A program made the position numbers and the translations under genes. The notes beneath the pieces are model-generated. The model was not told the DNA's origin. It saw only the letters and a program-made list of their open reading frames with translations, and ran no database searches. 64,000 nucleotides of DNA from positions 62,001 through 126,000 of the forward strand of contig NZ_JACJUK010000002.1 of NCBI RefSeq assembly GCF_014235875.1, read 5' to 3'. This stretch comes from Croceivirga lutea (GTDB lineage: Bacteria > Bacteroidota > Bacteroidia > Flavobacteriales > Flavobacteriaceae). Positions 1 to 64,000 of the stretch are shown in pieces; within the stretch, counting starts at the first letter, position 1; the number at the start of each line of letters is the position of its first letter.

Positions 1-158
1 GTATCACTAGATTGTTTGGCATATCTATTACCAATAGTAAAAATAAAACTAGCCCCTAAGTTTTGCGCTGTACGCCATAAGACCCCTAAATTTTCTGGTG
101 TTTTACCATTTTGTATGCCAATACCAAAAAACTCGTGTTCAAAATTATCTGTGCTCAC
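1..158 (-). CDS. TrmH/SpoU-type RNA 2'-O-methyltransferase, 5' part only
   Basis: This is the first 52 codons of a gene that runs off the left edge of the window. The start is GTG at 158; an in-frame stop lies two codons upstream, so no earlier start is possible. The visible protein contains GIGIQNGKTPENLGVLWRTA, followed by LGASFIFTIG. This is the N-terminal signature of SpoU/TrmH methyltransferases: the early Asn and the NxGxxxRTA-like stretch belong to the SAM-binding knot family. The family methylates a ribose 2'-OH in tRNA or rRNA. The start overlaps the 3' end of the upstream AGCS gene by 14 bases, which suggests translational coupling. Which RNA is modified cannot be judged from this fragment. 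Confidence 0.75.
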   Translation of the reverse strand, partial: MSTDNFEHEFFGIGIQNGKTPENLGVLWRTAQNLGASFIFTIGNRYAKQSSD

Positions 159-1527
159 TTTTTAGCTTCTGAAAATATTTCTTTGCCTCTTTATTCACTT
201 TTGGTGCCAATAACAAAATGGCTATCATGTTAGGTATCACCATTAAGGCATAGGACAAGTCAATTAAATTCTTGACTAAATCTAAAGAGGCTACTGCTGC
301 AAAAACAATCATAATTACAAAATACCAATTGTAAAGTCTTCCTATTTTAGGATTCGTTAAAAACGATAGGCATTTTACGCCGTAATACGAATAGGTAAAG
401 AGCGTTGACATGGCAAAAGCTGCAACGATGACCATCAATAACACACCTCCCCAATCACCTAAAGAACTATTAAAGGCATTTAGGGTCATTACAATTCCAC
501 TACCTTCTTCTAAATACGCACCACTTAAAATCAGCACTACTGCAGTAAAGGTGCATACTAAAATAGTATCGATAAATGGCCCCAGCATAGCTACTAAACC
601 TTCTCTTATGGGTTCATCATTTTTAGACTGGCCATGATACATAGGTGCAGAACCCAAACCCGCTTCATTAGAGAACATAGCTCTTCTAACCCCTATAATT
701 ACAAGCCCCCAAAACCCACCATTTACAAGTGAATTAAAATTCCAAGCCTCTGTAAAAATTAGTTTTAATGAAGGTAGCACTTGAGAAGCGTTCGCAATCA
801 TTACAAAAATCACTGCTAATAAATATACAATCACCATAAACGGCACTAAGGTAGTAGCTACTTTGGCAATCTTTTGTAGTCCGCCAAAAATCACAAACGA
901 ACTGGCAATAGCTAATAAAAATCCTATTAAAAGTTTCCAATTAAACACGGGATCATCTACAGTGCCCCCTAAGGCAACAATAGATTGCTCAGGTGTTATC
1001 ACACTCATAAAAGTCTCTGTAAACTGGTTTGCGGTAAATACGCCTAAAAAGCCAAACATACCCGCAATACAAAAGAAAATAGCCAAGGGTTTGTATTTTT
1101 TACCAAGCCCTTGGGTAATGTAAAACATAGGGCCACCTTGTAGTTTTCCTTCAGAGTCGGTTGACCTAAACATAATAGCCAAACTTCCCGAATAAAACTT
1201 AATACACATACCTATTAAAGCGGTCATCCAAATCCAAAATACCACACCCGGACCACCATCATGTATAGCAATGGCAACACCAGAAATATTACCTAAACCT
1301 ACGGTAGCCGCCACTGCAGCTGACAAAGCTTGTAACGAACTAACATCACCTTTTGCATTTTTGTCATCATACTTACCTGAAGTAATTGCTATGGCATGAC
1401 CAAAATAACGGTAGGGCAAAAATTTTGAAGTTAAAACTAATAGTAATCCGCCTCCTATTAAAAGAATAAACATGGGCCATTCTGTTCCAGAAATGGCTTC
1501 AGCTAAAAAGCTATTTAATTTTTCCAT
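145..1527 (-). CDS. AGCS-family sodium:alanine/glycine symporter
   Basis: The protein has 460 residues and is polytopic, with about 10-11 hydrophobic segments. It imports small neutral amino acids (alanine or glycine) with Na+ across the inner membrane. Family hallmarks are VGLGNISGVAIAIHDGGPGV near the N-terminus (the conserved GxGN/ISG region), GGPMFYI, and RRAMFSNEAGLGSAPM in the middle. The start is placed at the ATG at 1527, giving MEKLNSFLAEA. A longer reading to 1572 would add 15 Cys/Lys-rich residues with no family resemblance. The gene overlaps the methyltransferase gene downstream by 14 bases. The family is clear; the exact substrate is inferred. Confidence 0.9.
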   Translation of the reverse strand: MEKLNSFLAEAISGTEWPMFILLIGGGLLLVLTSKFLPYRYFGHAIAITSGKYDDKNAKGDVSSLQALSAAVAATVGLGNISGVAIAIHDGGPGVVFWIWMTALIGMCIKFYSGSLAIMFRSTDSEGKLQGGPMFYITQGLGKKYKPLAIFFCIAGMFGFLGVFTANQFTETFMSVITPEQSIVALGGTVDDPVFNWKLLIGFLLAIASSFVIFGGLQKIAKVATTLVPFMVIVYLLAVIFVMIANASQVLPSLKLIFTEAWNFNSLVNGGFWGLVIIGVRRAMFSNEAGLGSAPMYHGQSKNDEPIREGLVAMLGPFIDTILVCTFTAVVLILSGAYLEEGSGIVMTLNAFNSSLGDWGGVLLMVIVAAFAMSTLFTYSYYGVKCLSFLTNPKIGRLYNWYFVIMIVFAAVASLDLVKNLIDLSYALMVIPNMIAILLLAPKVNKEAKKYFQKLKSEHR

Positions 1528-1662
1528 AGGGCGTGAAGTTACACATTTTGCACATTTAGCTAGTGAGCACAAAACCCCAGAAAAGAATACATAATAAAAT
1601 ACATTTTATATTTTAACAGCCTAAATTCCTTAGAATTAATATTTTTAAACAAAAACTAACTC

Positions 1663-3186
1663 ATGAAGAAGAATTTTGCATGGGCCATGGTAATGGTCGC
1701 ATCCCTCCTTTTTATATCATGCGAAAATGATGATTCAGAAGCGCCTACCTTGTTTATGGTAACCATTTCTAGTAGCGAAGGTGGAACAACTAATGCTTCT
1801 ACAGGCGAATATGCATCTGGAACCCTACTTAATTTAACGGCGACTCCTAACCAAGGCTATGTTTTTGAAAATTGGTCTGGTGATGTTTCTGGCACCCTTG
1901 CTAAACTATCAGTAACTGTTGAAGATGATATGACCATAGTTGCCAATTTTGCTCTTGATGAAATTGCCGAAGAACCTGATGAAAAAATTGCCTTTATCAA
2001 TGAAAATTTAATAGATACTTCAGGCTATATTTTCGCTATTGAAAACGGAGGTAAAACTTGTTTTTTAATGGACCATTTAGGTGCCGTTGTGCATGAATGG
2101 ACTTTTGAACTTTCTTTAGGGCAAGATGCAGAATTAACTCCAGAAGGCAATTTAATAGGACTTTTTAAAGGCGATACCAGTCCGGTAAATTTTGGAGGTC
2201 AAAGTGGAATATTACGAGAAATAGACCCTCAAGGTAATGTGCTATGGGAGTATACTATAATTACTGAAGATGAAATTGCGCATCATGATTTTACGCAAAT
2301 GCCTAATGGTAATTTATTGGTTTTAGTGTGGTACCGTATTTCTAACGAAGAAGCCGTAGCCGTTGGCTTAAACAATACAGATGATGTTTTTGTTGAAAAA
2401 GTTATTGAACTAAATCCTGATACAAATGCTGTTGTATGGGAATGGAAAAGTTGGGACCATATAGTACAAGACCATAATAACACCCTTGCTAGTTTTGGTG
2501 ACCCTGAGATAGAGAAAGAAAAAATAAATATTCTATACGCCAATAACGGAGTGCACCAATTTGTGGAATTGGGAGATTTAATACACTTTAACGGTATAGC
2601 CTATTACCCAGAAAAAGATATTATTGCGCTAAGTGCTAATTTTTACAGTGAGGTTTGGCTCATAGACCATAGTACTACAACTAGCGAAGCAGCAACGGAT
2701 ACTGGCGGACAGTTTAATAAAGGAGGTCGTCTACTCTACCGTTTTGGTAACCAAAAAGTGTATGGTGACAACAATGCGAGCAGCACCTTAAACTTTAATC
2801 ACCACCCAAGTTTTATAGAAACTAATGATGCTTTAAGCTTGCTCATTTACAATAATAATAATGCTATTGAACAGTCTAGAGCAATGGAATTTTTATTACC
2901 AGAGTTAACAAGTACGACAACAATAGGTGTCGAACCTTCGTTACTTTTTGATTTTACTGATGAAGACCTCTATTTTGGTAGAGTAAGTGGGGCTGTACGG
3001 TTACCAAATGGCAATACACTTATATGCGAAGGCGATTATGGTTATTGGGAAGTTACTGCAAGTGGCGAATTAGCTTGGAAATACAATGGCCAAGGACAGA
3101 ACTTTTGGCGTGGATTGTATTACACAGCTGATAGTGAAACCATTCAAAATCTAGCGGCTCGAAGCAATTCTTTTAAAGCGAAATAA
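1663..3186 (+). CDS. Lipoprotein with InlB-type repeat and arylsulfotransferase-like beta-propeller
   Basis: The protein has 507 residues. It starts with a lipoprotein signal peptide whose lipobox ends at Cys20 (LLFISC), followed by Asp-rich residues, so it is probably surface or periplasmic and lipid-anchored. Residues about 30-98 form one divergent InlB B-repeat-like module (GGTTNASTGEYASGT, YVFENWSGDV, MTIVANF). From about residue 110 the repeated blades resemble the arylsulfotransferase (ASST) family: GGKTCFLMDHLGAVVHEW, LREIDPQGNVLWEY, HHDFTQMPNGNLLVLVW, LPNGNTLICEGDYGYWEV. ASST enzymes move sulfate between phenolic compounds, but many relatives are untested. A His pair (HHDF, NHHPSF) is present where the family has catalytic or binding histidines. 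It stands alone, convergent with nothing and 70 bases upstream of a tRNA promoter. The function is inferred from the fold only. Confidence 0.7.
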   Translation: MKKNFAWAMVMVASLLFISCENDDSEAPTLFMVTISSSEGGTTNASTGEYASGTLLNLTATPNQGYVFENWSGDVSGTLAKLSVTVEDDMTIVANFALDEIAEEPDEKIAFINENLIDTSGYIFAIENGGKTCFLMDHLGAVVHEWTFELSLGQDAELTPEGNLIGLFKGDTSPVNFGGQSGILREIDPQGNVLWEYTIITEDEIAHHDFTQMPNGNLLVLVWYRISNEEAVAVGLNNTDDVFVEKVIELNPDTNAVVWEWKSWDHIVQDHNNTLASFGDPEIEKEKINILYANNGVHQFVELGDLIHFNGIAYYPEKDIIALSANFYSEVWLIDHSTTTSEAATDTGGQFNKGGRLLYRFGNQKVYGDNNASSTLNFNHHPSFIETNDALSLLIYNNNNAIEQSRAMEFLLPELTSTTTIGVEPSLLFDFTDEDLYFGRVSGAVRLPNGNTLICEGDYGYWEVTASGELAWKYNGQGQNFWRGLYYTADSETIQNLAARSNSFKAK

Positions 3187-3214
3187 AAAACTTTTAAATA
3201 GTTGCTAGTGTAAA

Positions 3215-3246
3215 TTTGGTGTATCGTAAAATGCGTTGTATATTTG
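3215..3246 (+). promoter_or_regulatory. Promoter of the initiator tRNA gene
   Basis: TTTG at 3215-3218 and TATATTTG at 3239-3246 are separated by 20 bases. This matches the Bacteroidetes housekeeping promoter pattern (TTTG, about 19-21 bases, TAnnTTTG). The expected start lies about 7 bases downstream, leaving a leader of about 90 bases before the tRNA. Confidence 0.65.
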
Positions 3247-3342
3247 CCGTCCTGTTTTGCTGAGTAAACCATTTACGTTTCTTAAAAAAACATGAAAGTT
3301 TGAAGATTAGTTGCAACCGCAAAGCAACTTTAAAATATATAT

Positions 3343-3415
<73 letters not shown>

Positions 3416-3426
3416 CTAGTAAAATC

Positions 3427-3457
3427 AAGGCTTCACAGAAATGTGAGGCCTTTTTTT
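3427..3457 (+). terminator. Intrinsic terminator of the tRNA gene
   Basis: The arms AGGCTTCACA (3428-3437) and TGTGAGGCCT (3442-3451) pair over 10 positions with one T-G wobble. A GAAA loop separates them and a run of seven T's begins at 3451. Confidence 0.9.
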
Positions 3458-3693
3458 GTTTCCCAGTAATGAGTATGGAATTGAGGGTTGAACCCTTGTT
3501 GTATTAACTCTGAATTTCGTATGGTGGTATAACCTGATTTATTATAATACTTTAGAACCTTTCGGTTTATTCTTAGCTGCTTCTCGACCTTTAGGAAGAA
3601 TGCTTCCACCTTTTGCCACTGTGCGTATTGGTTTGAAGACTTGCACTTTAAACTGCAGTATTTCAGGAAAAGACTGGTAATCCGGAAATAGGT
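3433..3693 (-). pseudogene. Remnant of a small unidentified gene
   Basis: On the minus strand an 86-codon open stretch with no ATG, GTG or TTG near its beginning ends at a TGA (3433-3435) that lies inside the tRNA terminator. Its later part reads like real protein: KVLKYYNKSGYTTIRNSELI and QQGFNPQFHTHYWETKKGL, with a GFNPxxxTHYW pattern that I associate loosely with small hypothetical Bacteroidetes proteins. The lack of a start, and the abrupt end just where such proteins would continue, suggest a decayed fragment. A second frame on the same strand (about 3540-3712) is also open, so the coding frame is uncertain. No function is proposed. Confidence 0.3.
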
Positions 3694-3750
3694 TCATCCG
3701 GAACAAGAATTTACGACTCAATTAAGGAGTACCTTTTAAGTATAAAATAT

Positions 3751-6700
3751 TTACAATTTTATTTCGAAAGTATAAGTACCCGAATTCAATTCTATCTTAA
3801 GACTTTTATCTTTAGTGTCCACCACAAAATGTATCTCCTTTGCCTTTTTTAATTTTCTACCATTAACGGTAATATTTTTTACTGAATTAGCTTCTAGATA
3901 TAAAGTTGCACTAGTATTGGCAGGCACTGTGGTTTTGTATTTCCAACCATCATCTTGCCACATCCATTCACTTTTAATACGACCATACATACTATCGTAA
4001 TACCCTTTTGCAAACTTCATTTCTTTTGTAGGGTCTGGCTTAGGCTGTAAAACAAAATGCTTAAAGCCTGGGTTTTTCTCATCTCTTTGAATTCCAAGGG
4101 AATAATTGTACATCCATGCGGCTACGGCTCCAAAGGAGTAATGATTAAATGAGTTCATACTATTGTTACCACTAAAACCATTTTCAACTGTATATGAATT
4201 TAAACGTTCCCAAATAGTAGTGGCCCCATTTTTCACAGAATACAACCAAGAGGGATATGAAGTTTGCTGCAACAAGCGATATGCGGTTTCACTTTTTCCA
4301 TTATCAGATAAGGCATGATTAAGGGATGCCGTTCCTATAAAGCCTGTCATAAGCGAATACTTAGGGCGCATAACGCCAAGTTCATCTTCATTTGGCCTTT
4401 GTATAGTAGCCACCAAATTAGAAACAGCCTTTTCTTTGTTCTCTTTGTTTAAAACACCCATATTCAATGGAATGGCATATGACGCTTGTGTATCTACAAA
4501 GTCTCCAGCTTTTTTTTGTTTGTCCTCTGGCAGTGGTGGTCCAAAGCGCAAACTTTGGTTCCCCAAGTGCAACGATTTTCCAGTAGAGGCATCCACATAA
4601 GTCTTATTAAAGAATCTTTTTCGCTCCTCATATTGTTTTTGAAATACTTCAGCATCAGAGCCCTTATCTAACAAGATTGCCGTTTTTGCCAAAATTTCTA
4701 AATCTTTTAAATGATATGCTGTCCAAAATGCGGTGTCCTCATTTTTGAATCCCTCTGGGCTTAACCAATCCCCTAAGGGCCCTTCATTGATTATGCCAGT
4801 CTCTGGGTCTATTTTTGAACTAAGAAAAGTTACATATCTTTTCATAGCATCATAATGTTCCTCGAGCAATGCCTTATCACCATATTGTTGATAGACCTCC
4901 CATGCGACAATGATACCGGCACTTCCCCATAAGGTTCCACCAAAACCGCCACCTACAGGAGCAACATCTGTGAACCTACCATCTTCTCTTTGAATATCCC
5001 TCATTGCCAACATATGCCTGCTTAAAAATGGGTCTACATCAGCAAGATAAGTGGATGCTTCCGAAAAGACATTAATATCCCCGCTCCAACCCATACGTTC
5101 ATTTCGGGCAGGCGTATCTGTGGGAATGGATAAAAAGTTACTTCTCAAAGACCAAGTAATATTTTCCCATAGTTTATTCACTAATACGTTGGAAGTTTCA
5201 TAGCTGGATGCCAAATTTTTGATTGAACTTACCACCAATCCTTTCACATCACCTAAAGGTAATGGTTCGTCTATTCCAGTAATTTCTAAATAGCGGAAAC
5301 CGTGGAAAGTGAAACGTGGACGAATGGTTTCTTCACCACCTTTTCTTATATAGATATCTTGGGTCAATGCTGCGCGAATATTTTCCAACATCACCATGCC
5401 CACATTGGGATCATACTCTCTTAAATCTGGATACTTTACTTCGGCATATCTCATGGTTATGGTATCACCAGCTTTCCCTGGAGGTAATTTTATTTCGGGA
5501 AAACCAACCATATTTTGATTTAGGTCATACACAAAAACATCTGGTCTAACCTCATCGACCCTTACCGGGGTTAATTCTTTTACAATAGAAGGGCTCTCCC
5601 CTATTTGCCCTATTAACTCCATATTTTCATAGCTTAATGCATCTGACTCGTACGTAGTGCCTTCTAATGGTACCTGAACTGCGAACTTCCAGTCTGTGTC
5701 GTCAAAATCGATGGTCGTCCAGCCTTTAATATTAGCTTCCCTATTGGCGTCATAAGCTTCACCTTGAAAAAAACTGCCATATAGTATGGGTCCATCCGTA
5801 TATAATTTCCAATCGGTATTATTGGTGGTAATTACCTTCTCTGTTCCATCACTATATGTGACAACCAGTTGTGCCAATAAGGATTGTCTATCCCCAAAGA
5901 AATTCCAATTTTCTCCACTATAGGTAATATTTCCACTCCACCAACCTTCACTCAACCATGCTCCCAAAGCATTTTCACTTTCAATAAGATCCGTTACGTC
6001 ATAGGTTTTATACATGTGTGTTTTATTATACTGCGTAAGCCCAGGGGTAAAATAATCATCACCTACCCTTTTACCATTTAGGTACATTTCATAAATACCT
6101 CTAGCCGTAACATACAATCTAGCTTTGGTAACTTTTTCATGGGAAGCACTAAATTCCGTTCTCAACATTGGTGCAGCATTTTTACTCGGATTTGCCAGTA
6201 CCAATGTGCCTTCTGCTCCCCCAGCTATATACAGAGAACCATTTTTTAGGTTTAAATTCGAATTTACATTAATGTGTTCTGCAAACAACCCATTATAATC
6301 AGACTCTTTTTCAAAACCATCTGAAAAAAGAGAAATAGAAGGAGCCCTGAAGTTTCTAATATTAATTTTTGAAAAACTGGCTTTTTGACCAGCACCTACA
6401 TAAAAGCCAATATCAGCAACCATTGGAAAACTGATATAATTATTTCCAGAACCTACAGGATTGAGATTGATACCCTTAGGGGCCCTTGGATTATCATCTG
6501 CATTGGGGTTTTTAGTAAGTTCATTATTTTCATCCTTACCGTTGAGATAGACCCTAAAAATTCCAAAATTACATTCTATGTAAAAAGTATGTTTTTCATT
6601 TTTGTTCTTAGCATTTATCAAACCCAAGGGTATTCCATAGCTCTTAAATGGTTTTTCATTACTATCCTCTGGGGCGTATCCCACCCTGTAAATATTAAAT

Positions 6701-7374
6701 TTAGCCAAACCACTTTCCGAGCCATCTACAGCGGCAACATCTAATTCAAAACGTATATAGCTTTCATCTTTTCCAACCTTTACCCCTTGAATATTCATGT
6801 CCTTATCCATTAAACGGGTATCATTCCCACCAAATAGAAAGGATGCTTGGTTACTTTTCGACTTGGCATCTAGCTGAAGTGCATATTCTAATTTAAAGAC
6901 CGACAAATAATGAGAATATAACACCATATCTTCTTTACTTCCACCAATCCATTTCGCACTGTTCCATTGCTCTGAACTTGAATTAGAATCCATTAGTCCC
7001 GTTTCAAACCAAGAAGAATTCTCGGATTTTTTATTTTTTTCATCCCAAACATAAAGCTCCCAAGTGTACTTTGTTCTAGATTGTAATTTTTCACCTTGGT
7101 AAGGAATTGCAAGAGAGACCTCGCTGTTCACTTTTCCACTGTCCCAGACCAAATCTCCCCTTTCAGAACTCACTTTTATCTGATATGCTGTTTGTTGTTG
7201 TCCATGGGCATTGGAATCCGTTTTCATCTGCCAGCTAAAGCGCGGAGTTTCCACATCAATACCTAAAGGAGTTTGCATATATTCTGCAGTAAGCTCCTGC
7301 GTAGGAGTTTGCGCAATGCAGTAACAAATTGTAAAAAATATTATAATGGCTAGTTTGAAAGTTCTATTTAGCAT
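3751..7374 (-). CDS. Secreted alpha-L-rhamnosidase, family GH78
   Basis: The protein has 1207 residues. It begins with a signal peptide (MLNRTFKLAIIIFFTICYCIA, split before QTPTQ) and should act in the periplasm or outside, releasing terminal L-rhamnose from glycans. The domain order is an N-terminal fibronectin-like region (TAEYMQTPLGIDVETPRFSW), then an inserted beta-sandwich at roughly residues 165-345. The rhamnosidase N-domain follows (ARLYVTARGIYEMYLNGKRV), then the catalytic (alpha/alpha)6 barrel and a C-terminal beta domain. The conserved acidic cluster DTPARNERMGWSGD gives Asp753, Glu759 and Asp766, and TTIWERLNS gives Glu1056, the usual GH78 acid and base positions. It is divergent from the GntR regulator and next to the rhamnose operon. 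It is longer than the common 900-1000 residues because of the insert. Confidence 0.93.
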   Translation of the reverse strand: MLNRTFKLAIIIFFTICYCIAQTPTQELTAEYMQTPLGIDVETPRFSWQMKTDSNAHGQQQTAYQIKVSSERGDLVWDSGKVNSEVSLAIPYQGEKLQSRTKYTWELYVWDEKNKKSENSSWFETGLMDSNSSSEQWNSAKWIGGSKEDMVLYSHYLSVFKLEYALQLDAKSKSNQASFLFGGNDTRLMDKDMNIQGVKVGKDESYIRFELDVAAVDGSESGLAKFNIYRVGYAPEDSNEKPFKSYGIPLGLINAKNKNEKHTFYIECNFGIFRVYLNGKDENNELTKNPNADDNPRAPKGINLNPVGSGNNYISFPMVADIGFYVGAGQKASFSKINIRNFRAPSISLFSDGFEKESDYNGLFAEHINVNSNLNLKNGSLYIAGGAEGTLVLANPSKNAAPMLRTEFSASHEKVTKARLYVTARGIYEMYLNGKRVGDDYFTPGLTQYNKTHMYKTYDVTDLIESENALGAWLSEGWWSGNITYSGENWNFFGDRQSLLAQLVVTYSDGTEKVITTNNTDWKLYTDGPILYGSFFQGEAYDANREANIKGWTTIDFDDTDWKFAVQVPLEGTTYESDALSYENMELIGQIGESPSIVKELTPVRVDEVRPDVFVYDLNQNMVGFPEIKLPPGKAGDTITMRYAEVKYPDLREYDPNVGMVMLENIRAALTQDIYIRKGGEETIRPRFTFHGFRYLEITGIDEPLPLGDVKGLVVSSIKNLASSYETSNVLVNKLWENITWSLRSNFLSIPTDTPARNERMGWSGDINVFSEASTYLADVDPFLSRHMLAMRDIQREDGRFTDVAPVGGGFGGTLWGSAGIIVAWEVYQQYGDKALLEEHYDAMKRYVTFLSSKIDPETGIINEGPLGDWLSPEGFKNEDTAFWTAYHLKDLEILAKTAILLDKGSDAEVFQKQYEERKRFFNKTYVDASTGKSLHLGNQSLRFGPPLPEDKQKKAGDFVDTQASYAIPLNMGVLNKENKEKAVSNLVATIQRPNEDELGVMRPKYSLMTGFIGTASLNHALSDNGKSETAYRLLQQTSYPSWLYSVKNGATTIWERLNSYTVENGFSGNNSMNSFNHYSFGAVAAWMYNYSLGIQRDEKNPGFKHFVLQPKPDPTKEMKFAKGYYDSMYGRIKSEWMWQDDGWKYKTTVPANTSATLYLEANSVKNITVNGRKLKKAKEIHFVVDTKDKSLKIELNSGTYTFEIKL

Positions 7375-7459
7375 GTTCTCATTTAATTTAAAAACAATAA
7401 ATATTTAGGGTTTTTACCCCAGAAGTTGATAGGTACAATATATTTTTTTATTCATTAAA

Positions 7460-7476
7460 AACTGTTACGTACAGTT
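7460..7476. promoter_or_regulatory. Palindromic operator between GH78 and the GntR regulator
   Basis: AACTGT and ACAGTT flank a 5-base spacer (TACGT), a perfect 6-bp inverted repeat. It sits 86 bases upstream of the rhamnosidase start and 74 bases upstream of the regulator start. The half-sites resemble the CTGT/ACAG elements in front of the rhaEW gene and of the second GntR gene. Binding by the GntR protein is inferred. Confidence 0.5.
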
Positions 7477-7549
7477 ATGTTGATAATGCTTTAGGTAAGA
7501 AAATGCGACTTTTTTAATTTACTATCTTAGAAAAAACGTTTTGCAATTT

Positions 7550-8572
7550 ATGCTGCATCTTATTCAAATAATAGAAGATTCAAAGGTTCCCAAGTATAAG
7601 CAAATCATAAATTCACTCTTTGCAGCCATTGAAAATGGAGATATTAAGAAAAATGATAAACTCCCTTCTGTTAATGAGCTCTTAATTGAATTCGACATTT
7701 CTAGGGATACTATTGTTAGAGCTTATGATTATTTAAAAAAACTGAAATATGTAGAATCTGTCCCTGGAAAAGGTTACTACATAAAAAAGGATGATTTGGT
7801 TTTAAAAGCAAAAGTCTTTTTACTTTTCAATAAACTCAGCGCACACAAAAAAATAATCTATGATGCCTTTGCCAAGGAATTAGGAGATAATGCCACTATT
7901 GACTTTTTTATTTATGATAATAACTACCGGCACTTTAAAAACCTAATTGAACAAAGTAAATCTAGGGAGTATTCACATTACGCAATTATTTGTCACATTG
8001 AGGAAGGCGGTGATGACCTTATCAATTTTATTGAGAAAGAAATTCCCATAGAAAAACTTATTATTCTTGATAAACGTGTAGAACTTTTGGGGCCAAAAGT
8101 TGGATGTATTTATCAAGATTTTGAAAAGAATATTTATGAGGCGCTTGCCGAACTAAATCCACAATTAAAAAAATACAAACAGATAAAATTATTACTACGT
8201 AAGAAAACCTATCATCCTGTTGAAATAAAAAAAGGGTTTTTAAAATTCTGTGGTCAGTTTGCCTACGATTTTAAAATTGTAGAGGAAATTGAAAACGAGA
8301 TTATTGAAAAGGACACTGCCTATATTAATTTAATGGAAAATGACCTTGTAACCCTCATCAAAAAGATAAAAGAAACTACATATATTCTTGGCAAGGACGT
8401 GGGCATCATTTCCTATAATGATACTCCTTTAAAGGAAATCCTGTTGGATGGTATTACCGTAATATCTACCGACTTTGAACAATTAGGAAGAGAAGCAGCT
8501 AAACAAATTGTAAACAAACAAAAACAGCAAAAAGAAAACCCTTTTTATGTGATTCAGCGGAACTCTCTTTGA
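7550..8572 (+). CDS. GntR-type regulator with LacI-like sensor domain, probable rhamnose regulator
   Basis: The protein has 340 residues from the ATG at 7550. A TTG nine bases upstream is in frame but is less likely. Residues about 1-75 are a GntR winged helix: YKQIINSLFAAIENGDIKKN, LPSVNELLIEFDISRDTIVR, and VESVPGKGYYI for the wing. The rest resembles a periplasmic-binding-protein/LacI ligand domain, ending in VGIISYNDTPLKEILLDGIT and VISTDFEQLGREAAKQIV. This architecture is that of AraR-like regulators, which release DNA when a sugar binds. It lies between the rhamnosidase and the rhamnose catabolic operon, so rhamnose or an intermediate is the likely effector. It is clearly paralogous to the regulator at 32591-33589. 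A -7 element TATCTTAG is at 7523-7530. Confidence 0.85.
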   Translation: MLHLIQIIEDSKVPKYKQIINSLFAAIENGDIKKNDKLPSVNELLIEFDISRDTIVRAYDYLKKLKYVESVPGKGYYIKKDDLVLKAKVFLLFNKLSAHKKIIYDAFAKELGDNATIDFFIYDNNYRHFKNLIEQSKSREYSHYAIICHIEEGGDDLINFIEKEIPIEKLIILDKRVELLGPKVGCIYQDFEKNIYEALAELNPQLKKYKQIKLLLRKKTYHPVEIKKGFLKFCGQFAYDFKIVEEIENEIIEKDTAYINLMENDLVTLIKKIKETTYILGKDVGIISYNDTPLKEILLDGITVISTDFEQLGREAAKQIVNKQKQQKENPFYVIQRNSL

Positions 8573-8601
8573 ATTGCTTGCAAGGTAGATTTTAGAAGTA
8601 A

Positions 8602-8627
8602 GAACAGAACTGTACAGAATACTTTTG
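8602..8627 (+). promoter_or_regulatory. Promoter with direct-repeat operator for the rhamnose operon
   Basis: GAACAG (8602-8607) and GTACAG (8612-8617) form a direct repeat with a 10-base period. They are followed at once by a -7 element TACTTTTG (8620-8627). A 16-base block matching at 13 of 16 positions occurs at 32566-32581 next to the second GntR gene. An operator placed against the -7 element fits repression. The protein that binds is inferred to be the GntR-type regulator. Confidence 0.5.
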
Positions 8628-8672
8628 AATTAATGAATACATAGTTTTGAATCATATTTTTAGAACAACAAA

Positions 8673-10772
8673 ATGGAAGCAAAAAAGTTCAATCACGTAG
8701 ATTACCTCTGGGACAATGAAAAGGCAGCCGCTTTAGGCGATGATCAAGTTGCCCTATTTCTATACCGTTCTAATATTTTAGGTGCAGATTTAAGAATTAC
8801 CAATTACGGTGGTGGCAATACCAGTTGTAAAACCATAGAAAAAGACCCATTGACCAATGAGGAAGTTGAGGTGATGTGGATTAAAGGTTCTGGTGGGGAT
8901 ATTGGCACATTAAACAGAGCTGGAATTGCAGGTCTCTACACAGAAAGATTGCGAAACCTTAAAAATGTGTATAGCGGTTTAGAAGATGAAGATCGTATGG
9001 TAGGCTTATTTAATCATTGTATTTATGATTTGGATAGCCGTGCACCATCAATTGATACACCTTTACATGGTCTTTTACCATTTAAGCACATAGACCATTT
9101 ACACCCAGATGCCTTAATTGCTGTTGCTGCGGCAAAAGACAGTGAGCAGGTGACCAAAGAAATTTGGGGAGACACTATGGGCTGGGTGCCCTGGCAAAGA
9201 CCTGGTTTTGACCTAGGCCTACAATTAGAAAAATGTTTAAATGAAAATCCAGGAATTCGAGGCATTGTTTTAGGTAGTCATGGTTTATTTACTTGGGGAG
9301 ACACTTCTTACGAAAGTTATTTAAATAGCTTGGAAGTTATTGAGATGGCTTCCGAATACATTGCCAAAAAAATAAAGGAAAAGAGAAATGTTTTTGGAGG
9401 ACAAAAGGTAACCTCCCTTCCTGCTGATGAGCGAAAAGAAAAAGCTGCACAATTAATGCCATTATTACGAGGTCTTTGCTCGTCTGAAGCTAGAATGATT
9501 GGTCATTTTACTGATGCCGATGTTGTATTGGAATACATCAACAGTAATGATTTAGATCGTTTAGCACCTATGGGCACCTCATGTCCAGATCACTTCTTAC
9601 GTACTAAAATTCAACCCTTAGTACTACAATTGGATACTAATGAAGACTTAACACAAACGGAAAATGTTTTAGACAAGCTAAATCCGGCTTTTGAAAAATA
9701 CCGCCAAGAATATAAGGAGTATTATGAAACTTGCAAAAAGGATAATAGTCCGGCCATGCGAGACCCTAATCCGGTCATAATTATATATCCAGGTGTGGGC
9801 ATGTTCAGTTTTGCAAAAAACAAGCAAACTACACGCGTAGCAAGTGAATTCTACATTAACGCAATCAATGTAATGCGGGGTGCAGAAGCCATTTCATCAT
9901 ACACCTCACTTCCAAGACAAGAAGCCTTTGATATTGAATATTGGTTGTTGGAAGAAGCAAAATTACAACGCATGCCAAAAGAAAAACCATTGTCAAGACG
10001 CGTAGCATTTGTGACTGGTGCTGGTGGAGGAATTGGCAAGGCCATTGCAGATAAGTTGGCCGAAGAAGGAGCTAATATTGTGTTAACCGATATTGCCGAA
10101 GATAGATTAAAAGAGGCGGTTGAAACCTATGCCAGGGACACCGCAAGTTATGCGGTTTGCGATGTCACCAAAAGTGAATCCATAGCGGAAGCCTATAAAA
10201 ATGCCTGTTTAGAGTTTGGCGGAGTTGATATTGTAGTTCATAGTGCCGGATTGGCCATTTCCAAACCATTGACAGAAACCACCGATAAAGATTGGGATAT
10301 TTTACAAAACGTATTGGTAAAAGGGCAGTTTGATCTTGCAAAGCAAGGCGTTACCATAATGAGGCAACAAGGTCTTGGTGGTGATTTCATTAACATAGCC
10401 AGTAAAAACGGATTGGTTTCTGGCCCAAACAATGTAGGTTACGGTACTGCAAAAGCGGCACAACAACACATGTCTAGATTATTAGCGGCCGAACTTGCTT
10501 CTGATAAGATTCGGGTAAATGTGGTAAACCCCGATGGCGTTATAGTTGGGAGTAAAATATGGGAAGGCGAATGGGCAGAAGGTCGTGCAAAGGCCTATGG
10601 CATTAGTGTGGAAGAACTACCAGCACATTACGCCAAAAGAAACCTTTTAAACGAAATCATTTATCCTACAGATATTGCCAATGGTGTATTTGCCCTCGTA
10701 GGCATTTTAAATAAATCCACAGGAAACATCATTAACGTCGACGGTGGTATGGCTAATGCTTTTGTAAGATAA
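8673..10772 (+). CDS. rhaEW: Bifunctional L-rhamnulose-1-phosphate aldolase / L-lactaldehyde dehydrogenase (RhaEW)
   Basis: The protein has 699 residues, the length of the known RhaEW fusion (the YuxG type). Residues about 1-430 are a class II aldolase/adducin domain (NYGGGNTSCKT, MWIKGSGGDIGTL, HGLLPFKHIDHLHPDALIA with metal-binding His, VLGSHGLFTWGD). Residues about 440-699 are a short-chain dehydrogenase with TGAGGGIG at 448-455 for NAD binding and the YxxxK pair Tyr590/Lys594 (YGTAK). The aldolase half splits rhamnulose-1-phosphate into DHAP and L-lactaldehyde. The dehydrogenase half is expected to oxidise the lactaldehyde to L-lactate. It is the first gene of the rhamnose operon, and the lactate can be taken up by the flavoenzyme encoded at 13530. 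No broken motif is visible. Confidence 0.93.
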   Translation: MEAKKFNHVDYLWDNEKAAALGDDQVALFLYRSNILGADLRITNYGGGNTSCKTIEKDPLTNEEVEVMWIKGSGGDIGTLNRAGIAGLYTERLRNLKNVYSGLEDEDRMVGLFNHCIYDLDSRAPSIDTPLHGLLPFKHIDHLHPDALIAVAAAKDSEQVTKEIWGDTMGWVPWQRPGFDLGLQLEKCLNENPGIRGIVLGSHGLFTWGDTSYESYLNSLEVIEMASEYIAKKIKEKRNVFGGQKVTSLPADERKEKAAQLMPLLRGLCSSEARMIGHFTDADVVLEYINSNDLDRLAPMGTSCPDHFLRTKIQPLVLQLDTNEDLTQTENVLDKLNPAFEKYRQEYKEYYETCKKDNSPAMRDPNPVIIIYPGVGMFSFAKNKQTTRVASEFYINAINVMRGAEAISSYTSLPRQEAFDIEYWLLEEAKLQRMPKEKPLSRRVAFVTGAGGGIGKAIADKLAEEGANIVLTDIAEDRLKEAVETYARDTASYAVCDVTKSESIAEAYKNACLEFGGVDIVVHSAGLAISKPLTETTDKDWDILQNVLVKGQFDLAKQGVTIMRQQGLGGDFINIASKNGLVSGPNNVGYGTAKAAQQHMSRLLAAELASDKIRVNVVNPDGVIVGSKIWEGEWAEGRAKAYGISVEELPAHYAKRNLLNEIIYPTDIANGVFALVGILNKSTGNIINVDGGMANAFVR

Positions 10773-10857
10773 ATAGAATAGTTAATTTGATTGAGGTATT
10801 GAACGGGTTTCCACAGCTTTAATTACCTGTGTTTATTCTGCTCAGAAAATTGACAAC

Positions 10858-12138
10858 ATGATATTAGAAAATTCCGCCATTGCGGCAGACAATATTAATT
10901 TAGCGGAAGCTCAAAACGAGAAATTCGATTTTCTTGCCAATCAACTAACTAAATCGGGTATTGACGTTGATGAAGTTGTAAAAAAGCTAGCCGAATTTCA
11001 AGTTGCCATACCTAGTTGGGCATTAGGTGCCGGGGGTACTCGTTTCGGCAGGTTTTCTTTCGATGGCGAACCCGCAACCTTAGAACAAAAAATTGATGAT
11101 GTAGGAATTATTCACGCTCTAACCCAAACGGCAGGTGCTATATCACTTCACATTCCTTGGGATATTCCTACTGATTACAATGCTATTAAGGAAAAGGCTT
11201 CACAACATAATTTGGTTTTTGATGCTGTAAATTCCAACACCTTTCAAGACCAAAAAAATGCAAGGGAAAGCTATAAGCATGGATCTTTAAGCAATATCAG
11301 TACAGCCTCGCGTGAACAGGCCATACAACATAATATCGATGTCATAAAGATTGGCGAAAAACTAGGCTCCAAGAGCCTTACCGTTTGGCTATCTGACGGG
11401 GCTAATTTTCCAGGGCAAACTAATTTTCAATCGGCATTACAAAATACAGAAGACAGTTTAAAGAAAATATATAAGTCCATGCCCAAAGATTGGAGCTTAT
11501 TTATAGAATATAAACCATACGAACCTAACTTTTACAGTACGGTAATACAGGATTGGGGCACCTCGTTTATGTTGGCTACCGCCTGTGGAGATAGGGCATA
11601 TACTTTGGTAGATTTGGGGCACCATTTACCCAACACCAATATTGAGCAAATAGTTGCTACCTTAATGATGAAGGGTAAATTAGGAGGTTTTCATTTTAAT
11701 GATAGCAAATATGGTGACGATGACCTTACGGTTGGCAGTATTAAACCGTATGCCCTCTTTTTAATTTTCAATGAGTTGGTTCAAGGTATGCAGCATAATC
11801 CTCAAAATCCATATCCGGCCTGGATGATAGATGCCAGCCACAATATTAAAGACCCTTTAGAAGACTTGATTCAATCCTTAGAGGCTATTCAAGAAGCTTA
11901 TGCAAAAGCTATGCTCATTAATCAGAAAAAATTAAAAGAAGCTCAGGCTGCACAAGATGTTACGCTTTGCCAAGAAATTATTCAATCTGCATATAGAACA
12001 GATGTTAGACCTTTATTGGCTAAAGCTAGATTGGAAAAAGGTGGTGCTATTTCACCAATTTCTACCTATAGAAATCTTAAAGTTAGGGAGAATTTAATCC
12101 AAGAAAGGGGAACTGACTCCATAGCATCAGGCCTATAA
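10858..12138 (+). CDS. rhaI: L-rhamnose isomerase, RhaI type
   Basis: The protein has 426 residues. It is a TIM-barrel sugar isomerase of the RhaI type (about 420-430 residues), not the E. coli RhaA type. It converts L-rhamnose to L-rhamnulose in the cytoplasm using divalent metal. Likely metal and substrate residues lie in FIEYKPYEPNFYS, LVDLGHHLPNTNIEQIV and GGFHFNDSKYGDDDL, the E-x-K / D-x-G-H-H / H-x-N-D set of this family. It sits 85 bases after rhaEW and five bases before the kinase gene, in one operon. The C-terminal tail (STYRNLKVRENLIQERG) is also typical. The call is supported by both sequence and position. Confidence 0.92.
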   Translation: MILENSAIAADNINLAEAQNEKFDFLANQLTKSGIDVDEVVKKLAEFQVAIPSWALGAGGTRFGRFSFDGEPATLEQKIDDVGIIHALTQTAGAISLHIPWDIPTDYNAIKEKASQHNLVFDAVNSNTFQDQKNARESYKHGSLSNISTASREQAIQHNIDVIKIGEKLGSKSLTVWLSDGANFPGQTNFQSALQNTEDSLKKIYKSMPKDWSLFIEYKPYEPNFYSTVIQDWGTSFMLATACGDRAYTLVDLGHHLPNTNIEQIVATLMMKGKLGGFHFNDSKYGDDDLTVGSIKPYALFLIFNELVQGMQHNPQNPYPAWMIDASHNIKDPLEDLIQSLEAIQEAYAKAMLINQKKLKEAQAAQDVTLCQEIIQSAYRTDVRPLLAKARLEKGGAISPISTYRNLKVRENLIQERGTDSIASGL

Positions 12139-12143
12139 AATCA

Positions 12144-13508
12144 ATGGAGAACGTAACCGCCATATTCGATATTGGGAAGACTAACAAGAAATTTTTCTTG
12201 TTCGATGCTGATTTTCAAGAGGTGTATAGAGAATATACTTCCATTGAACCGATAGAAGACGAAGATGGTCATCCTACCGAAAATCTTGAAGCTTTACAAA
12301 AATGGCTGAAGGAAGTTTTCAATCGAATCCTAAAAGAAGGTACTTACACTATTACGGCCATTAATTTTTCTACCTACGGTGCCAGTTTGGTGCATTTGGA
12401 TGAAAACGGTGAAGTACTGACTCCCTTATACAATTATACAAAACCATTGTCGAAAGATATTATTGAAGATTTCTTTTCAAAATATGGTCCAGAAGATGAA
12501 TTTGCAGCTGCAACTGGATCTACCAATTCCGGTATGTTGAATTCGGGCATGCAACTTTATTGGCTAAAATATACCAAACCGGAAATATTTAAAAAGATAA
12601 GGTATTCCCTACATCTACCCCAATATATTAGCTATATTTTCACGGGTGTACCCATTAGCGAATATACCAGTATTGGCTGCCACACAGCTATATGGGATTA
12701 TAGCAAAAAGGATTATCATTCTTGGGTTTACAAAGAAAAGCTGAACACTTTATTTCCAGCTATTGTTTCCACTGAAACGAGCATGAATATGAATTATAAT
12801 GGCAAACGCATAAAAATAGGTGTGGGAATCCATGATAGCTCAGCTGCACTATTGCCTTATGTTCGTAGTTCTAAAAGGAAATTCATTTTAGTATCTACGG
12901 GTACTTGGAGTATTTCACTAAACCCTTTTGAAACCCGCCCCTTATCGGAAGAAGAAGTAAAACAGGATTGTATCAATTACATGCGCATTAACGGTAAACC
13001 CGTAAAATCTACTAGATTATTTCTAGGCAACGAATACAGCCTCCAAGTGCAACGATTATCTGAACACTTTAAAGTTTCCGAAGATTATCACAAAACCATA
13101 AAATTCGACCCAGAAATTTATCTAAAAATTGCTAATAATCTTAAACCTATTTTTACCTGGAAAAGTCTTCAAAACAACAACCAGATAAATTCAGCTGAAA
13201 TACCTTATAACACATTTGAAGAAGCCTATCACCATTTAATGATAGAATTAGTGCAACTTCAAGTTCAAAATATTGAAATGGCCAAGGGCGATAATAACAT
13301 TAAAAAACTATATGTGGACGGTGGTTTTAGTGATAATGATACTTACATAAAATTATTGTCACACTATTTAAAAGATATGGAATTACATACAACGGATTCT
13401 TCTTTAGGTTCAGCATTGGGAGCAGCCATTGCGATAGCGGATAACAAGTTAAATTCTAAGTTCCTGAAGAAAAATTATAGTTTAAAAAAACATGTTCCGT
13501 TCATTTAA
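12144..13508 (+). CDS. rhaB: Rhamnulokinase, FGGY family
   Basis: The protein has 454 residues. It is an FGGY kinase with the ATP phosphate-binding motif FDIGKTNKKFFLFD at the N-terminus, FILVSTGTWSISLNPF in the middle, and the adenosine motif LYVDGGFSDNDTYIKLLSHY near the C-terminus. HDSSAALLPYV is the conserved segment before the hinge. It should phosphorylate L-rhamnulose to rhamnulose-1-phosphate for the RhaEW aldolase. The start lies five bases after the rhaI stop, and the stop is 21 bases before the flavoenzyme gene. By sequence alone it could be another FGGY sugar kinase such as fuculokinase; the operon fixes the assignment. Confidence 0.88.
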   Translation: MENVTAIFDIGKTNKKFFLFDADFQEVYREYTSIEPIEDEDGHPTENLEALQKWLKEVFNRILKEGTYTITAINFSTYGASLVHLDENGEVLTPLYNYTKPLSKDIIEDFFSKYGPEDEFAAATGSTNSGMLNSGMQLYWLKYTKPEIFKKIRYSLHLPQYISYIFTGVPISEYTSIGCHTAIWDYSKKDYHSWVYKEKLNTLFPAIVSTETSMNMNYNGKRIKIGVGIHDSSAALLPYVRSSKRKFILVSTGTWSISLNPFETRPLSEEEVKQDCINYMRINGKPVKSTRLFLGNEYSLQVQRLSEHFKVSEDYHKTIKFDPEIYLKIANNLKPIFTWKSLQNNNQINSAEIPYNTFEEAYHHLMIELVQLQVQNIEMAKGDNNIKKLYVDGGFSDNDTYIKLLSHYLKDMELHTTDSSLGSALGAAIAIADNKLNSKFLKKNYSLKKHVPFI

Positions 13509-13529
13509 AAATAAACAGTAGTTATAGAG

Positions 13530-14672
13530 ATGAGTTTTGATTCGAATTATCCTTCAGTTGAAGATTTAAGGACAAAAGCAAAATCAAGGATGCCCAAATT
13601 TGAATTTGAGTATTTGGATGGCGGTTGTAACGAGGATGTCAGTTTGGCCAGGAATACATCAGATATAAGAAAAGTACAATTAGAACCTCGCTACCTTCAA
13701 AATTATGGAACCAGCACTATCAAGACCAAGATTATGGGGATGGAGTTTGATGCACCTTTCGGTATTGCACCTGTTGGGCTTCAAGGTTTAATGTGGCCAA
13801 ATTCTCCCACAATTCTGGCAAAAGCAGCTTTTAACCACAATATCCCTTTTATATTAAGCACAGTTACCACTATCGATATTGAAAAGGCGAGTGAATTAAC
13901 CGAAGGTAAGGCTTGGTTTCAACTATACAACCCAGTTGATGATACCATTAGGGATGATATAATTAATCGTGCACAAGCGGCAGGCTGCCCTGTTTTAGTA
14001 TTACTTTGTGATGTACCAACTTTTGGGTTTCGACCAAGGGATTTTAAAAACGGACTAGCATTACCACCAAAAATGACTTTGACCAACATTCTTCAAATTT
14101 TAGGAAAACCCATATGGGCTTACAACACTTTAAAGTATGGTCAACCCACTTTTGAAAATTTAAAACCCTATACGCCTGAAGGATTGAACCTAAAACAATT
14201 AGGGGCTTTTATGGACAAAACATTTTCAGGTAGGCTGAACGCGGAAAAAATAAAACCCATACGCGATAAATGGAAAGGGAAATTGGTCTTAAAAGGTGTC
14301 GCTTCTGAACAAGATACCAAAGATGCTATAAAAATGGGGTTTGATGGTATAATTCTCTCCAACCATGGTGGTAGACAATTGGATGCTGCCCAATCAACTA
14401 TCGGAACATTACAAGATATAGCAGCAACTTACAGCGACCAAATAGAAATAATGTTGGATAGTGGTTTACGTTCTGGACCAGATATTGCCAGAGTATTGGC
14501 TAGTGGTGCCAAGTTCACTTTTATGGGGCGTTCTTTTATGTATGGAGCGGGAGCATTGGGCAACAAAGGAGGTAACCATACTATTAGTATGTTGAAAACA
14601 CAGTTTAAACAAGTAATGGATCAACTCTGCTGTGAGCGGGTAGAAAATCTACCTAACCACTTGATAAAATAG
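13530..14672 (+). CDS. lldD: FMN-dependent alpha-hydroxy acid dehydrogenase, probable L-lactate dehydrogenase
   Basis: The protein has 380 residues, normal for the LldD/glycolate oxidase family. FMN and active-site segments are visible: FGIAPVGLQGLMWPNSP, AWFQLYNPVDD, LVLKGVASEQDTKDAIKMG (the FMN-binding Lys) and GIILSNHGGRQLDAA with the catalytic His279, then DSGLRSGPDIARVLASGA. The family oxidises L-2-hydroxy acids at a flavin and passes electrons to quinone, cytochrome or oxygen. In this operon the RhaEW enzyme should make L-lactate, so lactate to pyruvate is the natural role and would complete rhamnose breakdown to DHAP and pyruvate. The electron acceptor cannot be told from the sequence. 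Confidence 0.85.
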   Translation: MSFDSNYPSVEDLRTKAKSRMPKFEFEYLDGGCNEDVSLARNTSDIRKVQLEPRYLQNYGTSTIKTKIMGMEFDAPFGIAPVGLQGLMWPNSPTILAKAAFNHNIPFILSTVTTIDIEKASELTEGKAWFQLYNPVDDTIRDDIINRAQAAGCPVLVLLCDVPTFGFRPRDFKNGLALPPKMTLTNILQILGKPIWAYNTLKYGQPTFENLKPYTPEGLNLKQLGAFMDKTFSGRLNAEKIKPIRDKWKGKLVLKGVASEQDTKDAIKMGFDGIILSNHGGRQLDAAQSTIGTLQDIAATYSDQIEIMLDSGLRSGPDIARVLASGAKFTFMGRSFMYGAGALGNKGGNHTISMLKTQFKQVMDQLCCERVENLPNHLIK

Positions 14673-14693
14673 TAACCAACCAACATTTAAAAT

Positions 14694-16112
14694 ATGAGTC
14701 AGTTTAACATTGAAGAAGAAATAGAGGATATTGCTGGCGGTGAATTTGAAAGAACGCCAGTACCACAATCCAAACTGAAGAGTTGGAAAAGCTTTTTAGG
14801 GATGTACGCAGGTGAACATGCCGCTGGAACCGAATTTGTAATTGGCCCATTATTTTTGACTACCGGTGTAAGTGCCTTCGACCTAATCATTGGCCTTCTG
14901 CTCGGTAATTTAATGGCAGTGTTATCATGGCGTTTTCTAACCTCAGAAATTGCGGTTAAAAGAAGGTTGACACTTTACTATCAGTTAGAAAAAATATGTG
15001 GGACAAAGTTGGTCGTTGCCTATAATTTAGCAAATGGTGTGTTGTTTTGTTTCTTAGCTGGAGCGATGATTACAGTATCAGCTACTGCTGTAGGTATTCC
15101 GTTTGATATGGAAATGCCCAAACTGACAGATACCATGCCTAATGGTGCTACTTGGATTATCATTGTATTAATTATCGGCGCAGTGATTTCTTTGATTGCT
15201 TCTAAAGGCTACGATATGGTTTCCAAAGCTGCCAATTGGATGTCTCCTTTTATTGTATTGGCATTTTTAGTTTGTGGTATCATAGCGTTACAACAATTAG
15301 GAGTCGGAAGTTTTTCAGACTTTTGGAATATCTGGGGAGAAGGCAGTGAGCCGTTTCCAGGGCAAATTAAATATACATTTTGGCATGTTTTCTTTTGGTC
15401 TTGGTTTGCCAACGCAGCCATGCACATAGGCATGTCTGATCTTTCTGTTTTTCGTTTTGCAAAAAAAGCAAGTTCTGGGTGGGCCACCGCTGCAGGTATG
15501 TATGTTGGTCACTACATGGCATGGATAGCGGCTGCTTTGTTGTATGCCGTTTATGTTCAGTCACCAGAAGCTCAAGCTTTGCTCCAACAAGGTGAAGCAC
15601 CAACCGTAGCACCCGGTCCCCTAGCTTACAATGCTATTGGCGTATTTGGAATTATTGCTGTTGTATTGGCAGGTTGGACTACCGCTAATCCTACTATTTA
15701 CAGGGCTGGATTAGCTTTTCAGGCCATTATGCCTAAAACTTCGACTTTTTGGGTAACTATTTTAGCTGGATCAATAGCTACAATTGCTGGATTATTTCCT
15801 GCCTTTGCCATGAAACTATTGGACTTTGTAGCATTGTATGGCTTTATATTGGCACCTATTGGAGCCATAATAGTTTTTGAACATTTCTTTCATAAACAAT
15901 CCGGTATTATAACCGATTATGCTGAAAAAGTAAACTTACAATTTAATAAATCGGTCCTGTTCGCTTGGGCGATAAGTTTTGGTCTATTTTATTTTATATC
16001 CATTCAATTTGATGTATTTCTATCATTTGTAACACTGCCGGCATGGTTGTTATGTGGAATGCTATTCTTGGTATTCAGCAAATATTCTCAAAAAAAAATA
16101 GAATATGTTTAA
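14694..16112 (+). CDS. NCS1-type permease, candidate rhamnose transporter
   Basis: The protein has 472 residues and about 12 membrane segments. It belongs to the nucleobase:cation symporter-1 / purine-cytosine permease superfamily (CodB-like): SWKSFLGMYAGEHAAGTEFV near the start, ASKGYDMVSKAANWMSPFIV, and VLAGWTTANPTIYRAGLAFQ, which is the conserved TM8 region. Known members carry nucleobases, hydantoins, thiamine or related heterocycles with Na+ or H+. Here the gene is the last of the rhamnose operon, 21 bases after lldD, and no other transporter gene is present there. Rhamnose, or a product such as lactate, is therefore an inferred substrate that the family does not predict. Confidence 0.82.
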   Translation: MSQFNIEEEIEDIAGGEFERTPVPQSKLKSWKSFLGMYAGEHAAGTEFVIGPLFLTTGVSAFDLIIGLLLGNLMAVLSWRFLTSEIAVKRRLTLYYQLEKICGTKLVVAYNLANGVLFCFLAGAMITVSATAVGIPFDMEMPKLTDTMPNGATWIIIVLIIGAVISLIASKGYDMVSKAANWMSPFIVLAFLVCGIIALQQLGVGSFSDFWNIWGEGSEPFPGQIKYTFWHVFFWSWFANAAMHIGMSDLSVFRFAKKASSGWATAAGMYVGHYMAWIAAALLYAVYVQSPEAQALLQQGEAPTVAPGPLAYNAIGVFGIIAVVLAGWTTANPTIYRAGLAFQAIMPKTSTFWVTILAGSIATIAGLFPAFAMKLLDFVALYGFILAPIGAIIVFEHFFHKQSGIITDYAEKVNLQFNKSVLFAWAISFGLFYFISIQFDVFLSFVTLPAWLLCGMLFLVFSKYSQKKIEYV

Positions 16113-16480
16113 CACGATGATGTGGTAATAGAAACTATGAAATAAAGGTTAGTCTTATTTTAATACTATGTCTACTTAATAAAAACGATTGAAATAGACG
16201 CATTGGATTGTGGTTAATATTGAAATTGGAGATAAAATTCGAATTGGTTCACTGAGATATATGATTATGAGCTGCGAATAATATCACATTGCCAACAGGG
16301 TTTATAATTAATTGTAGCTTGAATTTTCGTGATTCTACAAGCTCAGCACGAGATTGAAAATCCTTATTTTTAAGCTAAGGTTCGATTATGGGCGGAATGT
16401 TGACTGCGTGAAATTCCATAACTAAATCATAGTTGAACCGTTACCAGTAATTTTGACCAAACCTTTCAAATCAATTTTTT
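16113..16480. other. Gene-free spacer
   Basis: These 368 bases follow the rhamnose operon. All frames are broken by stops, and no clear terminator, promoter or repeat is seen beyond a short inverted repeat (AGCTTG at 16316, CAAGCT at 16338). The AT-rich accessory stretch begins here. Confidence 0.5.
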
Positions 16481-17965
16481 ATGAAAAAAAGTATTCTAAC
16501 CATATTATTTCTAACAACCTTCCTCTCCTTATTCGGACAATCTGACGACAATCGTTTAAACGGTATAGAAAAAGAAATAGAAAAGTGGATGGAAGCATAT
16601 AAAGCTGTTGGTTTATCAATTGCTATAGTAGAGAATGAGGAAATACTTTTTAATAAAGGATTTGGATACAGAGACCTGGAAAATAAAAAACCAATTACAG
16701 AAAATACAGTATTTCCTATTGCCTCTTGCTCAAAAGCATTTACTGCAACTTTGGTCGGAATGTTAGAAGCAGAAAACAAACTTTTACTCACAGATAGACC
16801 TACCACTCATATACCAAATCTTCAATTTAATACTGCCGAAATGAATACCTCAATTAGTATTTCAGATTTGCTTTCTCATAAAAGCGGAATAGGGCAACTT
16901 AACGGAACATTGGTTCTTTTTCCTGAAAATAATCGGCTTAAAATAATGGAAAAACTAAAATATATTAAACCTGAAGGTAAAGTCAAAGAAAGTACTATCT
17001 ATAGCAATATGGCATATACTATTGCGGGTACAGTTATAGAAGAAATTACGAATAAGAGTTGGGAAGAAAACATTCAACGTAACATATTCTCACCTTTAAA
17101 GATGAACCATTCTTTTACTTCTCTAGGGCAGGCTAAGAACACAGGCAATTTTTCGTGGGGTTACGGCTTGTTTCAGAACAAAATCAAGAAAGTAAATTTT
17201 GAAGAATATTATGATTACAAACCAGCTGGTGGAATTAGAAGTACATCAAAAGACCTTGCCCATTGGATGTTAGCTTGGTTAAATGAAGGTAAGTTTGAAA
17301 ACACACAGGTTATACCAGAAAACTTTATAAAAAATGCACGAAAGTTTCACAATTCTAGAGAAGGTGATGATGAACCTAATCTCTATTTTCAGGGTTACGG
17401 TTTAGGCTGGAGAGTGGAAGCTAGAAATGGTGAATATAGAGTTCAACATGGTGGTAATACATCTGGTTTTACTACGCTTGTAGTAATCTATCCCTTTAAA
17501 AAGTTTGGCATTACAATTTTGACCAATCAAGATGATTCTATACTGCCTTACATTATTGCTGATGCTATTCAAAATAGAATGTTAAATAAAAAAAGTGCGA
17601 GTGATTATCCGGTTGTTGTTCAAGATATTTATCAATCAAGTGAGATAAAGAAATCATTAAATAAAGAAAAACCACCATCAAAATCATTAGCATCATTTGT
17701 TGGAGAATATGAGCATAAAGGATATGGAAAGGTGAAAATAGTTTTAGAGGATGATAACCTCTATGCCAACTTTCCCACATACAAGTTCTTTTTGGAGCAT
17801 TTACATTATAACATCTTTGTAATGAAACCATTACAAGATATCTCAGATATTTTTAACCCTGAATTCGCAGTAAACTTTAAGATGAATGAAAATGGAGAAA
17901 TGGCAGACTTTACAATGAATCTGCAATCTGAACCAGTAGAATTTATTAGAAAGAATAAAGGATGA
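16481..17965 (+). CDS. Periplasmic serine hydrolase, beta-lactamase/class C family
   Basis: The protein has 494 residues with a signal peptide (MKKSILTILFLTTFLSLFG). The three class C motifs are present: SxxK as Ser82-Cys-Ser-Lys85, YxN as Tyr174-Ser-Asn176, and HGG at 323-325 (QHGGNTSGF) in place of KTG. Such proteins are esterases, peptidases or D-aminopeptidases more often than true beta-lactamases. The last 110 or so residues (SFVGEYEHKGYGKVKIVLED, FMKPL) look like the DUF3471-type beta domain often attached to them. It overlaps the next gene by four bases (ATGA), which indicates translational coupling. The substrate cannot be inferred. Confidence 0.88.
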   Translation: MKKSILTILFLTTFLSLFGQSDDNRLNGIEKEIEKWMEAYKAVGLSIAIVENEEILFNKGFGYRDLENKKPITENTVFPIASCSKAFTATLVGMLEAENKLLLTDRPTTHIPNLQFNTAEMNTSISISDLLSHKSGIGQLNGTLVLFPENNRLKIMEKLKYIKPEGKVKESTIYSNMAYTIAGTVIEEITNKSWEENIQRNIFSPLKMNHSFTSLGQAKNTGNFSWGYGLFQNKIKKVNFEEYYDYKPAGGIRSTSKDLAHWMLAWLNEGKFENTQVIPENFIKNARKFHNSREGDDEPNLYFQGYGLGWRVEARNGEYRVQHGGNTSGFTTLVVIYPFKKFGITILTNQDDSILPYIIADAIQNRMLNKKSASDYPVVVQDIYQSSEIKKSLNKEKPPSKSLASFVGEYEHKGYGKVKIVLEDDNLYANFPTYKFFLEHLHYNIFVMKPLQDISDIFNPEFAVNFKMNENGEMADFTMNLQSEPVEFIRKNKG

Positions 17966-18456
17966 AGTTTAAAAAAATATTTACAAAGTCATTATTCTTT
18001 GTTCCCTGTTATATCATTTTAGTAGTTCTTTTTAATTGGATTTTTAAAAAAAATTTCGACCCAGTTTTCTTGTTCTTAATAGTAATCGTTGCTTCAATAA
18101 TTACTACACTTTCAAATGTGTTTGATTACGATTATTTTAATGATATTGAACCCAAAGATTATTTAGAATCTCGGCACAAAACCAGTATCGATTATGATAA
18201 GAGTAAGTGGAAAAAGCTAGAGAACTTGGAAAACATAATACCCTACAAGCAAAAATTGATTGATAAAACGGATACCAGAATGGAATATCTGATAACCTTT
18301 AACTTTCTAAAAGGACAACTTAACACCGCATTAATTTTTACACATAACAATAATAAAATTGATATTCTAATTGAAAAAAAGCCCTTTTCTTTTCTCCCTG
18401 ACAAATCAAGAAATTACAGAATAATCAGAAGGATAATGAACAAACTAAAAAACTAA
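17962..18456 (+). CDS. Small membrane protein of unknown function
   Basis: The protein has 164 residues. Two hydrophobic helices lie near the N-terminus (about residues 10-28 and 33-52), followed by a hydrophilic, Lys/Asp-rich C-terminal domain expected in the cytoplasm. The start ATG overlaps the stop of the serine hydrolase gene, so the two are co-translated. I do not recognise a family. The C-terminal part (NFLKGQLNTALIFTHNNNKI, PFSFLPDKSRNYRIIRRIM) may be a small sensory or regulatory domain, but nothing supports a specific role. Confidence 0.65.
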   Translation: MKFKKIFTKSLFFVPCYIILVVLFNWIFKKNFDPVFLFLIVIVASIITTLSNVFDYDYFNDIEPKDYLESRHKTSIDYDKSKWKKLENLENIIPYKQKLIDKTDTRMEYLITFNFLKGQLNTALIFTHNNNKIDILIEKKPFSFLPDKSRNYRIIRRIMNKLKN

Positions 18457-18464
18457 AAAGTGTA

Positions 18465-18632
18465 TTGAACCTGAACAATAAAAAATTTGTGACAATTGAA
18501 AATAAAAGTGGATTATCCTCTAACGAAACTATTTTTCACTATTTACAAAATGGGAAACTTAAATTGGAATTTGACTGGAATTGGTTGAATGATGATTTAT
18601 CTGGTGGAAAATCAGCATATATAGAAATTTAA
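18465..18632 (+). pseudogene. 3' fragment of an unidentified gene
   Basis: There are 55 codons from a possible TTG, but no ATG. The translation (KKFVTIENKSGLSSNETIFH, then LEFDWNWLNDDLSGGKSAY) looks like a genuine protein end. It loosely recalls small proteins with an ENSxNGExSxETIFxY pattern found near acetyltransferases. Most likely it is the remnant of a gene whose 5' end was lost; a short TTG-started gene cannot be excluded. Confidence 0.35.
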
Positions 18633-18767
18633 TTAAAACCATTTGTAAGATAGCCTATAATTCATTGCAACTAAATTCTTAAAATAAATATTGCTATTAA
18701 TAATTGACGCGTAGCAAAGTTTAAATTGAAGACAAAAAAGAAAGAAATAATAAATGTTAAAAATGAA

Positions 18768-19121
18768 ATGATGCTAACTGATATTAATCCAAAATTGCCA
18801 ATGCGCAACAAAGAAGTTACAAGAGAGTTTTATTTAAATAAGTTGGGATTTAAACAAATTGGCGATTATGATGGGTATTTAATGGTGCAAAAAGATAAGA
18901 TAGAAATTCACTTTTTTGAATTTAAAGAGCTTGACCCAAAAACTAATTATGGACAAGTTTATATTAGAACAGACAATATTGAAGATTTATACCAAATGCT
19001 GTTGAATACTAAAACAAGTATTCACCCAAATGGACCACTAGAAATAAAACCCTGGGGTCAAAAAGAATTTTCTGTGCTTGACCCTGACACCAATCTATTG
19101 ACATTTGGGCAACGTATTTAA
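18768..19121 (+). CDS. VOC-family protein, bleomycin-resistance/glyoxalase-like
   Basis: The protein has 117 residues from the ATG at 18768. An ATG follows directly at 18771, and a TTG 42 bases upstream would add a Lys-rich leader not expected in the family. The fold signature is clear: ATTPVLP-like LTDINPKLPMRNKEVTREFY, LGFKQIGDYDGYLMVQKDKI, EIHFFEF, QVYIRTDNIEDLY and FSVLDPDTNLLTFGQ. The Glu/His positions of VOC metal sites are partly present (EIHFFE). In bleomycin-binding members this fold sequesters the drug without catalysis; other members are dioxygenases or isomerases. It stands alone in the AT-rich stretch. The drug-binding role is only a family-level guess. Confidence 0.75.
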   Translation: MMLTDINPKLPMRNKEVTREFYLNKLGFKQIGDYDGYLMVQKDKIEIHFFEFKELDPKTNYGQVYIRTDNIEDLYQMLLNTKTSIHPNGPLEIKPWGQKEFSVLDPDTNLLTFGQRI

Positions 19122-19149
19122 ATAAAGTACCAACAACAAAACTAATTCC

Positions 19150-19188
19150 TTATTACAACTAATTTTTTAAACAAAATTCTTGTAATAA
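19150..19188. repeat. Inverted repeat upstream of the Crp-family gene
   Basis: TTATTACAA (19150-19158) and TTGTAATAA (19180-19188) are perfect 9-bp arms separated by 21 bases. They lie just ahead of a -7-like TATCTTTA and 45 bases before the regulator start. It could be an operator for the regulator itself, though the spacing is wide for a simple Crp site. Confidence 0.4.
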
Positions 19189-19232
19189 ATTATCTTTAGT
19201 TACAGCGAATATTTTCCTCATCTAAAAAAAGA

Positions 19233-19814
19233 ATGAAAAACCTATTAATCGAATACATATCAGAGCATATTGAATTAAATGAGGATGAAAAAAATGCAAT
19301 TGAATCGTTAAACATTTTTCATTCAATAAAAAAAGGAGAGGTTCTTTTAAAACAAGGAGAAATATCTCATAAAGGCTATTTTGTTATAAAAGGTTGTATT
19401 CGCTCTTATTATATCATAAATGGGGAAGAAAAATCAACAGCTTTTTATACAGAATTAGAGGGTGTTACCCCACATTGTGTACTAAACAATAAGCCTTCTG
19501 AGTATTATTTAAACTGTATAGAAGATTCAATTATTTTAATTTCAAATCCTGAAATGGAAGCTGAAATATTTCAAAAATTTCCAAAATTTGAATCTTTATG
19601 CAGAATACTGTCCGAAAAACTCCTAACGAAAAATCAAATTGATTTAGATAAATTCAAAATATCTTCACCTGAACAACGATATAAAAATTTACTAGAAAAT
19701 AGACCTGACCTAGTTCAACGTATTCCGCAACATCAACTAGCAAGTTTTTTAGGAATAAAACCACAATCTTTAAGCAGAATAAAAGCTAGAATGCTAGTTA
19801 AGAAAATAAAATAA
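19233..19814 (+). CDS. Crp/Fnr-family transcriptional regulator
   Basis: The protein has 193 residues. Residues about 10-115 form a cyclic-nucleotide-binding beta-roll (IKKGEVLLKQGEISHKGYFV, IKGCIRSYYIINGEEKSTAF). The C-terminus carries a short winged helix whose recognition part is PQHQLASFLGIKPQSLSRIK. There are no cysteines arranged for an Fe-S cluster, so it is not a classical FNR. The ligand residues of true cAMP receptors are not evident either. This is the small Crp subclass common in Bacteroidetes, often regulating a neighbouring gene. The next gene (19895) lies 80 bases downstream on the same strand. It is unlikely to be the regulator of the FNR-like sites in the 42-61 kb region. Confidence 0.82.
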   Translation: MKNLLIEYISEHIELNEDEKNAIESLNIFHSIKKGEVLLKQGEISHKGYFVIKGCIRSYYIINGEEKSTAFYTELEGVTPHCVLNNKPSEYYLNCIEDSIILISNPEMEAEIFQKFPKFESLCRILSEKLLTKNQIDLDKFKISSPEQRYKNLLENRPDLVQRIPQHQLASFLGIKPQSLSRIKARMLVKKIK

Positions 19815-19894
19815 CCGGTTTTGTTAACTTAAGTGAACGTTATACACGTTTCTTCCCATGTAAATTTGTATCCAACAAGTTTAATTTTTAGAAA

Positions 19895-20308
19895 ATGAAA
19901 AACACTAAATATCTATTATCTATACTTTGGGTGTTTTTAACAGTTAACTACATCTTTTGTGATGTTTTTTCTCTATACAATTCAAATTTTTTGAATGCAT
20001 TATTATCTGGTGAAGTTGATGATATTGAATTTACAGAATCATTCTTATTGTACTTCTCCTTTATTATGGAAATACCAATGTTAATGATTATTCTTTCGGT
20101 ACTTATGGTAGATAAAATTAATAGCATTACCAACATAAGCATAGGGTTTTTAATGCTAATTATACAAATAGGTAGTTTATCAATAGGAACAAATAGTTTG
20201 CACTATATATTTTTTAGCGTTATTGAAATAGGTACATTATTTTTTATTGTTCACACAGCTTGGAACTGGTATAAACACACAGTAACAACAAAGAAAAACT
20301 ACATATAA
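19895..20308 (+). CDS. Small four-helix membrane protein (DUF6326-like)
   Basis: The protein has 137 residues with four predicted membrane helices (about 8-28, 47-70, 76-98, 104-124). The pattern LSILWVFLTVNYIFCDVFSL, then LNALLSGEV and ImEIPMLMIILSVLM-like residues, resembles the DUF6326 family. No function is known for that family. It follows the Crp-type regulator gene by 80 bases on the same strand and may be its target. Codon use is very AT-rich, like its neighbours in this stretch. Confidence 0.65.
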   Translation: MKNTKYLLSILWVFLTVNYIFCDVFSLYNSNFLNALLSGEVDDIEFTESFLLYFSFIMEIPMLMIILSVLMVDKINSITNISIGFLMLIIQIGSLSIGTNSLHYIFFSVIEIGTLFFIVHTAWNWYKHTVTTKKNYI

Positions 20309-20332
20309 TACTACCAGAAAGAAAATAATTTT

Positions 20333-20535
20333 ATGGTAAAATATATTATTGTGCTTACTAATTAGCATAACATTCAGTTGTAAAAATATACTCCAACCAG
20401 CGACTGAAATAACAAACACTGAATTTCATAGATTCTTCGAACAACAAGGAGAAGGACAAATTATTGCAATCAATGACTATAGCATTGAAAACCAAGGATA
20501 GAGCATTAGAAAAAGTAAATAGTTTAACAAAATAA
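20333..20535 (+). pseudogene. Decayed small lipoprotein gene
   Basis: The ATG at 20333 runs into a stop after ten codons. The next frame reads LLCLLISITFSCKN, a lipoprotein signal peptide with lipobox, and continues for about 40 residues to a stop (TNTEFHRFFEQQGEGQIIAI). A third frame then continues with MTIALKTKDRALEKVNSLTK. Two frameshifts would join these into one small lipoprotein of about 65 residues. I read this as a broken gene, not three genes. The protein family is unknown. Confidence 0.45.
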
Positions 20536-20559
20536 CTATTACCAAAAAGGTATAAAAGC

Positions 20560-20593
20560 AATAGCGGTTTGAGTGTTAATTTAAACCGCTATT
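20560..20593. repeat. Perfect hairpin without T-run
   Basis: AATAGCGGTTT and AAACCGCTATT are perfect 11-bp arms around a 12-base loop. There is no run of T's after either arm, so it is at best a weak terminator. It lies between the decayed lipoprotein gene and the DUF6090 gene. A related AACCGC stem occurs at 21903 in the terminator of that gene. Confidence 0.6.
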
Positions 20594-20694
20594 ACTTTAA
20601 TTTAGGTATCTTGTTTTCTAAACAATAAGTGTAGGCAATTCGCCAATAAGCTTATACCAGACCATAGTTCATCTTTAAAACCAACCAACAATCA

Positions 20695-21837
20695 ATGATA
20701 AAATTCTTTAGAAAGATTAGAAGCAAACTACTTTCAGAAGGCAAGACAGGAACGTACTTTAAATATGCTTTAGGAGAAATTATTCTAGTAGTTATTGGAA
20801 TTTTGATTGCACTTCAAATAAATAATTGGAATGAAAAAAGAAAGACCAATACTATTTTGGAAAATTATTACCATCAAATTATAACAGACTTGGCTAAAGA
20901 TTACAATAGCATGCATTACGTTTTAATTAATTTAGAATCAAATTACTTAGCTACATATAATGAGTTCATAGAAAAACTCCCAACTCAAAACAGTCCAGAA
21001 GAGATTATTTTAAGTTCCGAAATACTTGAGTACACCACAACCGCATACACAAACTTTAACACTAATACTGTAGAAACCTTGCAAGCCACTGGTGATATAA
21101 AATTGATACCTACAGCTATTAGAAACAAACTTATTGAACTAAAGAATGACCAAGACAGAGCTTATAAGGCTAGTTATGATAATTATGATAATTTCTTAAA
21201 GGAAATAAGTAGAGCAACTGCCTTAGGGTACAATCCTAATATAATACCATTAACTGGTACAAGTAAAGTTCCAAAGCAACTTTATGAAGATTTAAAAATA
21301 GAAGATAATTATTCAGAAATAGCCCTAATTATAGTGTCATCATACTTTGCTAAAAATCTAGGGGAACTAGATACTTTTAGAAATTTAAAATCTTTACAAG
21401 AAGACGCAAATAGTCTCTTTTTGCTGATTAATAAAGAATTGGGTAACCCATATAAAGATATTGAAACAGTTACAGGAGACTATAAAACTTTAGACAAACT
21501 GGTCAACACAGGAAAAACTGTTGACGAAATTATTGCCGTGATTAAAGAACAAGATAGCGAAAACCCAGACTACAATATTTCAGAAAGCTATTTAAATTCT
21601 TTAGGGTATTATTACTTAAACACACTAAAACAGCCGAAAGATGCTTTAAAAATATTTGAACTTAATATAGAATTATACCCTAAATCTTGGAACACTTACG
21701 ATAGTTACGGCGAATGCCTAGTGCGGATGGGTGATATAGAAAATGGTATTAAAAATTATAAAAAATCACTTGAGTTAAATCCAGAAAATCAGAATGCTTT
21801 GAAAGTACTTCAAGAATTAATTGAAGATAAACAATAG
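20695..21837 (+). CDS. DUF6090-family membrane protein with C-terminal tetratricopeptide repeats
   Basis: The protein has 380 residues. The N-terminus is typical for DUF6090: a basic stretch MIKFFRKIRSKLLSEGKTG, then YFKYALGEIILVVIGILIAL as one membrane helix and QINNWNE. A long helical region follows, predicted outside the cytoplasmic membrane. The last 100 or so residues contain at least two TPR-like units (YYYLNTLKQPKDALKIFELN, SYGECLVRMGDIENGIKNYK). TPRs bind partner proteins; the family has no established role. Its own terminator is at 21891. It is monocistronic and flanked by remnants. Confidence 0.75.
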   Translation: MIKFFRKIRSKLLSEGKTGTYFKYALGEIILVVIGILIALQINNWNEKRKTNTILENYYHQIITDLAKDYNSMHYVLINLESNYLATYNEFIEKLPTQNSPEEIILSSEILEYTTTAYTNFNTNTVETLQATGDIKLIPTAIRNKLIELKNDQDRAYKASYDNYDNFLKEISRATALGYNPNIIPLTGTSKVPKQLYEDLKIEDNYSEIALIIVSSYFAKNLGELDTFRNLKSLQEDANSLFLLINKELGNPYKDIETVTGDYKTLDKLVNTGKTVDEIIAVIKEQDSENPDYNISESYLNSLGYYYLNTLKQPKDALKIFELNIELYPKSWNTYDSYGECLVRMGDIENGIKNYKKSLELNPENQNALKVLQELIEDKQ

Positions 21838-21890
21838 GTTGATTTTGAAGGAACCGCCTATTTATTTCAGATGGCTTTACAATAACTTTG

Positions 21891-21915
21891 GTGGTTTGGC
21901 TTAACCGCTTTTTTT
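21891..21915 (+). terminator. Terminator after the DUF6090 gene
   Basis: GTGGTT (21891-21896) pairs with AACCGC (21903-21908), with one G-T pair, over a six-base loop, and seven T's follow. Confidence 0.7.
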
Positions 21916-21943
21916 ACTATATATAATGTTTAACTAAATACAG

Positions 21944-22624
21944 ATGACTATCCTGAATAAAATTTTTGGAAAAGGAAAGAATTTTAATTCTAACACCAAA
22001 AGTCTACATGGAAAAAGAGAAACACTTTCTCCTAACAGTATGGCTCACGGCTTTCCTATTCAGAAGAGGCATAGCGAAAAAATTATAAATAAAATTGTTG
22101 AAATAGAAGCAAAGGAATTTGTTGGTTCGTTTAGTGAATGTCACTTTATCAATTGCGAAATAAAAATTCGCTGCGCTGCTAAGTATACTTTTGTAATGAC
22201 TAACAATTGTACGTTCGAAAATTGTTTGATATGGGCGCATAAAAAACAAATTGGTGGTAATTGGAATCCTATTTTTAAAGACTGTATATTCAAAGGAAGA
22301 TTTGAGTTAAGGTTTGAAAACAAATTGATTAACTGTAACTTCTCGCAAGCCAAACTTAGCTATGTAGGGTTACTTAAAAATGAACCACTCCAAGATATTA
22401 AAGGGATAGCATACCCCACAATCGCCATACTAAAGATTAGTGAAAATTTTCAGGCTTGGGAGCAGATTAAAAAACCAGATGATTTTGAAGACTTGGTATG
22501 GACAAGCAAAAAAGACAGTGGTAGTATTATTATGAATTTAGAAGAACACACAAATAATCCTAAAGAATTATGGAATAACCTAAAAGAATTGCCTTATGTT
22601 CAAACCTCCACTACACACACTTAA
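21944..22624 (+). CDS. Hypothetical protein with pentapeptide-like Cys/Asn-rich core
   Basis: The protein has 226 residues, is cytoplasmic and lacks a signal peptide. The middle (residues about 48-135) shows spaced Phe/Cys/Asn units: GSFSECHFINCEI, CTFENCLIWA, IFKDCIFKGRFEL, KLINCNFSQAKLSYVGLL. This recalls a right-handed beta-helix of the pentapeptide-repeat kind, though the repeat is irregular. The final 60 residues are acidic and unlike the core. Such helices often mimic DNA or serve as scaffolds, but nothing here supports a specific role. It stands alone in the AT-rich stretch, and I do not recognise a named family. Confidence 0.6.
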   Translation: MTILNKIFGKGKNFNSNTKSLHGKRETLSPNSMAHGFPIQKRHSEKIINKIVEIEAKEFVGSFSECHFINCEIKIRCAAKYTFVMTNNCTFENCLIWAHKKQIGGNWNPIFKDCIFKGRFELRFENKLINCNFSQAKLSYVGLLKNEPLQDIKGIAYPTIAILKISENFQAWEQIKKPDDFEDLVWTSKKDSGSIIMNLEEHTNNPKELWNNLKELPYVQTSTTHT

Positions 22625-22725
22625 TCAGTTATATTTTACTCTTGATTTTATTACTATAATGCTTTGATTGACTACTAATTAATACTACTTCTAATATATT
22701 TTTTTAAAGATTTAGAAGATAAAAT

Positions 22726-23496
22726 CTAGTCTACCTTCAGCACAGTTAAATCATTAATTATACTTTCAGAAATTGTTGGTTCTTTACCTCTAAAACTTGC
22801 GTAAGCCATTGAACCTACATGATTGTTACCCACCTTAAAAGAATTTACACAAAGTTTTTTAATCTGTTCAGAGATAAATATATTGTCTGTTCTATGGTTG
22901 CCGTTTTTCACGGGTATAGTTACCATACTATCATCTATACCCTTACCCGTTGCTTTTACAATAGCTTCCTTACGTGTCCAAAATTTAAAAAAAGTAGAAA
23001 GCGGTGTGCTGCTTTCTTGTATTTCGTTTAAATCTTCACCTTTAAAAACTCGGTTTAAAACCGATTGATAATCATACGATTCATCAATAAATTCAACATC
23101 AATACCCACTTCGCTTTTACTAATTGCAATTAAACCGTAAGTAGTGGTATGTGTAACATTAAACTTAAAATCAGTGGCCGCTACATAAGGTTTGTGATTG
23201 GCTGTTTTTTGAATAACTATATCCTTGATTGGTCTATTTGTTATTTGAGATAGCAGTAGTTTTAATATTGCCCTACAAATAATAAAGCGTTTACTATCCT
23301 CAACACGGATATAACGCTTTGCTCTTGCTTGTTCTTCTGTTGATAATAACGACGTTAAATAGGCTGTATCATTTACCAAATCTGTAAGCGGCAACATAAA
23401 AATATGCACGCACGGCTTTTCGCCTTGCAACGGTATAAGTGACTTTTGAAAAGGTTTCCAATTAGGCGTAATCTCATTAATCAGTAATTGCATCAT
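22726..23496 (-). CDS. 4'-phosphopantetheinyl transferase, Sfp type
   Basis: The protein has 256 residues. It moves phosphopantetheine from CoA onto a serine of carrier proteins. Both family signatures are present: VGIDVEFID (the Mg-binding Asp and Glu) and FFKFWTRKEAIVKATGKGID with the conserved W-x-x-KE-x-x-x-K. The N-terminal half contains the CoA-binding RAKRYIRVEDSKRFIICRAI. The length and two-half architecture are of the Sfp/Gsp type, used for secondary-metabolite or polyketide carriers, not the short AcpS type. No carrier protein or synthase gene is visible in the window. Its ATG overlaps the upstream acyltransferase-like fragment by 20 bases, so the two were probably co-translated. 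Confidence 0.9.
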   Translation of the reverse strand: MMQLLINEITPNWKPFQKSLIPLQGEKPCVHIFMLPLTDLVNDTAYLTSLLSTEEQARAKRYIRVEDSKRFIICRAILKLLLSQITNRPIKDIVIQKTANHKPYVAATDFKFNVTHTTTYGLIAISKSEVGIDVEFIDESYDYQSVLNRVFKGEDLNEIQESSTPLSTFFKFWTRKEAIVKATGKGIDDSMVTIPVKNGNHRTDNIFISEQIKKLCVNSFKVGNNHVGSMAYASFRGKEPTISESIINDLTVLKVD

Positions 23497-24016
23497 AATT
23501 ATCTAATTGGTATTGCAGCTTGCGCCCAAAATCTTCAACATTTGGCCGTAAGAACATGGTGTTTTGGTTACCCCTAACCTCATGAACACGAATATTTTTA
23601 ACGCCTACTTTTTTCCATCCTAAAAATTTAGGTTCATGCACATATTGTACGGTATCACCCGCTTTAAATACATCTACAATTATATCTTGTGGCGTAATTT
23701 TATAGTCGAGTTCCGCGCTGTGGTATGCAAAAATTGCTTTACTAGAAAATTCTGGAACAGCTAACCAACCATGATATTCAGCTTCATTAGCTCCAGCATG
23801 AATTATATGTTTTTTAGTTCTATGTTGAGCTAGAAAAAGTAACCCAACAATCTTATTACCTAGTAAAGAAAAACTAACTATAGGTTTAAATTCTTCACTA
23901 TAATTAGCATACCAGGTTAAAATAAAAGACTTAGATTGTAGTGTAGAAAAAGAATTACTTTGCAGGTAGAGATTAGTCCACTGTTTCTGAAAATCTGGTT
24001 TATAAACGTATGCCAA
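23477..24016 (-). CDS. N-terminal part of a GNAT/BioF2-like acyltransferase, probably truncated
   Basis: The reading frame gives 179 residues from a TTG at 24016. The frame stays open upstream for 18 more codons (with LETKLLNENVALAYVYKPDF) but contains no ATG. The sequence resembles the first half of CelD/BioF2-type GNAT proteins: FQKQWTNLYLQSNSFSTLQ, FILTWYANYSEEFKPIVSFS, HIIHAGANEAEYHGWLAVPE. Full-length relatives have about 350-400 residues with a second GNAT lobe, which is missing. The last 30 residues (MFLRPNVEDFGRKLQYQLDN) do not fit the fold and may come from a deletion junction. It overlaps the phosphopantetheinyl transferase start. Whether it is functional is doubtful. Confidence 0.5.
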   Translation of the reverse strand: MAYVYKPDFQKQWTNLYLQSNSFSTLQSKSFILTWYANYSEEFKPIVSFSLLGNKIVGLLFLAQHRTKKHIIHAGANEAEYHGWLAVPEFSSKAIFAYHSAELDYKITPQDIIVDVFKAGDTVQYVHEPKFLGWKKVGVKNIRVHEVRGNQNTMFLRPNVEDFGRKLQYQLDNYDAITD

Positions 24017-24500
24017 AGCTACATTTTCATTAAGTAATTTTGTTTCTAGGTTTAGGTTAAGTTATGTCATTAAGAGTTAGGTAAACAAGTCTCTTTTTAG
24101 AAAATTTAGCACAACTAATACTTTAAAACTTGCTTTGTATTTAAAAGTATAGGGTTGCCATTTTCTGCCTATAAATTTCATCTCATTTTAAAACGATTCT
24201 TTTTTAAATAAATTTAAAATCGTTTCATTTTATTTCAGTGAGCGCTATAACAATGATAATTTGCTTTGCAAATATTTTTCATTTTCCAATGCCTCGAAAC
24301 TTTACTCGATAAGTTGTAGGAATTTATCTATTACTCTTTCCCCTCTTCTACAGATTTTCCTCGCCAAAAAGTAGCAAGTAAAAAGCCTTTTATTTTAGTT
24401 TGAAAACTTATCCGCTAACACTTTAACCAAATACTTTTAAGTACCTTAGATTCTTAACTATTTGTTGGATTTCAATAAAACGAAATCTTAATCTTTCTCA
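24017..24500. other. Gene-free spacer before the LacI gene
   Basis: These 484 AT-rich bases separate a minus-strand gene from the LacI gene and have no plausible gene. One perfect 8-bp inverted repeat, AAACGATT/AATCGTTT, frames a 20-base AT-rich gap around 24191-24226. Just before the LacI start is GATTTC-N8-GAAATC (24468-24487), which could be an operator. Nothing else is recognised. Confidence 0.4.
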
Positions 24501-25532
24501 ATGGAAATAAAAAAAGAAGTTACCATCTACGATCTTGCAAAAGAGCTAAATTATTCGCCTTCTACAATTTCTCGAGCTTTAAACAACCATAAAAGTATAA
24601 GTAAAAAGACCATAAAATTGGTCAAACAAACTGCTGAAAGAGTTGGTTACAGACCTAACAATTTAGCAGCTGGTCTGCGTAATAATAAAAGTAAAACCAT
24701 AGGAATTCTTATTCCACACATTAATAGACCTTTTGTTTCCACTCTCATTAGCGGTATTGAAGAAGCCGCCAGAAAAGCCGGATATAATGTTTTAATATCA
24801 CAATCCTACGATGATTATAAAAACGAGGTTAATAATGCGCATACATTGTACGATAGCAGAATAAGTGGCTTAATTGTTTCACTTGCAATGGAAACAACAG
24901 ATTTTGCTCATTTTCAACAATTTGTTGATCAGGGTATTCCAATTGTTTTTGTTGATAGGGTTCCTAAAGTATTTAACTCGTATAAAGTTGTTATAGATAA
25001 CTACAGTGCAGGTTATAAAGCTACAAAACACCTTATTGAAGGAGGCTGTAAAAGAATTGCTCATTTTGCCGGATCACAACACAGAAATGTGTATGAGGAA
25101 CGTAAAAAAGGATATATAGATGCTTTAAAAGAATATAATCTACCAATAGAAAAAGAACTTATTATACCTTTTAAAACGTTAAGTTTTGAAGAAGGCAAAA
25201 AGGTTACAAAAAAGCTTTTAGAAATGAAAAATCCACCTGATGGAATTTTTTCTGCGAACGACACCGCTGCCGTAAGTGCTATTATATGTGCCAAAAAAAT
25301 GGGCGTTTCTATTCCTGAAGAATTAGCCATAATTGGTTTTAACGATGACCCTATTTCTAGTATTGTCGAACCCGCACTATCCACCATGTCTCATCCAGCG
25401 CTAAAAATGGGTAAAATTTCTGCTAAACGTATTTTAGATCATAGTTTAAAAGATTTAGACAAACTATTATCTGAAGTATCTGTATTGAACACCGAAGTTA
25501 TTGCTAGGGCTTCAACCAAACCTATTTCTTAA
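24501..25532 (+). CDS. LacI-family transcriptional regulator of the glucuronoxylan genes
   Basis: The protein has 343 residues. The N-terminal helix-turn-helix and hinge are classic: VTIYDLAKELNYSPSTISRA, LNNHKSISKKTIKLVKQTAE, VGYRPNNLAAGLRNNKSKT. The rest is a periplasmic-binding-protein-like sensor (IGILIPHINRPFVSTLISGI, GLIVSLAMETTD, PIVFVDRVPK, DGIFSANDTAAVSAIICAKK, IIGFNDDPISSIVEPALSTM). LacI regulators bind palindromes with a central CG, and such a site lies at 25575-25590 between this gene and the GH67 gene. It is therefore the probable regulator of the four-gene alpha-glucuronidase/uronate operon. A uronate or its breakdown product is the likely inducer, by inference. Confidence 0.9.
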   Translation: MEIKKEVTIYDLAKELNYSPSTISRALNNHKSISKKTIKLVKQTAERVGYRPNNLAAGLRNNKSKTIGILIPHINRPFVSTLISGIEEAARKAGYNVLISQSYDDYKNEVNNAHTLYDSRISGLIVSLAMETTDFAHFQQFVDQGIPIVFVDRVPKVFNSYKVVIDNYSAGYKATKHLIEGGCKRIAHFAGSQHRNVYEERKKGYIDALKEYNLPIEKELIIPFKTLSFEEGKKVTKKLLEMKNPPDGIFSANDTAAVSAIICAKKMGVSIPEELAIIGFNDDPISSIVEPALSTMSHPALKMGKISAKRILDHSLKDLDKLLSEVSVLNTEVIARASTKPIS

Positions 25533-25574
25533 TTTATGCTATTATTAGCTAAGCAAAAGGATATTTAAATTTTT

Positions 25575-25590
25575 ACGCAATCGGTTGCAT
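25575..25590. promoter_or_regulatory. LacI-type operator upstream of the GH67 operon
   Basis: ACGCAATCGGTTGCAT matches its own reverse complement at 12 of 16 positions and has the central CG and GCAA/TTGC arms of LacI-family operators. It lies 104 bases before the alpha-glucuronidase start and 42 bases after the LacI gene. Confidence 0.65.
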
Positions 25591-25694
25591 TAATAAATGT
25601 TTTAATTGTATATTCCGCTTAAATTAACATCACTAATTCAATATTCTTGAGTTTTTAACGTCATTTTTTACCAACTCTTTAAACCCTAACAAAA

Positions 25695-27869
25695 TTGAAA
25701 CCAAAAAATAACTTTTTACTACTTGTATTAGTACTGTTTGCTTTTAGCGGATATGGGCAAAAAAATGGCTATGACCTTTGGCTTAGTTATAAAAAAATTG
25801 ATAACGAAACAATTGTAGACCAATACAAAAGTCAACTCAAAAACGTTATTATATATGATGCGGGTGAAACTACGGCCGTAATTGACTTTGAACTTAAAAC
25901 GGCGCTCAAAAAAATGATGGGGGTTACCTTGAGTAAAGATAATTCACTTAATACCGGCAATTCATTGATAATTGGAAAAGTAAATTCGCTCCCTAACAAC
26001 ATAAGCAAAAATCTATCTTTAACTAATCTATCATCTGACGGTTTTGCTATACGAACAGTTCGAATAAATAACCAAAATAACACGGTGATTACCTCACCAA
26101 CTAATTCTGGTTTATTATACGGTACATTTCATTTTTTAAATCTTTTACAACAACAAGAAAATATAGCACAACTAGATGTTTTAGATAATCCTAAAATCGA
26201 TATTAGAGTACTAAACCATTGGGATAATCTTGACAGAACGGTCGAACGCGGATACGCTGGGTTTTCAATTTGGAATTGGCATACGTTACCAACATATATA
26301 GACCAACGATATATTGACTACGCAAGGGCCAATGCATCTATTGGGATTAATGGTACTGTACTTACTAACGTTAACTCTAATGCCTTAATCTTAACACCAC
26401 ATTATTTAGAAAAAGTAAAGGCTTTAGCTGACGTTTTTAGGCCTTATGGAATAAAAGTCTATTTAACCGCTCGTTTTTCTGCTCCCATAGAAATAGGAGG
26501 TCTTGAAACTGCAGATCCTTTAGATGCTAAAGTTATTGAATGGTGGAAGACTAAAACCGCTGAAATTTATAGTCTTATACCCGATTTTGGTGGATTTTTA
26601 GTTAAAGCGAATTCGGAAGGTGAGCCCGGGCCGCAGAACTATGGCCGTACACATCTAGATGGCGCTAACATGATGGCGTCTGTTTTAGCCCCACACAAGG
26701 GAATTGTTATGTGGCGTGCCTTTGTATATTCTGAAATTGACCCAACCGATAGAGCTAAACAAGCATATAGTGAATTTGTCCCTGATGATGGTCAATATTT
26801 AGAAAATGTCCTAATTCAGGTCAAAAACGGCGCTATTGATTTTCAGCCAAGAGAGCCATTTCATCCAATGTTTGGGGCAATGCCAAATACCCCTCTAATG
26901 ATGGAGTTTCAAATCACTAAAGAATATTTGGGCTTTGCAACCCACTTAGTTTTTCTACCTAAGTTATTTGAAGAGGTATTACAATCAGACACATTCCAGC
27001 AAGGTAAAGGTTCTACAGTTGCAAAGGTTATAAATGGCTCTTTGCATAAAAATGATGATAAACTAACCGGTATAGCTGGAGTAGCGAACATAGGAACCGA
27101 TTTAAATTGGACTGGACACTTATTTGGGCAAGCAGATTGGTACGGGTTTGGTCGTTTGGCTTGGAATCCAAATCTTGAAGCAGAAAAGATTGCAGATGAA
27201 TGGCTAAGACTTACGTTTACCAAGGATGAAGAATTCATTAAGCCTATTAAAAAAATCATGCTAAAATCTAGAGAAATGGTTGTAAATTATATGAATCCAC
27301 TGGGTTTACATCACATTTTTGATTCAGGTCATCATTATGGTCCCGGTCCTTGGGTTTCTAATTTGTCTAGACCAGAGTGGAATCCGGTTTATTACCATAA
27401 AGCAGATAAATTTGGTGTTGGTTTTGATCGTACAAAATCTGGGAGCAATGCAGTAGCACAATACGCTCCAGAACTTGCAGAAAAATTTAGAAATATAGAG
27501 ACATGCCCAGAGGAATACCTCTTATGGTTTCATCATGTTGCTTGGGATTATAAACTTAAAAATGGTAGAACATTATGGGATAACCTTGGTATTCATTACC
27601 AAAAGGGTGTTAACCAAGTATCAGAAATGATAGAAACTTGGGAAAAAATAAAACCTTATATTGATGAAAATCAATATCATGAGACCGCAATGCGTTTGCA
27701 AATTCAACTTAAAGAAGCCATTTGGTGGAAAGATGCATGTATGAGTTATTTTCAAACGTTTTCAAAAATGGATTTTCCTATTGAAATGGAAAAACCAGCT
27801 CATGATTTAGCCTATTATAAATCATTAAATTTTCCTTTTGCCCCGGGTATTCGCCCTAGTTGGCACTAA
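25695..27869 (+). CDS. aguA: Periplasmic alpha-glucuronidase, family GH67
   Basis: The protein has 724 residues, a usual length for GH67. The start is TTG at 25695: a stop lies four codons upstream and the next in-frame ATG is far inside the conserved region. From TTG the protein has a proper signal peptide (MKPKNNFLLLVLVLFAFSGY then GQ). The enzyme removes 4-O-methyl-glucuronic acid from xylo-oligosaccharides. The catalytic-acid region LVKANSEGEPGPQNYGRTHL gives Glu308/Glu310. The barrel continues with FQPREPFHPMFGAMPNTPLM, MMEFQITKEYLG and GHLFGQADWYGFGRLAWNP, and the C-terminal helical domain contains HHIFDSGHHYGPGPW. It is the first gene of a tight operon with SDR, mannonate dehydratase and esterase genes. 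Confidence 0.94.
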   Translation: MKPKNNFLLLVLVLFAFSGYGQKNGYDLWLSYKKIDNETIVDQYKSQLKNVIIYDAGETTAVIDFELKTALKKMMGVTLSKDNSLNTGNSLIIGKVNSLPNNISKNLSLTNLSSDGFAIRTVRINNQNNTVITSPTNSGLLYGTFHFLNLLQQQENIAQLDVLDNPKIDIRVLNHWDNLDRTVERGYAGFSIWNWHTLPTYIDQRYIDYARANASIGINGTVLTNVNSNALILTPHYLEKVKALADVFRPYGIKVYLTARFSAPIEIGGLETADPLDAKVIEWWKTKTAEIYSLIPDFGGFLVKANSEGEPGPQNYGRTHLDGANMMASVLAPHKGIVMWRAFVYSEIDPTDRAKQAYSEFVPDDGQYLENVLIQVKNGAIDFQPREPFHPMFGAMPNTPLMMEFQITKEYLGFATHLVFLPKLFEEVLQSDTFQQGKGSTVAKVINGSLHKNDDKLTGIAGVANIGTDLNWTGHLFGQADWYGFGRLAWNPNLEAEKIADEWLRLTFTKDEEFIKPIKKIMLKSREMVVNYMNPLGLHHIFDSGHHYGPGPWVSNLSRPEWNPVYYHKADKFGVGFDRTKSGSNAVAQYAPELAEKFRNIETCPEEYLLWFHHVAWDYKLKNGRTLWDNLGIHYQKGVNQVSEMIETWEKIKPYIDENQYHETAMRLQIQLKEAIWWKDACMSYFQTFSKMDFPIEMEKPAHDLAYYKSLNFPFAPGIRPSWH

Positions 27870-27882
27870 ATAAACCTAGTAA

Positions 27883-28623
27883 ATGAAAAAAAGAGTTGCA
27901 ATTGTAACCGGAGGTAATTCGGGTCTCGGTTTTGCTACGGCAAAAAAATTCTGTGATAATAACATAACTACCTATATCATTGGAAGAACCAAAGAACGAA
28001 CCGAAAATGCTTGTAAAGAATTAGGGGCAAACGCAAAACCCATTTTATTTGATTTGGCCAATCTCGAAGATATACCTCAAATGATTGAAGAGATCTACCA
28101 ACAAGAAGGCCAAATTGATATTCTGGTGAACAATGCCGGAATTAATATGAAGAAAAATTTCACCGAGGTTACCGATGAGGAATTTGCAAAAGTTATCCAC
28201 ACGAACCTATTTAGTGTATTTAGCATAACCAGAGAAGTTGTTAAAAAAATGAAAGTAACTGGTGGAGGTACTATCATTAATATCAGCTCTATGGCAGCTC
28301 AATATGGACTACCATACGTAATTGCATATTCTTCTAGTAAGACGGCTATTGAAGGTTTTACACGTGCTTTAGCTGTTGAATTAGCAGAATTTAATGTAAG
28401 AGTGAATTGTATTGCTCCAGGCTTTATAAAAACAAAAATGACGGCAGCTGCTTTAGATTCTGATCCAGCACGCAAAGCAAAGGTTTTTGCACGCACACCT
28501 ATGGGCAAAATGGGTCTACCAGAAGATATAGGAGATGCCGCTTATTTTTTAGCTTCTAAAGATGCAAAATTTGTTACCGGAACGGTACTTCCTGTTGACG
28601 GCGGTAATAGCATAGGATTTTAA
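27883..28623 (+). CDS. SDR-family oxidoreductase, probable D-mannonate oxidoreductase
   Basis: The protein has 246 residues. The classical SDR features are TGGNSGLG for NAD(P) binding, NNAG, the catalytic Ser in IINISSMAAQYG, the YSSSK pair and PVDGGNSIGF at the C-terminus. Sequence alone would allow a FabG-like or KduD-like role. The gene lies 13 bases after aguA and 10 bases before uxuA, between release of glucuronate and dehydration of mannonate. Reduction of fructuronate to mannonate is therefore the missing step it most likely performs; SDR-type UxuB proteins are known to do so. Confidence in the family is high, in the reaction moderate. Confidence 0.85.
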   Translation: MKKRVAIVTGGNSGLGFATAKKFCDNNITTYIIGRTKERTENACKELGANAKPILFDLANLEDIPQMIEEIYQQEGQIDILVNNAGINMKKNFTEVTDEEFAKVIHTNLFSVFSITREVVKKMKVTGGGTIINISSMAAQYGLPYVIAYSSSKTAIEGFTRALAVELAEFNVRVNCIAPGFIKTKMTAAALDSDPARKAKVFARTPMGKMGLPEDIGDAAYFLASKDAKFVTGTVLPVDGGNSIGF

Positions 28624-28633
28624 ACCTAAGCTT

Positions 28634-29815
28634 ATGTATACTTTGCAACAAAACATGCGTTGGTATGGACCGCATGATAAAATTCAACTTAGAGATATTC
28701 GCCAAGCTGGCGTAACAGGTATCGTAACAGCTTTGCATGAAATTCCCGTTGGCGCTATTTGGGAGGTAAACGATATTAAAAAACGTCAAGAATGGATTCG
28801 CGAACAAGGCATGGAGTGGACCGTTGTAGAAAGCCTGCCAGTTCATGAGGATATTAAGCGCAAACAAGGTAATTATAAAACGTACATAGAAAATTACAAA
28901 CAAAGCTTGGCAAACCTGGCAGAATGTGGACTTAAAGTTGTTACATACAATTTTATGCCCATTTTAGATTGGGTACGCACAGAACATGCTTTTAAAAATC
29001 CAGATGGTTCCAAAGCATTATTATATGATGAAACCGCTTTTATCTTTTTTGATGTGTTCTTACTAAAAAGACCTGGTGCAGAACAAAGTTACATAGCTGA
29101 AAAGATAGCCGAAGCAAAAACATATGGCGCAACACTTTCCAAGGCCGAAAAGGAAAAACTATTTCAAAATGTACTGCTTGGCCTACCGGGAAGCCAAGAT
29201 AATTTCACAGCCGAACAAATTCTTAACTTATTAGAAGCATACAAAGGTATAGATGACAATGCACTACGCGAACACCTCATCTATTTCTTATCTGAAGTAG
29301 CTCCAGTTGCCGAAAAATTAGGTATGCAATTGGCTATACACCCAGATGACCCACCGTTTTCTGTTATGGGTTTACCTAGAATTGTTTGCACGGAAGCAGA
29401 TATTGAAAAAATATTAACCGCGGTACCTGTACATGCAAATGGACTTTGTTATTGTACGGGTTCATTAGGAGGTCAACCTGAAAATGATTTAGTACGCATC
29501 ATCAAAAATCACGGTAAACGCATACACTTTTTACACTTGAGAAATGTAAAACATGAGGCGTACAGGCGATTTAGAGAATCTGAACATCTAAATGGTGACA
29601 ATCCCATGGAGGCTATTATGGAACAATTACTGCTTTTGATGCAAGAGCGAAACATAAGTCTACCAATGCGCCCAGACCATGGTTTCTTGCACGATTTTGA
29701 AGGTACAGAATTATATCCGGGTTATTCTTTGATTGGGCGCTTAAAAGGGCTTGCCGAATTGAGAGGACTAGAAATGGGAATTGCTTATAAATTGAACAGT
29801 ACAAACCAAAAATAA
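28634..29815 (+). CDS. uxuA: Mannonate dehydratase
   Basis: The protein has 393 residues, the usual UxuA length. It dehydrates D-mannonate to 2-keto-3-deoxygluconate in the cytoplasm. The family segments are QNMRWYGPHDKIQLRDIRQA, VTGIVTALHEIPVGAIW, LAIHPDDPPFSVMGLPRIV, LCYCTGSLGGQPENDL, IHFLHLRNVKHEAYRRF and PMRPDHGFLHD; the His, Cys and Asp residues in these form the metal site. It sits 10 bases after the SDR gene and 11 bases before the esterase gene in one operon. Uronate isomerase, KDG kinase and KDPG aldolase genes are not in this window and must lie elsewhere. Confidence 0.95.
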   Translation: MYTLQQNMRWYGPHDKIQLRDIRQAGVTGIVTALHEIPVGAIWEVNDIKKRQEWIREQGMEWTVVESLPVHEDIKRKQGNYKTYIENYKQSLANLAECGLKVVTYNFMPILDWVRTEHAFKNPDGSKALLYDETAFIFFDVFLLKRPGAEQSYIAEKIAEAKTYGATLSKAEKEKLFQNVLLGLPGSQDNFTAEQILNLLEAYKGIDDNALREHLIYFLSEVAPVAEKLGMQLAIHPDDPPFSVMGLPRIVCTEADIEKILTAVPVHANGLCYCTGSLGGQPENDLVRIIKNHGKRIHFLHLRNVKHEAYRRFRESEHLNGDNPMEAIMEQLLLLMQERNISLPMRPDHGFLHDFEGTELYPGYSLIGRLKGLAELRGLEMGIAYKLNSTNQK

Positions 29816-29826
29816 CAAAGAAAACC

Positions 29827-32508
29827 ATGAAGCTTGTAAAGCTATTGTTCTGGGGTTTATTTATGGTAACCACCAATGTAGTGGCACAAATAAAGCTACC
29901 ACAATTGATAAGTGATGGTATGGTTTTGCAACGCAATGCTGAAACCACCTTATGGGGCTGGGCATCACCAAATGAACAAATAACATGTAGATTCAAAGGT
30001 AAAACCTATAAAGCCTCTGCAAATGAAGCAGGGGACTGGAGCATTGTTTTACCAGCACAAACCGCGGGTGGTCCACATAAGATAACCTTTATCGGAAAAA
30101 ATAAAATAAAACTAGAAAATATCTTATTTGGAGATGTTTGGGTCTGTTCTGGCCAATCCAATATGGTAACGCCTATGGAGCGGGTAAAAGAACGTTACCC
30201 TACGGAGGTTTCCAGCGCAGCTAATGATGAAATTAGAAATTTCTTCATCCCCACGGTAACCAACCTTATTTCACCTGAGCAAGATTTACCACAAAGCCAA
30301 TGGAAGCCTGCAGTCAAAGGAGATATCATGTCCATGGGAGCTGTTTCGTATTTTTTTGCAAAGAAAATTTATGAAAAATACAAGGTACCAATCGGCATTA
30401 TTAATGCAAGTGTGGGTGGCACGCCCATACAATCATGGATTAGTGAGGATGGATTTAAAACATTTCCAGAAGACCTGAAAACTATTGCACAAAATAAAGA
30501 TACCAGTTACACCAACCAATTTACAGTGCGCCCCACTAATAGAACTGAACAAAAAGTAAAGGATATGGGCCTATTGGCGAATCCAAAATGGTATAACCCA
30601 GAGGCGTCTACAACAGATTGGAATAATTTCTACATACCAGGCTATTGGGAAGACCAAGGAATTAGAAACCTTAATGGTGTTGTCTGGTTTAGAAAAGAAA
30701 TCACCGTGCCAGAGACTTTATTAGAAACTGATGTAAAATTATTCATCGGCCGTATTGTAGATGCAGACGAGGTTTATGTAAATGGCACCAAAGTAGGCAA
30801 CATTACCTATAAATATCCACCAAGAAGGTATACCGTTCCAAAAGGTGTACTCAAAAAAGGAAGTAATTCTATTGTAATACGGGTTACCAATTTTAACGGT
30901 AAAGGAGGATTTGTACCCGATAAAAACTATGAACTTACAGCCAATGGGGTCAGCGTAGATTTAATGGGCGAATGGAAGTATAAAGTAGGGGAGGTTTTTG
31001 GTCCAAAACCCAGAGGCTACAAACCCGGCACCTACAATTCTTTTTGGGCGCAGAACCAACCTACAAGTTTGTACAATGCCATGCTAGCTCCATTAACACC
31101 ATTAAATGTTAAAGGTTTTTTATGGTATCAGGGCGAATCCAACTCAGGAAACCCAAAAGGCTATGGAAATTATCTTAAGGCATTGCTCAAAGACATGCGC
31201 AAGCAATTTAATGCTCCAGAAGCACCCTTTCTTTATGTACAATTAGCCAATTACCAAGATGTAGATTATTTGCCTACAGAAAGTAACTGGGCAACCTTAC
31301 GATTTGAACAATTTTCCGCACTAACAGAACCTAAAACGGCAATGGCTGTTGCCATTGATTTGGGAGAGTGGAACGATATTCACCCGCTAAATAAAAAAGA
31401 TGTAGGTGAGCGTTTGGCCCTAGGCGCCCTAAAATTAGGATACGAGGAAGACCTAGTCTATTCCGGGCCTATATTTACTACTTCAAAAGTAGTAGGGAAT
31501 ACCATAGTAATTTCGTTTGATCATATAGGTAGCGGATTGACTGCCAAAGATGGCAAACCTTTACAACGATTTGAAATTGCTGGAGAAGACCAAGAGTTTG
31601 TCTGGGCAAATGCAAAAATTATAAACAATACCGTTGTGGTTAGCCATGAACAAATTAAACATCCAAGATATGTACGTTATGCATGGGCAGATAATCCGCA
31701 AGGAGCCAATTTATACAATAAAGAAGGCTTGCCAGCATCGCCATTTCGTAATTATGACCCTATAGAATTAAACAAAAAACCATGGCAAGGCAAAAAAGCG
31801 GCGGTTGTGCTTACCTATGACGATGCCTTAAATGTACATTTAGACCACGCCATCCCCGTACTGGATTCACTAGGGCTAAAAGGAACTTTTTATGTTTCTA
31901 CCTTTTCAGAAGCCTTTAGAAATAGGTTAAAAGATTGGAGACAAATAGCCAATAATGGTCATGAGCTAGGCAATCACACCATCTATCACCCTTGTATAGG
32001 AAAAGAAGATAGGCCCTGGGTTAATAAAAATTATGATATGGCTACCTATACCGTAGAACGTATGGTAGATGAAATTAAAATCAACAATACCCTACTAGAA
32101 GCATTAGATAACAAGAAGAAGCGGACCTTTGCATATACCTGCGGAGATTTTACCGTTAATGGCGAAAATACTTTTATTGAATATTTAAAAGATGATTTGG
32201 TTGGTGCACGTGCGGTACGTCCTCAAATGCATACCATTAACGAAATAGACCTTTACAATTTGGATAGTTACCCAATAGTTGGTGAAACGGGTGATGAATT
32301 GATTGCCTTGGTTAAACAAGCCATTGAAAAAAAAGCTTTGTTAATATTTCTTTTCCATGGGGTTGGCGGTGAACATGCCATGGACGTTTCTTTACCTGCC
32401 CACCGCAAACTATTAGAATACCTAAAAGCTAACGAAACCGAGGTTTGGACTGCTCCTTTAATTGAGGTGATTAGAAATATTGAAACTAACCTTAATCCTG
32501 ATAATTAA
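29827..32508 (+). CDS. Two-enzyme esterase: SGNH acetylesterase fused to polysaccharide deacetylase
   Basis: The protein has 893 residues with a signal peptide (MKLVKLLFWGLFMVTTNVVA). Residues about 20-640 are a sialate-O-acetylesterase-like SGNH domain: QLISDGMVLQRNAETTLWGW, the catalytic GQSN with Ser111, and VKGFLWYQGESNSGNPKGY. A GH2-like sugar-binding sandwich (residues about 255-385, VWFRKEITVPE and VDADEVYVNGTKVGN) is inserted. Residues about 655-893 are a NodB/CE4 deacetylase: VLTYDDA with Asp665/Asp666 and HTIYH with the metal-binding His717 and His721. In a glucuronoxylan operon it should remove acetyl groups from xylan oligosaccharides with two different catalytic sites. The fusion is unusual. 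It is the last gene of the aguA operon, 82 bases before the next regulator. Confidence 0.88.
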   Translation: MKLVKLLFWGLFMVTTNVVAQIKLPQLISDGMVLQRNAETTLWGWASPNEQITCRFKGKTYKASANEAGDWSIVLPAQTAGGPHKITFIGKNKIKLENILFGDVWVCSGQSNMVTPMERVKERYPTEVSSAANDEIRNFFIPTVTNLISPEQDLPQSQWKPAVKGDIMSMGAVSYFFAKKIYEKYKVPIGIINASVGGTPIQSWISEDGFKTFPEDLKTIAQNKDTSYTNQFTVRPTNRTEQKVKDMGLLANPKWYNPEASTTDWNNFYIPGYWEDQGIRNLNGVVWFRKEITVPETLLETDVKLFIGRIVDADEVYVNGTKVGNITYKYPPRRYTVPKGVLKKGSNSIVIRVTNFNGKGGFVPDKNYELTANGVSVDLMGEWKYKVGEVFGPKPRGYKPGTYNSFWAQNQPTSLYNAMLAPLTPLNVKGFLWYQGESNSGNPKGYGNYLKALLKDMRKQFNAPEAPFLYVQLANYQDVDYLPTESNWATLRFEQFSALTEPKTAMAVAIDLGEWNDIHPLNKKDVGERLALGALKLGYEEDLVYSGPIFTTSKVVGNTIVISFDHIGSGLTAKDGKPLQRFEIAGEDQEFVWANAKIINNTVVVSHEQIKHPRYVRYAWADNPQGANLYNKEGLPASPFRNYDPIELNKKPWQGKKAAVVLTYDDALNVHLDHAIPVLDSLGLKGTFYVSTFSEAFRNRLKDWRQIANNGHELGNHTIYHPCIGKEDRPWVNKNYDMATYTVERMVDEIKINNTLLEALDNKKKRTFAYTCGDFTVNGENTFIEYLKDDLVGARAVRPQMHTINEIDLYNLDSYPIVGETGDELIALVKQAIEKKALLIFLFHGVGGEHAMDVSLPAHRKLLEYLKANETEVWTAPLIEVIRNIETNLNPDN

Positions 32509-32555
32509 AATCAATCTATCCTTTTTTAAAAGTAAGTCTTTAAATTTTAATTTAG

Positions 32556-32581
32556 TATCTTAGCAGAACAGACCAGAACAG
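32556..32581 (+). promoter_or_regulatory. Promoter with direct-repeat operator for the second GntR gene and xylBA
   Basis: A -7 element TATCTTAG (32556-32563) is followed directly by a direct repeat GAACAG (32566-32571) and GAACAG (32576-32581) with a 10-base period. The 16-base block agrees with the one before rhaEW (8602-8617) at 13 of 16 positions. Placement just downstream of the -7 element suggests repression. Confidence 0.5.
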
Positions 32582-32590
32582 TACGCTTAG

Positions 32591-33589
32591 ATGGCTTTCA
32601 ATTTACAGTTTACAATTAATCAAAATAGTACCATGCCTATTTATAGGCAGTTGGTACAAACCATTAATCAAGCTATAGCCAAAAGTCAACTAAATACGGG
32701 TGATGCACTGCCTTCTGTGAATCATTTATGTTCTAATTACAACTTGTCTAGAGATACTGTTTTTAAAGCGTATTCGGTGCTAAAAGAAGAAGGCTCCGTA
32801 GAATCGGTTCCCAACAAAGGGTATTTTGTGGCTAATGAGACCAGAAAAGTCTTGTTATTAATAGACACCTTTAAAGCTTACAAAGAGGTGCTGTACCACT
32901 CTTTTATAGATAGTATTCAAGAAAACACAATTGTTGATGTACAATTCCATCATTATCATTTTGATAATTTTAAAACCATCATCAACAATGCATTAGGTAA
33001 GTACACCAAGTATGTAGTAATGCCTTTTAAACATGAAGACGTAAATGCTACTTTATCAAAAATTAACCCTAAAAACCTTTTAATCTTAGATTGGAATACA
33101 GAATTTGAAAGTGACTATAACAGTGTATTTCAAGATTTTGGCCAAGGCTTTAGTGATGCACTACAACAAGCATTATCAAAATTAAAGAAGTACCAAAAGG
33201 TTAATTTTATTTATCCAACATATACGAATCACCCCGAGGAAAGTAAGCTATACTTTAAAAAGTTTTGTGAAGAAAATAATATCCCCTTCGCAATTAAAAC
33301 CGAAAAAGATTTTAATACCGTAAACACTGGTGAAGCTTACCTAAGTGTGAGTGATAGAATTTTGGGGAAATTTTTAGCCTATTGCAAAGCAAAAGGTTTA
33401 GAGCCGGGAACAAACGTTGGGTTTTTATCTTACAACGAAACCCCAATGAAGCAATTTATTCATAAAGGAATTACTGTGGTTTCCACAGATTTTGAAGCCA
33501 TGGGAAAATCGGCTGCTGAATTTGTAAACACCAATCAACCCATTCAACGAAAAATTCCAACAACAATTCATTTTAGAAATTCACTATAG
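32591..33589 (+). CDS. GntR-type regulator with LacI-like sensor domain, probable xylose regulator
   Basis: The protein has 332 residues. A GntR winged helix comes first (MPIYRQLVQTINQAIAKSQL, LPSVNHLCSNYNLSRDTVFK, VESVPNKGYFV). A sugar-sensor domain follows, ending in VGFLSYNETPMKQFIHKGIT and VVSTDFEAMGKSAAEFVN. Shared phrases such as SRDT, VESVPxKGY and VxSTDFExxG show it is a paralogue of the rhamnose-locus regulator at 7550-8572. It lies two bases before xylB, so it is the first gene of a regulator-kinase-isomerase operon. Xylose or xylulose is the likely effector, by position. Start: ATG at 32591, with no upstream alternative that keeps family similarity. Confidence 0.87.
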   Translation: MAFNLQFTINQNSTMPIYRQLVQTINQAIAKSQLNTGDALPSVNHLCSNYNLSRDTVFKAYSVLKEEGSVESVPNKGYFVANETRKVLLLIDTFKAYKEVLYHSFIDSIQENTIVDVQFHHYHFDNFKTIINNALGKYTKYVVMPFKHEDVNATLSKINPKNLLILDWNTEFESDYNSVFQDFGQGFSDALQQALSKLKKYQKVNFIYPTYTNHPEESKLYFKKFCEENNIPFAIKTEKDFNTVNTGEAYLSVSDRILGKFLAYCKAKGLEPGTNVGFLSYNETPMKQFIHKGITVVSTDFEAMGKSAAEFVNTNQPIQRKIPTTIHFRNSL

Positions 33590-33591
33590 CC

Positions 33592-35079
33592 ATGAAGTAT
33601 TTTATTGGATACGATTTAGGAAGTTCTTTTATTAAAGCATCATTAGTTAATGCAGAAACTGGGGCATGTGTTGCGCAAAGCAAGTATCCTGAAGAGGAAA
33701 TGGAAATGATTACCCATGAAGCTGGTTGGGCAGAACAAGACCCTAATATCTGGTGGAATCATATTTGTACGTTAACACATCAATTATTGGCAACTTCGAA
33801 AGTAGACAAAACAGCTATTAATGGCTTGGGCATTTCTTACCAAATGCACGGCTTGGTAATTGTTGATAGTGATGGTAATGCGTTACGACCATCAATTATT
33901 TGGTGTGATAGTAGAGCCGTAGCCTACGGTAATAATTTATTTGAGAAAATAGGAGAAGAAAAATGTACTGGGCATTTATTAAATTCTCCCGGCAACTTTA
34001 CCTTTTCAAAATTACTATGGGTTAAAGAAAATGAACCCGAGATTTTTGCCAAGACCCACAAGCTTTTATTACCTGGTGATTTTATCGCTTTAAAAATGAC
34101 AGGGCAATTTACAACTACTGCTTCCGGACTTTCAGAAGGTATTATGTGGGATTTTAAAGAAAATCAGCCTGCAACTTGGCTTTTTGAGGCTGAGGATGTT
34201 TCTACTGATTTATTACCAAAGGTGGTTGACACTTTTTCATTACAAGGACAATTAACTGCAAAAGCCGCTAAAGAATTAGGATTAAACCAAGGCACTTCTG
34301 TACTTTACCGTGCAGGTGACCAACCTAACAATGCCTTATCCTTAGGAATTTTAGAACCAGGCCAGATAGCCGCTACAGGGGGTACTTCTGGGGTAGTGTA
34401 CGCCGTTACCCAAGCTAACACCACTAAAGAAACGTTACGAGTTAACAATTTTGCGCATGTTAATCATAATGCAGCACAAAATCGTATTGGAAAACTACTC
34501 AACATAAATGGAGCGGGTATAGCCTACAGCTGGATACGTAAAAACACTAAAGGCAGCGCTATTGACTACCCCACAATGAATCAGATGGCCAAGGAGGTTT
34601 CGGTAGGTGCTCAAGGGCTGGTCTCTATACCTTTTGGAAACGGCGCTGAACGCATGTTAAACAATACCGATACAGGAGCTGCCATTTACAATATCAATTA
34701 CAACATTCATGGTCAGTCACACATATACCGTTCTTTTTTAGAAGGCATAGCCTTTTCTTTTATCTACGGAATGGAAATTCTTGCTGGAGACGGCGTTGAG
34801 TTTTCGCTGATAAGGTCTGGTAACGATAATTTATTTCAAGCTGAAGTTTTTGCACAAACTATTGCCAATGTAATGAATGTAACTATCGAAATAGTAGAAA
34901 CTACTGGGTCAACCGGCGCTGCAAAAGCAGCAGCATTTGCCGCAGGGGCTTATCCTTCTTTGGCCAAGGCTTTCGAATTTAATTCGGTTATCAATACAAT
35001 CAAACCAAGTGCACAAACCGAAGCTTTTATAACTACCTACAACAATTGGAAATTAATTTTAGAAACTAAACATAAATAA
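33592..35079 (+). CDS. xylB: Xylulokinase
   Basis: The protein has 495 residues, an FGGY-family kinase of the usual XylB length. It phosphorylates D-xylulose to xylulose-5-phosphate. Visible motifs are the N-terminal phosphate loop GYDLGSSFIKASLV, the substrate region ISYQMHGLVIVD with PSIIWCDSRA, the FGGY hinge segment LLPGDFIALKMTGQ, AATGGTSGVVYAV, and the ATP region IRSGNDNLFQAEVFAQTIAN. The gene begins two bases after the regulator stop and ends six bases before xylA. The combination with xylA leaves little doubt about the substrate. Confidence 0.95.
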   Translation: MKYFIGYDLGSSFIKASLVNAETGACVAQSKYPEEEMEMITHEAGWAEQDPNIWWNHICTLTHQLLATSKVDKTAINGLGISYQMHGLVIVDSDGNALRPSIIWCDSRAVAYGNNLFEKIGEEKCTGHLLNSPGNFTFSKLLWVKENEPEIFAKTHKLLLPGDFIALKMTGQFTTTASGLSEGIMWDFKENQPATWLFEAEDVSTDLLPKVVDTFSLQGQLTAKAAKELGLNQGTSVLYRAGDQPNNALSLGILEPGQIAATGGTSGVVYAVTQANTTKETLRVNNFAHVNHNAAQNRIGKLLNINGAGIAYSWIRKNTKGSAIDYPTMNQMAKEVSVGAQGLVSIPFGNGAERMLNNTDTGAAIYNINYNIHGQSHIYRSFLEGIAFSFIYGMEILAGDGVEFSLIRSGNDNLFQAEVFAQTIANVMNVTIEIVETTGSTGAAKAAAFAAGAYPSLAKAFEFNSVINTIKPSAQTEAFITTYNNWKLILETKHK

Positions 35080-35085
35080 TATAAA

Positions 35086-36411
35086 ATGGCATTAATAGGA
35101 AACAAAGAATACTACAAGGGTATTGGAGATATCCAATACGAAGGTCCAGAGTCTGATAATCCGCTAGCTTTTAAATATTACAACCCCAACCAAGTGGTGG
35201 CAGGTAAAACTATGAGCGAACACTTTAAATTTGCGGTTGCTTATTGGCACACCTTCTGTGGTCAAGGTGCAGACCCATTTGGCCCTGGAACACAGCAATT
35301 TGAATGGGATAAAGCTTCAGATGCCGTACAACGCGCAAAAGATAAGGCAGATGCAGCCTTTGAATTTATCACTAAAATGGGTTTTGATTACTTCTGTTTT
35401 CACGATTATGATTTAATTGATGAAGGAAGCACTTTTACAGAATCTGAAGAAAGATTGGCTACCATAGTAGACCATTTAAAAGAAAAACAGGCTGCCTCTG
35501 GCGTTAAACTTTTATGGGGTACTTCTAACTGTTTTTCTAATCCTAGATATATGAATGGTGCTGCTACCAACCCTGAATTTAATGTGGTTGCACGTGCTGG
35601 TGGTCAGGTAAAATTAGCCTTAGACGCTACCATGGCATTAAATGGCGAAAACTATGTTTTTTGGGGAGGTAGAGAAGGTTACATGTCGCTTTTGAATACG
35701 GATATGAAACGGGAACAAGACCATATGGCGCAATTCTTAACCATGGCAAGAGACTATGCCAGAGCACAAGGTTTTAAAGGTACTTTCTTTATTGAGCCAA
35801 AACCTATGGAACCAACAAAACATCAATATGATTTTGATGCCGCTACTGCTATTGGTTTTCTTAGGGAATATGGCTTAGAAAAAGACTTTAAAATGAATAT
35901 TGAAGTAAACCATGCCACCTTAGCTCAACATACTTTTCAGCATGAATTACAAGTGTCTGGGCAAGCGGGAATGTTAGGTAGTATAGACGCTAACCGTGGA
36001 GACTACCAAAACGGATGGGACACAGACCAATTTCCAAATAATGTTCTTGAAATTACAGAAGCTATGCTAACCTTTTTACAGGTAGGTGGTTTACAAGGTG
36101 GTGGTGTAAATTTTGATGCTAAAATCAGAAGAAATTCTACTGATTTAGATGACGTTTTTCACGCTCACATTGGTGGTGCAGACGTGTTTGCAAGAGGTTT
36201 ACTTGCCGCAGATAAAATTATTTCTTCTTCTAAATATACCCAGATGCGAAAAGAACGCTATGCCTCTTTCGATAGTGGAAAAGGTAAAGATTTTGAAGAC
36301 GGTAAATTATCAATGAAAGATTTATATGAACTTGCCAAAGCAAATGGTGAATTACCATTAACTAGTGGCAAACAAGAACTTTACGAGAACCTAATCAACC
36401 AATACGTTTAG
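35086..36411 (+). CDS. xylA: Xylose isomerase
   Basis: The protein has 441 residues, a class II xylose isomerase (about 440 residues). It converts D-xylose to D-xylulose. The key sites are [31 protein letters not shown] with the catalytic His-Asp, [17 protein letters not shown] with metal-binding Glu and Lys, [19 protein letters not shown], and [20 protein letters not shown] with metal-binding Asp residues. It ends the operon, and an intrinsic terminator lies ten bases after the stop. The gene order regulator-xylB-xylA is complete for xylose entry, but no xylose transporter gene is adjacent. Confidence 0.97.
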
Positions 36412-36420
36412 TTAATTTGG

Positions 36421-36451
36421 GCCGGGGCAACTTTTTGTCTCGGCTTTTTTT
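36421..36451. terminator. Terminator between xylA and the convergent phosphofructokinase gene
   Basis: GCCGGGGC (36421-36428) pairs with GTCTCGGC (36437-36444) with two G-T pairs. Seven T's follow, serving xylA; the minus-strand gene ends six bases beyond it. Confidence 0.85.
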
Positions 36452-36456
36452 GTTGT

Positions 36457-37758
36457 TTACATCGTAAATGGTTGCCCAGTACTCTGTAACACAGAAAACC
36501 AAAATTCACTTTCTAAATCTATTTTCTTTCTTTTTTGAGTAACCGCTGAAATAGGTAAATACACAAATTTATTATTCACTCTACCTACTACAAACTTAGT
36601 TTTACCCGCCATAGCTCCATGTACAGCGTGGTACGCTAAACCACTACAAAACACACTATCTGTTGGGTTAGCTGGTGCGTTTCTAACAATATAACTAGGG
36701 TCAATATATTTTATGGTTACCGGTATATCTCCTTTAAAGTGATTTTTAATTTTTTCTTTCAAAAACACCCCAATATCATCGTGTTGAATATTACCTGATG
36801 CATCTTTTCGAACTTCGCTTTTGTTAAATAAATGTTGGCCTGCACCTTCTGCAACTACAACAACTGCGTGACGTTTAGCTACTAAGCGTTTTCTTAGATG
36901 GTGTAAAAATCCGTTTTCACCCTCCAACTGAAAGTTCATCTCTGGTATCAATACAAAATTCACTACTGGCATAGCAAGGGCGGCTGAAGCAGCTATAAAG
37001 CCGCTATCTCTACCCATGACTTTTACAATGGTAACACCATTAAATGCTCCGGTAGCTTCGTTATGAGCATCTCTTAAGACATTACTCGCAATATCAAATG
37101 AGGTTTCAAAACCAAAAGACTTATCTATGATATCAATATCGTTATCAATGGTTTTCGGAATTCCTATTACACTAATATTAAGGCCTCTTTTCTGAATTTC
37201 TTCGCCTATCGCATTTGCACCTTTAAGCGTGCCATCTCCGCCTATAGCAAACAACATGTTAATTTTATTTGCCACTAATGTATCAACCATTACACCAACA
37301 TCTTGAGCTCCTCTAGAAGAGCCCAACATAGTGCCTCCAAAATGATGAATATCTTTTACTTTTTCTGGGGTTAGTTCAATTAGCTCATGACCTACTTCAG
37401 GATTCAAACCTTCATAACCGTAGGGAATTCCATAGGTTTTTTCAATATTATAAAAGTAATGAAGCCCCATAACCAAACCTCTAATAACATTATTTATACC
37501 TGGACATAAACCACCACAGGTTACTACAGCTGCCCGTGTGGTCTTAGAGTCAAAGTATAAATCTTGTCTAGGTCCAGATTTTTCTAAGCACAGTGGTTCT
37601 TCATTGTTTGTTAAACAATGTGTATACCCCTGTAGAGAAACATCATAAATAATGCGTTCACTATCCGGTACAAAATTGAAAATATTATCTCCCCTAACAG
37701 TACTTAACTGCAGGGGAGATTTGAATTCACAAGGTCCAAGATTTTCTATCTGAAACAT
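36457..37758 (-). CDS. 6-phosphofructokinase, PPi-PFK-like clade but ATP-type
   Basis: The protein has 433 residues, longer than the 320-residue bacterial PfkA because of an N-terminal extension of about 75 residues. Core motifs are VVTCGGLCPGINNVIRGLV, GGTMLGSSRGAQD, FAIGGDGTLKGANAIG (GGDG at 173-176), IGIPKTIDNDIDIIDKSFGF (Lys202) and VMGRDSGFIAASAA. In this superfamily Gly at the GGDG position goes with ATP use, while PKTID instead of PGTID is typical of PPi enzymes. The mixture seen here matches the ATP-dependent enzymes of the long clade, such as those of trypanosomatids. It is nine bases after pckA and probably the last gene of the usp-transporter-pckA-pfk operon. The phosphate donor should be regarded as inferred. 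Confidence 0.9.
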   Translation of the reverse strand: MFQIENLGPCEFKSPLQLSTVRGDNIFNFVPDSERIIYDVSLQGYTHCLTNNEEPLCLEKSGPRQDLYFDSKTTRAAVVTCGGLCPGINNVIRGLVMGLHYFYNIEKTYGIPYGYEGLNPEVGHELIELTPEKVKDIHHFGGTMLGSSRGAQDVGVMVDTLVANKINMLFAIGGDGTLKGANAIGEEIQKRGLNISVIGIPKTIDNDIDIIDKSFGFETSFDIASNVLRDAHNEATGAFNGVTIVKVMGRDSGFIAASAALAMPVVNFVLIPEMNFQLEGENGFLHHLRKRLVAKRHAVVVVAEGAGQHLFNKSEVRKDASGNIQHDDIGVFLKEKIKNHFKGDIPVTIKYIDPSYIVRNAPANPTDSVFCSGLAYHAVHGAMAGKTKFVVGRVNNKFVYLPISAVTQKRKKIDLESEFWFSVLQSTGQPFTM

Positions 37759-37767
37759 GTTTGTGTT

Positions 37768-39387
37768 TTAAAAGTGGGCTTCCATTTCATGATGCGAATC
37801 AATTAGTGGTCCTCCGTTTATAATTTCTTCTGTTGCTTCACTTGCAAACTTATCAAAATTGATGTGGAAAGAGTGTGCTAATTGTATTGCTTTACTAATG
37901 TAAGCTCCTTTTTGTAACCACGTGTTCATTGGGTCTAAAATTTCTGTTGGTACACTTGGGCAATATTTTGGCATACTCAAACCAAAAATGGGATGAACAT
38001 GATACTCAACCTTATCCAATTCGCCTTCCAAAGCGGCAGAAATCATAGCTCTGGTATATTTTAATTTAATACGAGAACCTACACCGTAAGGGCCACCACT
38101 CCAACCCGTGTTTATTAACCATACATTTACCCCAGCCTCTGTCATTTTTTTACTTAACATTTCAGCATAAACTGTTGGGTGTAATGGCATAAAAGGTTCT
38201 CCAAAACATGCAGAAAAAGATGGTACTGGCTCGTTAATTCCTGCCTCTGTACCTGCTACTTTAGCTGTATACCCAGAAATAAAGTGATAGGCAGCTTGGC
38301 CAGGTGTTAATTTAGATATTGGAGGTAGCACCCCAAATGCATCACAGGTTAAAAAGAATATATTCTTTGGATTTTCGGCAAAAGATGGTGTCTTTATATT
38401 ATCAATATGATCTATAGGATAACTCACACGAGTGTTTTGTGTAATTGAGCTATCAAAGAAATCAACTTCTTTTGTGCCTTCTTTAAATACAATATTTTCG
38501 AGCAATGCTCCACGCTTAATTGCTCTATAAATATCGGGTTCTTTTTCCTCGGTTAAATCAATAACTTTTGCATAGCAACCTCCTTCAAAATTAAATATAA
38601 TGTTGTCGGCGGTCCATCCATGTTCGTCATCTCCAATTAACTTTCGAGCAGGGTCAGCAGAAAGGGTGGTTTTACCTGTACCTGATAATCCAAAGAAAAT
38701 AGCTGTATCACCTTCTTCACCAACATTTGCCGAACAGTGCATTGGTAATACATTTTTTTCGGTAGGTAAGATTAAATTTAAGGCTGAAAAAATACCTTTT
38801 TTCATTTCACCGGTATATGCAGAACCCCCAACCAGTGCAATCTTTTTAGTAAAATTTAAAATAGAAAAATTACCTGCAATAATACCAAACTCACCAGGAT
38901 TCTGAGCTTCATAACCCGGTGCGCACAGTACTAACCATTCTTCTTCAAAGTTTTCTAACTCCTCTTCTGAAAGTCTTAAAAACATATTTTTGATGAAGTA
39001 GTTAGACCAAGGATACTCAGTAATTACACGAACATTCATTTGAAATCTTGGGTCTGCACAAACTGCAGCATCTCTCACAAAAACTTCTTTACCTGATAAA
39101 TAGTTTACAATCTCGTTTTCTAACTTGTCAAAATTTGCAGGTGAAATGGGCTTGTTAATTCTACCCCACCAAACTTTGTCTTTGGTATATTCATCTTTTA
39201 CCAAAAAACGGTCTTTTGGTGATCTACCAGTAAATTTACCCGTATTTACGGCCAAGGTTCCGTTTTCTGTTTCTACACCCATGCCTTTTTCAACAGTTAA
39301 TTGTTGTAAGGTCTCAGCGTCTAAATTCCAATGGGCCTCTACATTTTTTAGGCCATATTTTTCTAAATTCTCCATAGTTTCTACCAT
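37768..39387 (-). CDS. pckA: Phosphoenolpyruvate carboxykinase (ATP)
   Basis: The protein has 539 residues, the standard length. It interconverts oxaloacetate plus ATP with PEP, CO2 and ADP. Signatures are MHCSANVGEEGDTAIFFGLS followed by GTGKTTLSADPARKLIGDDE (the P-loop and kinase-2), and NTGWSGGPYGVGSRIKLKYT. Two in-frame ATGs lie at the start (39387 and 39375); the first is used here. It lies 31 bases after the SLC13 transporter gene and nine bases before phosphofructokinase, on the same strand. In a low-oxygen setting the enzyme can run toward oxaloacetate to feed succinate formation, so the usual gluconeogenic reading may not apply. That direction is inference. Confidence 0.96.
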   Translation of the reverse strand: MVETMENLEKYGLKNVEAHWNLDAETLQQLTVEKGMGVETENGTLAVNTGKFTGRSPKDRFLVKDEYTKDKVWWGRINKPISPANFDKLENEIVNYLSGKEVFVRDAAVCADPRFQMNVRVITEYPWSNYFIKNMFLRLSEEELENFEEEWLVLCAPGYEAQNPGEFGIIAGNFSILNFTKKIALVGGSAYTGEMKKGIFSALNLILPTEKNVLPMHCSANVGEEGDTAIFFGLSGTGKTTLSADPARKLIGDDEHGWTADNIIFNFEGGCYAKVIDLTEEKEPDIYRAIKRGALLENIVFKEGTKEVDFFDSSITQNTRVSYPIDHIDNIKTPSFAENPKNIFFLTCDAFGVLPPISKLTPGQAAYHFISGYTAKVAGTEAGINEPVPSFSACFGEPFMPLHPTVYAEMLSKKMTEAGVNVWLINTGWSGGPYGVGSRIKLKYTRAMISAALEGELDKVEYHVHPIFGLSMPKYCPSVPTEILDPMNTWLQKGAYISKAIQLAHSFHINFDKFASEATEEIINGGPLIDSHHEMEAHF

Positions 39388-39418
39388 GATTCTTTATTTT
39401 ATTGTTTTAAAGGTTGAT

Positions 39419-41257
39419 TCAAAATTTCCATATCAAAGGCACTAATGCTACCGTTGACAGAAAAAACAAAAACAGTAATGGGCCACCGACCCTTACATAG
39501 TCTATAAATGAATACCCGCCAGCGGATAATACCATGGCGTTAGTTGTCGTACCTACGGGAGTTAAAAATGCTGTTGAAGCACTTATGGCTACCGTTATTA
39601 AAAATGGCTTGGGAGAAACCCCAAGTGATGTTGCTGCTATTATGGCTATGGGTGCCATTAAAACTGCTGTTGCAGAATTGTTTATTGTTTGGCTAAAAGC
39701 AGTAGTTAATAAAAATATACCTGCTAAAAGGGCCGTTGGGTGTATGCTACCCAAAGCATCTACTAATGTTGTAGCTGCCAACTCAGCGACTCCTGTTTTT
39801 TGTAATGCCAACCCCATAGGAATCATACCTGCTATCATAACTACACTTGTCCAGCTAATGCCTTTGTAGGCTTTTGTGATGGGCACACAACCGGTAAGCA
39901 TCATTATACCTGCACAAATAAGCGCCGCAATTGCACCTGGTAATAATTTGAGTACCAAAAGCACAATCATTAAAACCAATGTTCCCAACGCTATGTAACT
40001 TCTGGCGTTTAGTGTTGCTACATTTTTAGATAATGACTCTGGACTACCAGATATTACTATGTTCTCATACATAGACTTTAGCGCCTCTATATTTTCCCAT
40101 TTACCACGAATTACAAAAGCATCTCCAGCGTTTATTTTAATTCGCCCAGTTAAGGGTCTATTGTTTCTAGAAGCACCGACCAACTGAACATTAAACATTT
40201 CTAGGTAGTTACCTAAGTTGATGGTTCTGCCTACAAAAACTGATTTTGGTGTTATCAGCATTTCAGCCATACCCACTTCTTGATTGATTAATTCTTCTTT
40301 AAGCGAATCTTTTTCTTTTGGTGTAGATACTACCCCTAAACTATACTGTACAGCAAGGTTGTCTACAGCCTCGGGTTCGCCTTTTACCGTAATAATATCA
40401 TGGTAACGCAAATCTGTATCTGGGTCTGGTAGCTCAACATACAATGGTGTTTTTTGTTGTAACGGACTTGGGTGACGCCTTTTTAAGCGCATTACTGCAA
40501 CCTGATGATTTTTTTCAAAACCCCAATCGGCAATCTTTGTATTAATTAATGGCGACATAGAGCGAATTCGAAGCCTGTATAAATTTTCTCCAACGCTAAA
40601 CCCTTCAATCCATTTATGCATTTCTTGGTCAATATCAGCTGGCTTATTTCCCGTTTTTTTATTAGGAAGCAACCGATATCCCAAATACCGGAAATACAAT
40701 ATACTTATCACTAAAAGAGGAACTCCTATAAGTGAAAATTCAAAGAACGAAAAGCCTTCAAAATTGTTCTCTACTAATGCATTACTTGCAATAATATTTG
40801 GTGGTGTACCGGTTAAGGTTAATAATCCACCAGTGTTTGAACCAAAGGCTACTGGCATTAGCAATTTAGATGGCAGTGTACCTGCATTCCAAGCAGCGGT
40901 AACGGTAACGGGTAAAAGTGCTGCGACAGTTCCTGTATTGCTCACAAAACCAGATAGTAAACTTGCTCCTAGTGTTACAATAACTAATAGTTTAGGAACA
41001 CTTTTACCTGCCCATTGTACAAAGCGCTGACCAGCAAGAGCTGTCCATCCGGTTCTTGAGAGTCCTTCGCCTATGATAAACAAAGCAGCAATCATTATTA
41101 CAGTTGCATTACTAAAACCACTTAAGGTTTCTGTCATTGTTAAAACTCCTGTCAAATAGAGGGCTATCAATGATAATAGTGCCACTACATCTGGCGGAAA
41201 CTTACCCCAGATAAACAATACAATGGTAATTATTAGAATTACTAAAACTTCAACCAT
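39419..41257 (-). CDS. SLC13/DASS-family anion transporter with two TrkA-C domains
   Basis: The protein has 612 residues. About 12 membrane segments are split by a cytoplasmic insert of roughly residues 205-415. The transport core carries the repeated SNT-like motifs: FVSNTGTVAALLPVTVTAAW, FGSNTGGLLTLTGTPPNIIA in the first half, and TINNSATAVLMAPIAIIAAT with TPVGTTTNAMVLSAGGYSF in the second. The insert shows two TrkA-C (RCK-C) units (YRLRIRSMSPLINTKIADWG, VGMAEMLITPKSVFVGRTIN). Relatives carry dicarboxylates, sulfate or other anions with Na+. The gene lies between a usp gene (5-base gap) and pckA. A C4-dicarboxylate role would suit that neighbourhood, but sulfate cannot be excluded. Confidence 0.85.
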   Translation of the reverse strand: MVEVLVILIITIVLFIWGKFPPDVVALLSLIALYLTGVLTMTETLSGFSNATVIMIAALFIIGEGLSRTGWTALAGQRFVQWAGKSVPKLLVIVTLGASLLSGFVSNTGTVAALLPVTVTAAWNAGTLPSKLLMPVAFGSNTGGLLTLTGTPPNIIASNALVENNFEGFSFFEFSLIGVPLLVISILYFRYLGYRLLPNKKTGNKPADIDQEMHKWIEGFSVGENLYRLRIRSMSPLINTKIADWGFEKNHQVAVMRLKRRHPSPLQQKTPLYVELPDPDTDLRYHDIITVKGEPEAVDNLAVQYSLGVVSTPKEKDSLKEELINQEVGMAEMLITPKSVFVGRTINLGNYLEMFNVQLVGASRNNRPLTGRIKINAGDAFVIRGKWENIEALKSMYENIVISGSPESLSKNVATLNARSYIALGTLVLMIVLLVLKLLPGAIAALICAGIMMLTGCVPITKAYKGISWTSVVMIAGMIPMGLALQKTGVAELAATTLVDALGSIHPTALLAGIFLLTTAFSQTINNSATAVLMAPIAIIAATSLGVSPKPFLITVAISASTAFLTPVGTTTNAMVLSAGGYSFIDYVRVGGPLLFLFFLSTVALVPLIWKF

Positions 41258-41262
41258 ATTGA

Positions 41263-42054
41263 CTAGTCTAGTGTTAACACAGGCACTTTTGAGTGCAGCG
41301 TTAAAAGTTTGGTAAGTCTACCTTGAGAAGCTTTAGTTTTCTGAGAATGATTTCTTGGTATAATGGCCAATAAATCAATCCCTTTTTCTTCTATATAATC
41401 ATATATTCCTTGTTCTATATCTTGGTTTTTCTCAAAAGAGTGCTCTGCATAAAAATGCTCTAAATAATATTCCAAAGACTCTTCATTAGTTTCTACCTCA
41501 ACTTGCTCTTCATAAATAGACTCTGAATAGATAGTAAGCACGTGGACTTGAGCATTAAATGTTCTTGCTATATCTAATAGAAAATCTAAAACTTTAGGCT
41601 CTTCTATTTCTTCTTTACCTAACACTAATGCTATTTCTTTAGGTTGTTTGCCCTCTAAACCAAATGGAACAGAAATTACAGGACAATCTGCTTCTAAAAC
41701 TAAATTAGATGTGTTGGTCACATGCTCATCTAGGCTTTTATCACCCATTGTACCCATAATTATTAGGTTAGCTTGTGTAGTCTGCTGAAGATTTAAAACG
41801 GTTTGTAGCATTGGCCCTTCCACCATTCTAAACGCTGGTTGAATTTTTAGTTTAACATTAAACTTTGCTACCGTATTTCTAAAGTTTACTTCTGCTTCTT
41901 TAACATCAATATCTGTAAAAGATGTATTACAAGCGTAAACCGCAATAATTTCAATTGCATTTTGATAACCTGCAAAACTTAACCCATATTCTAATGCAGT
42001 TACTGAAGCCTCTGAAAAATCGAACGGAATTAATACTTTTTTAATAGTGCTCAT
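41263..42054 (-). CDS. Universal stress protein, tandem UspA domains
   Basis: The protein has 263 residues with two UspA-like domains in tandem. The first is well conserved: VLIPFDFSEASVTALEYGLS, LIIMGTMGDKSLDEHVTNTS and ADCPVISVPFG, with the G-x2-G-x9-like ATP-binding loop. The second (EIALVLGKEEIEEPKVLDFL, LLAIIPRNHSQK) lacks a clear glycine loop. Such proteins support survival in energy-limited or anaerobic cells. It is the first gene of the operon usp-SLC13-pckA-pfk, and an FNR-like site with a correctly placed -7 element lies upstream (42089-42131). Confidence 0.88.
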   Translation of the reverse strand: MSTIKKVLIPFDFSEASVTALEYGLSFAGYQNAIEIIAVYACNTSFTDIDVKEAEVNFRNTVAKFNVKLKIQPAFRMVEGPMLQTVLNLQQTTQANLIIMGTMGDKSLDEHVTNTSNLVLEADCPVISVPFGLEGKQPKEIALVLGKEEIEEPKVLDFLLDIARTFNAQVHVLTIYSESIYEEQVEVETNEESLEYYLEHFYAEHSFEKNQDIEQGIYDYIEEKGIDLLAIIPRNHSQKTKASQGRLTKLLTLHSKVPVLTLD

Positions 42055-42088
42055 ACCTTAAAATTTTTGATTGAATTAGTAATCAGTT

Positions 42089-42131
42089 CAAAAGTAGTAG
42101 TAGTCCTATTTTAAAAACATGACAATCATCA
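42089..42131 (-). promoter_or_regulatory. FNR-like site and promoter of the usp-SLC13-pckA-pfk operon
   Basis: TGACAATCATCA (42120-42131) fits TGAY-N4-RTCA. Reading on the minus strand, TACTTTTG (42089-42096) is a perfect TAnnTTTG element centred 33 bp from the centre of the palindrome. The usp start is 65 bases from the palindrome. Confidence 0.7.
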
Positions 42132-42174
42132 GGTTTGAAAAATTTCACTTTAAGTTGATGTTAAATCTTACATA

Positions 42175-42190
42175 CATGATATTAATCATG
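42175..42190 (+). promoter_or_regulatory. FNR-like palindrome upstream of the DUF2490 gene
   Basis: CATGATATTAATCATG is a perfect 16-bp palindrome containing TGAT-N4-ATCA, 52 bases before the start at 42243. At the 33-bp offset the sequence is AAACCTTG (42212-42219), only a partial match to TAnnTTTG, so this promoter is the weakest of the set. A second site (42120-42131) in the same gap faces the usp gene. Confidence 0.55.
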
Positions 42191-42242
42191 TTAATCGCTA
42201 CTTTTTTTTGAAAACCTTGCACACGTCTTTTGATACTATGTT

Positions 42243-42953
42243 ATGGTAACACTACTACCTCTTAATTTCAAAAAGATGTTGATGGCTGTTTTAATTGGCT
42301 TTATTTCAACCCAAAACTTTGCACAACAAACTTTAGAAAACAACTTAGGCACTTGGTATGTCTTATCTGGCAACGCACAATTAAATGAAAAATGGAGTCT
42401 ACCCTTTTGCGGAATTCTTAGAGAGTACAACCTAGCAAGTGCTACCGAATTTGGTTTTGTACAGGCTGGGGTAGGGTATCAAATTACCCCTACTACAAAA
42501 CTATCTGTTGGCATAGCGTATTTAGATAAAAACCCTTTTGAAAGTAGTTTTGATGAAGGTGATACTAATCAGTTTTGGCTTTATCATGAGCTTAAGTACA
42601 AAAGCTCTAAAAATTTTTCTCACCGCTTACGTGTTGAAAATCGATGGTTTGTAAATACAGATGAAACCTATTTAAAATCTAGAATTCGATATCGGCTACA
42701 ATACACCTATGCCTTAACTAATAGTAGTTATTTAAAAGTTTTTGAAGAACCCTTTTTAGGTTTACATGAAGCTCATATTAATCAAAATCGGTTTTATTTG
42801 GGGTATGGGCGCAAATTAAATCAACAAATGAAACTCGAGTTAGGGTACTTAAAACTACATGTGGGCAAAAACAATTTTGACCGTATTAGAATGACACTAT
42901 TAATCAATACTAAATTATTTTCTCCAAAAAATCATCTATTCGCAAATAGATGA
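42243..42953 (+). CDS. DUF2490-family outer membrane beta-barrel protein
   Basis: The protein has 236 residues with a signal peptide (start MVTLLPLNFKKMLMAVLIGF, processed near NFAQQ). The mature part is an alternating, aromatic-rich beta-barrel pattern typical of DUF2490: NNLGTWYVLSGNAQLNEKWS, YKSSKNFSHRLRVENRWFVN, RIRYRLQYTYALTNSSYLKV, FYLGYGRKLNQQMKLELGYL. No function is known for the family; related proteins are found in the outer membrane of Bacteroidetes. It is transcribed away from the usp operon and has an FNR-like palindrome upstream. A strand-end Phe or Leu with a typical barrel terminus is not obvious. Confidence 0.75.
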   Translation: MVTLLPLNFKKMLMAVLIGFISTQNFAQQTLENNLGTWYVLSGNAQLNEKWSLPFCGILREYNLASATEFGFVQAGVGYQITPTTKLSVGIAYLDKNPFESSFDEGDTNQFWLYHELKYKSSKNFSHRLRVENRWFVNTDETYLKSRIRYRLQYTYALTNSSYLKVFEEPFLGLHEAHINQNRFYLGYGRKLNQQMKLELGYLKLHVGKNNFDRIRMTLLINTKLFSPKNHLFANR

Positions 42954-42995
42954 TATTATCAAAATCGCAATTTATTACCTACAAAATTTAAAAGT

Positions 42996-43038
42996 TGATA
43001 AATATCATGTTTTAAATATCTATGTAATTATACATTTA
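42996..43038 (+). promoter_or_regulatory. FNR-like site and promoter of the tonB-like gene
   Basis: TGATAAATATCA (42996-43007) is followed by TACATTTA (43031-43038), centred 33 bp downstream. The start codon at 43061 is 54 bases from the palindrome. Confidence 0.7.
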
Positions 43039-43060
43039 TCATAAGAAAATGTTTAAAGTC

Positions 43061-43786
43061 ATGGAACTAAAGAAAAACCCGCAAGCAGATTTAAACAGAA
43101 ATAGTAGTCTTTATTTTGTTATTGGATTAACTATTGTCTTGTTTTCAACTTGGCGTCTTTTGGAACATAAGACGTACGAGCAAGTAAAAGAATATGAAAC
43201 CACTTTAAATGTAGTGGATGATATGACAGAAGAAGTACCTATTACCCAAAACTTTAATACTCCGCCACCCCCACCTCCACCCTCTGCCCCTAGTGTAATT
43301 GAGATTGTTGAGAATATGGAGGAGGTTGAAGAAACCGTAATTGAAAGTACAGAAAGTAGTCAAAACACCGCTGTTGAAGAAGTTATTGTAAGTACCGATG
43401 AAGTTGAGATTGAAGAAGTTGAAGAAGATATTGTAGTACCCTTTGCAGTAATTGAACATGTACCCGTATTTCCAGGCTGTGAACAGTTAGCTTCTGAGGC
43501 TGAAAAAAAGGCTTGTTTTAATGAAAAAATGCAACTACATATCCAAGAAAACTTTAAATATCCTGCTACCGCCCTAGAATTGGGTATTACTGGTAGAGTT
43601 TTTGTTCAGTTTCAAATTGATAATAAAGGGTATGTAAAAGGAATTCGTACTCGTGGCCCTGATAAACTTTTAGAAACTGAAGCTGAACGTATTATAGCTT
43701 TATTACCCAAAATGAAACCTGGTGTACAACGCGGTACTAGCGTAAAAGTAAACTACAGCATTCCTATTAGTTTTCTTATGCAGTAG
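43061..43786 (+). CDS. TonB-family energy transducer
   Basis: The protein has 241 residues from the ATG at 43061; another ATG 12 bases upstream is possible, but the family normally begins MELKKNP. A single membrane helix (about residues 18-36) is followed by a proline stretch (TPPPPPPPSAP) and a long Glu/Val-rich linker (VEEVIVSTDEVEIEEVEEDI). The C-terminal TonB domain (about residues 150-241) has EHVPVFPGCEQLASEAEKKA, YPATALELGITGRVFVQFQI and YVKGIRTRGPDKLLETEAER. Two cysteines in the PGCEQ / KKACFN segment are typical of this Bacteroidetes group. It lacks ExbB/ExbD partners nearby. It sits behind an FNR-like site, so it may serve envelope uptake at low oxygen. Confidence 0.88.
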   Translation: MELKKNPQADLNRNSSLYFVIGLTIVLFSTWRLLEHKTYEQVKEYETTLNVVDDMTEEVPITQNFNTPPPPPPPSAPSVIEIVENMEEVEETVIESTESSQNTAVEEVIVSTDEVEIEEVEEDIVVPFAVIEHVPVFPGCEQLASEAEKKACFNEKMQLHIQENFKYPATALELGITGRVFVQFQIDNKGYVKGIRTRGPDKLLETEAERIIALLPKMKPGVQRGTSVKVNYSIPISFLMQ

Positions 43787-43807
43787 TTGGGTTTATACTT
43801 TAGTTAA

Positions 43808-43840
43808 AGCCCTGAGTTATTAAGTTAGCTCAGGGTTTTT
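43808..43840. terminator. Bidirectional terminator between the tonB-like and aspartoacylase-like genes
   Basis: AGCCCTGAG (43808-43816) pairs with CTCAGGGTT (43829-43837) with one G-T pair. A T-run follows on the plus strand, and A's precede the stem to serve the minus-strand gene. Confidence 0.8.
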
Positions 43841-45039
43841 TATGTAAACCAAGGTGCGTTTTTATACATGGCTAATTTAGAATTGTATTCACGACTCTTA
43901 AGTATAAGGTGATGTTCTCCTTGACTTCTTGCTCTATAACCTAAAAGATGAAAAATAGGTTTAGCCAAAAATCTTGCTACCCTTTTATTAACTCTAAGTA
44001 TATGTATATCATTACTATCTCTAGTAACCCCAGGTAGAATAGTAAGCACACTATCTAACCTAAAACGTCTCACGTATTTTGATACCGTAAGAAAAAGCAT
44101 AGGTATAGGCCTGATAAGATAATAAGCCTCATTACCGCTTTTCTGATACAAAGGCATAAATATCTGTGTATTATGTGTAGAAATCACAGCTCCATTATGG
44201 TCATGTGCAAAAATTTCTCCCTTTGTTAAATCTTGAAAATTTGTATACCCAGGTTGCATTTGGAAGGACTCGTTAGAAGATACAAGACGTTGAAAATAGA
44301 TTTCAAAGAATTTTTTTTGATAATTTCCCGCCTTTAAAATACTTTGCTTTACGCTTTCAAAAATGCTAGAATGAACATTGTAAAAGCCTGTTAATATTAA
44401 GGTATACCAAATAAAATTTTTGGCATTTTCAACAGCCTCTTCACTAGTATGTTGACCAGATTCAAAACCTATAGAAACATAACCTAATTCATTTAAATAA
44501 CTTAAGAGCGCCCCATTTAAATATTCTTCAATACCCAATATCACCGGCAACGGATAATTTTTAGTAAACTTTCGATTTAAAAGGCTATCATTAATAATTA
44601 AAAAAGGAATTGTATCACTAGAGGTGGTATGCAAATCGATAAAATAAAAAGGTGGTTCACAACTGTCTAAAATTTGCAATAACATAGCGTACAGTTCTTG
44701 CATCTCTTTTTCCTCAGCGTTTAAAGTGCCCAGTTTTGTTTTAATATCTAAACTTTCTAAACGCTGGTCTGCCCAAATTCTATTTAAATCTTCTTGTTGA
44801 AAGCGAATGTTTTTAGAAAGCGCATTTAAATTTCCTGATAAGGCAATGAGCTCTCCTTTAAAGTCGTTTGCATGTTCTTTTATGCTTAGAAACACCTTTT
44901 TAAGTGCAGAAACTCCGGCTGGTTCATTACCGTGAATACCTCCAAAAAAGATTAGGGTTGGCCCATTATACTTTCCTTTATAATGACCAATTACCCGCTG
45001 TTTTACAGCTAAAGATGTAAACATTGAATTGTTGGCCAT
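43840..45039 (-). CDS. Succinylglutamate desuccinylase/aspartoacylase-like (AstE-type) amidohydrolase
   Basis: The protein has 399 residues. It is an M14-like zinc carboxypeptidase-fold enzyme. The zinc and catalytic motifs are present: LIFFGGIHGNEPAGVSALKK (His and Glu), FYFIDLHTTSSDTIPFLIIN (the DLHTT His), SIGFESGQHTSEEAVENAKN (the catalytic Glu region). The C-terminal 200 residues are a beta domain with PGYTNFQDLTKGEIFAHDHN. Known members hydrolyse N-acyl amino acids. The start ATG overlaps the stop of the upstream ligase-CBS gene by one base (TAATG), so the two proteins are translationally coupled and may act on the same amide. The substrate is unknown. Confidence 0.82.
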   Translation of the reverse strand: MANNSMFTSLAVKQRVIGHYKGKYNGPTLIFFGGIHGNEPAGVSALKKVFLSIKEHANDFKGELIALSGNLNALSKNIRFQQEDLNRIWADQRLESLDIKTKLGTLNAEEKEMQELYAMLLQILDSCEPPFYFIDLHTTSSDTIPFLIINDSLLNRKFTKNYPLPVILGIEEYLNGALLSYLNELGYVSIGFESGQHTSEEAVENAKNFIWYTLILTGFYNVHSSIFESVKQSILKAGNYQKKFFEIYFQRLVSSNESFQMQPGYTNFQDLTKGEIFAHDHNGAVISTHNTQIFMPLYQKSGNEAYYLIRPIPMLFLTVSKYVRRFRLDSVLTILPGVTRDSNDIHILRVNKRVARFLAKPIFHLLGYRARSQGEHHLILKSREYNSKLAMYKNAPWFT

Positions 45040-46886
45040 TAATCTAAATCTTTGGTACTTAAGATGCCTATAACCAACCCATCTTTACATACGGGAAGGC
45101 AGCCAATTTCATGAGAAGAAAACAGCTTTTCTGCTTCTGCAATTGAAGCTTCTGCATCAATGGTAATAGGATTTTTTAGCATTACCTCAGAAACCTTATA
45201 ATCGACTGTGTCTACCATCAAATCTTTTTCTTGTAAATAATTTGTTGTTAAAAGACCAACTAAATCTCCTTTGACATTTTCAATTGGCATGTGATTAATT
45301 GCATTCCATTTCATTATCGCTTTTGCCATACTCAAATAATCGTGTTCTTGTAGTTTAAATAAACGAGTAGACATTATATCTTTAACTATTACCTCATTCT
45401 TTTCTGTTTCTTCAATTTTTACATCTTCCCATTGATGTACTGGCAAACCTGTTTTTTGTTTTTCTACAATAGCTTTTGTTAACGCTTTTAATGCCGCTCT
45501 TGTTTTAAAAGTTGACCTTAGCTTTCTATAGTTTTGAATTTGCCACTGGTCACCGGTTCTGCCCTTTACTCTTTGCTCAATAATTTCTAAAAAATGCTCT
45601 CTTTCTGCATCATCAACACCAAACTTTTGTAACCCTAAATGTGCAATCGGCAACAATTTGTGAAGTACTAATTTTTTAGCAGAATATTCTTGACCGTCCC
45701 ATAGAAACAATGTTTCCTTACCTGTTCTAGCGGCTTTAATAAAATTGGTTTTAGCCACTTTAAAGTCCATCTGCTCTGGCATGTTATCATATTTCTTTGG
45801 TCTGCCAACCATCAAGCCTACCCAAAAAGCAAAGTTTGCTATTTGGTCAACTACAGTTGGCCCTGAGGGAATATATCTATTTTCTATTCGTAAATGTGGT
45901 TTACCACCGCCTACACCATAGCAAGGTCTATTCCAACGGTAAACCGTACCATTATGCAATTGTAGCGCTGGTAATTTGGGTATTTTATCTTCTGCAATGA
46001 GCTTTGTAGAGTACTCCTCTATTTCTTTTATCAGTAGCACATTATGCGTACTAATACTTTTTTTATACATATTGGCTACACAGCCTGTTTCCCATTCATC
46101 TCCAAAGCCTACTCTTGGCGCTTGGTCTACTAAAGCATTGGACGTTTTACGGGTATCTAAACTTTGTTGAAATAAAGCTATTCTGGTTTCTTTCCATAAT
46201 TCTCTACCCATTAGCAAGGGTGAATTACAGCAAACTGCAAGAACAGGTCCTGCAATGGCTTGGGCCCAGTTATAACTCGAAATAAAGTCGTGTGATGGTA
46301 TTTGCAAATGCAATTGAAAACTGGTATTACAAGCTTCAAACATTACAGAATCGTGTTTTAAAAACAATTCATCAGCACCTCTTATTTTTAAATCAAAATT
46401 AGAACCCTTGGTATGTGTAAGAATTTCATTTAGTGCTATATATCTGGCAATAGGGGTCAAATAGCTTAAATCCACTTCTTTTTTACCAATAGTGGGTAAA
46501 ATTCCTGCTAATAATATATCTGCACCTAATTTGTTGGCTTTTTGCCTAACACTATCTAAAAACGTGTTTAGTTGATGGTTAACTTCACTAAAACAATTGG
46601 TATGTAATTTTAAAGGCTCTAAATTGAGTTCTATATTATAAGTTGCTAACTCGGTAGTAAACTGTTTATCGTTTAACGCCTCTAAGAGTTTCAAATTTAT
46701 GGGTGCGGGCTGATAATCTTTATCAATTAAGCATATTTCTTGCTCTGCCCCAATTCGAACAATATCATCTTCAAACCTATTTGCTTTTAGCAATTGTTCT
46801 AAAGCGGTAATATCATCAATAAGGTGCTCAATAAACTTCATGCGCACCTGCTCATTGGTTTGAATTTCAACGATTTTTTCACCCAT
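45039..46886 (-). CDS. Glutamate-cysteine-ligase-like amide ligase fused to a CBS-domain pair
   Basis: The protein has 615 residues. Residues about 15-480 resemble the GCS2/carboxylate-amine ligase family: RIGAEQEICLIDKDYQPAPI (the family Glu-x-Glu motif), IELNLEPLKLHTNCFSEVNH, FEACNTSFQLHLQIPSHDFI, LQLHNGTVYRWNRPCYGVGG with KPHLRIENRYIPSGPTVVDQ. These enzymes join an amino group to a carboxylate using ATP. Residues about 492-615 are two CBS domains (VKDIMSTRLFKLQEHDYLSM, IGCLPVCKDGLVIGILSTKD), which normally sense adenine nucleotides. The downstream amidohydrolase overlaps by one base. An FNR-like site with TAGATTTG lies upstream. The product is not known; glutathione synthesis is one possibility, but no glutathione synthetase is adjacent. 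Confidence 0.83.
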   Translation of the reverse strand: MGEKIVEIQTNEQVRMKFIEHLIDDITALEQLLKANRFEDDIVRIGAEQEICLIDKDYQPAPINLKLLEALNDKQFTTELATYNIELNLEPLKLHTNCFSEVNHQLNTFLDSVRQKANKLGADILLAGILPTIGKKEVDLSYLTPIARYIALNEILTHTKGSNFDLKIRGADELFLKHDSVMFEACNTSFQLHLQIPSHDFISSYNWAQAIAGPVLAVCCNSPLLMGRELWKETRIALFQQSLDTRKTSNALVDQAPRVGFGDEWETGCVANMYKKSISTHNVLLIKEIEEYSTKLIAEDKIPKLPALQLHNGTVYRWNRPCYGVGGGKPHLRIENRYIPSGPTVVDQIANFAFWVGLMVGRPKKYDNMPEQMDFKVAKTNFIKAARTGKETLFLWDGQEYSAKKLVLHKLLPIAHLGLQKFGVDDAEREHFLEIIEQRVKGRTGDQWQIQNYRKLRSTFKTRAALKALTKAIVEKQKTGLPVHQWEDVKIEETEKNEVIVKDIMSTRLFKLQEHDYLSMAKAIMKWNAINHMPIENVKGDLVGLLTTNYLQEKDLMVDTVDYKVSEVMLKNPITIDAEASIAEAEKLFSSHEIGCLPVCKDGLVIGILSTKDLD

Positions 46887-46905
46887 ACCTTTATTACTAT
46901 ACAGC

Positions 46906-46948
46906 CAAATCTAGAAACATACTCCAGAATAAACTATGACAATTGTCA
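46906..46948 (-). promoter_or_regulatory. FNR-like site and promoter of the ligase-CBS gene
   Basis: TGACAATTGTCA (46937-46948) is a perfect palindrome. On the minus strand TAGATTTG (46906-46913) is centred 33 bp away and matches TAnnTTTG. The ligase start is 50 bases from the palindrome. Confidence 0.72.
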
Positions 46949-46973
46949 GAATTACAACCTTTTACGATTGAAC

Positions 46974-47016
46974 TGATAATTGTCATATTTTTTGATTTCT
47001 AGGTCTTATACTTTTG
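46974..47016 (+). promoter_or_regulatory. FNR-like site and promoter of hemN
   Basis: TGATAATTGTCA (46974-46985) is followed by TACTTTTG (47009-47016), centred 33 bp downstream. The start at 47034 is 49 bases from the palindrome. A sister site for the divergent ligase gene lies 37 bp away. Confidence 0.75.
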
Positions 47017-47033
47017 GAATAAATACTAAGCAA

Positions 47034-48392
47034 ATGTGTGGCTTAACAACAAAATATAATGTACCTGGTCCTAGGTATACCAGTTACCCTACAGTTCCGT
47101 ACTGGAACAATGAAGATTTTTCATCTAAAAATTGGAAACTTCGTGTAAAAGAAAGTTTTACTAATTCTAGTGATGAAGGCATAAGCATTTATATACACCT
47201 GCCTTTTTGCGAAAACATGTGTACTTTTTGTGGTTGTCATAAAAGAATTACAAAAAGACACGAACTCGAAGACCCTTATATAAAAGCGGTTTTAAAAGAA
47301 TGGAGTCTTTATAGAGACCTTTTAGGAAAACGTCCGCTAGTAAAAGAATTGCACTTGGGTGGAGGAACACCAACCTTTTTCTCTCCTGAAAACCTTTCGA
47401 AACTTCTGAACGGAATATTTAAAACCGTTACCGTAGCTAAAAATGCTTCGTTAAGTTTTGAAGGTCATCCAAACAACACTACAAAAGAACATTTACAAGC
47501 GCTTTTTAACGTAGGTCTTAAACGGGTGTGTTATGGTGTTCAAGATTATAACAAAACGGTTCAAACTGCCATAAATAGAATTCAAACCTATGAAGAGGTT
47601 GAGCAAGTCACCAATTGGGCAAGAGAAATCGGATATACCTCTGTGGGGCACGATTTAATTTACGGATTGCCTTTTCAAACTCTTGAAGATGTTATCAACT
47701 CAATTGAAAAGACAAATATTTTACGGCCAGACCGCATTGCTTTTTATAGCTATGCCCATGTCCCATGGAAAAAAGGGAACGGTCAACGCGGGTATAAAGA
47801 TGAAAATTTACCCACCGCAACCCAAAAAAGAGAACAATACGAAATTGGTAAAAAAATGCTCCTTAACATGGGGTATAAAGAAATTGGCATGGACCATTTT
47901 GCTCTTGAAACAGACGAACTGTATCAGGCACTAGAAAACCAAACGCTGCACCGAAACTTTATGGGATATACTCCTAACAAAACAGATGTTATGATTGGTT
48001 TAGGTGTTTCTAGCATAAGTGATTGTTGGTCTGCTTTTGCTCAAAATGTAAAAAATGTAGAAGAATACCAGCACTTGGTAGCTAATAACATTATTCCGGT
48101 TTATCGCGGACATTTACTTACCCAAGAGGATGAATTGGTGCGCAAACAAATTTTAAATTTAATGTGTAACTACGAAACCTCTTGGACCATTGAAGACGAA
48201 GCTGTTATTGATTTTAAATCTATAAAAGATAGCTTGGCAGAACTTGAAGCTGATGGATTATTAACCATTGGCCAAAGACAAATCTTAGTCTCTAAAAAGG
48301 GACGTCCTTTTATTAGAAATATAAGTATGGCTTTTGATTTGCGTTTACAGCGCAACAAACCAGAGACACGCTTATTTTCTATGACCGTATAA
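47034..48392 (+). CDS. hemN: Oxygen-independent coproporphyrinogen III oxidase
   Basis: The protein has 452 residues from the ATG at 47034. A TTG at 46980 would overlap the FNR-like site and is rejected. It is a radical-SAM enzyme that decarboxylates coproporphyrinogen III without oxygen. The cluster motif CENMCTFC is at 59-66, with the extra HemN Cys68 just after it (CGC). Other HemN features are YNVPGPRYTSYPTVPYW, LHLGGGTPTFFSPENL, HDLIYGLPFQTLEDV and GMDHFALETDELYQ. The C-terminal HemN domain with NLMCNYE is present. It shares a promoter region with the divergent ligase-CBS gene and is followed 33 bases later by a usp gene. An FNR-type control is expected for this gene in facultative bacteria. 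Confidence 0.96.
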   Translation: MCGLTTKYNVPGPRYTSYPTVPYWNNEDFSSKNWKLRVKESFTNSSDEGISIYIHLPFCENMCTFCGCHKRITKRHELEDPYIKAVLKEWSLYRDLLGKRPLVKELHLGGGTPTFFSPENLSKLLNGIFKTVTVAKNASLSFEGHPNNTTKEHLQALFNVGLKRVCYGVQDYNKTVQTAINRIQTYEEVEQVTNWAREIGYTSVGHDLIYGLPFQTLEDVINSIEKTNILRPDRIAFYSYAHVPWKKGNGQRGYKDENLPTATQKREQYEIGKKMLLNMGYKEIGMDHFALETDELYQALENQTLHRNFMGYTPNKTDVMIGLGVSSISDCWSAFAQNVKNVEEYQHLVANNIIPVYRGHLLTQEDELVRKQILNLMCNYETSWTIEDEAVIDFKSIKDSLAELEADGLLTIGQRQILVSKKGRPFIRNISMAFDLRLQRNKPETRLFSMTV

Positions 48393-48425
48393 CTAATGAC
48401 CTTATGGTCGTAAAAAACTACTCCT

Positions 48426-49247
48426 ATGAAAAGTATATTAGTACCTGTTGATTTCTCTAAACAGTCAGAAATAGCACTTAAAAAAGCAGCGCATTTAGCA
48501 AAAAAAAATAATGCCGAATTATATGTGCTTCACATGCTAGAAATTGCACCTTCTTTAGGTCAAGGTGGCGACTATATTCCACAAGCACAAATTGTTCATC
48601 TGATTAAAATAATTGAAGAAAAATTAGAAAAATTTCTTCAAAAACCTTTCTTAGATGGCATTAAGGTTACTCCAATAATTAAACATTACAAGGTGTTTTC
48701 TGAAGTTAATGAATTGGCTCAAAAACACAATGTAGATTTAGTAGTAATGGGTTCTCATGGAACAGACGGATTAGAAGAGTTTTTTATTGGTTCAAATACA
48801 GAACGTGTAATCAGAAGTTCAGAAGTTCCGGTATTAGTAGTAAAAGGAGAAATTGCCGACTTTTCTGCTGACCGCTTTGTGTTTGCATGTGACTTTAAAG
48901 AAGAAAATGTTAACGTGGTAAAAAAAGCTGTGGCATTTGCTGAAGCATTAGGTTCAGAAGTTAAGCTCGTTTATATTAATACTCCAGGTGATGCGTTTAT
49001 GAGTAATGAAGAAATCTACGATAGAATTTCTAGATTTTTGAACATTGCTAGACTTGGCTTAGAGGTTGATATTTATAATGATTATACCGTTGAAAAAGGT
49101 GTGCTGAATTATGCTGAAACTAATGCAGCAGATATTATTGGATTACCCACACATGGCAGAAGAGGATTATCACATTTTTTTATGGGTAGTATAGGTGAAG
49201 ATATTGCTAATCATAGCAAAATACCGGTGATTACCTTTAAAATCTAA
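48426..49247 (+). CDS. Universal stress protein, tandem UspA domains
   Basis: The protein has 273 residues with two UspA domains. Both carry the ATP-binding glycine loop: VVMGSHGTDGLEEFFIGSNT in the first and GLPTHGRRGLSHFFMGSIGE in the second, ending in VITFKI. The start is 33 bases after the hemN stop with no promoter visible, so it is probably transcribed with hemN under the same FNR-like site. It differs from the protein at 41263, which has a weak second loop. A strong terminator follows at 49280. Confidence 0.92.
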   Translation: MKSILVPVDFSKQSEIALKKAAHLAKKNNAELYVLHMLEIAPSLGQGGDYIPQAQIVHLIKIIEEKLEKFLQKPFLDGIKVTPIIKHYKVFSEVNELAQKHNVDLVVMGSHGTDGLEEFFIGSNTERVIRSSEVPVLVVKGEIADFSADRFVFACDFKEENVNVVKKAVAFAEALGSEVKLVYINTPGDAFMSNEEIYDRISRFLNIARLGLEVDIYNDYTVEKGVLNYAETNAADIIGLPTHGRRGLSHFFMGSIGEDIANHSKIPVITFKI

Positions 49248-49279
49248 TCATAATTTTTTTGGTTTCTTGAGTTTTTAAA

Positions 49280-49314
49280 AGAGGGTTTAACAACATGTTA
49301 AACCCTCTCTTTTT
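49280..49314 (+). terminator. Terminator of the hemN-usp transcript
   Basis: AGAGGGTTTAAC (49280-49291) and GTTAAACCCTCT (49297-49308) are perfect 12-bp arms around the loop AACAT, followed by CTTTTT. Confidence 0.93.
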
Positions 49315-49318
49315 AGTA

Positions 49319-49361
49319 TGATATTTATCATAAATTTTGACATTTTAGGTGACTATCTTTA
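49319..49361 (+). promoter_or_regulatory. FNR-like site and promoter of the CBS-domain gene
   Basis: TGATATTTATCA (49319-49330) is followed by TATCTTTA (49354-49361), centred 33 bp downstream. The start at 49385 is 55 bases from the palindrome. Confidence 0.7.
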
Positions 49362-49384
49362 AGTAACAAATTAAAAAAGAGGCC

Positions 49385-49804
49385 ATGAGAAAACGAGTTC
49401 CGATTACAGAGATAATGACCAAAAATTTGGTAACCCTTACAACAAAAGATGATTTGGTAACTGCTGAAGAGTTGTTTAAAAAACATCGTATAAGACATAT
49501 TCCGGTTGTATCTGGAAACAAGATTAAGGGTATTCTTAGTTACACTGATTTAATGCGAATTAGTTTTGCTGATGCAATTGATGAAGATGAGCAAGATGTA
49601 GACACTATGGTTTACAATATGTTTACCATTGAACAAGTAATGGTCAAAGATGTAGCCACTGTACCTATTCAAGCTACCATCAAAGAAGTAGCTCAGTTTT
49701 TATCGGTTAAAGAATTTCACGCATTACCGGTAGTAGATGGAGACGAATTGGTTGGTATTGTGACCACAACAGATTTAGTTAAGTATTTATTAGAACAATA
49801 TTGA
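49385..49804 (+). CDS. Stand-alone CBS-domain pair protein
   Basis: The protein has 139 residues and consists only of two CBS domains: VPITEIMTKNLVTLTTKDDL, IRHIPVVSGNKIKGILSYTD for the first and VMVKDVATVPIQATIKEVAQ, FHALPVVDGDELVGIVTTTD for the second. A CBS pair usually binds AMP, ADP or ATP and controls a partner protein. The protein has no catalytic domain of its own. It is similar in layout to the CBS pair attached to the ligase at 45039. It has its own FNR-like promoter and a terminator shared with the convergent pyruvate kinase gene. Confidence 0.92.
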   Translation: MRKRVPITEIMTKNLVTLTTKDDLVTAEELFKKHRIRHIPVVSGNKIKGILSYTDLMRISFADAIDEDEQDVDTMVYNMFTIEQVMVKDVATVPIQATIKEVAQFLSVKEFHALPVVDGDELVGIVTTTDLVKYLLEQY

Positions 49805-49861
49805 AAAGTCCCGGTTCTTTTGGTAGAATCGTGTTTAATTGCTTAGTTTTTTGATGATTGA

Positions 49862-49889
49862 GAGGGGGGTTGGTTACCTCCCTCTTTCA
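49862..49889. terminator. Terminator between the CBS gene and pyruvate kinase gene
   Basis: GAGGGGGGT (49862-49870) pairs with ACCTCCCTC (49876-49884) with one G-T pair, followed by TTTCATTTTT. It lies between convergent genes. Confidence 0.8.
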
Positions 49890-49900
49890 TTTTTATTGAT

Positions 49901-51415
49901 TTAGGCTAAGCCTCTTTCTACAAAGTCTTTTGCAATACTTAATGCACGCAACGAGTCTTTCTTTTTAGAAACATGCGCATCCATTTTATTGAGAATATTT
50001 CGTAAAACCCGTATAGCTTCAACAATATGTGGTCCTTTATTTAACATTACACATTCTGCTCTTGCCCCTTGTGCAGCATCACTAATTTCTGCTCGTGTTG
50101 GTATTCCTTTCTTGGCCAAAGTCTCTAAAACTTGAGTTGCCCAAATCACTGGTATATGTGCAGCTTCACAAAGCCATAACAACTCTTTTTGAACTTCTGA
50201 AATGCGTTCAAATCCTATCTCTACGGCCAAATCGCCACGCGCTATCATAACACCAATAGCTTTTCTTTGCATACCTGCTAGCAAAATATCTGGGAAATTA
50301 TCAAACGCTTCTTGATTTTCAATTTTAAAAACAACCCCTATATCATCAGCATATAACGCTTTTAACTTACTGTATAGCAAAGCTACGTCTTGGCTATTTT
50401 TTACGAAGGAATAGCCAATTATTTGAGCATGTTTACAAGCATAAGGCAATACCGCTAAATCATAAGGCGTTAGTGCGGGTAAATTAAGTTTTGTAGTAGG
50501 TAAGTTTATACCTTTTTGGTTACCCAGTTTAGGTTTAAAACACTGTTGAATTTCTAAGGTAACAGCATCTTTATTTTTTTTGATAACCTTTGCATGTATC
50601 ATACCATCATCAAATAAAATAGTCTCTCCGATTTGTACATCATCAATTACTTGTGACAGGGTAACACCTATAATTGCAGCACTCTTTTGTTGACCAGAAT
50701 TACTGAAAACTGATTTTTTAGTTGGCACCTTATTTTTTGACAATACTAAACGCTCTCCTACTTGTACAGGAATACTTTTCTTTGTGCTTATTGCTTCACC
50801 TTTTTTATTATAAAAAACAGACCTGATTTTAGGGCCGGCTAAATCCATATAGATAGTAATTGATTGACCGGTAATTTTTTCAGCTTTTTTAATATTTTTT
50901 ACTATAGCCTTCCAAGTAGATTTATCGTCTTTACCAAGATTAATTCTAGCCACTTCCATACCTTTTAAAGCCATTTGTACTATCATTTGATAATCTTTGG
51001 CAGCTTCTTTAGGCATGGTCACCATAATTCTTGTTTTATATACCTCTGAAGAACCGCCAAATAGCTTGTTAGTATTTTTAATTAGTAAAGCTCTACTAGC
51101 CTGAAAACCAACTCCAGTACTTGTCTCTTTAAAACCTACCTCATTTGCTAGTTGGTATAAAATGCGAGAAACAGTTTTTAAATTTGAGAGTACATAACCT
51201 TCGCCAGTTCTTAAAGAGGATAATCCTAATTCTGACAACTCATCTTGTAAATACCTCAAATCTTTACTACGTAAGAGTAAATAATGCACTAAATTCTTGG
51301 CACTCAAAATTAAATCTTGATGCACCTTAGCTACTGTCTTCTCAGATGATTTTTGGCTTTCTTCAATTGCTAAGCTTAATGCTTCAATTTCTTTTGACAA
51401 GGTTGCAATTGTCAT
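49901..51415 (-). CDS. Atypical pyruvate kinase with N-terminal helical extension
   Basis: The protein has 504 residues. The first 125 or so are a helical region unlike pyruvate kinases (KVHQDLILSAKNLVHYLLLR, YLQDELSELGLSSLRTGEGY). Residues about 128-504 contain a catalytic domain: RIMVTMPKEAA, GMEVARINLGKDD, VVFKIENQEAFDNFPDI, IGVMIARGDLAVEIGFERIS and the signature IPVIWATQVLETLAKKGIPT with RAEISDAAQGARAECVMLNK. The usual C-terminal allosteric domain is missing, so regulation by fructose-1,6-bisphosphate is not expected. The gene is 10 bases after a CoA-transferase gene on the same strand. The combination of PEP conversion with a CoA-transferase fits fermentation. A second, standard pyruvate kinase probably exists elsewhere. 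Confidence 0.87.
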   Translation of the reverse strand: MTIATLSKEIEALSLAIEESQKSSEKTVAKVHQDLILSAKNLVHYLLLRSKDLRYLQDELSELGLSSLRTGEGYVLSNLKTVSRILYQLANEVGFKETSTGVGFQASRALLIKNTNKLFGGSSEVYKTRIMVTMPKEAAKDYQMIVQMALKGMEVARINLGKDDKSTWKAIVKNIKKAEKITGQSITIYMDLAGPKIRSVFYNKKGEAISTKKSIPVQVGERLVLSKNKVPTKKSVFSNSGQQKSAAIIGVTLSQVIDDVQIGETILFDDGMIHAKVIKKNKDAVTLEIQQCFKPKLGNQKGINLPTTKLNLPALTPYDLAVLPYACKHAQIIGYSFVKNSQDVALLYSKLKALYADDIGVVFKIENQEAFDNFPDILLAGMQRKAIGVMIARGDLAVEIGFERISEVQKELLWLCEAAHIPVIWATQVLETLAKKGIPTRAEISDAAQGARAECVMLNKGPHIVEAIRVLRNILNKMDAHVSKKKDSLRALSIAKDFVERGLA

Positions 51416-51425
51416 ATAAATTAGT

Positions 51426-52700
51426 TTACAAGATTACATGAAAACGTTCAAAAGCATCTTTTAGTAATTGTTCTCTTTGGTCTGGATGCGCAATTGAAAT
51501 TAATGCCTTAGCACGCTGTTTTAGATTTTTTCCAAATAGATTTACCACACCATATTCGGTGGCTACATAATGCACATGTGCTCTTGTAGTAGTTACCCCA
51601 GCGCCTTGTTTTAAAAACGGAACTATTTTAGAAACTCCTTTTTTAGTGGTTGACGAAATAGCGATTATGGGCTTACCACCTTTAGAAAGTGATGCTCCCC
51701 TAATAAAATCCATTTGACCACCTACTCCAGAAAATTGATATCCACCAATGGTATCGGCACAAATTTGACCGGTCAAGTCAATTTCTATAGCGCTATTAAT
51801 TGCAGTTACTTTTGGGTTTCTTCGAATTCTAGCGGTATCATTAGTGTATGCAGAGTCTCTAAAATCACATATAGGATTGTCATCTATAAAATCATATAAC
51901 TTCTGTGACCCAACAGCAAAACAACTTACAATTTTACCACGTTTTACCGCTTTCTCTTTACCGTTTATTACACCACTTTCTAGCAAGGGTAAAACACCAT
52001 CAGAAAACATTTCGGTATGTATACCTAAGTTTTTATGATTACCCAAATTTGATAGTACAGCATTTGGTATATTACCTATACCCATTTGAAGGGTTGCCCC
52101 GTCTTCAATTAAAGATGCTACGTGATGTCCTATTTTACTTTCAATTTCTGAAATACTGTTTGATGCATGCTGGTGTATTGGCCTATTTACTTCTGCAGCA
52201 CACACAATTTGGTCTACATGTATAATACCTGTACCATGTGTTCTTGGCACTTGCGGATTTATTTGTGCTACTATTTTTTTTGCTGTTCTCACAGCTGGGA
52301 GCGCCACATCTACAGAAACCCCTAAAGAACAGTACCCGTGTTTATCTGGTGGTGAAACCTGAATAAAAGCAACATCAATAGGCAATATGTTTTCATAAAA
52401 CAACCTAGGAATTTCACTCAAAAATATGGGAATATAATCACCATAAGAGTTGTTTACACAACTACGTACATTACCGCCAACAAAACAAGAATTTAGTTTA
52501 AAAGCTTGGTTATAAGGCTCTTGAATGTATTTGGCATCACCTTCTGTATGTATAGATATAAGCTCAACATTTTCAAGGTTTTTGTAATTATTTGTAAGGG
52601 CATCTATTAACTCATTGGGTGTCATGGCTGCCCCTTGAAAAAAGACTCGGTTGCCAGATTTTACTTCTTTTACTGCGTCTTCTAAACTAACTATTTTCAT
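51426..52700 (-). CDS. Acetyl-CoA hydrolase/transferase-family protein
   Basis: The protein has 424 residues. It belongs to the 4-hydroxybutyrate CoA-transferase / acetyl-CoA hydrolase family. Visible segments are VKSGNRVFFQGAAMTPNELI, LQMGIGNIPNAVLSNLGNHK, IHTEMFSDGVLPLLESGVI (with the Glu that forms the CoA thioester), and YVATEYGVVNLFGKNLKQRA with ALISIAHPDQREQLLKDAFE. The family moves CoA between acyl groups such as acetate, butyrate or succinate. It lies 10 bases before the pyruvate kinase gene. A role in acetate or acid excretion during fermentation is inferred. The N-terminus is shorter than in propionyl-CoA:succinate transferases. The acyl donor and acceptor cannot be told. Confidence 0.87.
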   Translation of the reverse strand: MKIVSLEDAVKEVKSGNRVFFQGAAMTPNELIDALTNNYKNLENVELISIHTEGDAKYIQEPYNQAFKLNSCFVGGNVRSCVNNSYGDYIPIFLSEIPRLFYENILPIDVAFIQVSPPDKHGYCSLGVSVDVALPAVRTAKKIVAQINPQVPRTHGTGIIHVDQIVCAAEVNRPIHQHASNSISEIESKIGHHVASLIEDGATLQMGIGNIPNAVLSNLGNHKNLGIHTEMFSDGVLPLLESGVINGKEKAVKRGKIVSCFAVGSQKLYDFIDDNPICDFRDSAYTNDTARIRRNPKVTAINSAIEIDLTGQICADTIGGYQFSGVGGQMDFIRGASLSKGGKPIIAISSTTKKGVSKIVPFLKQGAGVTTTRAHVHYVATEYGVVNLFGKNLKQRAKALISIAHPDQREQLLKDAFERFHVIL

Positions 52701-52722
52701 GTTTTTGTTGTTTTTTAAATAC

Positions 52723-52759
52723 GTGAAGGATTACCCTAAAGTATAGGATAATCCTTCAC
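52723..52759. repeat. Long hairpin between the HMA protein gene and the CoA-transferase gene
   Basis: GTGAAGGATTA (52723-52733) and TAATCCTTCAC (52749-52759) are perfect arms. The stem can extend inward through CCTA/TAGG with one mismatch to about 16 bp. No T-run follows on either strand, so a simple terminator is doubtful; an RNA structure in the leader of the CoA-transferase mRNA is possible. Confidence 0.55.
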
Positions 52760-52782
52760 AATTACTATGTATCAGAACAAAT

Positions 52783-53052
52783 TTATTTTGAAAATTTACC
52801 CATACCACAGCTTACAAAAGACTTGGCAATATGAGTAAAATCATTGGTATCACTAATCTGTGGATACCCCATTTTATTTAATTCTATGGTCACTTTTTCT
52901 AGCAAAGCATCATTTTCAGTAGTAAATTCAACCGTACTATTTTCTATATCAATAGAAAGATTGGTGACACCTGTAATTTGCTCTAAATTTTTAGAAATGG
53001 TTTTTGCGCAACCACCGCATTTTAAATTTTGAATTTGAATTTGATTTTTCAT
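52783..53052 (-). CDS. HMA-domain protein, copper/metal chaperone-like
   Basis: The protein has 89 residues. The first 68 are an HMA fold with LKCGGCAKTISKNLEQITGV (the C-x-x-C metal site), VEFTTENDALLEKVTIELNK and MGYPQ. The tail ends in IAKSFVSCGMGKFSK with one more Cys. Such proteins bind Cu(I) or other soft metals. It starts directly after the stop of the persulfide dioxygenase gene, with no gap, and so is co-translated. Copper handling near a cbb3 oxidase cluster is plausible, but a role in sulfane-sulfur detoxification is also possible because of the partner gene. Confidence 0.85.
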   Translation of the reverse strand: MKNQIQIQNLKCGGCAKTISKNLEQITGVTNLSIDIENSTVEFTTENDALLEKVTIELNKMGYPQISDTNDFTHIAKSFVSCGMGKFSK

Positions 53053-54468
53053 TTACAACATTGTTGTGGGTTCCACATAATCTGTTAACGTCACATTTTT
53101 GGTTTTAATTTCTGCAAAACCACCTGCGACATCAACAAAATTTTTCCATCCTCTTTGTTTTAATATCGATGCTGCAATCATACTACGATAACCACCAGCA
53201 CAATGTAAAACAAAAGGTTTTTCTTTAGGAATCTCAGCCAAATATTCGTTGATACGATTTAGAGGAACATTTACTGCACCAACTAGGTGTTCAGCATCAA
53301 ACTCACTTTTCTTACGCACATCTATCACCAAATTTTCTTCGGTGTTATACGCAGCTTCAAAGGTATCAGCATTAATACGCTCAATAGTTTCAAAATCTTT
53401 ACCATTGGCTTTCCATTTTGTAAAACCACCTTCTAAATACCCCAACGTATTATCATATCCTACTCGAGCCAAGCGCGTAACCGCCTCCTCTTCGGTCCCT
53501 GGTTCAGTGACCAATAATATGGGTTGTTTAACATCTAAAATCATTTCTCCAACCCATTGCGCAAAACTACCTTTTAGTCCAATATTAATACTATTTGGAA
53601 TATAACCTTTAGCAAATTCTTCTGCCTCACGTGTATCTAATACTAAAGCATCTGTTTCATTGGCGGCAGTTTCAAAAGCTTCAATAGACAAGCCTGTAAC
53701 TCCCCGCTCTAAAATAGTATCTATGCTTTCATACCCTTTAATATTTAGTAAAACATTTTGAGGAAAATAGCTGGGTGGGGTTGTTAAGCCTTCTAGAAGT
53801 TCATTTATAAACTCCTCTTTACTCATATCTGCCCTTAATGCGTAATTTGTTTCTTTTTGATGCCCTAAGGTATCTGTGGTTTCGTCACTCATTTTTTTAC
53901 CACATGCTGAACCCGCACCGTGATTAGGATACACAATTAGGTGGTCTGGTAATGTCATTATTTTATTTCGAAGTGAATCATACAAATGACCGGCCAATTT
54001 TTCTTCTGTTAACTCTGAAATAACATGTTGTGCTAAATCTGGTCTACCTACATCGCCAATAAAAAGGGTGTCCCCTGTTATTATACCATGTTCTTCCCCA
54101 TTTTCATCAATAAGTAAATAGGTAGTACTTTCCATGGTATGACCTGGAGTGTGAATTACTTTAATCTTATAATCGCCAACTGTAAATATTTGGCCATCTT
54201 CTGCAACAAGGGCATCATACCCAGGTTTTGCTGTGGGGCCAAATACTATTGTTGCGCCAGTTTTTTCTTTTAAATTTAGATGCCCACTTACAAAGTCTGC
54301 ATGAAAATGGGTTTCAAAGACATATTTAATTTTAGCACCATCATTTGTTGCACGATTTATGTAGGGTTGCACCTCTCTCAGCGGGTCAAAAATTGCTGCT
54401 TCTCCTTTACTTTCTACATAATAAGCCGCATGGGCTAAACAACCTGTATAAATTTGTTGAACTTTCAT
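53053..54468 (-). CDS. Persulfide dioxygenase (ETHE1-like metallo-beta-lactamase) with two rhodanese domains
   Basis: The protein has 471 residues. Residues about 1-250 are a metallo-hydrolase of the persulfide dioxygenase type: VFETHFHADFVSGHLNLKEK, VIHTPGHTMESTTYLLID and GDTLFIGDVGRPDLAQHVIS. The HFHADF stretch has Phe where many MBL proteins have the last His. A first rhodanese domain (about 265-365) lacks the catalytic Cys (LLVTEPGTEEE). A second (about 370-471) has the active loop HCAGGYRSMIAASILKQRGW. The protein likely oxidises persulfides to sulfite and passes sulfur on. It is followed directly by the HMA gene. An FNR-like site faces it (54536-54578). Confidence 0.9.
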   Translation of the reverse strand: MKVQQIYTGCLAHAAYYVESKGEAAIFDPLREVQPYINRATNDGAKIKYVFETHFHADFVSGHLNLKEKTGATIVFGPTAKPGYDALVAEDGQIFTVGDYKIKVIHTPGHTMESTTYLLIDENGEEHGIITGDTLFIGDVGRPDLAQHVISELTEEKLAGHLYDSLRNKIMTLPDHLIVYPNHGAGSACGKKMSDETTDTLGHQKETNYALRADMSKEEFINELLEGLTTPPSYFPQNVLLNIKGYESIDTILERGVTGLSIEAFETAANETDALVLDTREAEEFAKGYIPNSINIGLKGSFAQWVGEMILDVKQPILLVTEPGTEEEAVTRLARVGYDNTLGYLEGGFTKWKANGKDFETIERINADTFEAAYNTEENLVIDVRKKSEFDAEHLVGAVNVPLNRINEYLAEIPKEKPFVLHCAGGYRSMIAASILKQRGWKNFVDVAGGFAEIKTKNVTLTDYVEPTTML

Positions 54469-54535
54469 TTTGTAACGATTTTAAATTTAGCATGAAACTA
54501 AATTATATTTTACTGATTATCACTAACTTTAGTTA

Positions 54536-54578
54536 CAAAATTAGCTCGATTTTAAAGGGTAAAATATGACAAAAATCA
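54536..54578 (-). promoter_or_regulatory. FNR-like site and promoter of the persulfide dioxygenase-HMA operon
   Basis: TGACAAAAATCA (54567-54578) fits TGAY-N4-RTCA. On the minus strand TAATTTTG (54536-54543) is centred 33 bp away. The gene start is 98 bases from the palindrome. At the matching offset on the plus strand no -7 element exists, so the divergent gene at 54711 is probably not served. Confidence 0.62.
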
Positions 54579-54710
54579 GTTTTTATACTTTAAAATACAC
54601 CATCCTAAAATCTTTTAATTTACCTATGGGTAAATCGGTTAATATTAGCTGTATTAATTATGTATTTAAAGGTTATTGTCGTATCTTATAAATAGCTTAA
54701 AAATCTCCTC

Positions 54711-55166
54711 ATGATTGAAAATTTAGACATTAAGGATTGTTTAGCCATTTTAGGGGCTAACCATATAGGCAGACTGGGATATGTTTTTGGACAAAGTCCG
54801 TTTATTTTACCCATTACCTATTATCATGACCCTGAAGAAAAATGCATTATAAGTTATTCTTCTGAAGGTCATAAAATTGATGCTATGAGAAGATATGACA
54901 TTGTAGCTTTGCAAGTAGATGAAATAAAAGGTATTCATAACTGGAAATCTGTAATGATTCAAGGCCATTATGACGAGTTAACATCGAGTGATGCCAAGAT
55001 ATACCTAAGACGTTTTGCTGATGGGGTAAACAAAGTTATTTCTAAAAACAATCAGCAAACCCCTCAATTTATAAAAGACTTTTCTAACAAATTAGACCAG
55101 AAAGGTTTACCTATTGTTTACCGAATTGTGATTACTGAAATTATTGGTAAATGCAGAACAGCTTAG
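54711..55166 (+). CDS. Pyridoxamine 5'-phosphate oxidase-like flavin-binding protein
   Basis: The protein has 151 residues. It has the split-barrel fold of the PNPOx-like family: NLDIKDCLAILGANHIGRLG, FILPITYYHDPEEKCIISYS, KIDAMRRYDIVALQVDEIKG and WKSVMIQGHYDELTSSDAKI. Such short proteins bind FMN or heme; several are tied to nitrosative or oxidative stress, but most are untested. It is divergent from the persulfide dioxygenase gene and convergent with the DsbD_2/TauE-like gene. No FNR-like site with correct geometry faces it. Confidence 0.82.
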   Translation: MIENLDIKDCLAILGANHIGRLGYVFGQSPFILPITYYHDPEEKCIISYSSEGHKIDAMRRYDIVALQVDEIKGIHNWKSVMIQGHYDELTSSDAKIYLRRFADGVNKVISKNNQQTPQFIKDFSNKLDQKGLPIVYRIVITEIIGKCRTA

Positions 55167-55203
55167 GTCAAACAAAGTGTTAAATAATGATTATCAGTTC
55201 ACA

Positions 55204-55911
55204 CTAATGACATTCAATGGCACTAGAAGCCATATCTACAGTACTTGGTGCAGCAGGTGATAAATAAGGTATACCTAGCCCCATTCCTCTAATAATAAAA
55301 AGCACTCCAACGAGCACCACAAAAACAGGCACTAATTTTCTGAATTTTGCTTTAGTTTTGGGTGTAAATAAGGTGCTAAAATATACTGCCGTTGTCATTA
55401 ACGGTATTGTTCCTAAACCAAATACCGCCATATAAAGACTACCAGAAACAGCATTACCCATGGCTATAGCTCCTAACAAGGCCATATAGACTAATCCGCA
55501 GGGTAAAAAACCGTTTAAAACACCTATGGTTAAAAATGTATCTGGAGTTCTTTTTTTAAGCTCATTACCCAATTTAGACTTGACCTTTCCAATAATGGTA
55601 TAAACTGGTTTGGTGATACTAAATTTTGATACATAACGTGAGGGTATTAGCACTAAAAGAATCATAAACACACCAATCACAATAGAGAGTTTTTGCTGAA
55701 AGCCAAATAATTGAAGTCCTTTACCTACCAAGCCAAAAGCCAAACCCATTAAGGCATAAGAAAATATTCTGCCAAGGTGATATAGGGAGAGTTGAAAGAT
55801 TTTTTTGGTATTGTTACTCTTATCTAAAGGTAACATAAAAGCAATTGGTCCACACATGCCCAAACAGTGTAAGCTTCCTAAAAGACCCAAGACCAAAGCT
55901 GATGCTACCAT
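55204..55911 (-). CDS. DsbD_2/TauE-SafE-like membrane protein of the cbb3 cluster
   Basis: The protein has 235 residues with six or seven membrane helices. The N-terminal GLLGSLHCLGMCGPIAFMLP has the conserved C-x3-C in TM1, and VLNGFLPCGLVYMALLGAIA is a second conserved Cys-containing motif. These mark the DsbD_2 (sulfite exporter TauE/SafE-like) group that often closes cco clusters in Bacteroidetes. A role in copper or redox supply to the oxidase is proposed from position, not shown by sequence. The gene follows ccoH by 19 bases. The C-terminus ends in a His (ECH) that may also bind metal. Confidence 0.82.
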   Translation of the reverse strand: MVASALVLGLLGSLHCLGMCGPIAFMLPLDKSNNTKKIFQLSLYHLGRIFSYALMGLAFGLVGKGLQLFGFQQKLSIVIGVFMILLVLIPSRYVSKFSITKPVYTIIGKVKSKLGNELKKRTPDTFLTIGVLNGFLPCGLVYMALLGAIAMGNAVSGSLYMAVFGLGTIPLMTTAVYFSTLFTPKTKAKFRKLVPVFVVLVGVLFIIRGMGLGIPYLSPAAPSTVDMASSAIECH

Positions 55912-55930
55912 GTTTACGTTTTAAAAGCAA

Positions 55931-56377
55931 TTAGTAAACTAATTTTTCTTTATGTAAATAGGTTTTACCTTTATATTTCCAGTTAATGGTAATGTCCCAC
56001 CGACCGTCTAGCAAGCGGTTGTCAGGTATGAGCAAATGTGTGTTGGATAGACTTATGGGCAAGTCAAAATCCAATTGCTTGTTCGACGGTCTGTATAGGG
56101 ACACGTTACCAGTTATTTGGTTATATTCATAATTTTCTGGGAAAGTGATTAATAAGCCACCTTCCACTATTTGTGTTGTTAATACGGCGCCAGATTCGTA
56201 GGCAGATTTTTGAGAATCTATTTCGTTTTGGTAGGCCAGTTCTTTTTTATAATAGTCTTTAGTAACCAATTCATGGTCTGCTCTAGCATCAGCATTCATT
56301 TGAATAACGAAATACATGATAAAAGCAATAAAGCTTATAAACGCTAAAACGATTGATGTTCCCCAATTTATCTTCAT
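55931..56377 (-). CDS. ccoH: FixH/CcoH-like protein for cbb3 oxidase assembly
   Basis: The protein has 148 residues. One membrane helix (about 8-25, TSIVLAFISFIAFIMYFVIQ) is followed by a periplasmic domain with the FixH start HELVTKDYYKKELAYQNEID. FixH/CcoH assists assembly of the cbb3 oxidase. It lies 48 bases after ccoG and 19 bases before the DsbD_2/TauE-like gene on the same strand. Confidence 0.88.
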   Translation of the reverse strand: MKINWGTSIVLAFISFIAFIMYFVIQMNADARADHELVTKDYYKKELAYQNEIDSQKSAYESGAVLTTQIVEGGLLITFPENYEYNQITGNVSLYRPSNKQLDFDLPISLSNTHLLIPDNRLLDGRWDITINWKYKGKTYLHKEKLVY

Positions 56378-56425
56378 CTCTTTTTATATTTAAATCCTAC
56401 CCCTATTGGCTTTGTATCGAGTGTT

Positions 56426-57847
56426 TTAATTATAGCTTCTTGGAGCTAAAAATTGTGTAATAGCCGTTTCAATCATATCATCACCGCTATATACTCCAAT
56501 TTTTAATTCATCTTTATCACCTGTTAAGGCTGAAGCATTTATTTCTATAAATAATGTACCCTCGGCTAAGTCTTGTGCTGGAACCAAAAACCTATCTTGA
56601 GAAACCATCTTTATTTCTCCGTTATGCGATAGTAACTTAAAACTTACTTGCTCTACGTCTTCTACCGTTTTGTTTACCAACTTATAGGTGTATACATTGC
56701 TAATAATATTGTTTTCTTTTCTTTCGTATAACTGGCCTGGCAATCTTAAAATATTAGCCTCTAAATCGTTACGCAAAAACAACATTCCTATTAGTATACC
56801 TGTGAGCACAGTTAACACAGCAGCATAACCTTTCATTCTAGGGGTAAATCTGAACTTTTGTTTGGTATTAATTTCATGCTCGCTTGCATATCTAATTAAG
56901 CCTTTTGGCTTATCTATGCGCTCCATGATGGTGTCACACTCATCAATACAAGCGGTACAGTTTACGCACTCTAGTTGTGTACCGTTTCTGATATCGATAC
57001 CTGTAGGGCACACATTTACACACTGAAAACAGTCTATGCAATCACCATGGCCTAAGGCTTCTCTATCTTCGTTTTTACGGAATTTTTTTCTACCGTTTTC
57101 TCCTTCACCCCTTTTATGGTCATAAGCAACTACAATAGATTTTTCATCTAGTAAAACACCTTGCAGTCTACCGTATGGGCAAGCTATAATGCAAACTTGT
57201 TCACGAAACCAAGCGAATATAAAATAGAATACTCCTGTAAATATTAATAACGGAATTAGGGTTCCTAAATGACTAAAAGGACCTTGGGTTATGTATAGTA
57301 TTAACTTATCACTACCTATGATATAGGCTAAGAAAACGTTTGCTACTAAAAATGAAATAATAAAGAAAATTATCCATTTTAAGACTCGTTTTCTAATTTT
57401 CTCACCGGTCCACGGTGCTTTTTTTAAACGTATTTGTGCTCCACGGTCACCATCTATCCAATATTCTATTCGTCTAAAAACCATTTCCATAAAAATGGTT
57501 TGAGGACACATCCACCCACAAAATATTCTACCAAAACCTACGGTAAAAAGTGCTACAAAGACTACCCCGATAATCATTGAAATAACAACCAAATGAAAAT
57601 CTTGAGGCCAAAATGGAAAACCAAAAATATTAAACCTTCGTTCTAAAACATTGAACATCAAAAACTGATTTCCATTGATTTTAACGAACGGTGCAGCAAA
57701 TAAAAACAGTAATAGAAAGTAACTTACGTATTTTCTATATTCGTAAAACTTACCACTAGGTTTTTTAGGAAACATCCATGCTCTTTTACCATCTTTGGTA
57801 ATAGTTGCAATTGAATCCCTAAAATTTTCTTCTTCCATTTTCTGCAT
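56426..57847 (-). CDS. ccoG: CcoG/FixG cytoplasmic-membrane iron-sulfur protein
   Basis: The protein has 473 residues. It has four to five membrane segments, then GFGRIFCGWMCPQTIFMEMV (the NapH/FixG motif), FREQVCIIACPYGRLQGVLL, and a dicluster ferredoxin region CIDCFQCVNVCPTGIDI and CVNCTACIDECDTIM for two 4Fe-4S clusters. The C-terminal domain (IEINASALTGDKDELKIGVY) is immunoglobulin-like, periplasmic. FixG is required for copper/redox steps in cbb3 assembly. It starts 28 bases after the ccoP stop and precedes ccoH. Confidence 0.93.
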   Translation of the reverse strand: MQKMEEENFRDSIATITKDGKRAWMFPKKPSGKFYEYRKYVSYFLLLFLFAAPFVKINGNQFLMFNVLERRFNIFGFPFWPQDFHLVVISMIIGVVFVALFTVGFGRIFCGWMCPQTIFMEMVFRRIEYWIDGDRGAQIRLKKAPWTGEKIRKRVLKWIIFFIISFLVANVFLAYIIGSDKLILYITQGPFSHLGTLIPLLIFTGVFYFIFAWFREQVCIIACPYGRLQGVLLDEKSIVVAYDHKRGEGENGRKKFRKNEDREALGHGDCIDCFQCVNVCPTGIDIRNGTQLECVNCTACIDECDTIMERIDKPKGLIRYASEHEINTKQKFRFTPRMKGYAAVLTVLTGILIGMLFLRNDLEANILRLPGQLYERKENNIISNVYTYKLVNKTVEDVEQVSFKLLSHNGEIKMVSQDRFLVPAQDLAEGTLFIEINASALTGDKDELKIGVYSGDDMIETAITQFLAPRSYN

Positions 57848-57875
57848 TTTTTTGTCTAAAGCAACACTCTTAACC

Positions 57876-58823
57876 TTAATTCATAACCACAGCTTGCGTG
57901 CTATCTGCAACTTGTTCTGGCATGGTTTCTTCTGTTGGTTTAGGAGCATTTTCATCTATCCAAATTTCACCTTCTGCGTCTTTTGGATTAGCAGCTGTTG
58001 TACCTTGAAACTGCAACACATAGCTAGCTACTTGAGCAATTTCTGATGGTTTTAAACTTGCTTTCCAAGCTACCATACCTTTACCGTCTCTACCACCTTC
58101 AGAAATTGTAGTAAACACGTTTTTAATGCCACCACCTAAAATCCAATACTCATCTGTAAGGTTAGGGCCAATACCGCCACCACCATCTGCCATGTGACAG
58201 GCAACACAATTGGTTTCAAAAATGGTTTTACCGGCAGAAAGGTCACTTGCATCTGTCAATACCGTTACGGTAGATGCATCTACTAAATCTTTTGCTGTTT
58301 TTTTGTATTCTTCAATAGCAATTTTAGCTGCAGCCACCTCTTGTTCATACTCTAATTTTTGGTCATAATCTCCTGCAATGTGGAACCTTACCAAGTAAAT
58401 AACTGCAAAGACAATTGTAGCATAGAACATATATACCCACCATGGTGGCAACACATTATCTAGTTCTCTAATACCATCGTAATTATGGTCAAGTACAATT
58501 TCTCCTTCTTTTTCTATAGCACGACTTTTAGTAAGCTTGGCATACATTTGTTTACCCCAGGTCCATTCCCACTTTTTGTTTTGCTCTGCTAAGTATTTAG
58601 CTTGAGCTTCTTTTGAAAGCGTTTGAAACATTATGTTTTCAATGGACTTTAGAATGGCTTCAATAGCTACTAATATTAGCAACACCATTAACAAAAAGAA
58701 CTGTGTAACCGGATACGCAATAATTGCAGGCTGGTCTCCAGAGTCTATAAAATACTCCATCGCCCCCCAAATGATGAAAAATAATAGTGGCACTCTAATC
58801 CACCAAGGTATTCTAGAAATCAT
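57876..58823 (-). CDS. ccoP: cbb3 oxidase subunit III, mono-haem cytochrome c (CcoP)
   Basis: The protein has 315 residues. Two hydrophobic segments near the N-terminus (VPLLFFIIWGAMEYF, QFFLLMVLLILVAIEAI) and one at about 125-145 (YMFYATIVFAVIYLV) anchor it. The single c-type haem site CVACH is at 206-210, with the Met ligand expected in GKGMVAW. Proteobacterial CcoP has two haem domains; only one is present here, as is usual in Bacteroidetes. The tail after residue 285 is acidic and Pro-rich. It follows ccoQ by 11 bases. Confidence 0.92.
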   Translation of the reverse strand: MISRIPWWIRVPLLFFIIWGAMEYFIDSGDQPAIIAYPVTQFFLLMVLLILVAIEAILKSIENIMFQTLSKEAQAKYLAEQNKKWEWTWGKQMYAKLTKSRAIEKEGEIVLDHNYDGIRELDNVLPPWWVYMFYATIVFAVIYLVRFHIAGDYDQKLEYEQEVAAAKIAIEEYKKTAKDLVDASTVTVLTDASDLSAGKTIFETNCVACHMADGGGGIGPNLTDEYWILGGGIKNVFTTISEGGRDGKGMVAWKASLKPSEIAQVASYVLQFQGTTAANPKDAEGEIWIDENAPKPTEETMPEQVADSTQAVVMN

Positions 58824-58834
58824 AATCTTATTTG

Positions 58835-59011
58835 TTATTGGTTGTTATTTTCTAAAGGCATTTCACCCATTTCTTTTATATGCTCTTTTCTTGCCGTGAA
58901 TACCCACCAAAATAATAAGGTGAAAAACACGAAGAAAATTAGTAATGATATCATGGGGTAGGTAGCTACCCCATCTATTGTTTGCATGTGTTCTTTTACG
59001 AATTTTAACAT
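58835..59011 (-). CDS. ccoQ: cbb3 oxidase small subunit, CcoQ-like
   Basis: This 58-residue protein (MLKFVKEHMQTIDGVATYPM at the start) has one membrane helix, ISLLIFFVFFTLLFWWVF, followed by basic and acidic residues ending in PLENNNQ. It lies between ccoNO (two-base gap) and ccoP (11-base gap), where CcoQ or subunit IV belongs. Short CcoQ proteins stabilise the oxidase. The sequence has the small, aromatic single-helix layout of that family. The gene is too short for many gene finders. Confidence 0.82.
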   Translation of the reverse strand: MLKFVKEHMQTIDGVATYPMISLLIFFVFFTLLFWWVFTARKEHIKEMGEMPLENNNQ

Positions 59012-59013
59012 CT

Positions 59014-61218
59014 CTAGTTTGCGTTTTGTGACAATAATTCGTCTGTTTCTTTTATTTTAATATCGGTTCCTAAACGCTGTAAATAAGCTATTAGGCTGAC
59101 GATTTCACGGTCGCGCATTTCAACAAATGGTAAGCCGTTTTCTTGAGCATATTTCTTATCTGCTTCATAGGTTTTTACAAACTCTGGGTCAGCGTATAAG
59201 TTTTTCTCTATTTGTTCTGCTTGCATTGCCATGGATTCTTGGGCACTTGAGATATCTTCATCTGTATAAGGAACCCCTAGTTTAACCATGGTTTTCATTT
59301 TGGCTTCAACATCACTTCTATCATGTTCATTTTTAACTAACCATTGGTATGCAGGCATAATAGAACCCGCGGAGGTACTTTGAGGGTCATACATGTGATT
59401 TAAATGCCAGTTATCAGAATACTTTCCGCCAACTCGCAATAAATCTGGACCTGTACGTTTACTACCCCAAAGGAAAGGGTGGTCATAAACAAACTCGCCC
59501 GCTTTAGCATATTCTCCGTAACGTTCTACTTCACTTCTAAATGGTCTAATCATTTGAGAGTGACAACCTACACAACCTTCTCTGATGTATAAGTCTCTAC
59601 CTTCTAATTCTAGTGGTGTGTAAGGTTTAACACTGGTAATCGTTGGAATATTAGATTTAACCATTATGGTTGGCACAATTTGAACTACACCACCTATAAG
59701 GATAGCTATGGTTGCAAATATGGTTAAACGCACTGGTCTTCTTTCTAACCATGTATGGTAGGTTTCTCCTGCGGTTCTTCTACCCGTTACCTTAGCTAAA
59801 GCTGGGGCTTCTGCCAATTCATCTTCAACTTTACTACCTTTTCTAATGGTTGCCACAACGTTGTATAACATTACAAATGCACCAATGATATATAAACTAC
59901 CGCCGATTGCACGCATCCAATACATAGGAATGATTTGTGATACCGTCTCTAAGAAGTTACCATATACCAATGTACCATCTGGGTTAAACTCTTTCCACAT
60001 TAAGGCCTGGGTAAAACCAGCTACATACATTGGAAGTGTGTATAAAACAATACCTAGGGTACCTATCCAGAAATGGAAATTTGCCAATCCTTTTGAGTGT
60101 AATGTTGTCTTAAACATTCGTGGCACTAACCAGTAAATCATACCAAAGGTTAAGAAGCCATTCCAAGCTAACGCACCAACGTGTACGTGAGCAATAATCC
60201 AATCACTAAAGTGTGCAATTGCATTTACGTTTTTCAAAGACAACATTGGTCCTTCAAATGTGGCCATACCATAACCTGTAATAGCCACTACCATGAATTT
60301 TAAAACAGCATCTGAACGAACTTTGTCCCAAACACCTCTTAAGGTTAAGAGACCATTAATCATACCTCCCCAAGATGGTGCAATTAGCATTACAGAGAAT
60401 ACTACCCCTAAGTTTTGGGCCCAATCTGGTAAAGCTGAATACAATAAGTGGTGAGGACCAGCCCAGATATAGATAAAAATTAATGACCAAAAGTGCACTA
60501 TAGACAATCTATAGGAGTATACCGGTCTGTTAGCAGCTTTAGGAACAAAATAATACATAAGCCCTAAAAATGGCGTAGTTAAAAAGAATGCTACGGCGTT
60601 ATGGCCATACCACCATTGTACTAATGCATCTTGAACTCCAGCATAAACCGAGTAACTTTTTAAACCTGTAACTGGTAATTCTAAACTGTTAAATATGTGA
60701 AGTACAGCGACAGTAACAAATGTTGCTAAGTAGAACCAAATAGCCACGTAGAGGTGACGTTGTCTTCTTTTAAGAATGGTTCCAATCATATTCCACCCAA
60801 ATACCACCCAAACTACTGCTATAGCTAAATCTATTGGCCATTCTAACTCTGCATATTCTTTAGATGTAGTGTAACCTAAGGGTAAGGTTATTGCAGCAGC
60901 TACGATTATTAACTGCCAACCCCAAAAGTTAATATTACTTAATGCATCACTAAACATTCTGGCCTTTAGCAGACGCTGTAAAGAATAATAAACCCCTGCA
61001 AAAATTGCGTTACCTACAAAGGCAAAGATTACCGCATTGGTGTGCAATGGTCGTAAACGTCCAAAACTTAACCAAGAGATACCATCTGTAAGGTTAGGGA
61101 ATAAAAACATAAAGGCCAACAGCAGCCCCACAGCCATACCAACAATACCCCAAAGAATGGTGGCATAGAGGAATTTTTGTACGATTTTATTATCGTAATG
61201 AAATTGTTGTACTTCCAT
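59014..61218 (-). CDS. ccoNO: cbb3 oxidase fused subunits I and II (CcoN-CcoO)
   Basis: The protein has 734 residues. Residues about 1-475 are CcoN with 12 or more membrane helices: RPLHTNAVIFAFVGNAIFAG (haem ligand), QWWYGHNAVAFFLTTPFLGL and YIWAGPHHLLYSALPDWAQN (Cu-B His), IIAHVHVGALAWNGFLTFGM. After a linker and one helix, residues about 530-734 are CcoO with the c-haem site CVGCH at 549-553 and a conserved region YGEYAKAGEFVYDHPFLWGS. The fusion is normal in Bacteroidetes. The enzyme is a high-affinity terminal oxidase for low oxygen. It follows ccoS by two bases. Confidence 0.96.
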   Translation of the reverse strand: MEVQQFHYDNKIVQKFLYATILWGIVGMAVGLLLAFMFLFPNLTDGISWLSFGRLRPLHTNAVIFAFVGNAIFAGVYYSLQRLLKARMFSDALSNINFWGWQLIIVAAAITLPLGYTTSKEYAELEWPIDLAIAVVWVVFGWNMIGTILKRRQRHLYVAIWFYLATFVTVAVLHIFNSLELPVTGLKSYSVYAGVQDALVQWWYGHNAVAFFLTTPFLGLMYYFVPKAANRPVYSYRLSIVHFWSLIFIYIWAGPHHLLYSALPDWAQNLGVVFSVMLIAPSWGGMINGLLTLRGVWDKVRSDAVLKFMVVAITGYGMATFEGPMLSLKNVNAIAHFSDWIIAHVHVGALAWNGFLTFGMIYWLVPRMFKTTLHSKGLANFHFWIGTLGIVLYTLPMYVAGFTQALMWKEFNPDGTLVYGNFLETVSQIIPMYWMRAIGGSLYIIGAFVMLYNVVATIRKGSKVEDELAEAPALAKVTGRRTAGETYHTWLERRPVRLTIFATIAILIGGVVQIVPTIMVKSNIPTITSVKPYTPLELEGRDLYIREGCVGCHSQMIRPFRSEVERYGEYAKAGEFVYDHPFLWGSKRTGPDLLRVGGKYSDNWHLNHMYDPQSTSAGSIMPAYQWLVKNEHDRSDVEAKMKTMVKLGVPYTDEDISSAQESMAMQAEQIEKNLYADPEFVKTYEADKKYAQENGLPFVEMRDREIVSLIAYLQRLGTDIKIKETDELLSQNAN

Positions 61219-61220
61219 AA

Positions 61221-61412
61221 TTATTCAGTTTCACTTTTATTTTGGTTATTACTAGTTGTTGTTTGCTCAATTAATTCATCTTCGAATAACATTCGAACAG
61301 ATGGAGTGTAGGAGTCATCATACTGGCCCTTTTTTACTGAAAAAACGAATGCAGTAAAAAAGACCACAGCGACACATACACTAATGGTTAATAAAACATA
61401 GATTACACTCAT
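61221..61412 (-). CDS. ccoS: cbb3 oxidase maturation protein CcoS
   Basis: The protein has 63 residues with one N-terminal membrane helix (VIYVLLTISVCVAVVFFTAF) and the family segment SVKKGQYDDSYTPSVRMLFE. CcoS is needed to place haem b and copper in the oxidase. It lies two bases before ccoNO and 135 bases after the ccoI stop. The gap contains the FNR-like site at 61464-61475. Confidence 0.92.
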   Translation of the reverse strand: MSVIYVLLTISVCVAVVFFTAFVFSVKKGQYDDSYTPSVRMLFEDELIEQTTTSNNQNKSETE

Positions 61413-61432
61413 ACCTATTTTGAATCTGGTGG

Positions 61433-61475
61433 TAAAACTACTGGCTCACTATTCAGATTAAAATGACATTTATCA
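61433..61475 (-). promoter_or_regulatory. FNR-like site and promoter for ccoS and the cbb3 genes
   Basis: TGACATTTATCA (61464-61475) fits TGAY-N4-RTCA. On the minus strand TAGTTTTA (61433-61440) is centred 33 bp away. The ccoS start is 51 bases from the palindrome. The promoter lies between ccoI and ccoS. Confidence 0.7.
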
Positions 61476-61547
61476 GGTTTACTCATTTTGTTTACTATTT
61501 TTTTATTCTGGTAATTATCAAGCTTATAAAATGCCATTACACCATCT

Positions 61548-63944
61548 TTATATTTTTGATTTTTCGTTTTTTTGACTATTAATCTTTTGTCCGTAATAGT
61601 TCACCGCAATTGTTGTAAACACTACAATACTTATAGAACTAAGCGGCATTAGAATGGCTGCGATTACAGGTTTTAATTGCCCGGTAACCGCAAAGAATAA
61701 CCCAATTAGGTTGTAGCATAGCGAAAAAATAAAACTCGCTTTAATAATTTGAATTGACTTTTTTGAAAGCGCTAAAAAATCTGCTAACAACGTTATCTTT
61801 TTTGCATCTAAGATGGCATCACAGGCGGGGGAGAATACGTTAATATCTTCTGATACAGATACACCTACGTTACTCTGGGCTAAAGCTCCAGCATCATTTA
61901 AACCATCGCCAATCATTAATACATTAGAGTGCGATTGCATGTTTTGTATAAACTTGAGTTTATCTTCTGGTTTCTGATTAAAAAACATTGGCATTTCAAA
62001 CGGAAATAACGCTTTTAAACGCTTTTTTTCGCCGTCATTATCTCCTGAAAGAATAACAAGCTCATAACCTTTACGAAGCTTTCTCAATAACCCAGAAATA
62101 CCCTCTCGGTATTTACTTTTAAACACAAATTTGCCCTTGTAATTGGCATCTGCCACTATATGAACGGCTGTTTCTGATTTGTTTTTGTCAGCATTGCCAA
62201 CATAACTAGCAGAACCTATTTTGACTGTATGTCCGCTTTTTTCACCAATTATGCCTTTACCAGTTTGCTCTTTAAAATCATCTAATGTTGAGATTTTTTG
62301 GTCTTCTAAAATGGAATACAACTCTCTACTTAACGGATGGTTAGAAGCACGCAATGTATTTTTTAATAGCGATGCTTCATCATCTGTAAGTTCCATACCT
62401 TCATAAATAATGGTATTACCAGAATTTGATGTGAGTGTTCCAGTTTTATCAAATACTAGGGTATCTATTTTGGCCAATCTTTCAAGTGTATTGGTATCTT
62501 TTAAATAGAACCCGAGACGACCAAAAATCCGAATCATGTTGCCCAGAGTAAAAGGCGCTGCCAAAGCAATAGCACAAGGACAGGCAATTATTAAAACTGC
62601 GGTAAAAACATTTAATGCTTTACTAGGGTCGTACCACAACCAAAAGGCTGAGGATAAAATAGCGATAGTTAATACGGCAATGGTGAATCTTTTACCAATA
62701 GCATCGGTAAGGGTTTGAAACTCACTCGACTTATTTTTTGTAAAGGCAGCATTCTCCCATAATTGCGTTAAATAGCTTTGGGATACAGACTTCAATGCCT
62801 CCACTTCTAAAACGCCTCCTAATTGTTTTCCTCCAGCAAATAACTTGTCTCCAGATTTTTTTTGAATTGATTCTGATTCTCCTGTTACAAAGCTATAATC
62901 AATTTGAGCCTTACCGTCTATTAAAATAGCATCAACAGGTAATATTTCTTGATTTCGAATTAGAATTCTATCACCAGCTTTGATGTCATAAATTTCAATT
63001 GTTTCTTCAGTTTTACTTTTTGTTATTCTAGTAACCGCAATAGGAAAATACGATTTATAATCGCGTTCAAAAGAGAGATATGCGTACGTTTTTTGTTGAA
63101 AAAAACGACCTACTAATAAAAAGAATACTAACCCAGTTAGACTATCAAAAAATCCGGAACCGTAGTCAAAAACAATATCTGCTGTACTTCTTAAAAATAA
63201 AGTCAATACACCTAATGCAATAGGCACATCTATGTTTAACAATTTAGAACGCAATCCTTTTATTGCAGAAATAAAGTAGTCCTGCGCTGCATAAAAAACT
63301 ACTGGCAAGGAAAAAGCAAACATCAGCCACCTAAAAAAAGGTTTGTATTGGTCTAGCCAATATTCTTGCACTTCAAAATATTCAGGAAAAGAAAGGAGCA
63401 TAACATTACCAAAAGAGAAACCCGCCACCCCTAATTTATAGAGTAAGCTACGGTCAACTTTTTTCTTTGCTGCTGAATAATCTTCTAAAGAAATAGTTGG
63501 TTCATAACCAATTCTAGCTAAAAGAATAGCTAAATCTTTTAAGGTTAGCGCTTCACTATTGTAGGTAAACCGCGCCTGTTTTTTTGGAAAATCTACTTGA
63601 GATTGTTTTACTGCACTATTAAGTTTATGTAAATTTTCTAAGACCCAAATACATGAACTGCAATGCATGTTTGGTATATGAAATTGCACCACCTGAAAAC
63701 CTTCCTCATCAAATTCTAATAGCTTTTTGGCGATTTCTTGGTTGGCTAAAAAATCAAATTTATTGGCAATCTCTATTGGTGTTTTACCCGCTGCAGCCTC
63801 TAAATCATAGTAACAGTCTAAGCCATTAGTACTAAAGATTTCGTAAACTGTTTTGCAGCCATTACAACAAAATTGTTTTTCATCAAAAACTATTGCTGAA
63901 TTATCACAAGAGTCACCACAGTGAAAACATGTAGAAGTTTTCAT
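61548..63944 (-). CDS. ccoI: Copper-transporting P-type ATPase of the cbb3 cluster (CcoI/FixI)
   Basis: The protein has 798 residues. The Cys-rich N-terminus (CFHCGDSCDN, FCCNGCKTVYEIF) is followed by an HMA-like segment MHCSSCIWVLENLHKLNSAV. The P1B-type ATPase core has the CPC ion site IACPCAIALAAPFTLGN, the phosphorylation site VFDKTGTLTSNSGN, and MIGDGLNDAGALAQSNVGVS. CcoI proteins deliver copper for maturation of the oxidase. It is encoded upstream of ccoS on the same strand. The start ATG is 56 bases from the right edge; any promoter for it lies partly beyond the window. Confidence 0.94.
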   Translation of the reverse strand: MKTSTCFHCGDSCDNSAIVFDEKQFCCNGCKTVYEIFSTNGLDCYYDLEAAAGKTPIEIANKFDFLANQEIAKKLLEFDEEGFQVVQFHIPNMHCSSCIWVLENLHKLNSAVKQSQVDFPKKQARFTYNSEALTLKDLAILLARIGYEPTISLEDYSAAKKKVDRSLLYKLGVAGFSFGNVMLLSFPEYFEVQEYWLDQYKPFFRWLMFAFSLPVVFYAAQDYFISAIKGLRSKLLNIDVPIALGVLTLFLRSTADIVFDYGSGFFDSLTGLVFFLLVGRFFQQKTYAYLSFERDYKSYFPIAVTRITKSKTEETIEIYDIKAGDRILIRNQEILPVDAILIDGKAQIDYSFVTGESESIQKKSGDKLFAGGKQLGGVLEVEALKSVSQSYLTQLWENAAFTKNKSSEFQTLTDAIGKRFTIAVLTIAILSSAFWLWYDPSKALNVFTAVLIIACPCAIALAAPFTLGNMIRIFGRLGFYLKDTNTLERLAKIDTLVFDKTGTLTSNSGNTIIYEGMELTDDEASLLKNTLRASNHPLSRELYSILEDQKISTLDDFKEQTGKGIIGEKSGHTVKIGSASYVGNADKNKSETAVHIVADANYKGKFVFKSKYREGISGLLRKLRKGYELVILSGDNDGEKKRLKALFPFEMPMFFNQKPEDKLKFIQNMQSHSNVLMIGDGLNDAGALAQSNVGVSVSEDINVFSPACDAILDAKKITLLADFLALSKKSIQIIKASFIFSLCYNLIGLFFAVTGQLKPVIAAILMPLSSISIVVFTTIAVNYYGQKINSQKNEKSKI

Positions 63945-64000
63945 AATACATTTGCTAAATACCTGCTACAAATGTCTACTATGGAATTTACTCAAAATAT

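Follow-up and report, generated by a model that had tools for sequence, protein, structure and literature searches.

A fixed palindrome-to-promoter layout in Croceivirga lutea and its relatives points to a low-oxygen regulon under Crp/FNR-type control

Palindromes and promoter boxes in the window

The window analysed here is a 64-kb stretch of the Croceivirga lutea genome in which cbb3 oxidase genes, hemN and several universal stress protein (usp) genes follow similar palindromes. This raises the question of which protein reads these palindromes, and whether they mark a regulon. The initial annotation had listed eight, at 42120, 42177, 42996, 46937, 46974, 49319, 54567 and 61464; all positions were exact and all were intergenic. 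A pattern scan recovered TGAYNNNNRTCA 14 times in the window, and the six occurrences absent from that list (5516, 26783, 27320, 27662, 37790 and 42560) all lay inside ORFs. Seven of the eight palindromes, all except 42177, were accompanied by a TAnnTTTR box at a centre distance of 33 (23 bases after the palindrome), on the strand pointing toward the nearest gene. Palindrome and box together are referred to below as a composite site.

42089..42131, minus strand: composite site of usp-SLC13-pckA-pfk; box TACTTTTG 42089-42096, palindrome 42120-42131; usp start 42054; expected +1 42084
42177..42188, no strand: box-less palindrome TGATATTAATCA between usp and DUF2490 (42243-42953)
42996..43038, plus strand: composite site of the TonB_C gene 43049-43786; palindrome 42996-43007, box TACATTTA 43031-43038; expected +1 43043
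46906..46948, minus strand: composite site of a GCS2-like + CBS protein and an AstE-like gene; box TAGATTTG 46906-46913, palindrome 46937-46948; start 46886; expected +1 46901
46974..47016, plus strand: composite site of hemN (TIGR00538) and usp 48426-49247; palindrome 46974-46985, box TACTTTTG 47009-47016; hemN ATG 47034; expected +1 47021
49319..49361, plus strand: composite site of the CBS protein 49385-49804; palindrome 49319-49330, box TATCTTTA 49354-49361; expected +1 49366
54536..54578, minus strand: composite site of MBL-rhodanese (persulfide dioxygenase-like, start 54468) + HMA; box TAATTTTG 54536-54543, palindrome 54567-54578; expected +1 54531
61433..61475, minus strand: composite site of a small ORF at 61412 + ccoNO-P-G-H; box TAGTTTTA 61433-61440, palindrome 61464-61475; expected +1 61428
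61548..63944, minus strand: CcoI-type P-type ATPase; the divergent FNR-like gene is next, just outside the window
64000..64000, plus strand: first base of the composite site of the FNR-like gene (C12:126000-126042); the gene itself is wholly outside the window

Pfam and NCBIfam matches agreed with most of the gene names given earlier (Usp, SLC13/CitMHS, PEPCK, PFK, TonB_C, HemN, CBS, MBL-rhodanese + HMA, CcoNO, CcoP and CcoG). Of the proposed ligase-CBS protein, the CBS domain was recovered, and the ligase part was represented by a weak GCS2 match. In the proposed ccoS-NO-Q-P-G-H operon, CcoNO, CcoP and CcoG were identified by profile; CcoS (the 63-aa ORF at 61412) and CcoH are named by position, and an NCBIfam match to CcoH was not found. 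The hemN start was taken as the ATG at 47034, as the mechanical ORF opens earlier, at a TTG within the site. Having no box, the palindrome at 42177 may not be an activator site. A repressor position and an auxiliary site were both considered for it, with evidence for neither.

Spacing as the signal

A search at gaps of 5-59 around all 14 palindromes, on either strand, gave seven boxes at gap 23 and a single further one, at gap 56. In 20,000 rounds with shuffled flanks, the eight listed palindromes yielded 0.06 matches on average and never more than 2. Genome-wide, the palindrome alone was not enriched (225 occurrences vs 228 for the reversed-pattern control), so the signal lies in the fixed spacing: the composite was found at 22 places and the reversed composite at none. 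Of 45 places with gaps of 8-38 in the genome, 22 had gap 23 and the remaining 23 were scattered over 30 gaps (Poisson ~1e-24).

Extending the scan to flavobacterial relatives, as the initial annotation had suggested, gave the same strong excess over the control. We counted 1,668 composites vs 62 control matches in 120 genera of Flavobacteriaceae, and 864 vs 56 in 190 genomes from 63 other families of the class. At 80 named FNR loci, which were selected via the FNR gene and belong mostly to one clade, 221 boxes stood at gap 23, whereas the other 55 gaps averaged 0.71 each. When five control palindromes (N3, N5 and altered letters) were scanned in the same loci, no gap held more than 7. Nor were composites as frequent inside genes as between them. 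All 22 in this genome were intergenic (7 in the window, 15/15 elsewhere), as were 93/96 in 40 stretches from nine relatives (3/96 inside genes) and 214/221 in the 80 named relatives (7/221 inside genes), whose DNA is 89% coding.

The background frequency of the palindrome alone might suggest that the layout is a by-product of A+T-rich intergenic sequence. This explanation has next to no probability and was ruled out by the single-gap peak, with neighbouring gaps near zero, together with the reversed-pattern and altered-palindrome controls. Site counts also fell to a median of 1 in genomes lacking both candidate regulators (see below), which speaks against it too.

Site consensus and promoter position

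The textbook FNR site is TTGAT-N4-ATCAA. The composites did not conform to it, and the TGAY-N4-RTCA core was retained; among 374 distinct composites, TGA was preceded by A or C in 95% and by T in 1%. At -33 to -30 the composite promoters had only a T-rich stretch, which may make them activator-dependent. In Flavobacterium psychrophilum, mapped promoters carry TAnnTTTG at -12 to -5 (PMC9723704). Carried over to the sites described here, this would place the palindrome centre at -41.5, and comparison supports the class II position near -41 claimed earlier as the probable one. The same paper reports that cbb3 oxidase and haem genes of F. psychrophilum are up under oxygen limitation (PMC9723704).

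Genes behind the sites in relatives

Composites upstream of cco, hemN and usp genes recurred in the named loci and the relatives read. Of the sites at the 80 named loci, 66 pointed toward FNR itself, 78 toward the next usp gene and 71 toward ccoS-NO; in 71/71 cases a small ORF followed the site and CcoNO came after it. The 40 stretches from nine relatives were picked for holding sites, and the spacing histogram and target list drawn from them are biased in that respect. In this set hemN had a site in seven of the nine relatives, including genomes with only the FNR orthologue, only the second regulator described below (RR-Crp), or both. TonB homologues lay downstream of a site in the FNR-only genomes G017, G044 and G072. 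In G017 a site preceded the gene of pyruvate formate-lyase, an oxygen-sensitive glycyl-radical enzyme; in G044, G034 and G115 the ORF behind a site had the same length (741 aa).

An FNR-like regulator beside the window

The initial annotation had found no FNR with Fe-S cysteines in the window. This is correct, as the gene lies just outside: an FNR-like gene (C12:126066-126755; L004:2067-2756) starts 66 bp past the window end, behind its own composite site, and a second composite (C12:126775-126817) serves the next usp gene. Such autoregulation is not general: in a set of 29 FNR loci spanning different genera of the family, only 7 had a site on the same strand and no more than 70 bases from the start. 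The protein contains PF00027 (E 6.8e-18) and PF13545 (E 1.8e-13) and matched the solved FNR-type regulator 9qlt by profile (E 6e-30). Its best NCBIfam match was the Fnr model NF008365 at 108.5 bits, below the curated cut-off of 228. The genome also carries a third HTH_Crp gene (C13:173676, L013), which was read in part.

An N-terminal C-X2-C was present (C6 and C9, aligned to CQDC of the solved FNR), and the C122-equivalent was C108, aligned within ‘vCxIP’. The classical third N-terminal cysteine (C29) was absent, with N15 at its aligned position, so that an Fe-S cluster is not certain. A fourth invariant cysteine, C55, was located in the beta-roll, 49 residues after the first cysteine. The CxxC, the C122-equivalent and this fourth cysteine were invariant in 29/29, 79/79 and 20/20 orthologues.

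The searchable literature has little on how Bacteroidota respond to oxygen; one paper predicts that a Flavobacteriales CRP/FNR homologue, which may or may not be an orthologue of the present gene, is a MalR-like carbon sensor (PMC8510549). The FNR-like protein could likewise sense carbon in the manner of Crp/MalR, or redox state through thiols, rather than oxygen, with control of respiration incidental. The asparagine in place of C29 would fit this, as would the presence in the regulon of pckA, pfk and usp genes, and of PPDK in one relative. We consider it unlikely, given the invariance of the CxxC, C122-equivalent and fourth cysteines and the nature of the targets, namely the cbb3 oxidase and hemN, joined in relatives by pyruvate formate-lyase.

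A receiver-Crp response regulator as a second candidate reader

A second candidate, unforeseen in the initial annotation, was a response regulator with receiver, cNMP and HTH_Crp domains (P0002; receiver PF00072, E 1.5e-28), encoded beside a histidine kinase. A kinase homologue was directly upstream of the receiver-Crp gene in 30/30 loci, and a composite stood directly behind that gene in 15/30. The recognition helix had the motif E-x-x-I-R in every one of the 29 FNR and 30 receiver-Crp proteins compared.

Site counts followed both proteins. Across the 120 genera, with FNR orthologues called at 40% identity or more, the median number of sites per genome was 25 with both regulators (n=27), 10.5 with FNR only (n=44), 14 with RR-Crp only (n=27) and 1 with neither (n=22). 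Outside the family the corresponding medians were 10, 4, 3 and 1; there, genomes with A1 matches weaker than ~2e-42, which were not itemised, were scored as FNR-less. G002 and G058 in the family and G173 and G261 outside it were not scored as receiver-Crp, their matches being partial. These counts treat genomes as independent, except for the within-family contrasts, in which one regulator vs none gave 7 up and 1 down of 11, and two vs one gave 11 up and 1 down of 12. Exceptions were G048 (29 sites; 82% complete, one weak Crp match) and G051 (5 sites) among the 22 genomes with neither regulator, and some FNR-bearing genomes with only 1-3 sites.

The two proteins do not seem identical in taste, since the N4 cores of their sites differ. 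Cores were A/T-only in 98% of 221 sites at FNR loci vs 52% of 33 at RR loci; the 221 are orthologous rather than independent sites, and genomes carrying both regulators contributed many of the RR loci. The genome-wise contrast (89% of 149 sites in FNR-only genomes vs 53% of 170 in RR-only genomes) is confounded by composition, the RR-only G027 and G101 having ~42% G+C and five FNR-only genomes 30-34%. The contrast between loci has the same direction against composition (FNR loci 42% G+C, RR loci 35%). The FNR-only set of 149 sites comes from nine genomes, with the sites of G033, G062, G009 and two of G113 omitted, not by result.

FNR might still be the sole reader, with the receiver-Crp protein serving another target and co-occurring through shared ancestry or lifestyle. 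The different N4 cores suit this account, and in this genome the FNR gene lies in the midst of the sites and is itself preceded by one. It is nevertheless quite improbable, because the 27 of 120 genera with the receiver-Crp protein and no FNR orthologue keep their sites, including those at ccoS-NO and hemN in G027 and G101, the two such genomes read. The repetition of the pattern outside the family, the common recognition helix and the composites right after half of the receiver-Crp genes weigh the same way. FNR is thus probably not the only reader, and the receiver-Crp protein tracks the sites about as well. Comparison supports a low-oxygen regulon with a putative Crp/FNR-type regulator, although its site is not the textbook TTGAT type.

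Proposed mechanism

The composite is very probably an activator-dependent sigma-A promoter of class II, read by the FNR-like protein and, in many genomes, by the receiver-Crp protein as a second reader. A dimer of the Crp/FNR family would bind (A/C)TGAY-N4-RTCA(T/G) centred at -41.5 and make class II contacts with RNA polymerase, with TAnnTTT(G/A) as the -7 box. In this genome the regulator would be the product of the FNR-like gene adjacent to ccoI. As oxygen falls, an Fe-S cluster may assemble on the four invariant cysteines, allowing the protein to dimerise and to turn on the cbb3 oxidase, hemN (oxygen-independent haem synthesis), universal stress proteins, a ribosome hibernation factor and itself; in relatives, it would also turn on fermentation genes. 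The response regulator with a cNMP-HTH_Crp output, presumably activated through phosphorylation by the adjacent histidine kinase, would read the same layout in this genome and many relatives.

More broadly, we lean towards a single promoter code in Bacteroidia with two interchangeable readers, an FNR with a rewired set of Fe-S ligands and a kinase-driven response regulator with an FNR-type output. Lineages would keep either or both, each adding promoters (counts are roughly additive), and the kinase-driven protein could take over the cbb3/hemN core after FNR loss.

Significance and comparison with known systems

Searches of open-licence papers brought up neither an account of this regulon nor one of receiver-Crp proteins in Bacteroidota, which does not prove that none exists. 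As the site position can be read from sequence, the layout provides a testable list of low-oxygen genes for many genomes. Nature here also provides a side-by-side comparison of oxygen-sensing with kinase-driven control at the same promoters, and the displaced cysteine is a new candidate ligand set for oxygen sensing.

The system resembles FNR of E. coli and Aliivibrio in the Crp/FNR fold, the CxxC, the C122-equivalent, the TGA-N6-TCA core, the predicted -41.5 centre and the cco/hemN-type targets. Unlike these, it has no C29 equivalent and an invariant C55 instead, an outer base of A/C and not T, and a TAnnTTTG box. Pseudomonas ANR/DNR controls the cbb3 oxidase and universal stress proteins from a gammaproteobacterial promoter with a TTGAT-type site. 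Control of hemN by ANR/DNR is also described (PMC6588701). The three kinds of target are shared with the regulon described here, unlike the promoter and site type. In rhizobia, FixLJ-FixK controls the cbb3 oxidase. Adaptation to low oxygen there is run jointly by the two-component system FixLJ and the Crp/FNR-type FixK/FnrN (PMC4999443), and the same kind of pairing appears here. Unlike FixJ and FixK, which are separate proteins, the receiver and FNR-type output described here form one polypeptide, apparently reading the promoters of a stand-alone FNR. The box is of the same kind as that of the Bacteroidetes sigma-A promoter (TAnnTTTG at -7; PMC9723704), although, unlike ordinary promoters of this type, the composite promoters show merely the T-rich stretch upstream.

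Palindromes and promoter boxes

The initial annotation had read eight FNR-like palindromes, set at a fixed distance from TAnnTTTG promoters, as a low-oxygen regulon under class II control. A pattern scan of the window recovered 14 occurrences of TGAYNNNNRTCA, six inside ORFs and eight between genes, the latter at the very positions of that annotation (42120, 42177, 42996, 46937, 46974, 49319, 54567 and 61464). The fixed distance was also borne out, as seven of the eight were followed, exactly 23 bases on, by a TAnnTTT(G/A) box on the strand facing the nearest gene. We call palindrome and box at this gap a composite (centre distance 33). Start codons lay 10 to 67 bases after the boxes of the window composites. 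According to PMC9723704, TAnnTTTG was mapped at -12 to -5 in Flavobacterium psychrophilum promoters; counted from there, the palindrome spans -47 to -36, with its centre at -41.5. Two places in the window had further features:

42177-42188, palindrome that matches the extended consensus in full (ATGATATTAATCAT) but lacks a box at gap 23; about 10 bases downstream begins a T-run (TACTTTTTTTTG), by which the palindrome would overlie a core promoter of the DUF2490 gene
43840-46886, CBS-domain protein of weak GCS2 likeness, adjoining an AstE/aspartoacylase-like enzyme, with a composite ahead

Enrichment in the genome and in relatives

The palindrome alone was not enriched genome-wide (225 against 228 for the reversed pattern). 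When boxes were allowed at gaps of 8-38, 22 of 45 places in the genome had gap 23, and the reversed composite, used as a control, gave none against these 22. All 22 were intergenic (seven in the window, 15 of 15 in the rest of the genome), and 13 of the 15 outside the window lay at most 43 bases from a start codon. Most fell into two clusters, the window with its right flank (contig C12:104-127 kb) and contig C11:684-716 kb. The latter held a ribosome hibernation factor, signalling genes and ten usp-like genes, three tested with Pfam and the others assigned by likeness. Eight of these stood in a row (stretch L006:5495-13163; G000:C11:704-712 kb), five with their own composite.

A single scan across named genomes yielded 80 loci, mostly of one clade (Croceivirga, Allomuricauda/Flagellimonas, Maribacter, Robiginitalea and others). 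They contained 221 composites at gap 23; the other gaps from 5 to 60 averaged 0.71 each. None of five control palindromes exceeded 7 at any gap. The runner-up gaps, 17 (10 cases) and 9 (7 cases), possibly represent shifted or second promoters; gap-17 boxes occurred near FNR in L118, L120, L121, L126 and L135, and gap-9 boxes in L175, L176, L180 and L183. In at least three relatives one palindrome had a box at exactly 23 on both sides (G111:C7:264799-264810, G056:C1:690269-690280 and G083:C9:37541-37552) and thus faces two divergent promoters. The genes faced in the named loci were usp next to FNR (78), ccoS-NO (71) and FNR itself (66). Across the family, a same-strand site lay within 70 bases of the FNR start in 7 of 29 FNR loci, and autoregulation is less common there than in the named loci.

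In nine relatives, from which stretches were picked because they contain sites, ccoS-ccoNO was preceded by a site in all nine, whichever regulator was present, and hemN in seven, which were all those where it was sought. The two FNR-less genomes read also had sites at HPF, TerB-like and usp genes, and one of them at MlaE.

Two candidate regulators

Two Crp-type proteins were the candidates:

C12:126066-126755, FNR-like Crp/FNR protein just beyond the window end; the first base of its composite is the last base of the window
C11:694850-695917, single polypeptide joining a receiver, a cNMP-type domain and HTH_Crp (receiver-Crp, P0002), adjoining a PAS histidine kinase gene with a composite upstream

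The FNR-like profile matched a solved FNR-type regulator over positions 3-225 (E 6e-30); its best match, the Crp/Fnr protein 2gau (4e-35), aligned only from position 34. Four cysteines, at relative positions 0, +3, +49 and +102, were invariant in 29 of 29 family, 79 of 79 named and 20 of 20 more distant orthologues, two of the last having a second-to-third spacing four residues shorter. The first, second and last aligned with the E. coli FNR cysteines C20, C23 and C122; an asparagine occupied the aligned place of C29. The recognition helix, TESAIR, shares its E and R with FNR, but has isoleucine for the FNR serine. We suggest that this isoleucine may go with the absent outer T of the site.

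Within the family, 54 of the 120 genera encoded a receiver-Crp protein, and outside it 93 of 190 genomes did, two partial matches in each set being left uncounted. In all 30 loci a kinase homologue lay directly upstream, and in 15 a composite lay directly behind the gene. None of the 30 proteins had the N-terminal cysteine pair; all shared the E-x-x-I-R helix with the 29 FNR proteins. A third HTH_Crp protein of the genome (L013:3686-4186, contig C13) had neighbours resembling, by sequence start, a SulP-type transporter and an MBL-rhodanese gene.

Composite counts followed the presence of the two regulators. Medians per genome across the 120 genera were 25 with both (n=27), 14 with receiver-Crp only (n=27), 10.5 with FNR only (n=44) and 1 with neither (n=22). 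In 190 genomes of 63 other families they were 10 (n=38), 3 (n=55), 4 (n=49) and 1 (n=48), respectively. Within-family contrasts gave 7 up, 1 down and 3 tied (of 11) for one regulator against none, and 11 up and 1 down (of 12) for two against one. The exceptions among the 22 genera with neither were G051 (5 sites) and G048 (29). The latter genome, 82% complete, yielded one weak Crp match only and neither an FNR orthologue nor a receiver-Crp protein; since it is incomplete, its regulator may lie in an assembly gap.

Fine structure of the site

Across 374 distinct composites, to which the named loci contributed many, the base before TGA was C or A in 95% and T in 1%, and that after TCA was T in 81% and G in 18%. 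Positions -32 and -30 were T in about three quarters, and the last box base was A (60%) or G (40%). N4 cores were A/T-only in 98% of 221 FNR-locus sites against 52% of 33 receiver-Crp-locus sites, despite the receiver-Crp loci being richer in A+T. The difference hints that the site has two dialects; as caveats, the 221 FNR-locus sites are orthologous and not independent, and many receiver-Crp loci come from genomes with both regulators.

Targets and comparison with known systems

Targets here and in relatives included the cbb3 oxidase, CcoG/P, hemN, c-type cytochromes, pyruvate phosphate dikinase, an ADP-forming acyl-CoA synthetase-like protein, usp genes and ribosome hibernation factors. Pyruvate formate-lyase stood behind a site in one relative (G017, by Pfam), as did same-size ORFs in three further genomes. 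The cbb3 oxidase and haem genes of F. psychrophilum are up at low oxygen according to PMC9723704, a paper whose main text contains neither the word crp nor fnr. From these targets and that response, low oxygen is most likely the signal of the FNR-like protein. Searches of open-licence literature turned up no description of this site layout in Bacteroidota, of the displaced cysteine, or of receiver-Crp regulators sharing an FNR regulon. FNR-type control and class II control are themselves known kinds of regulation.
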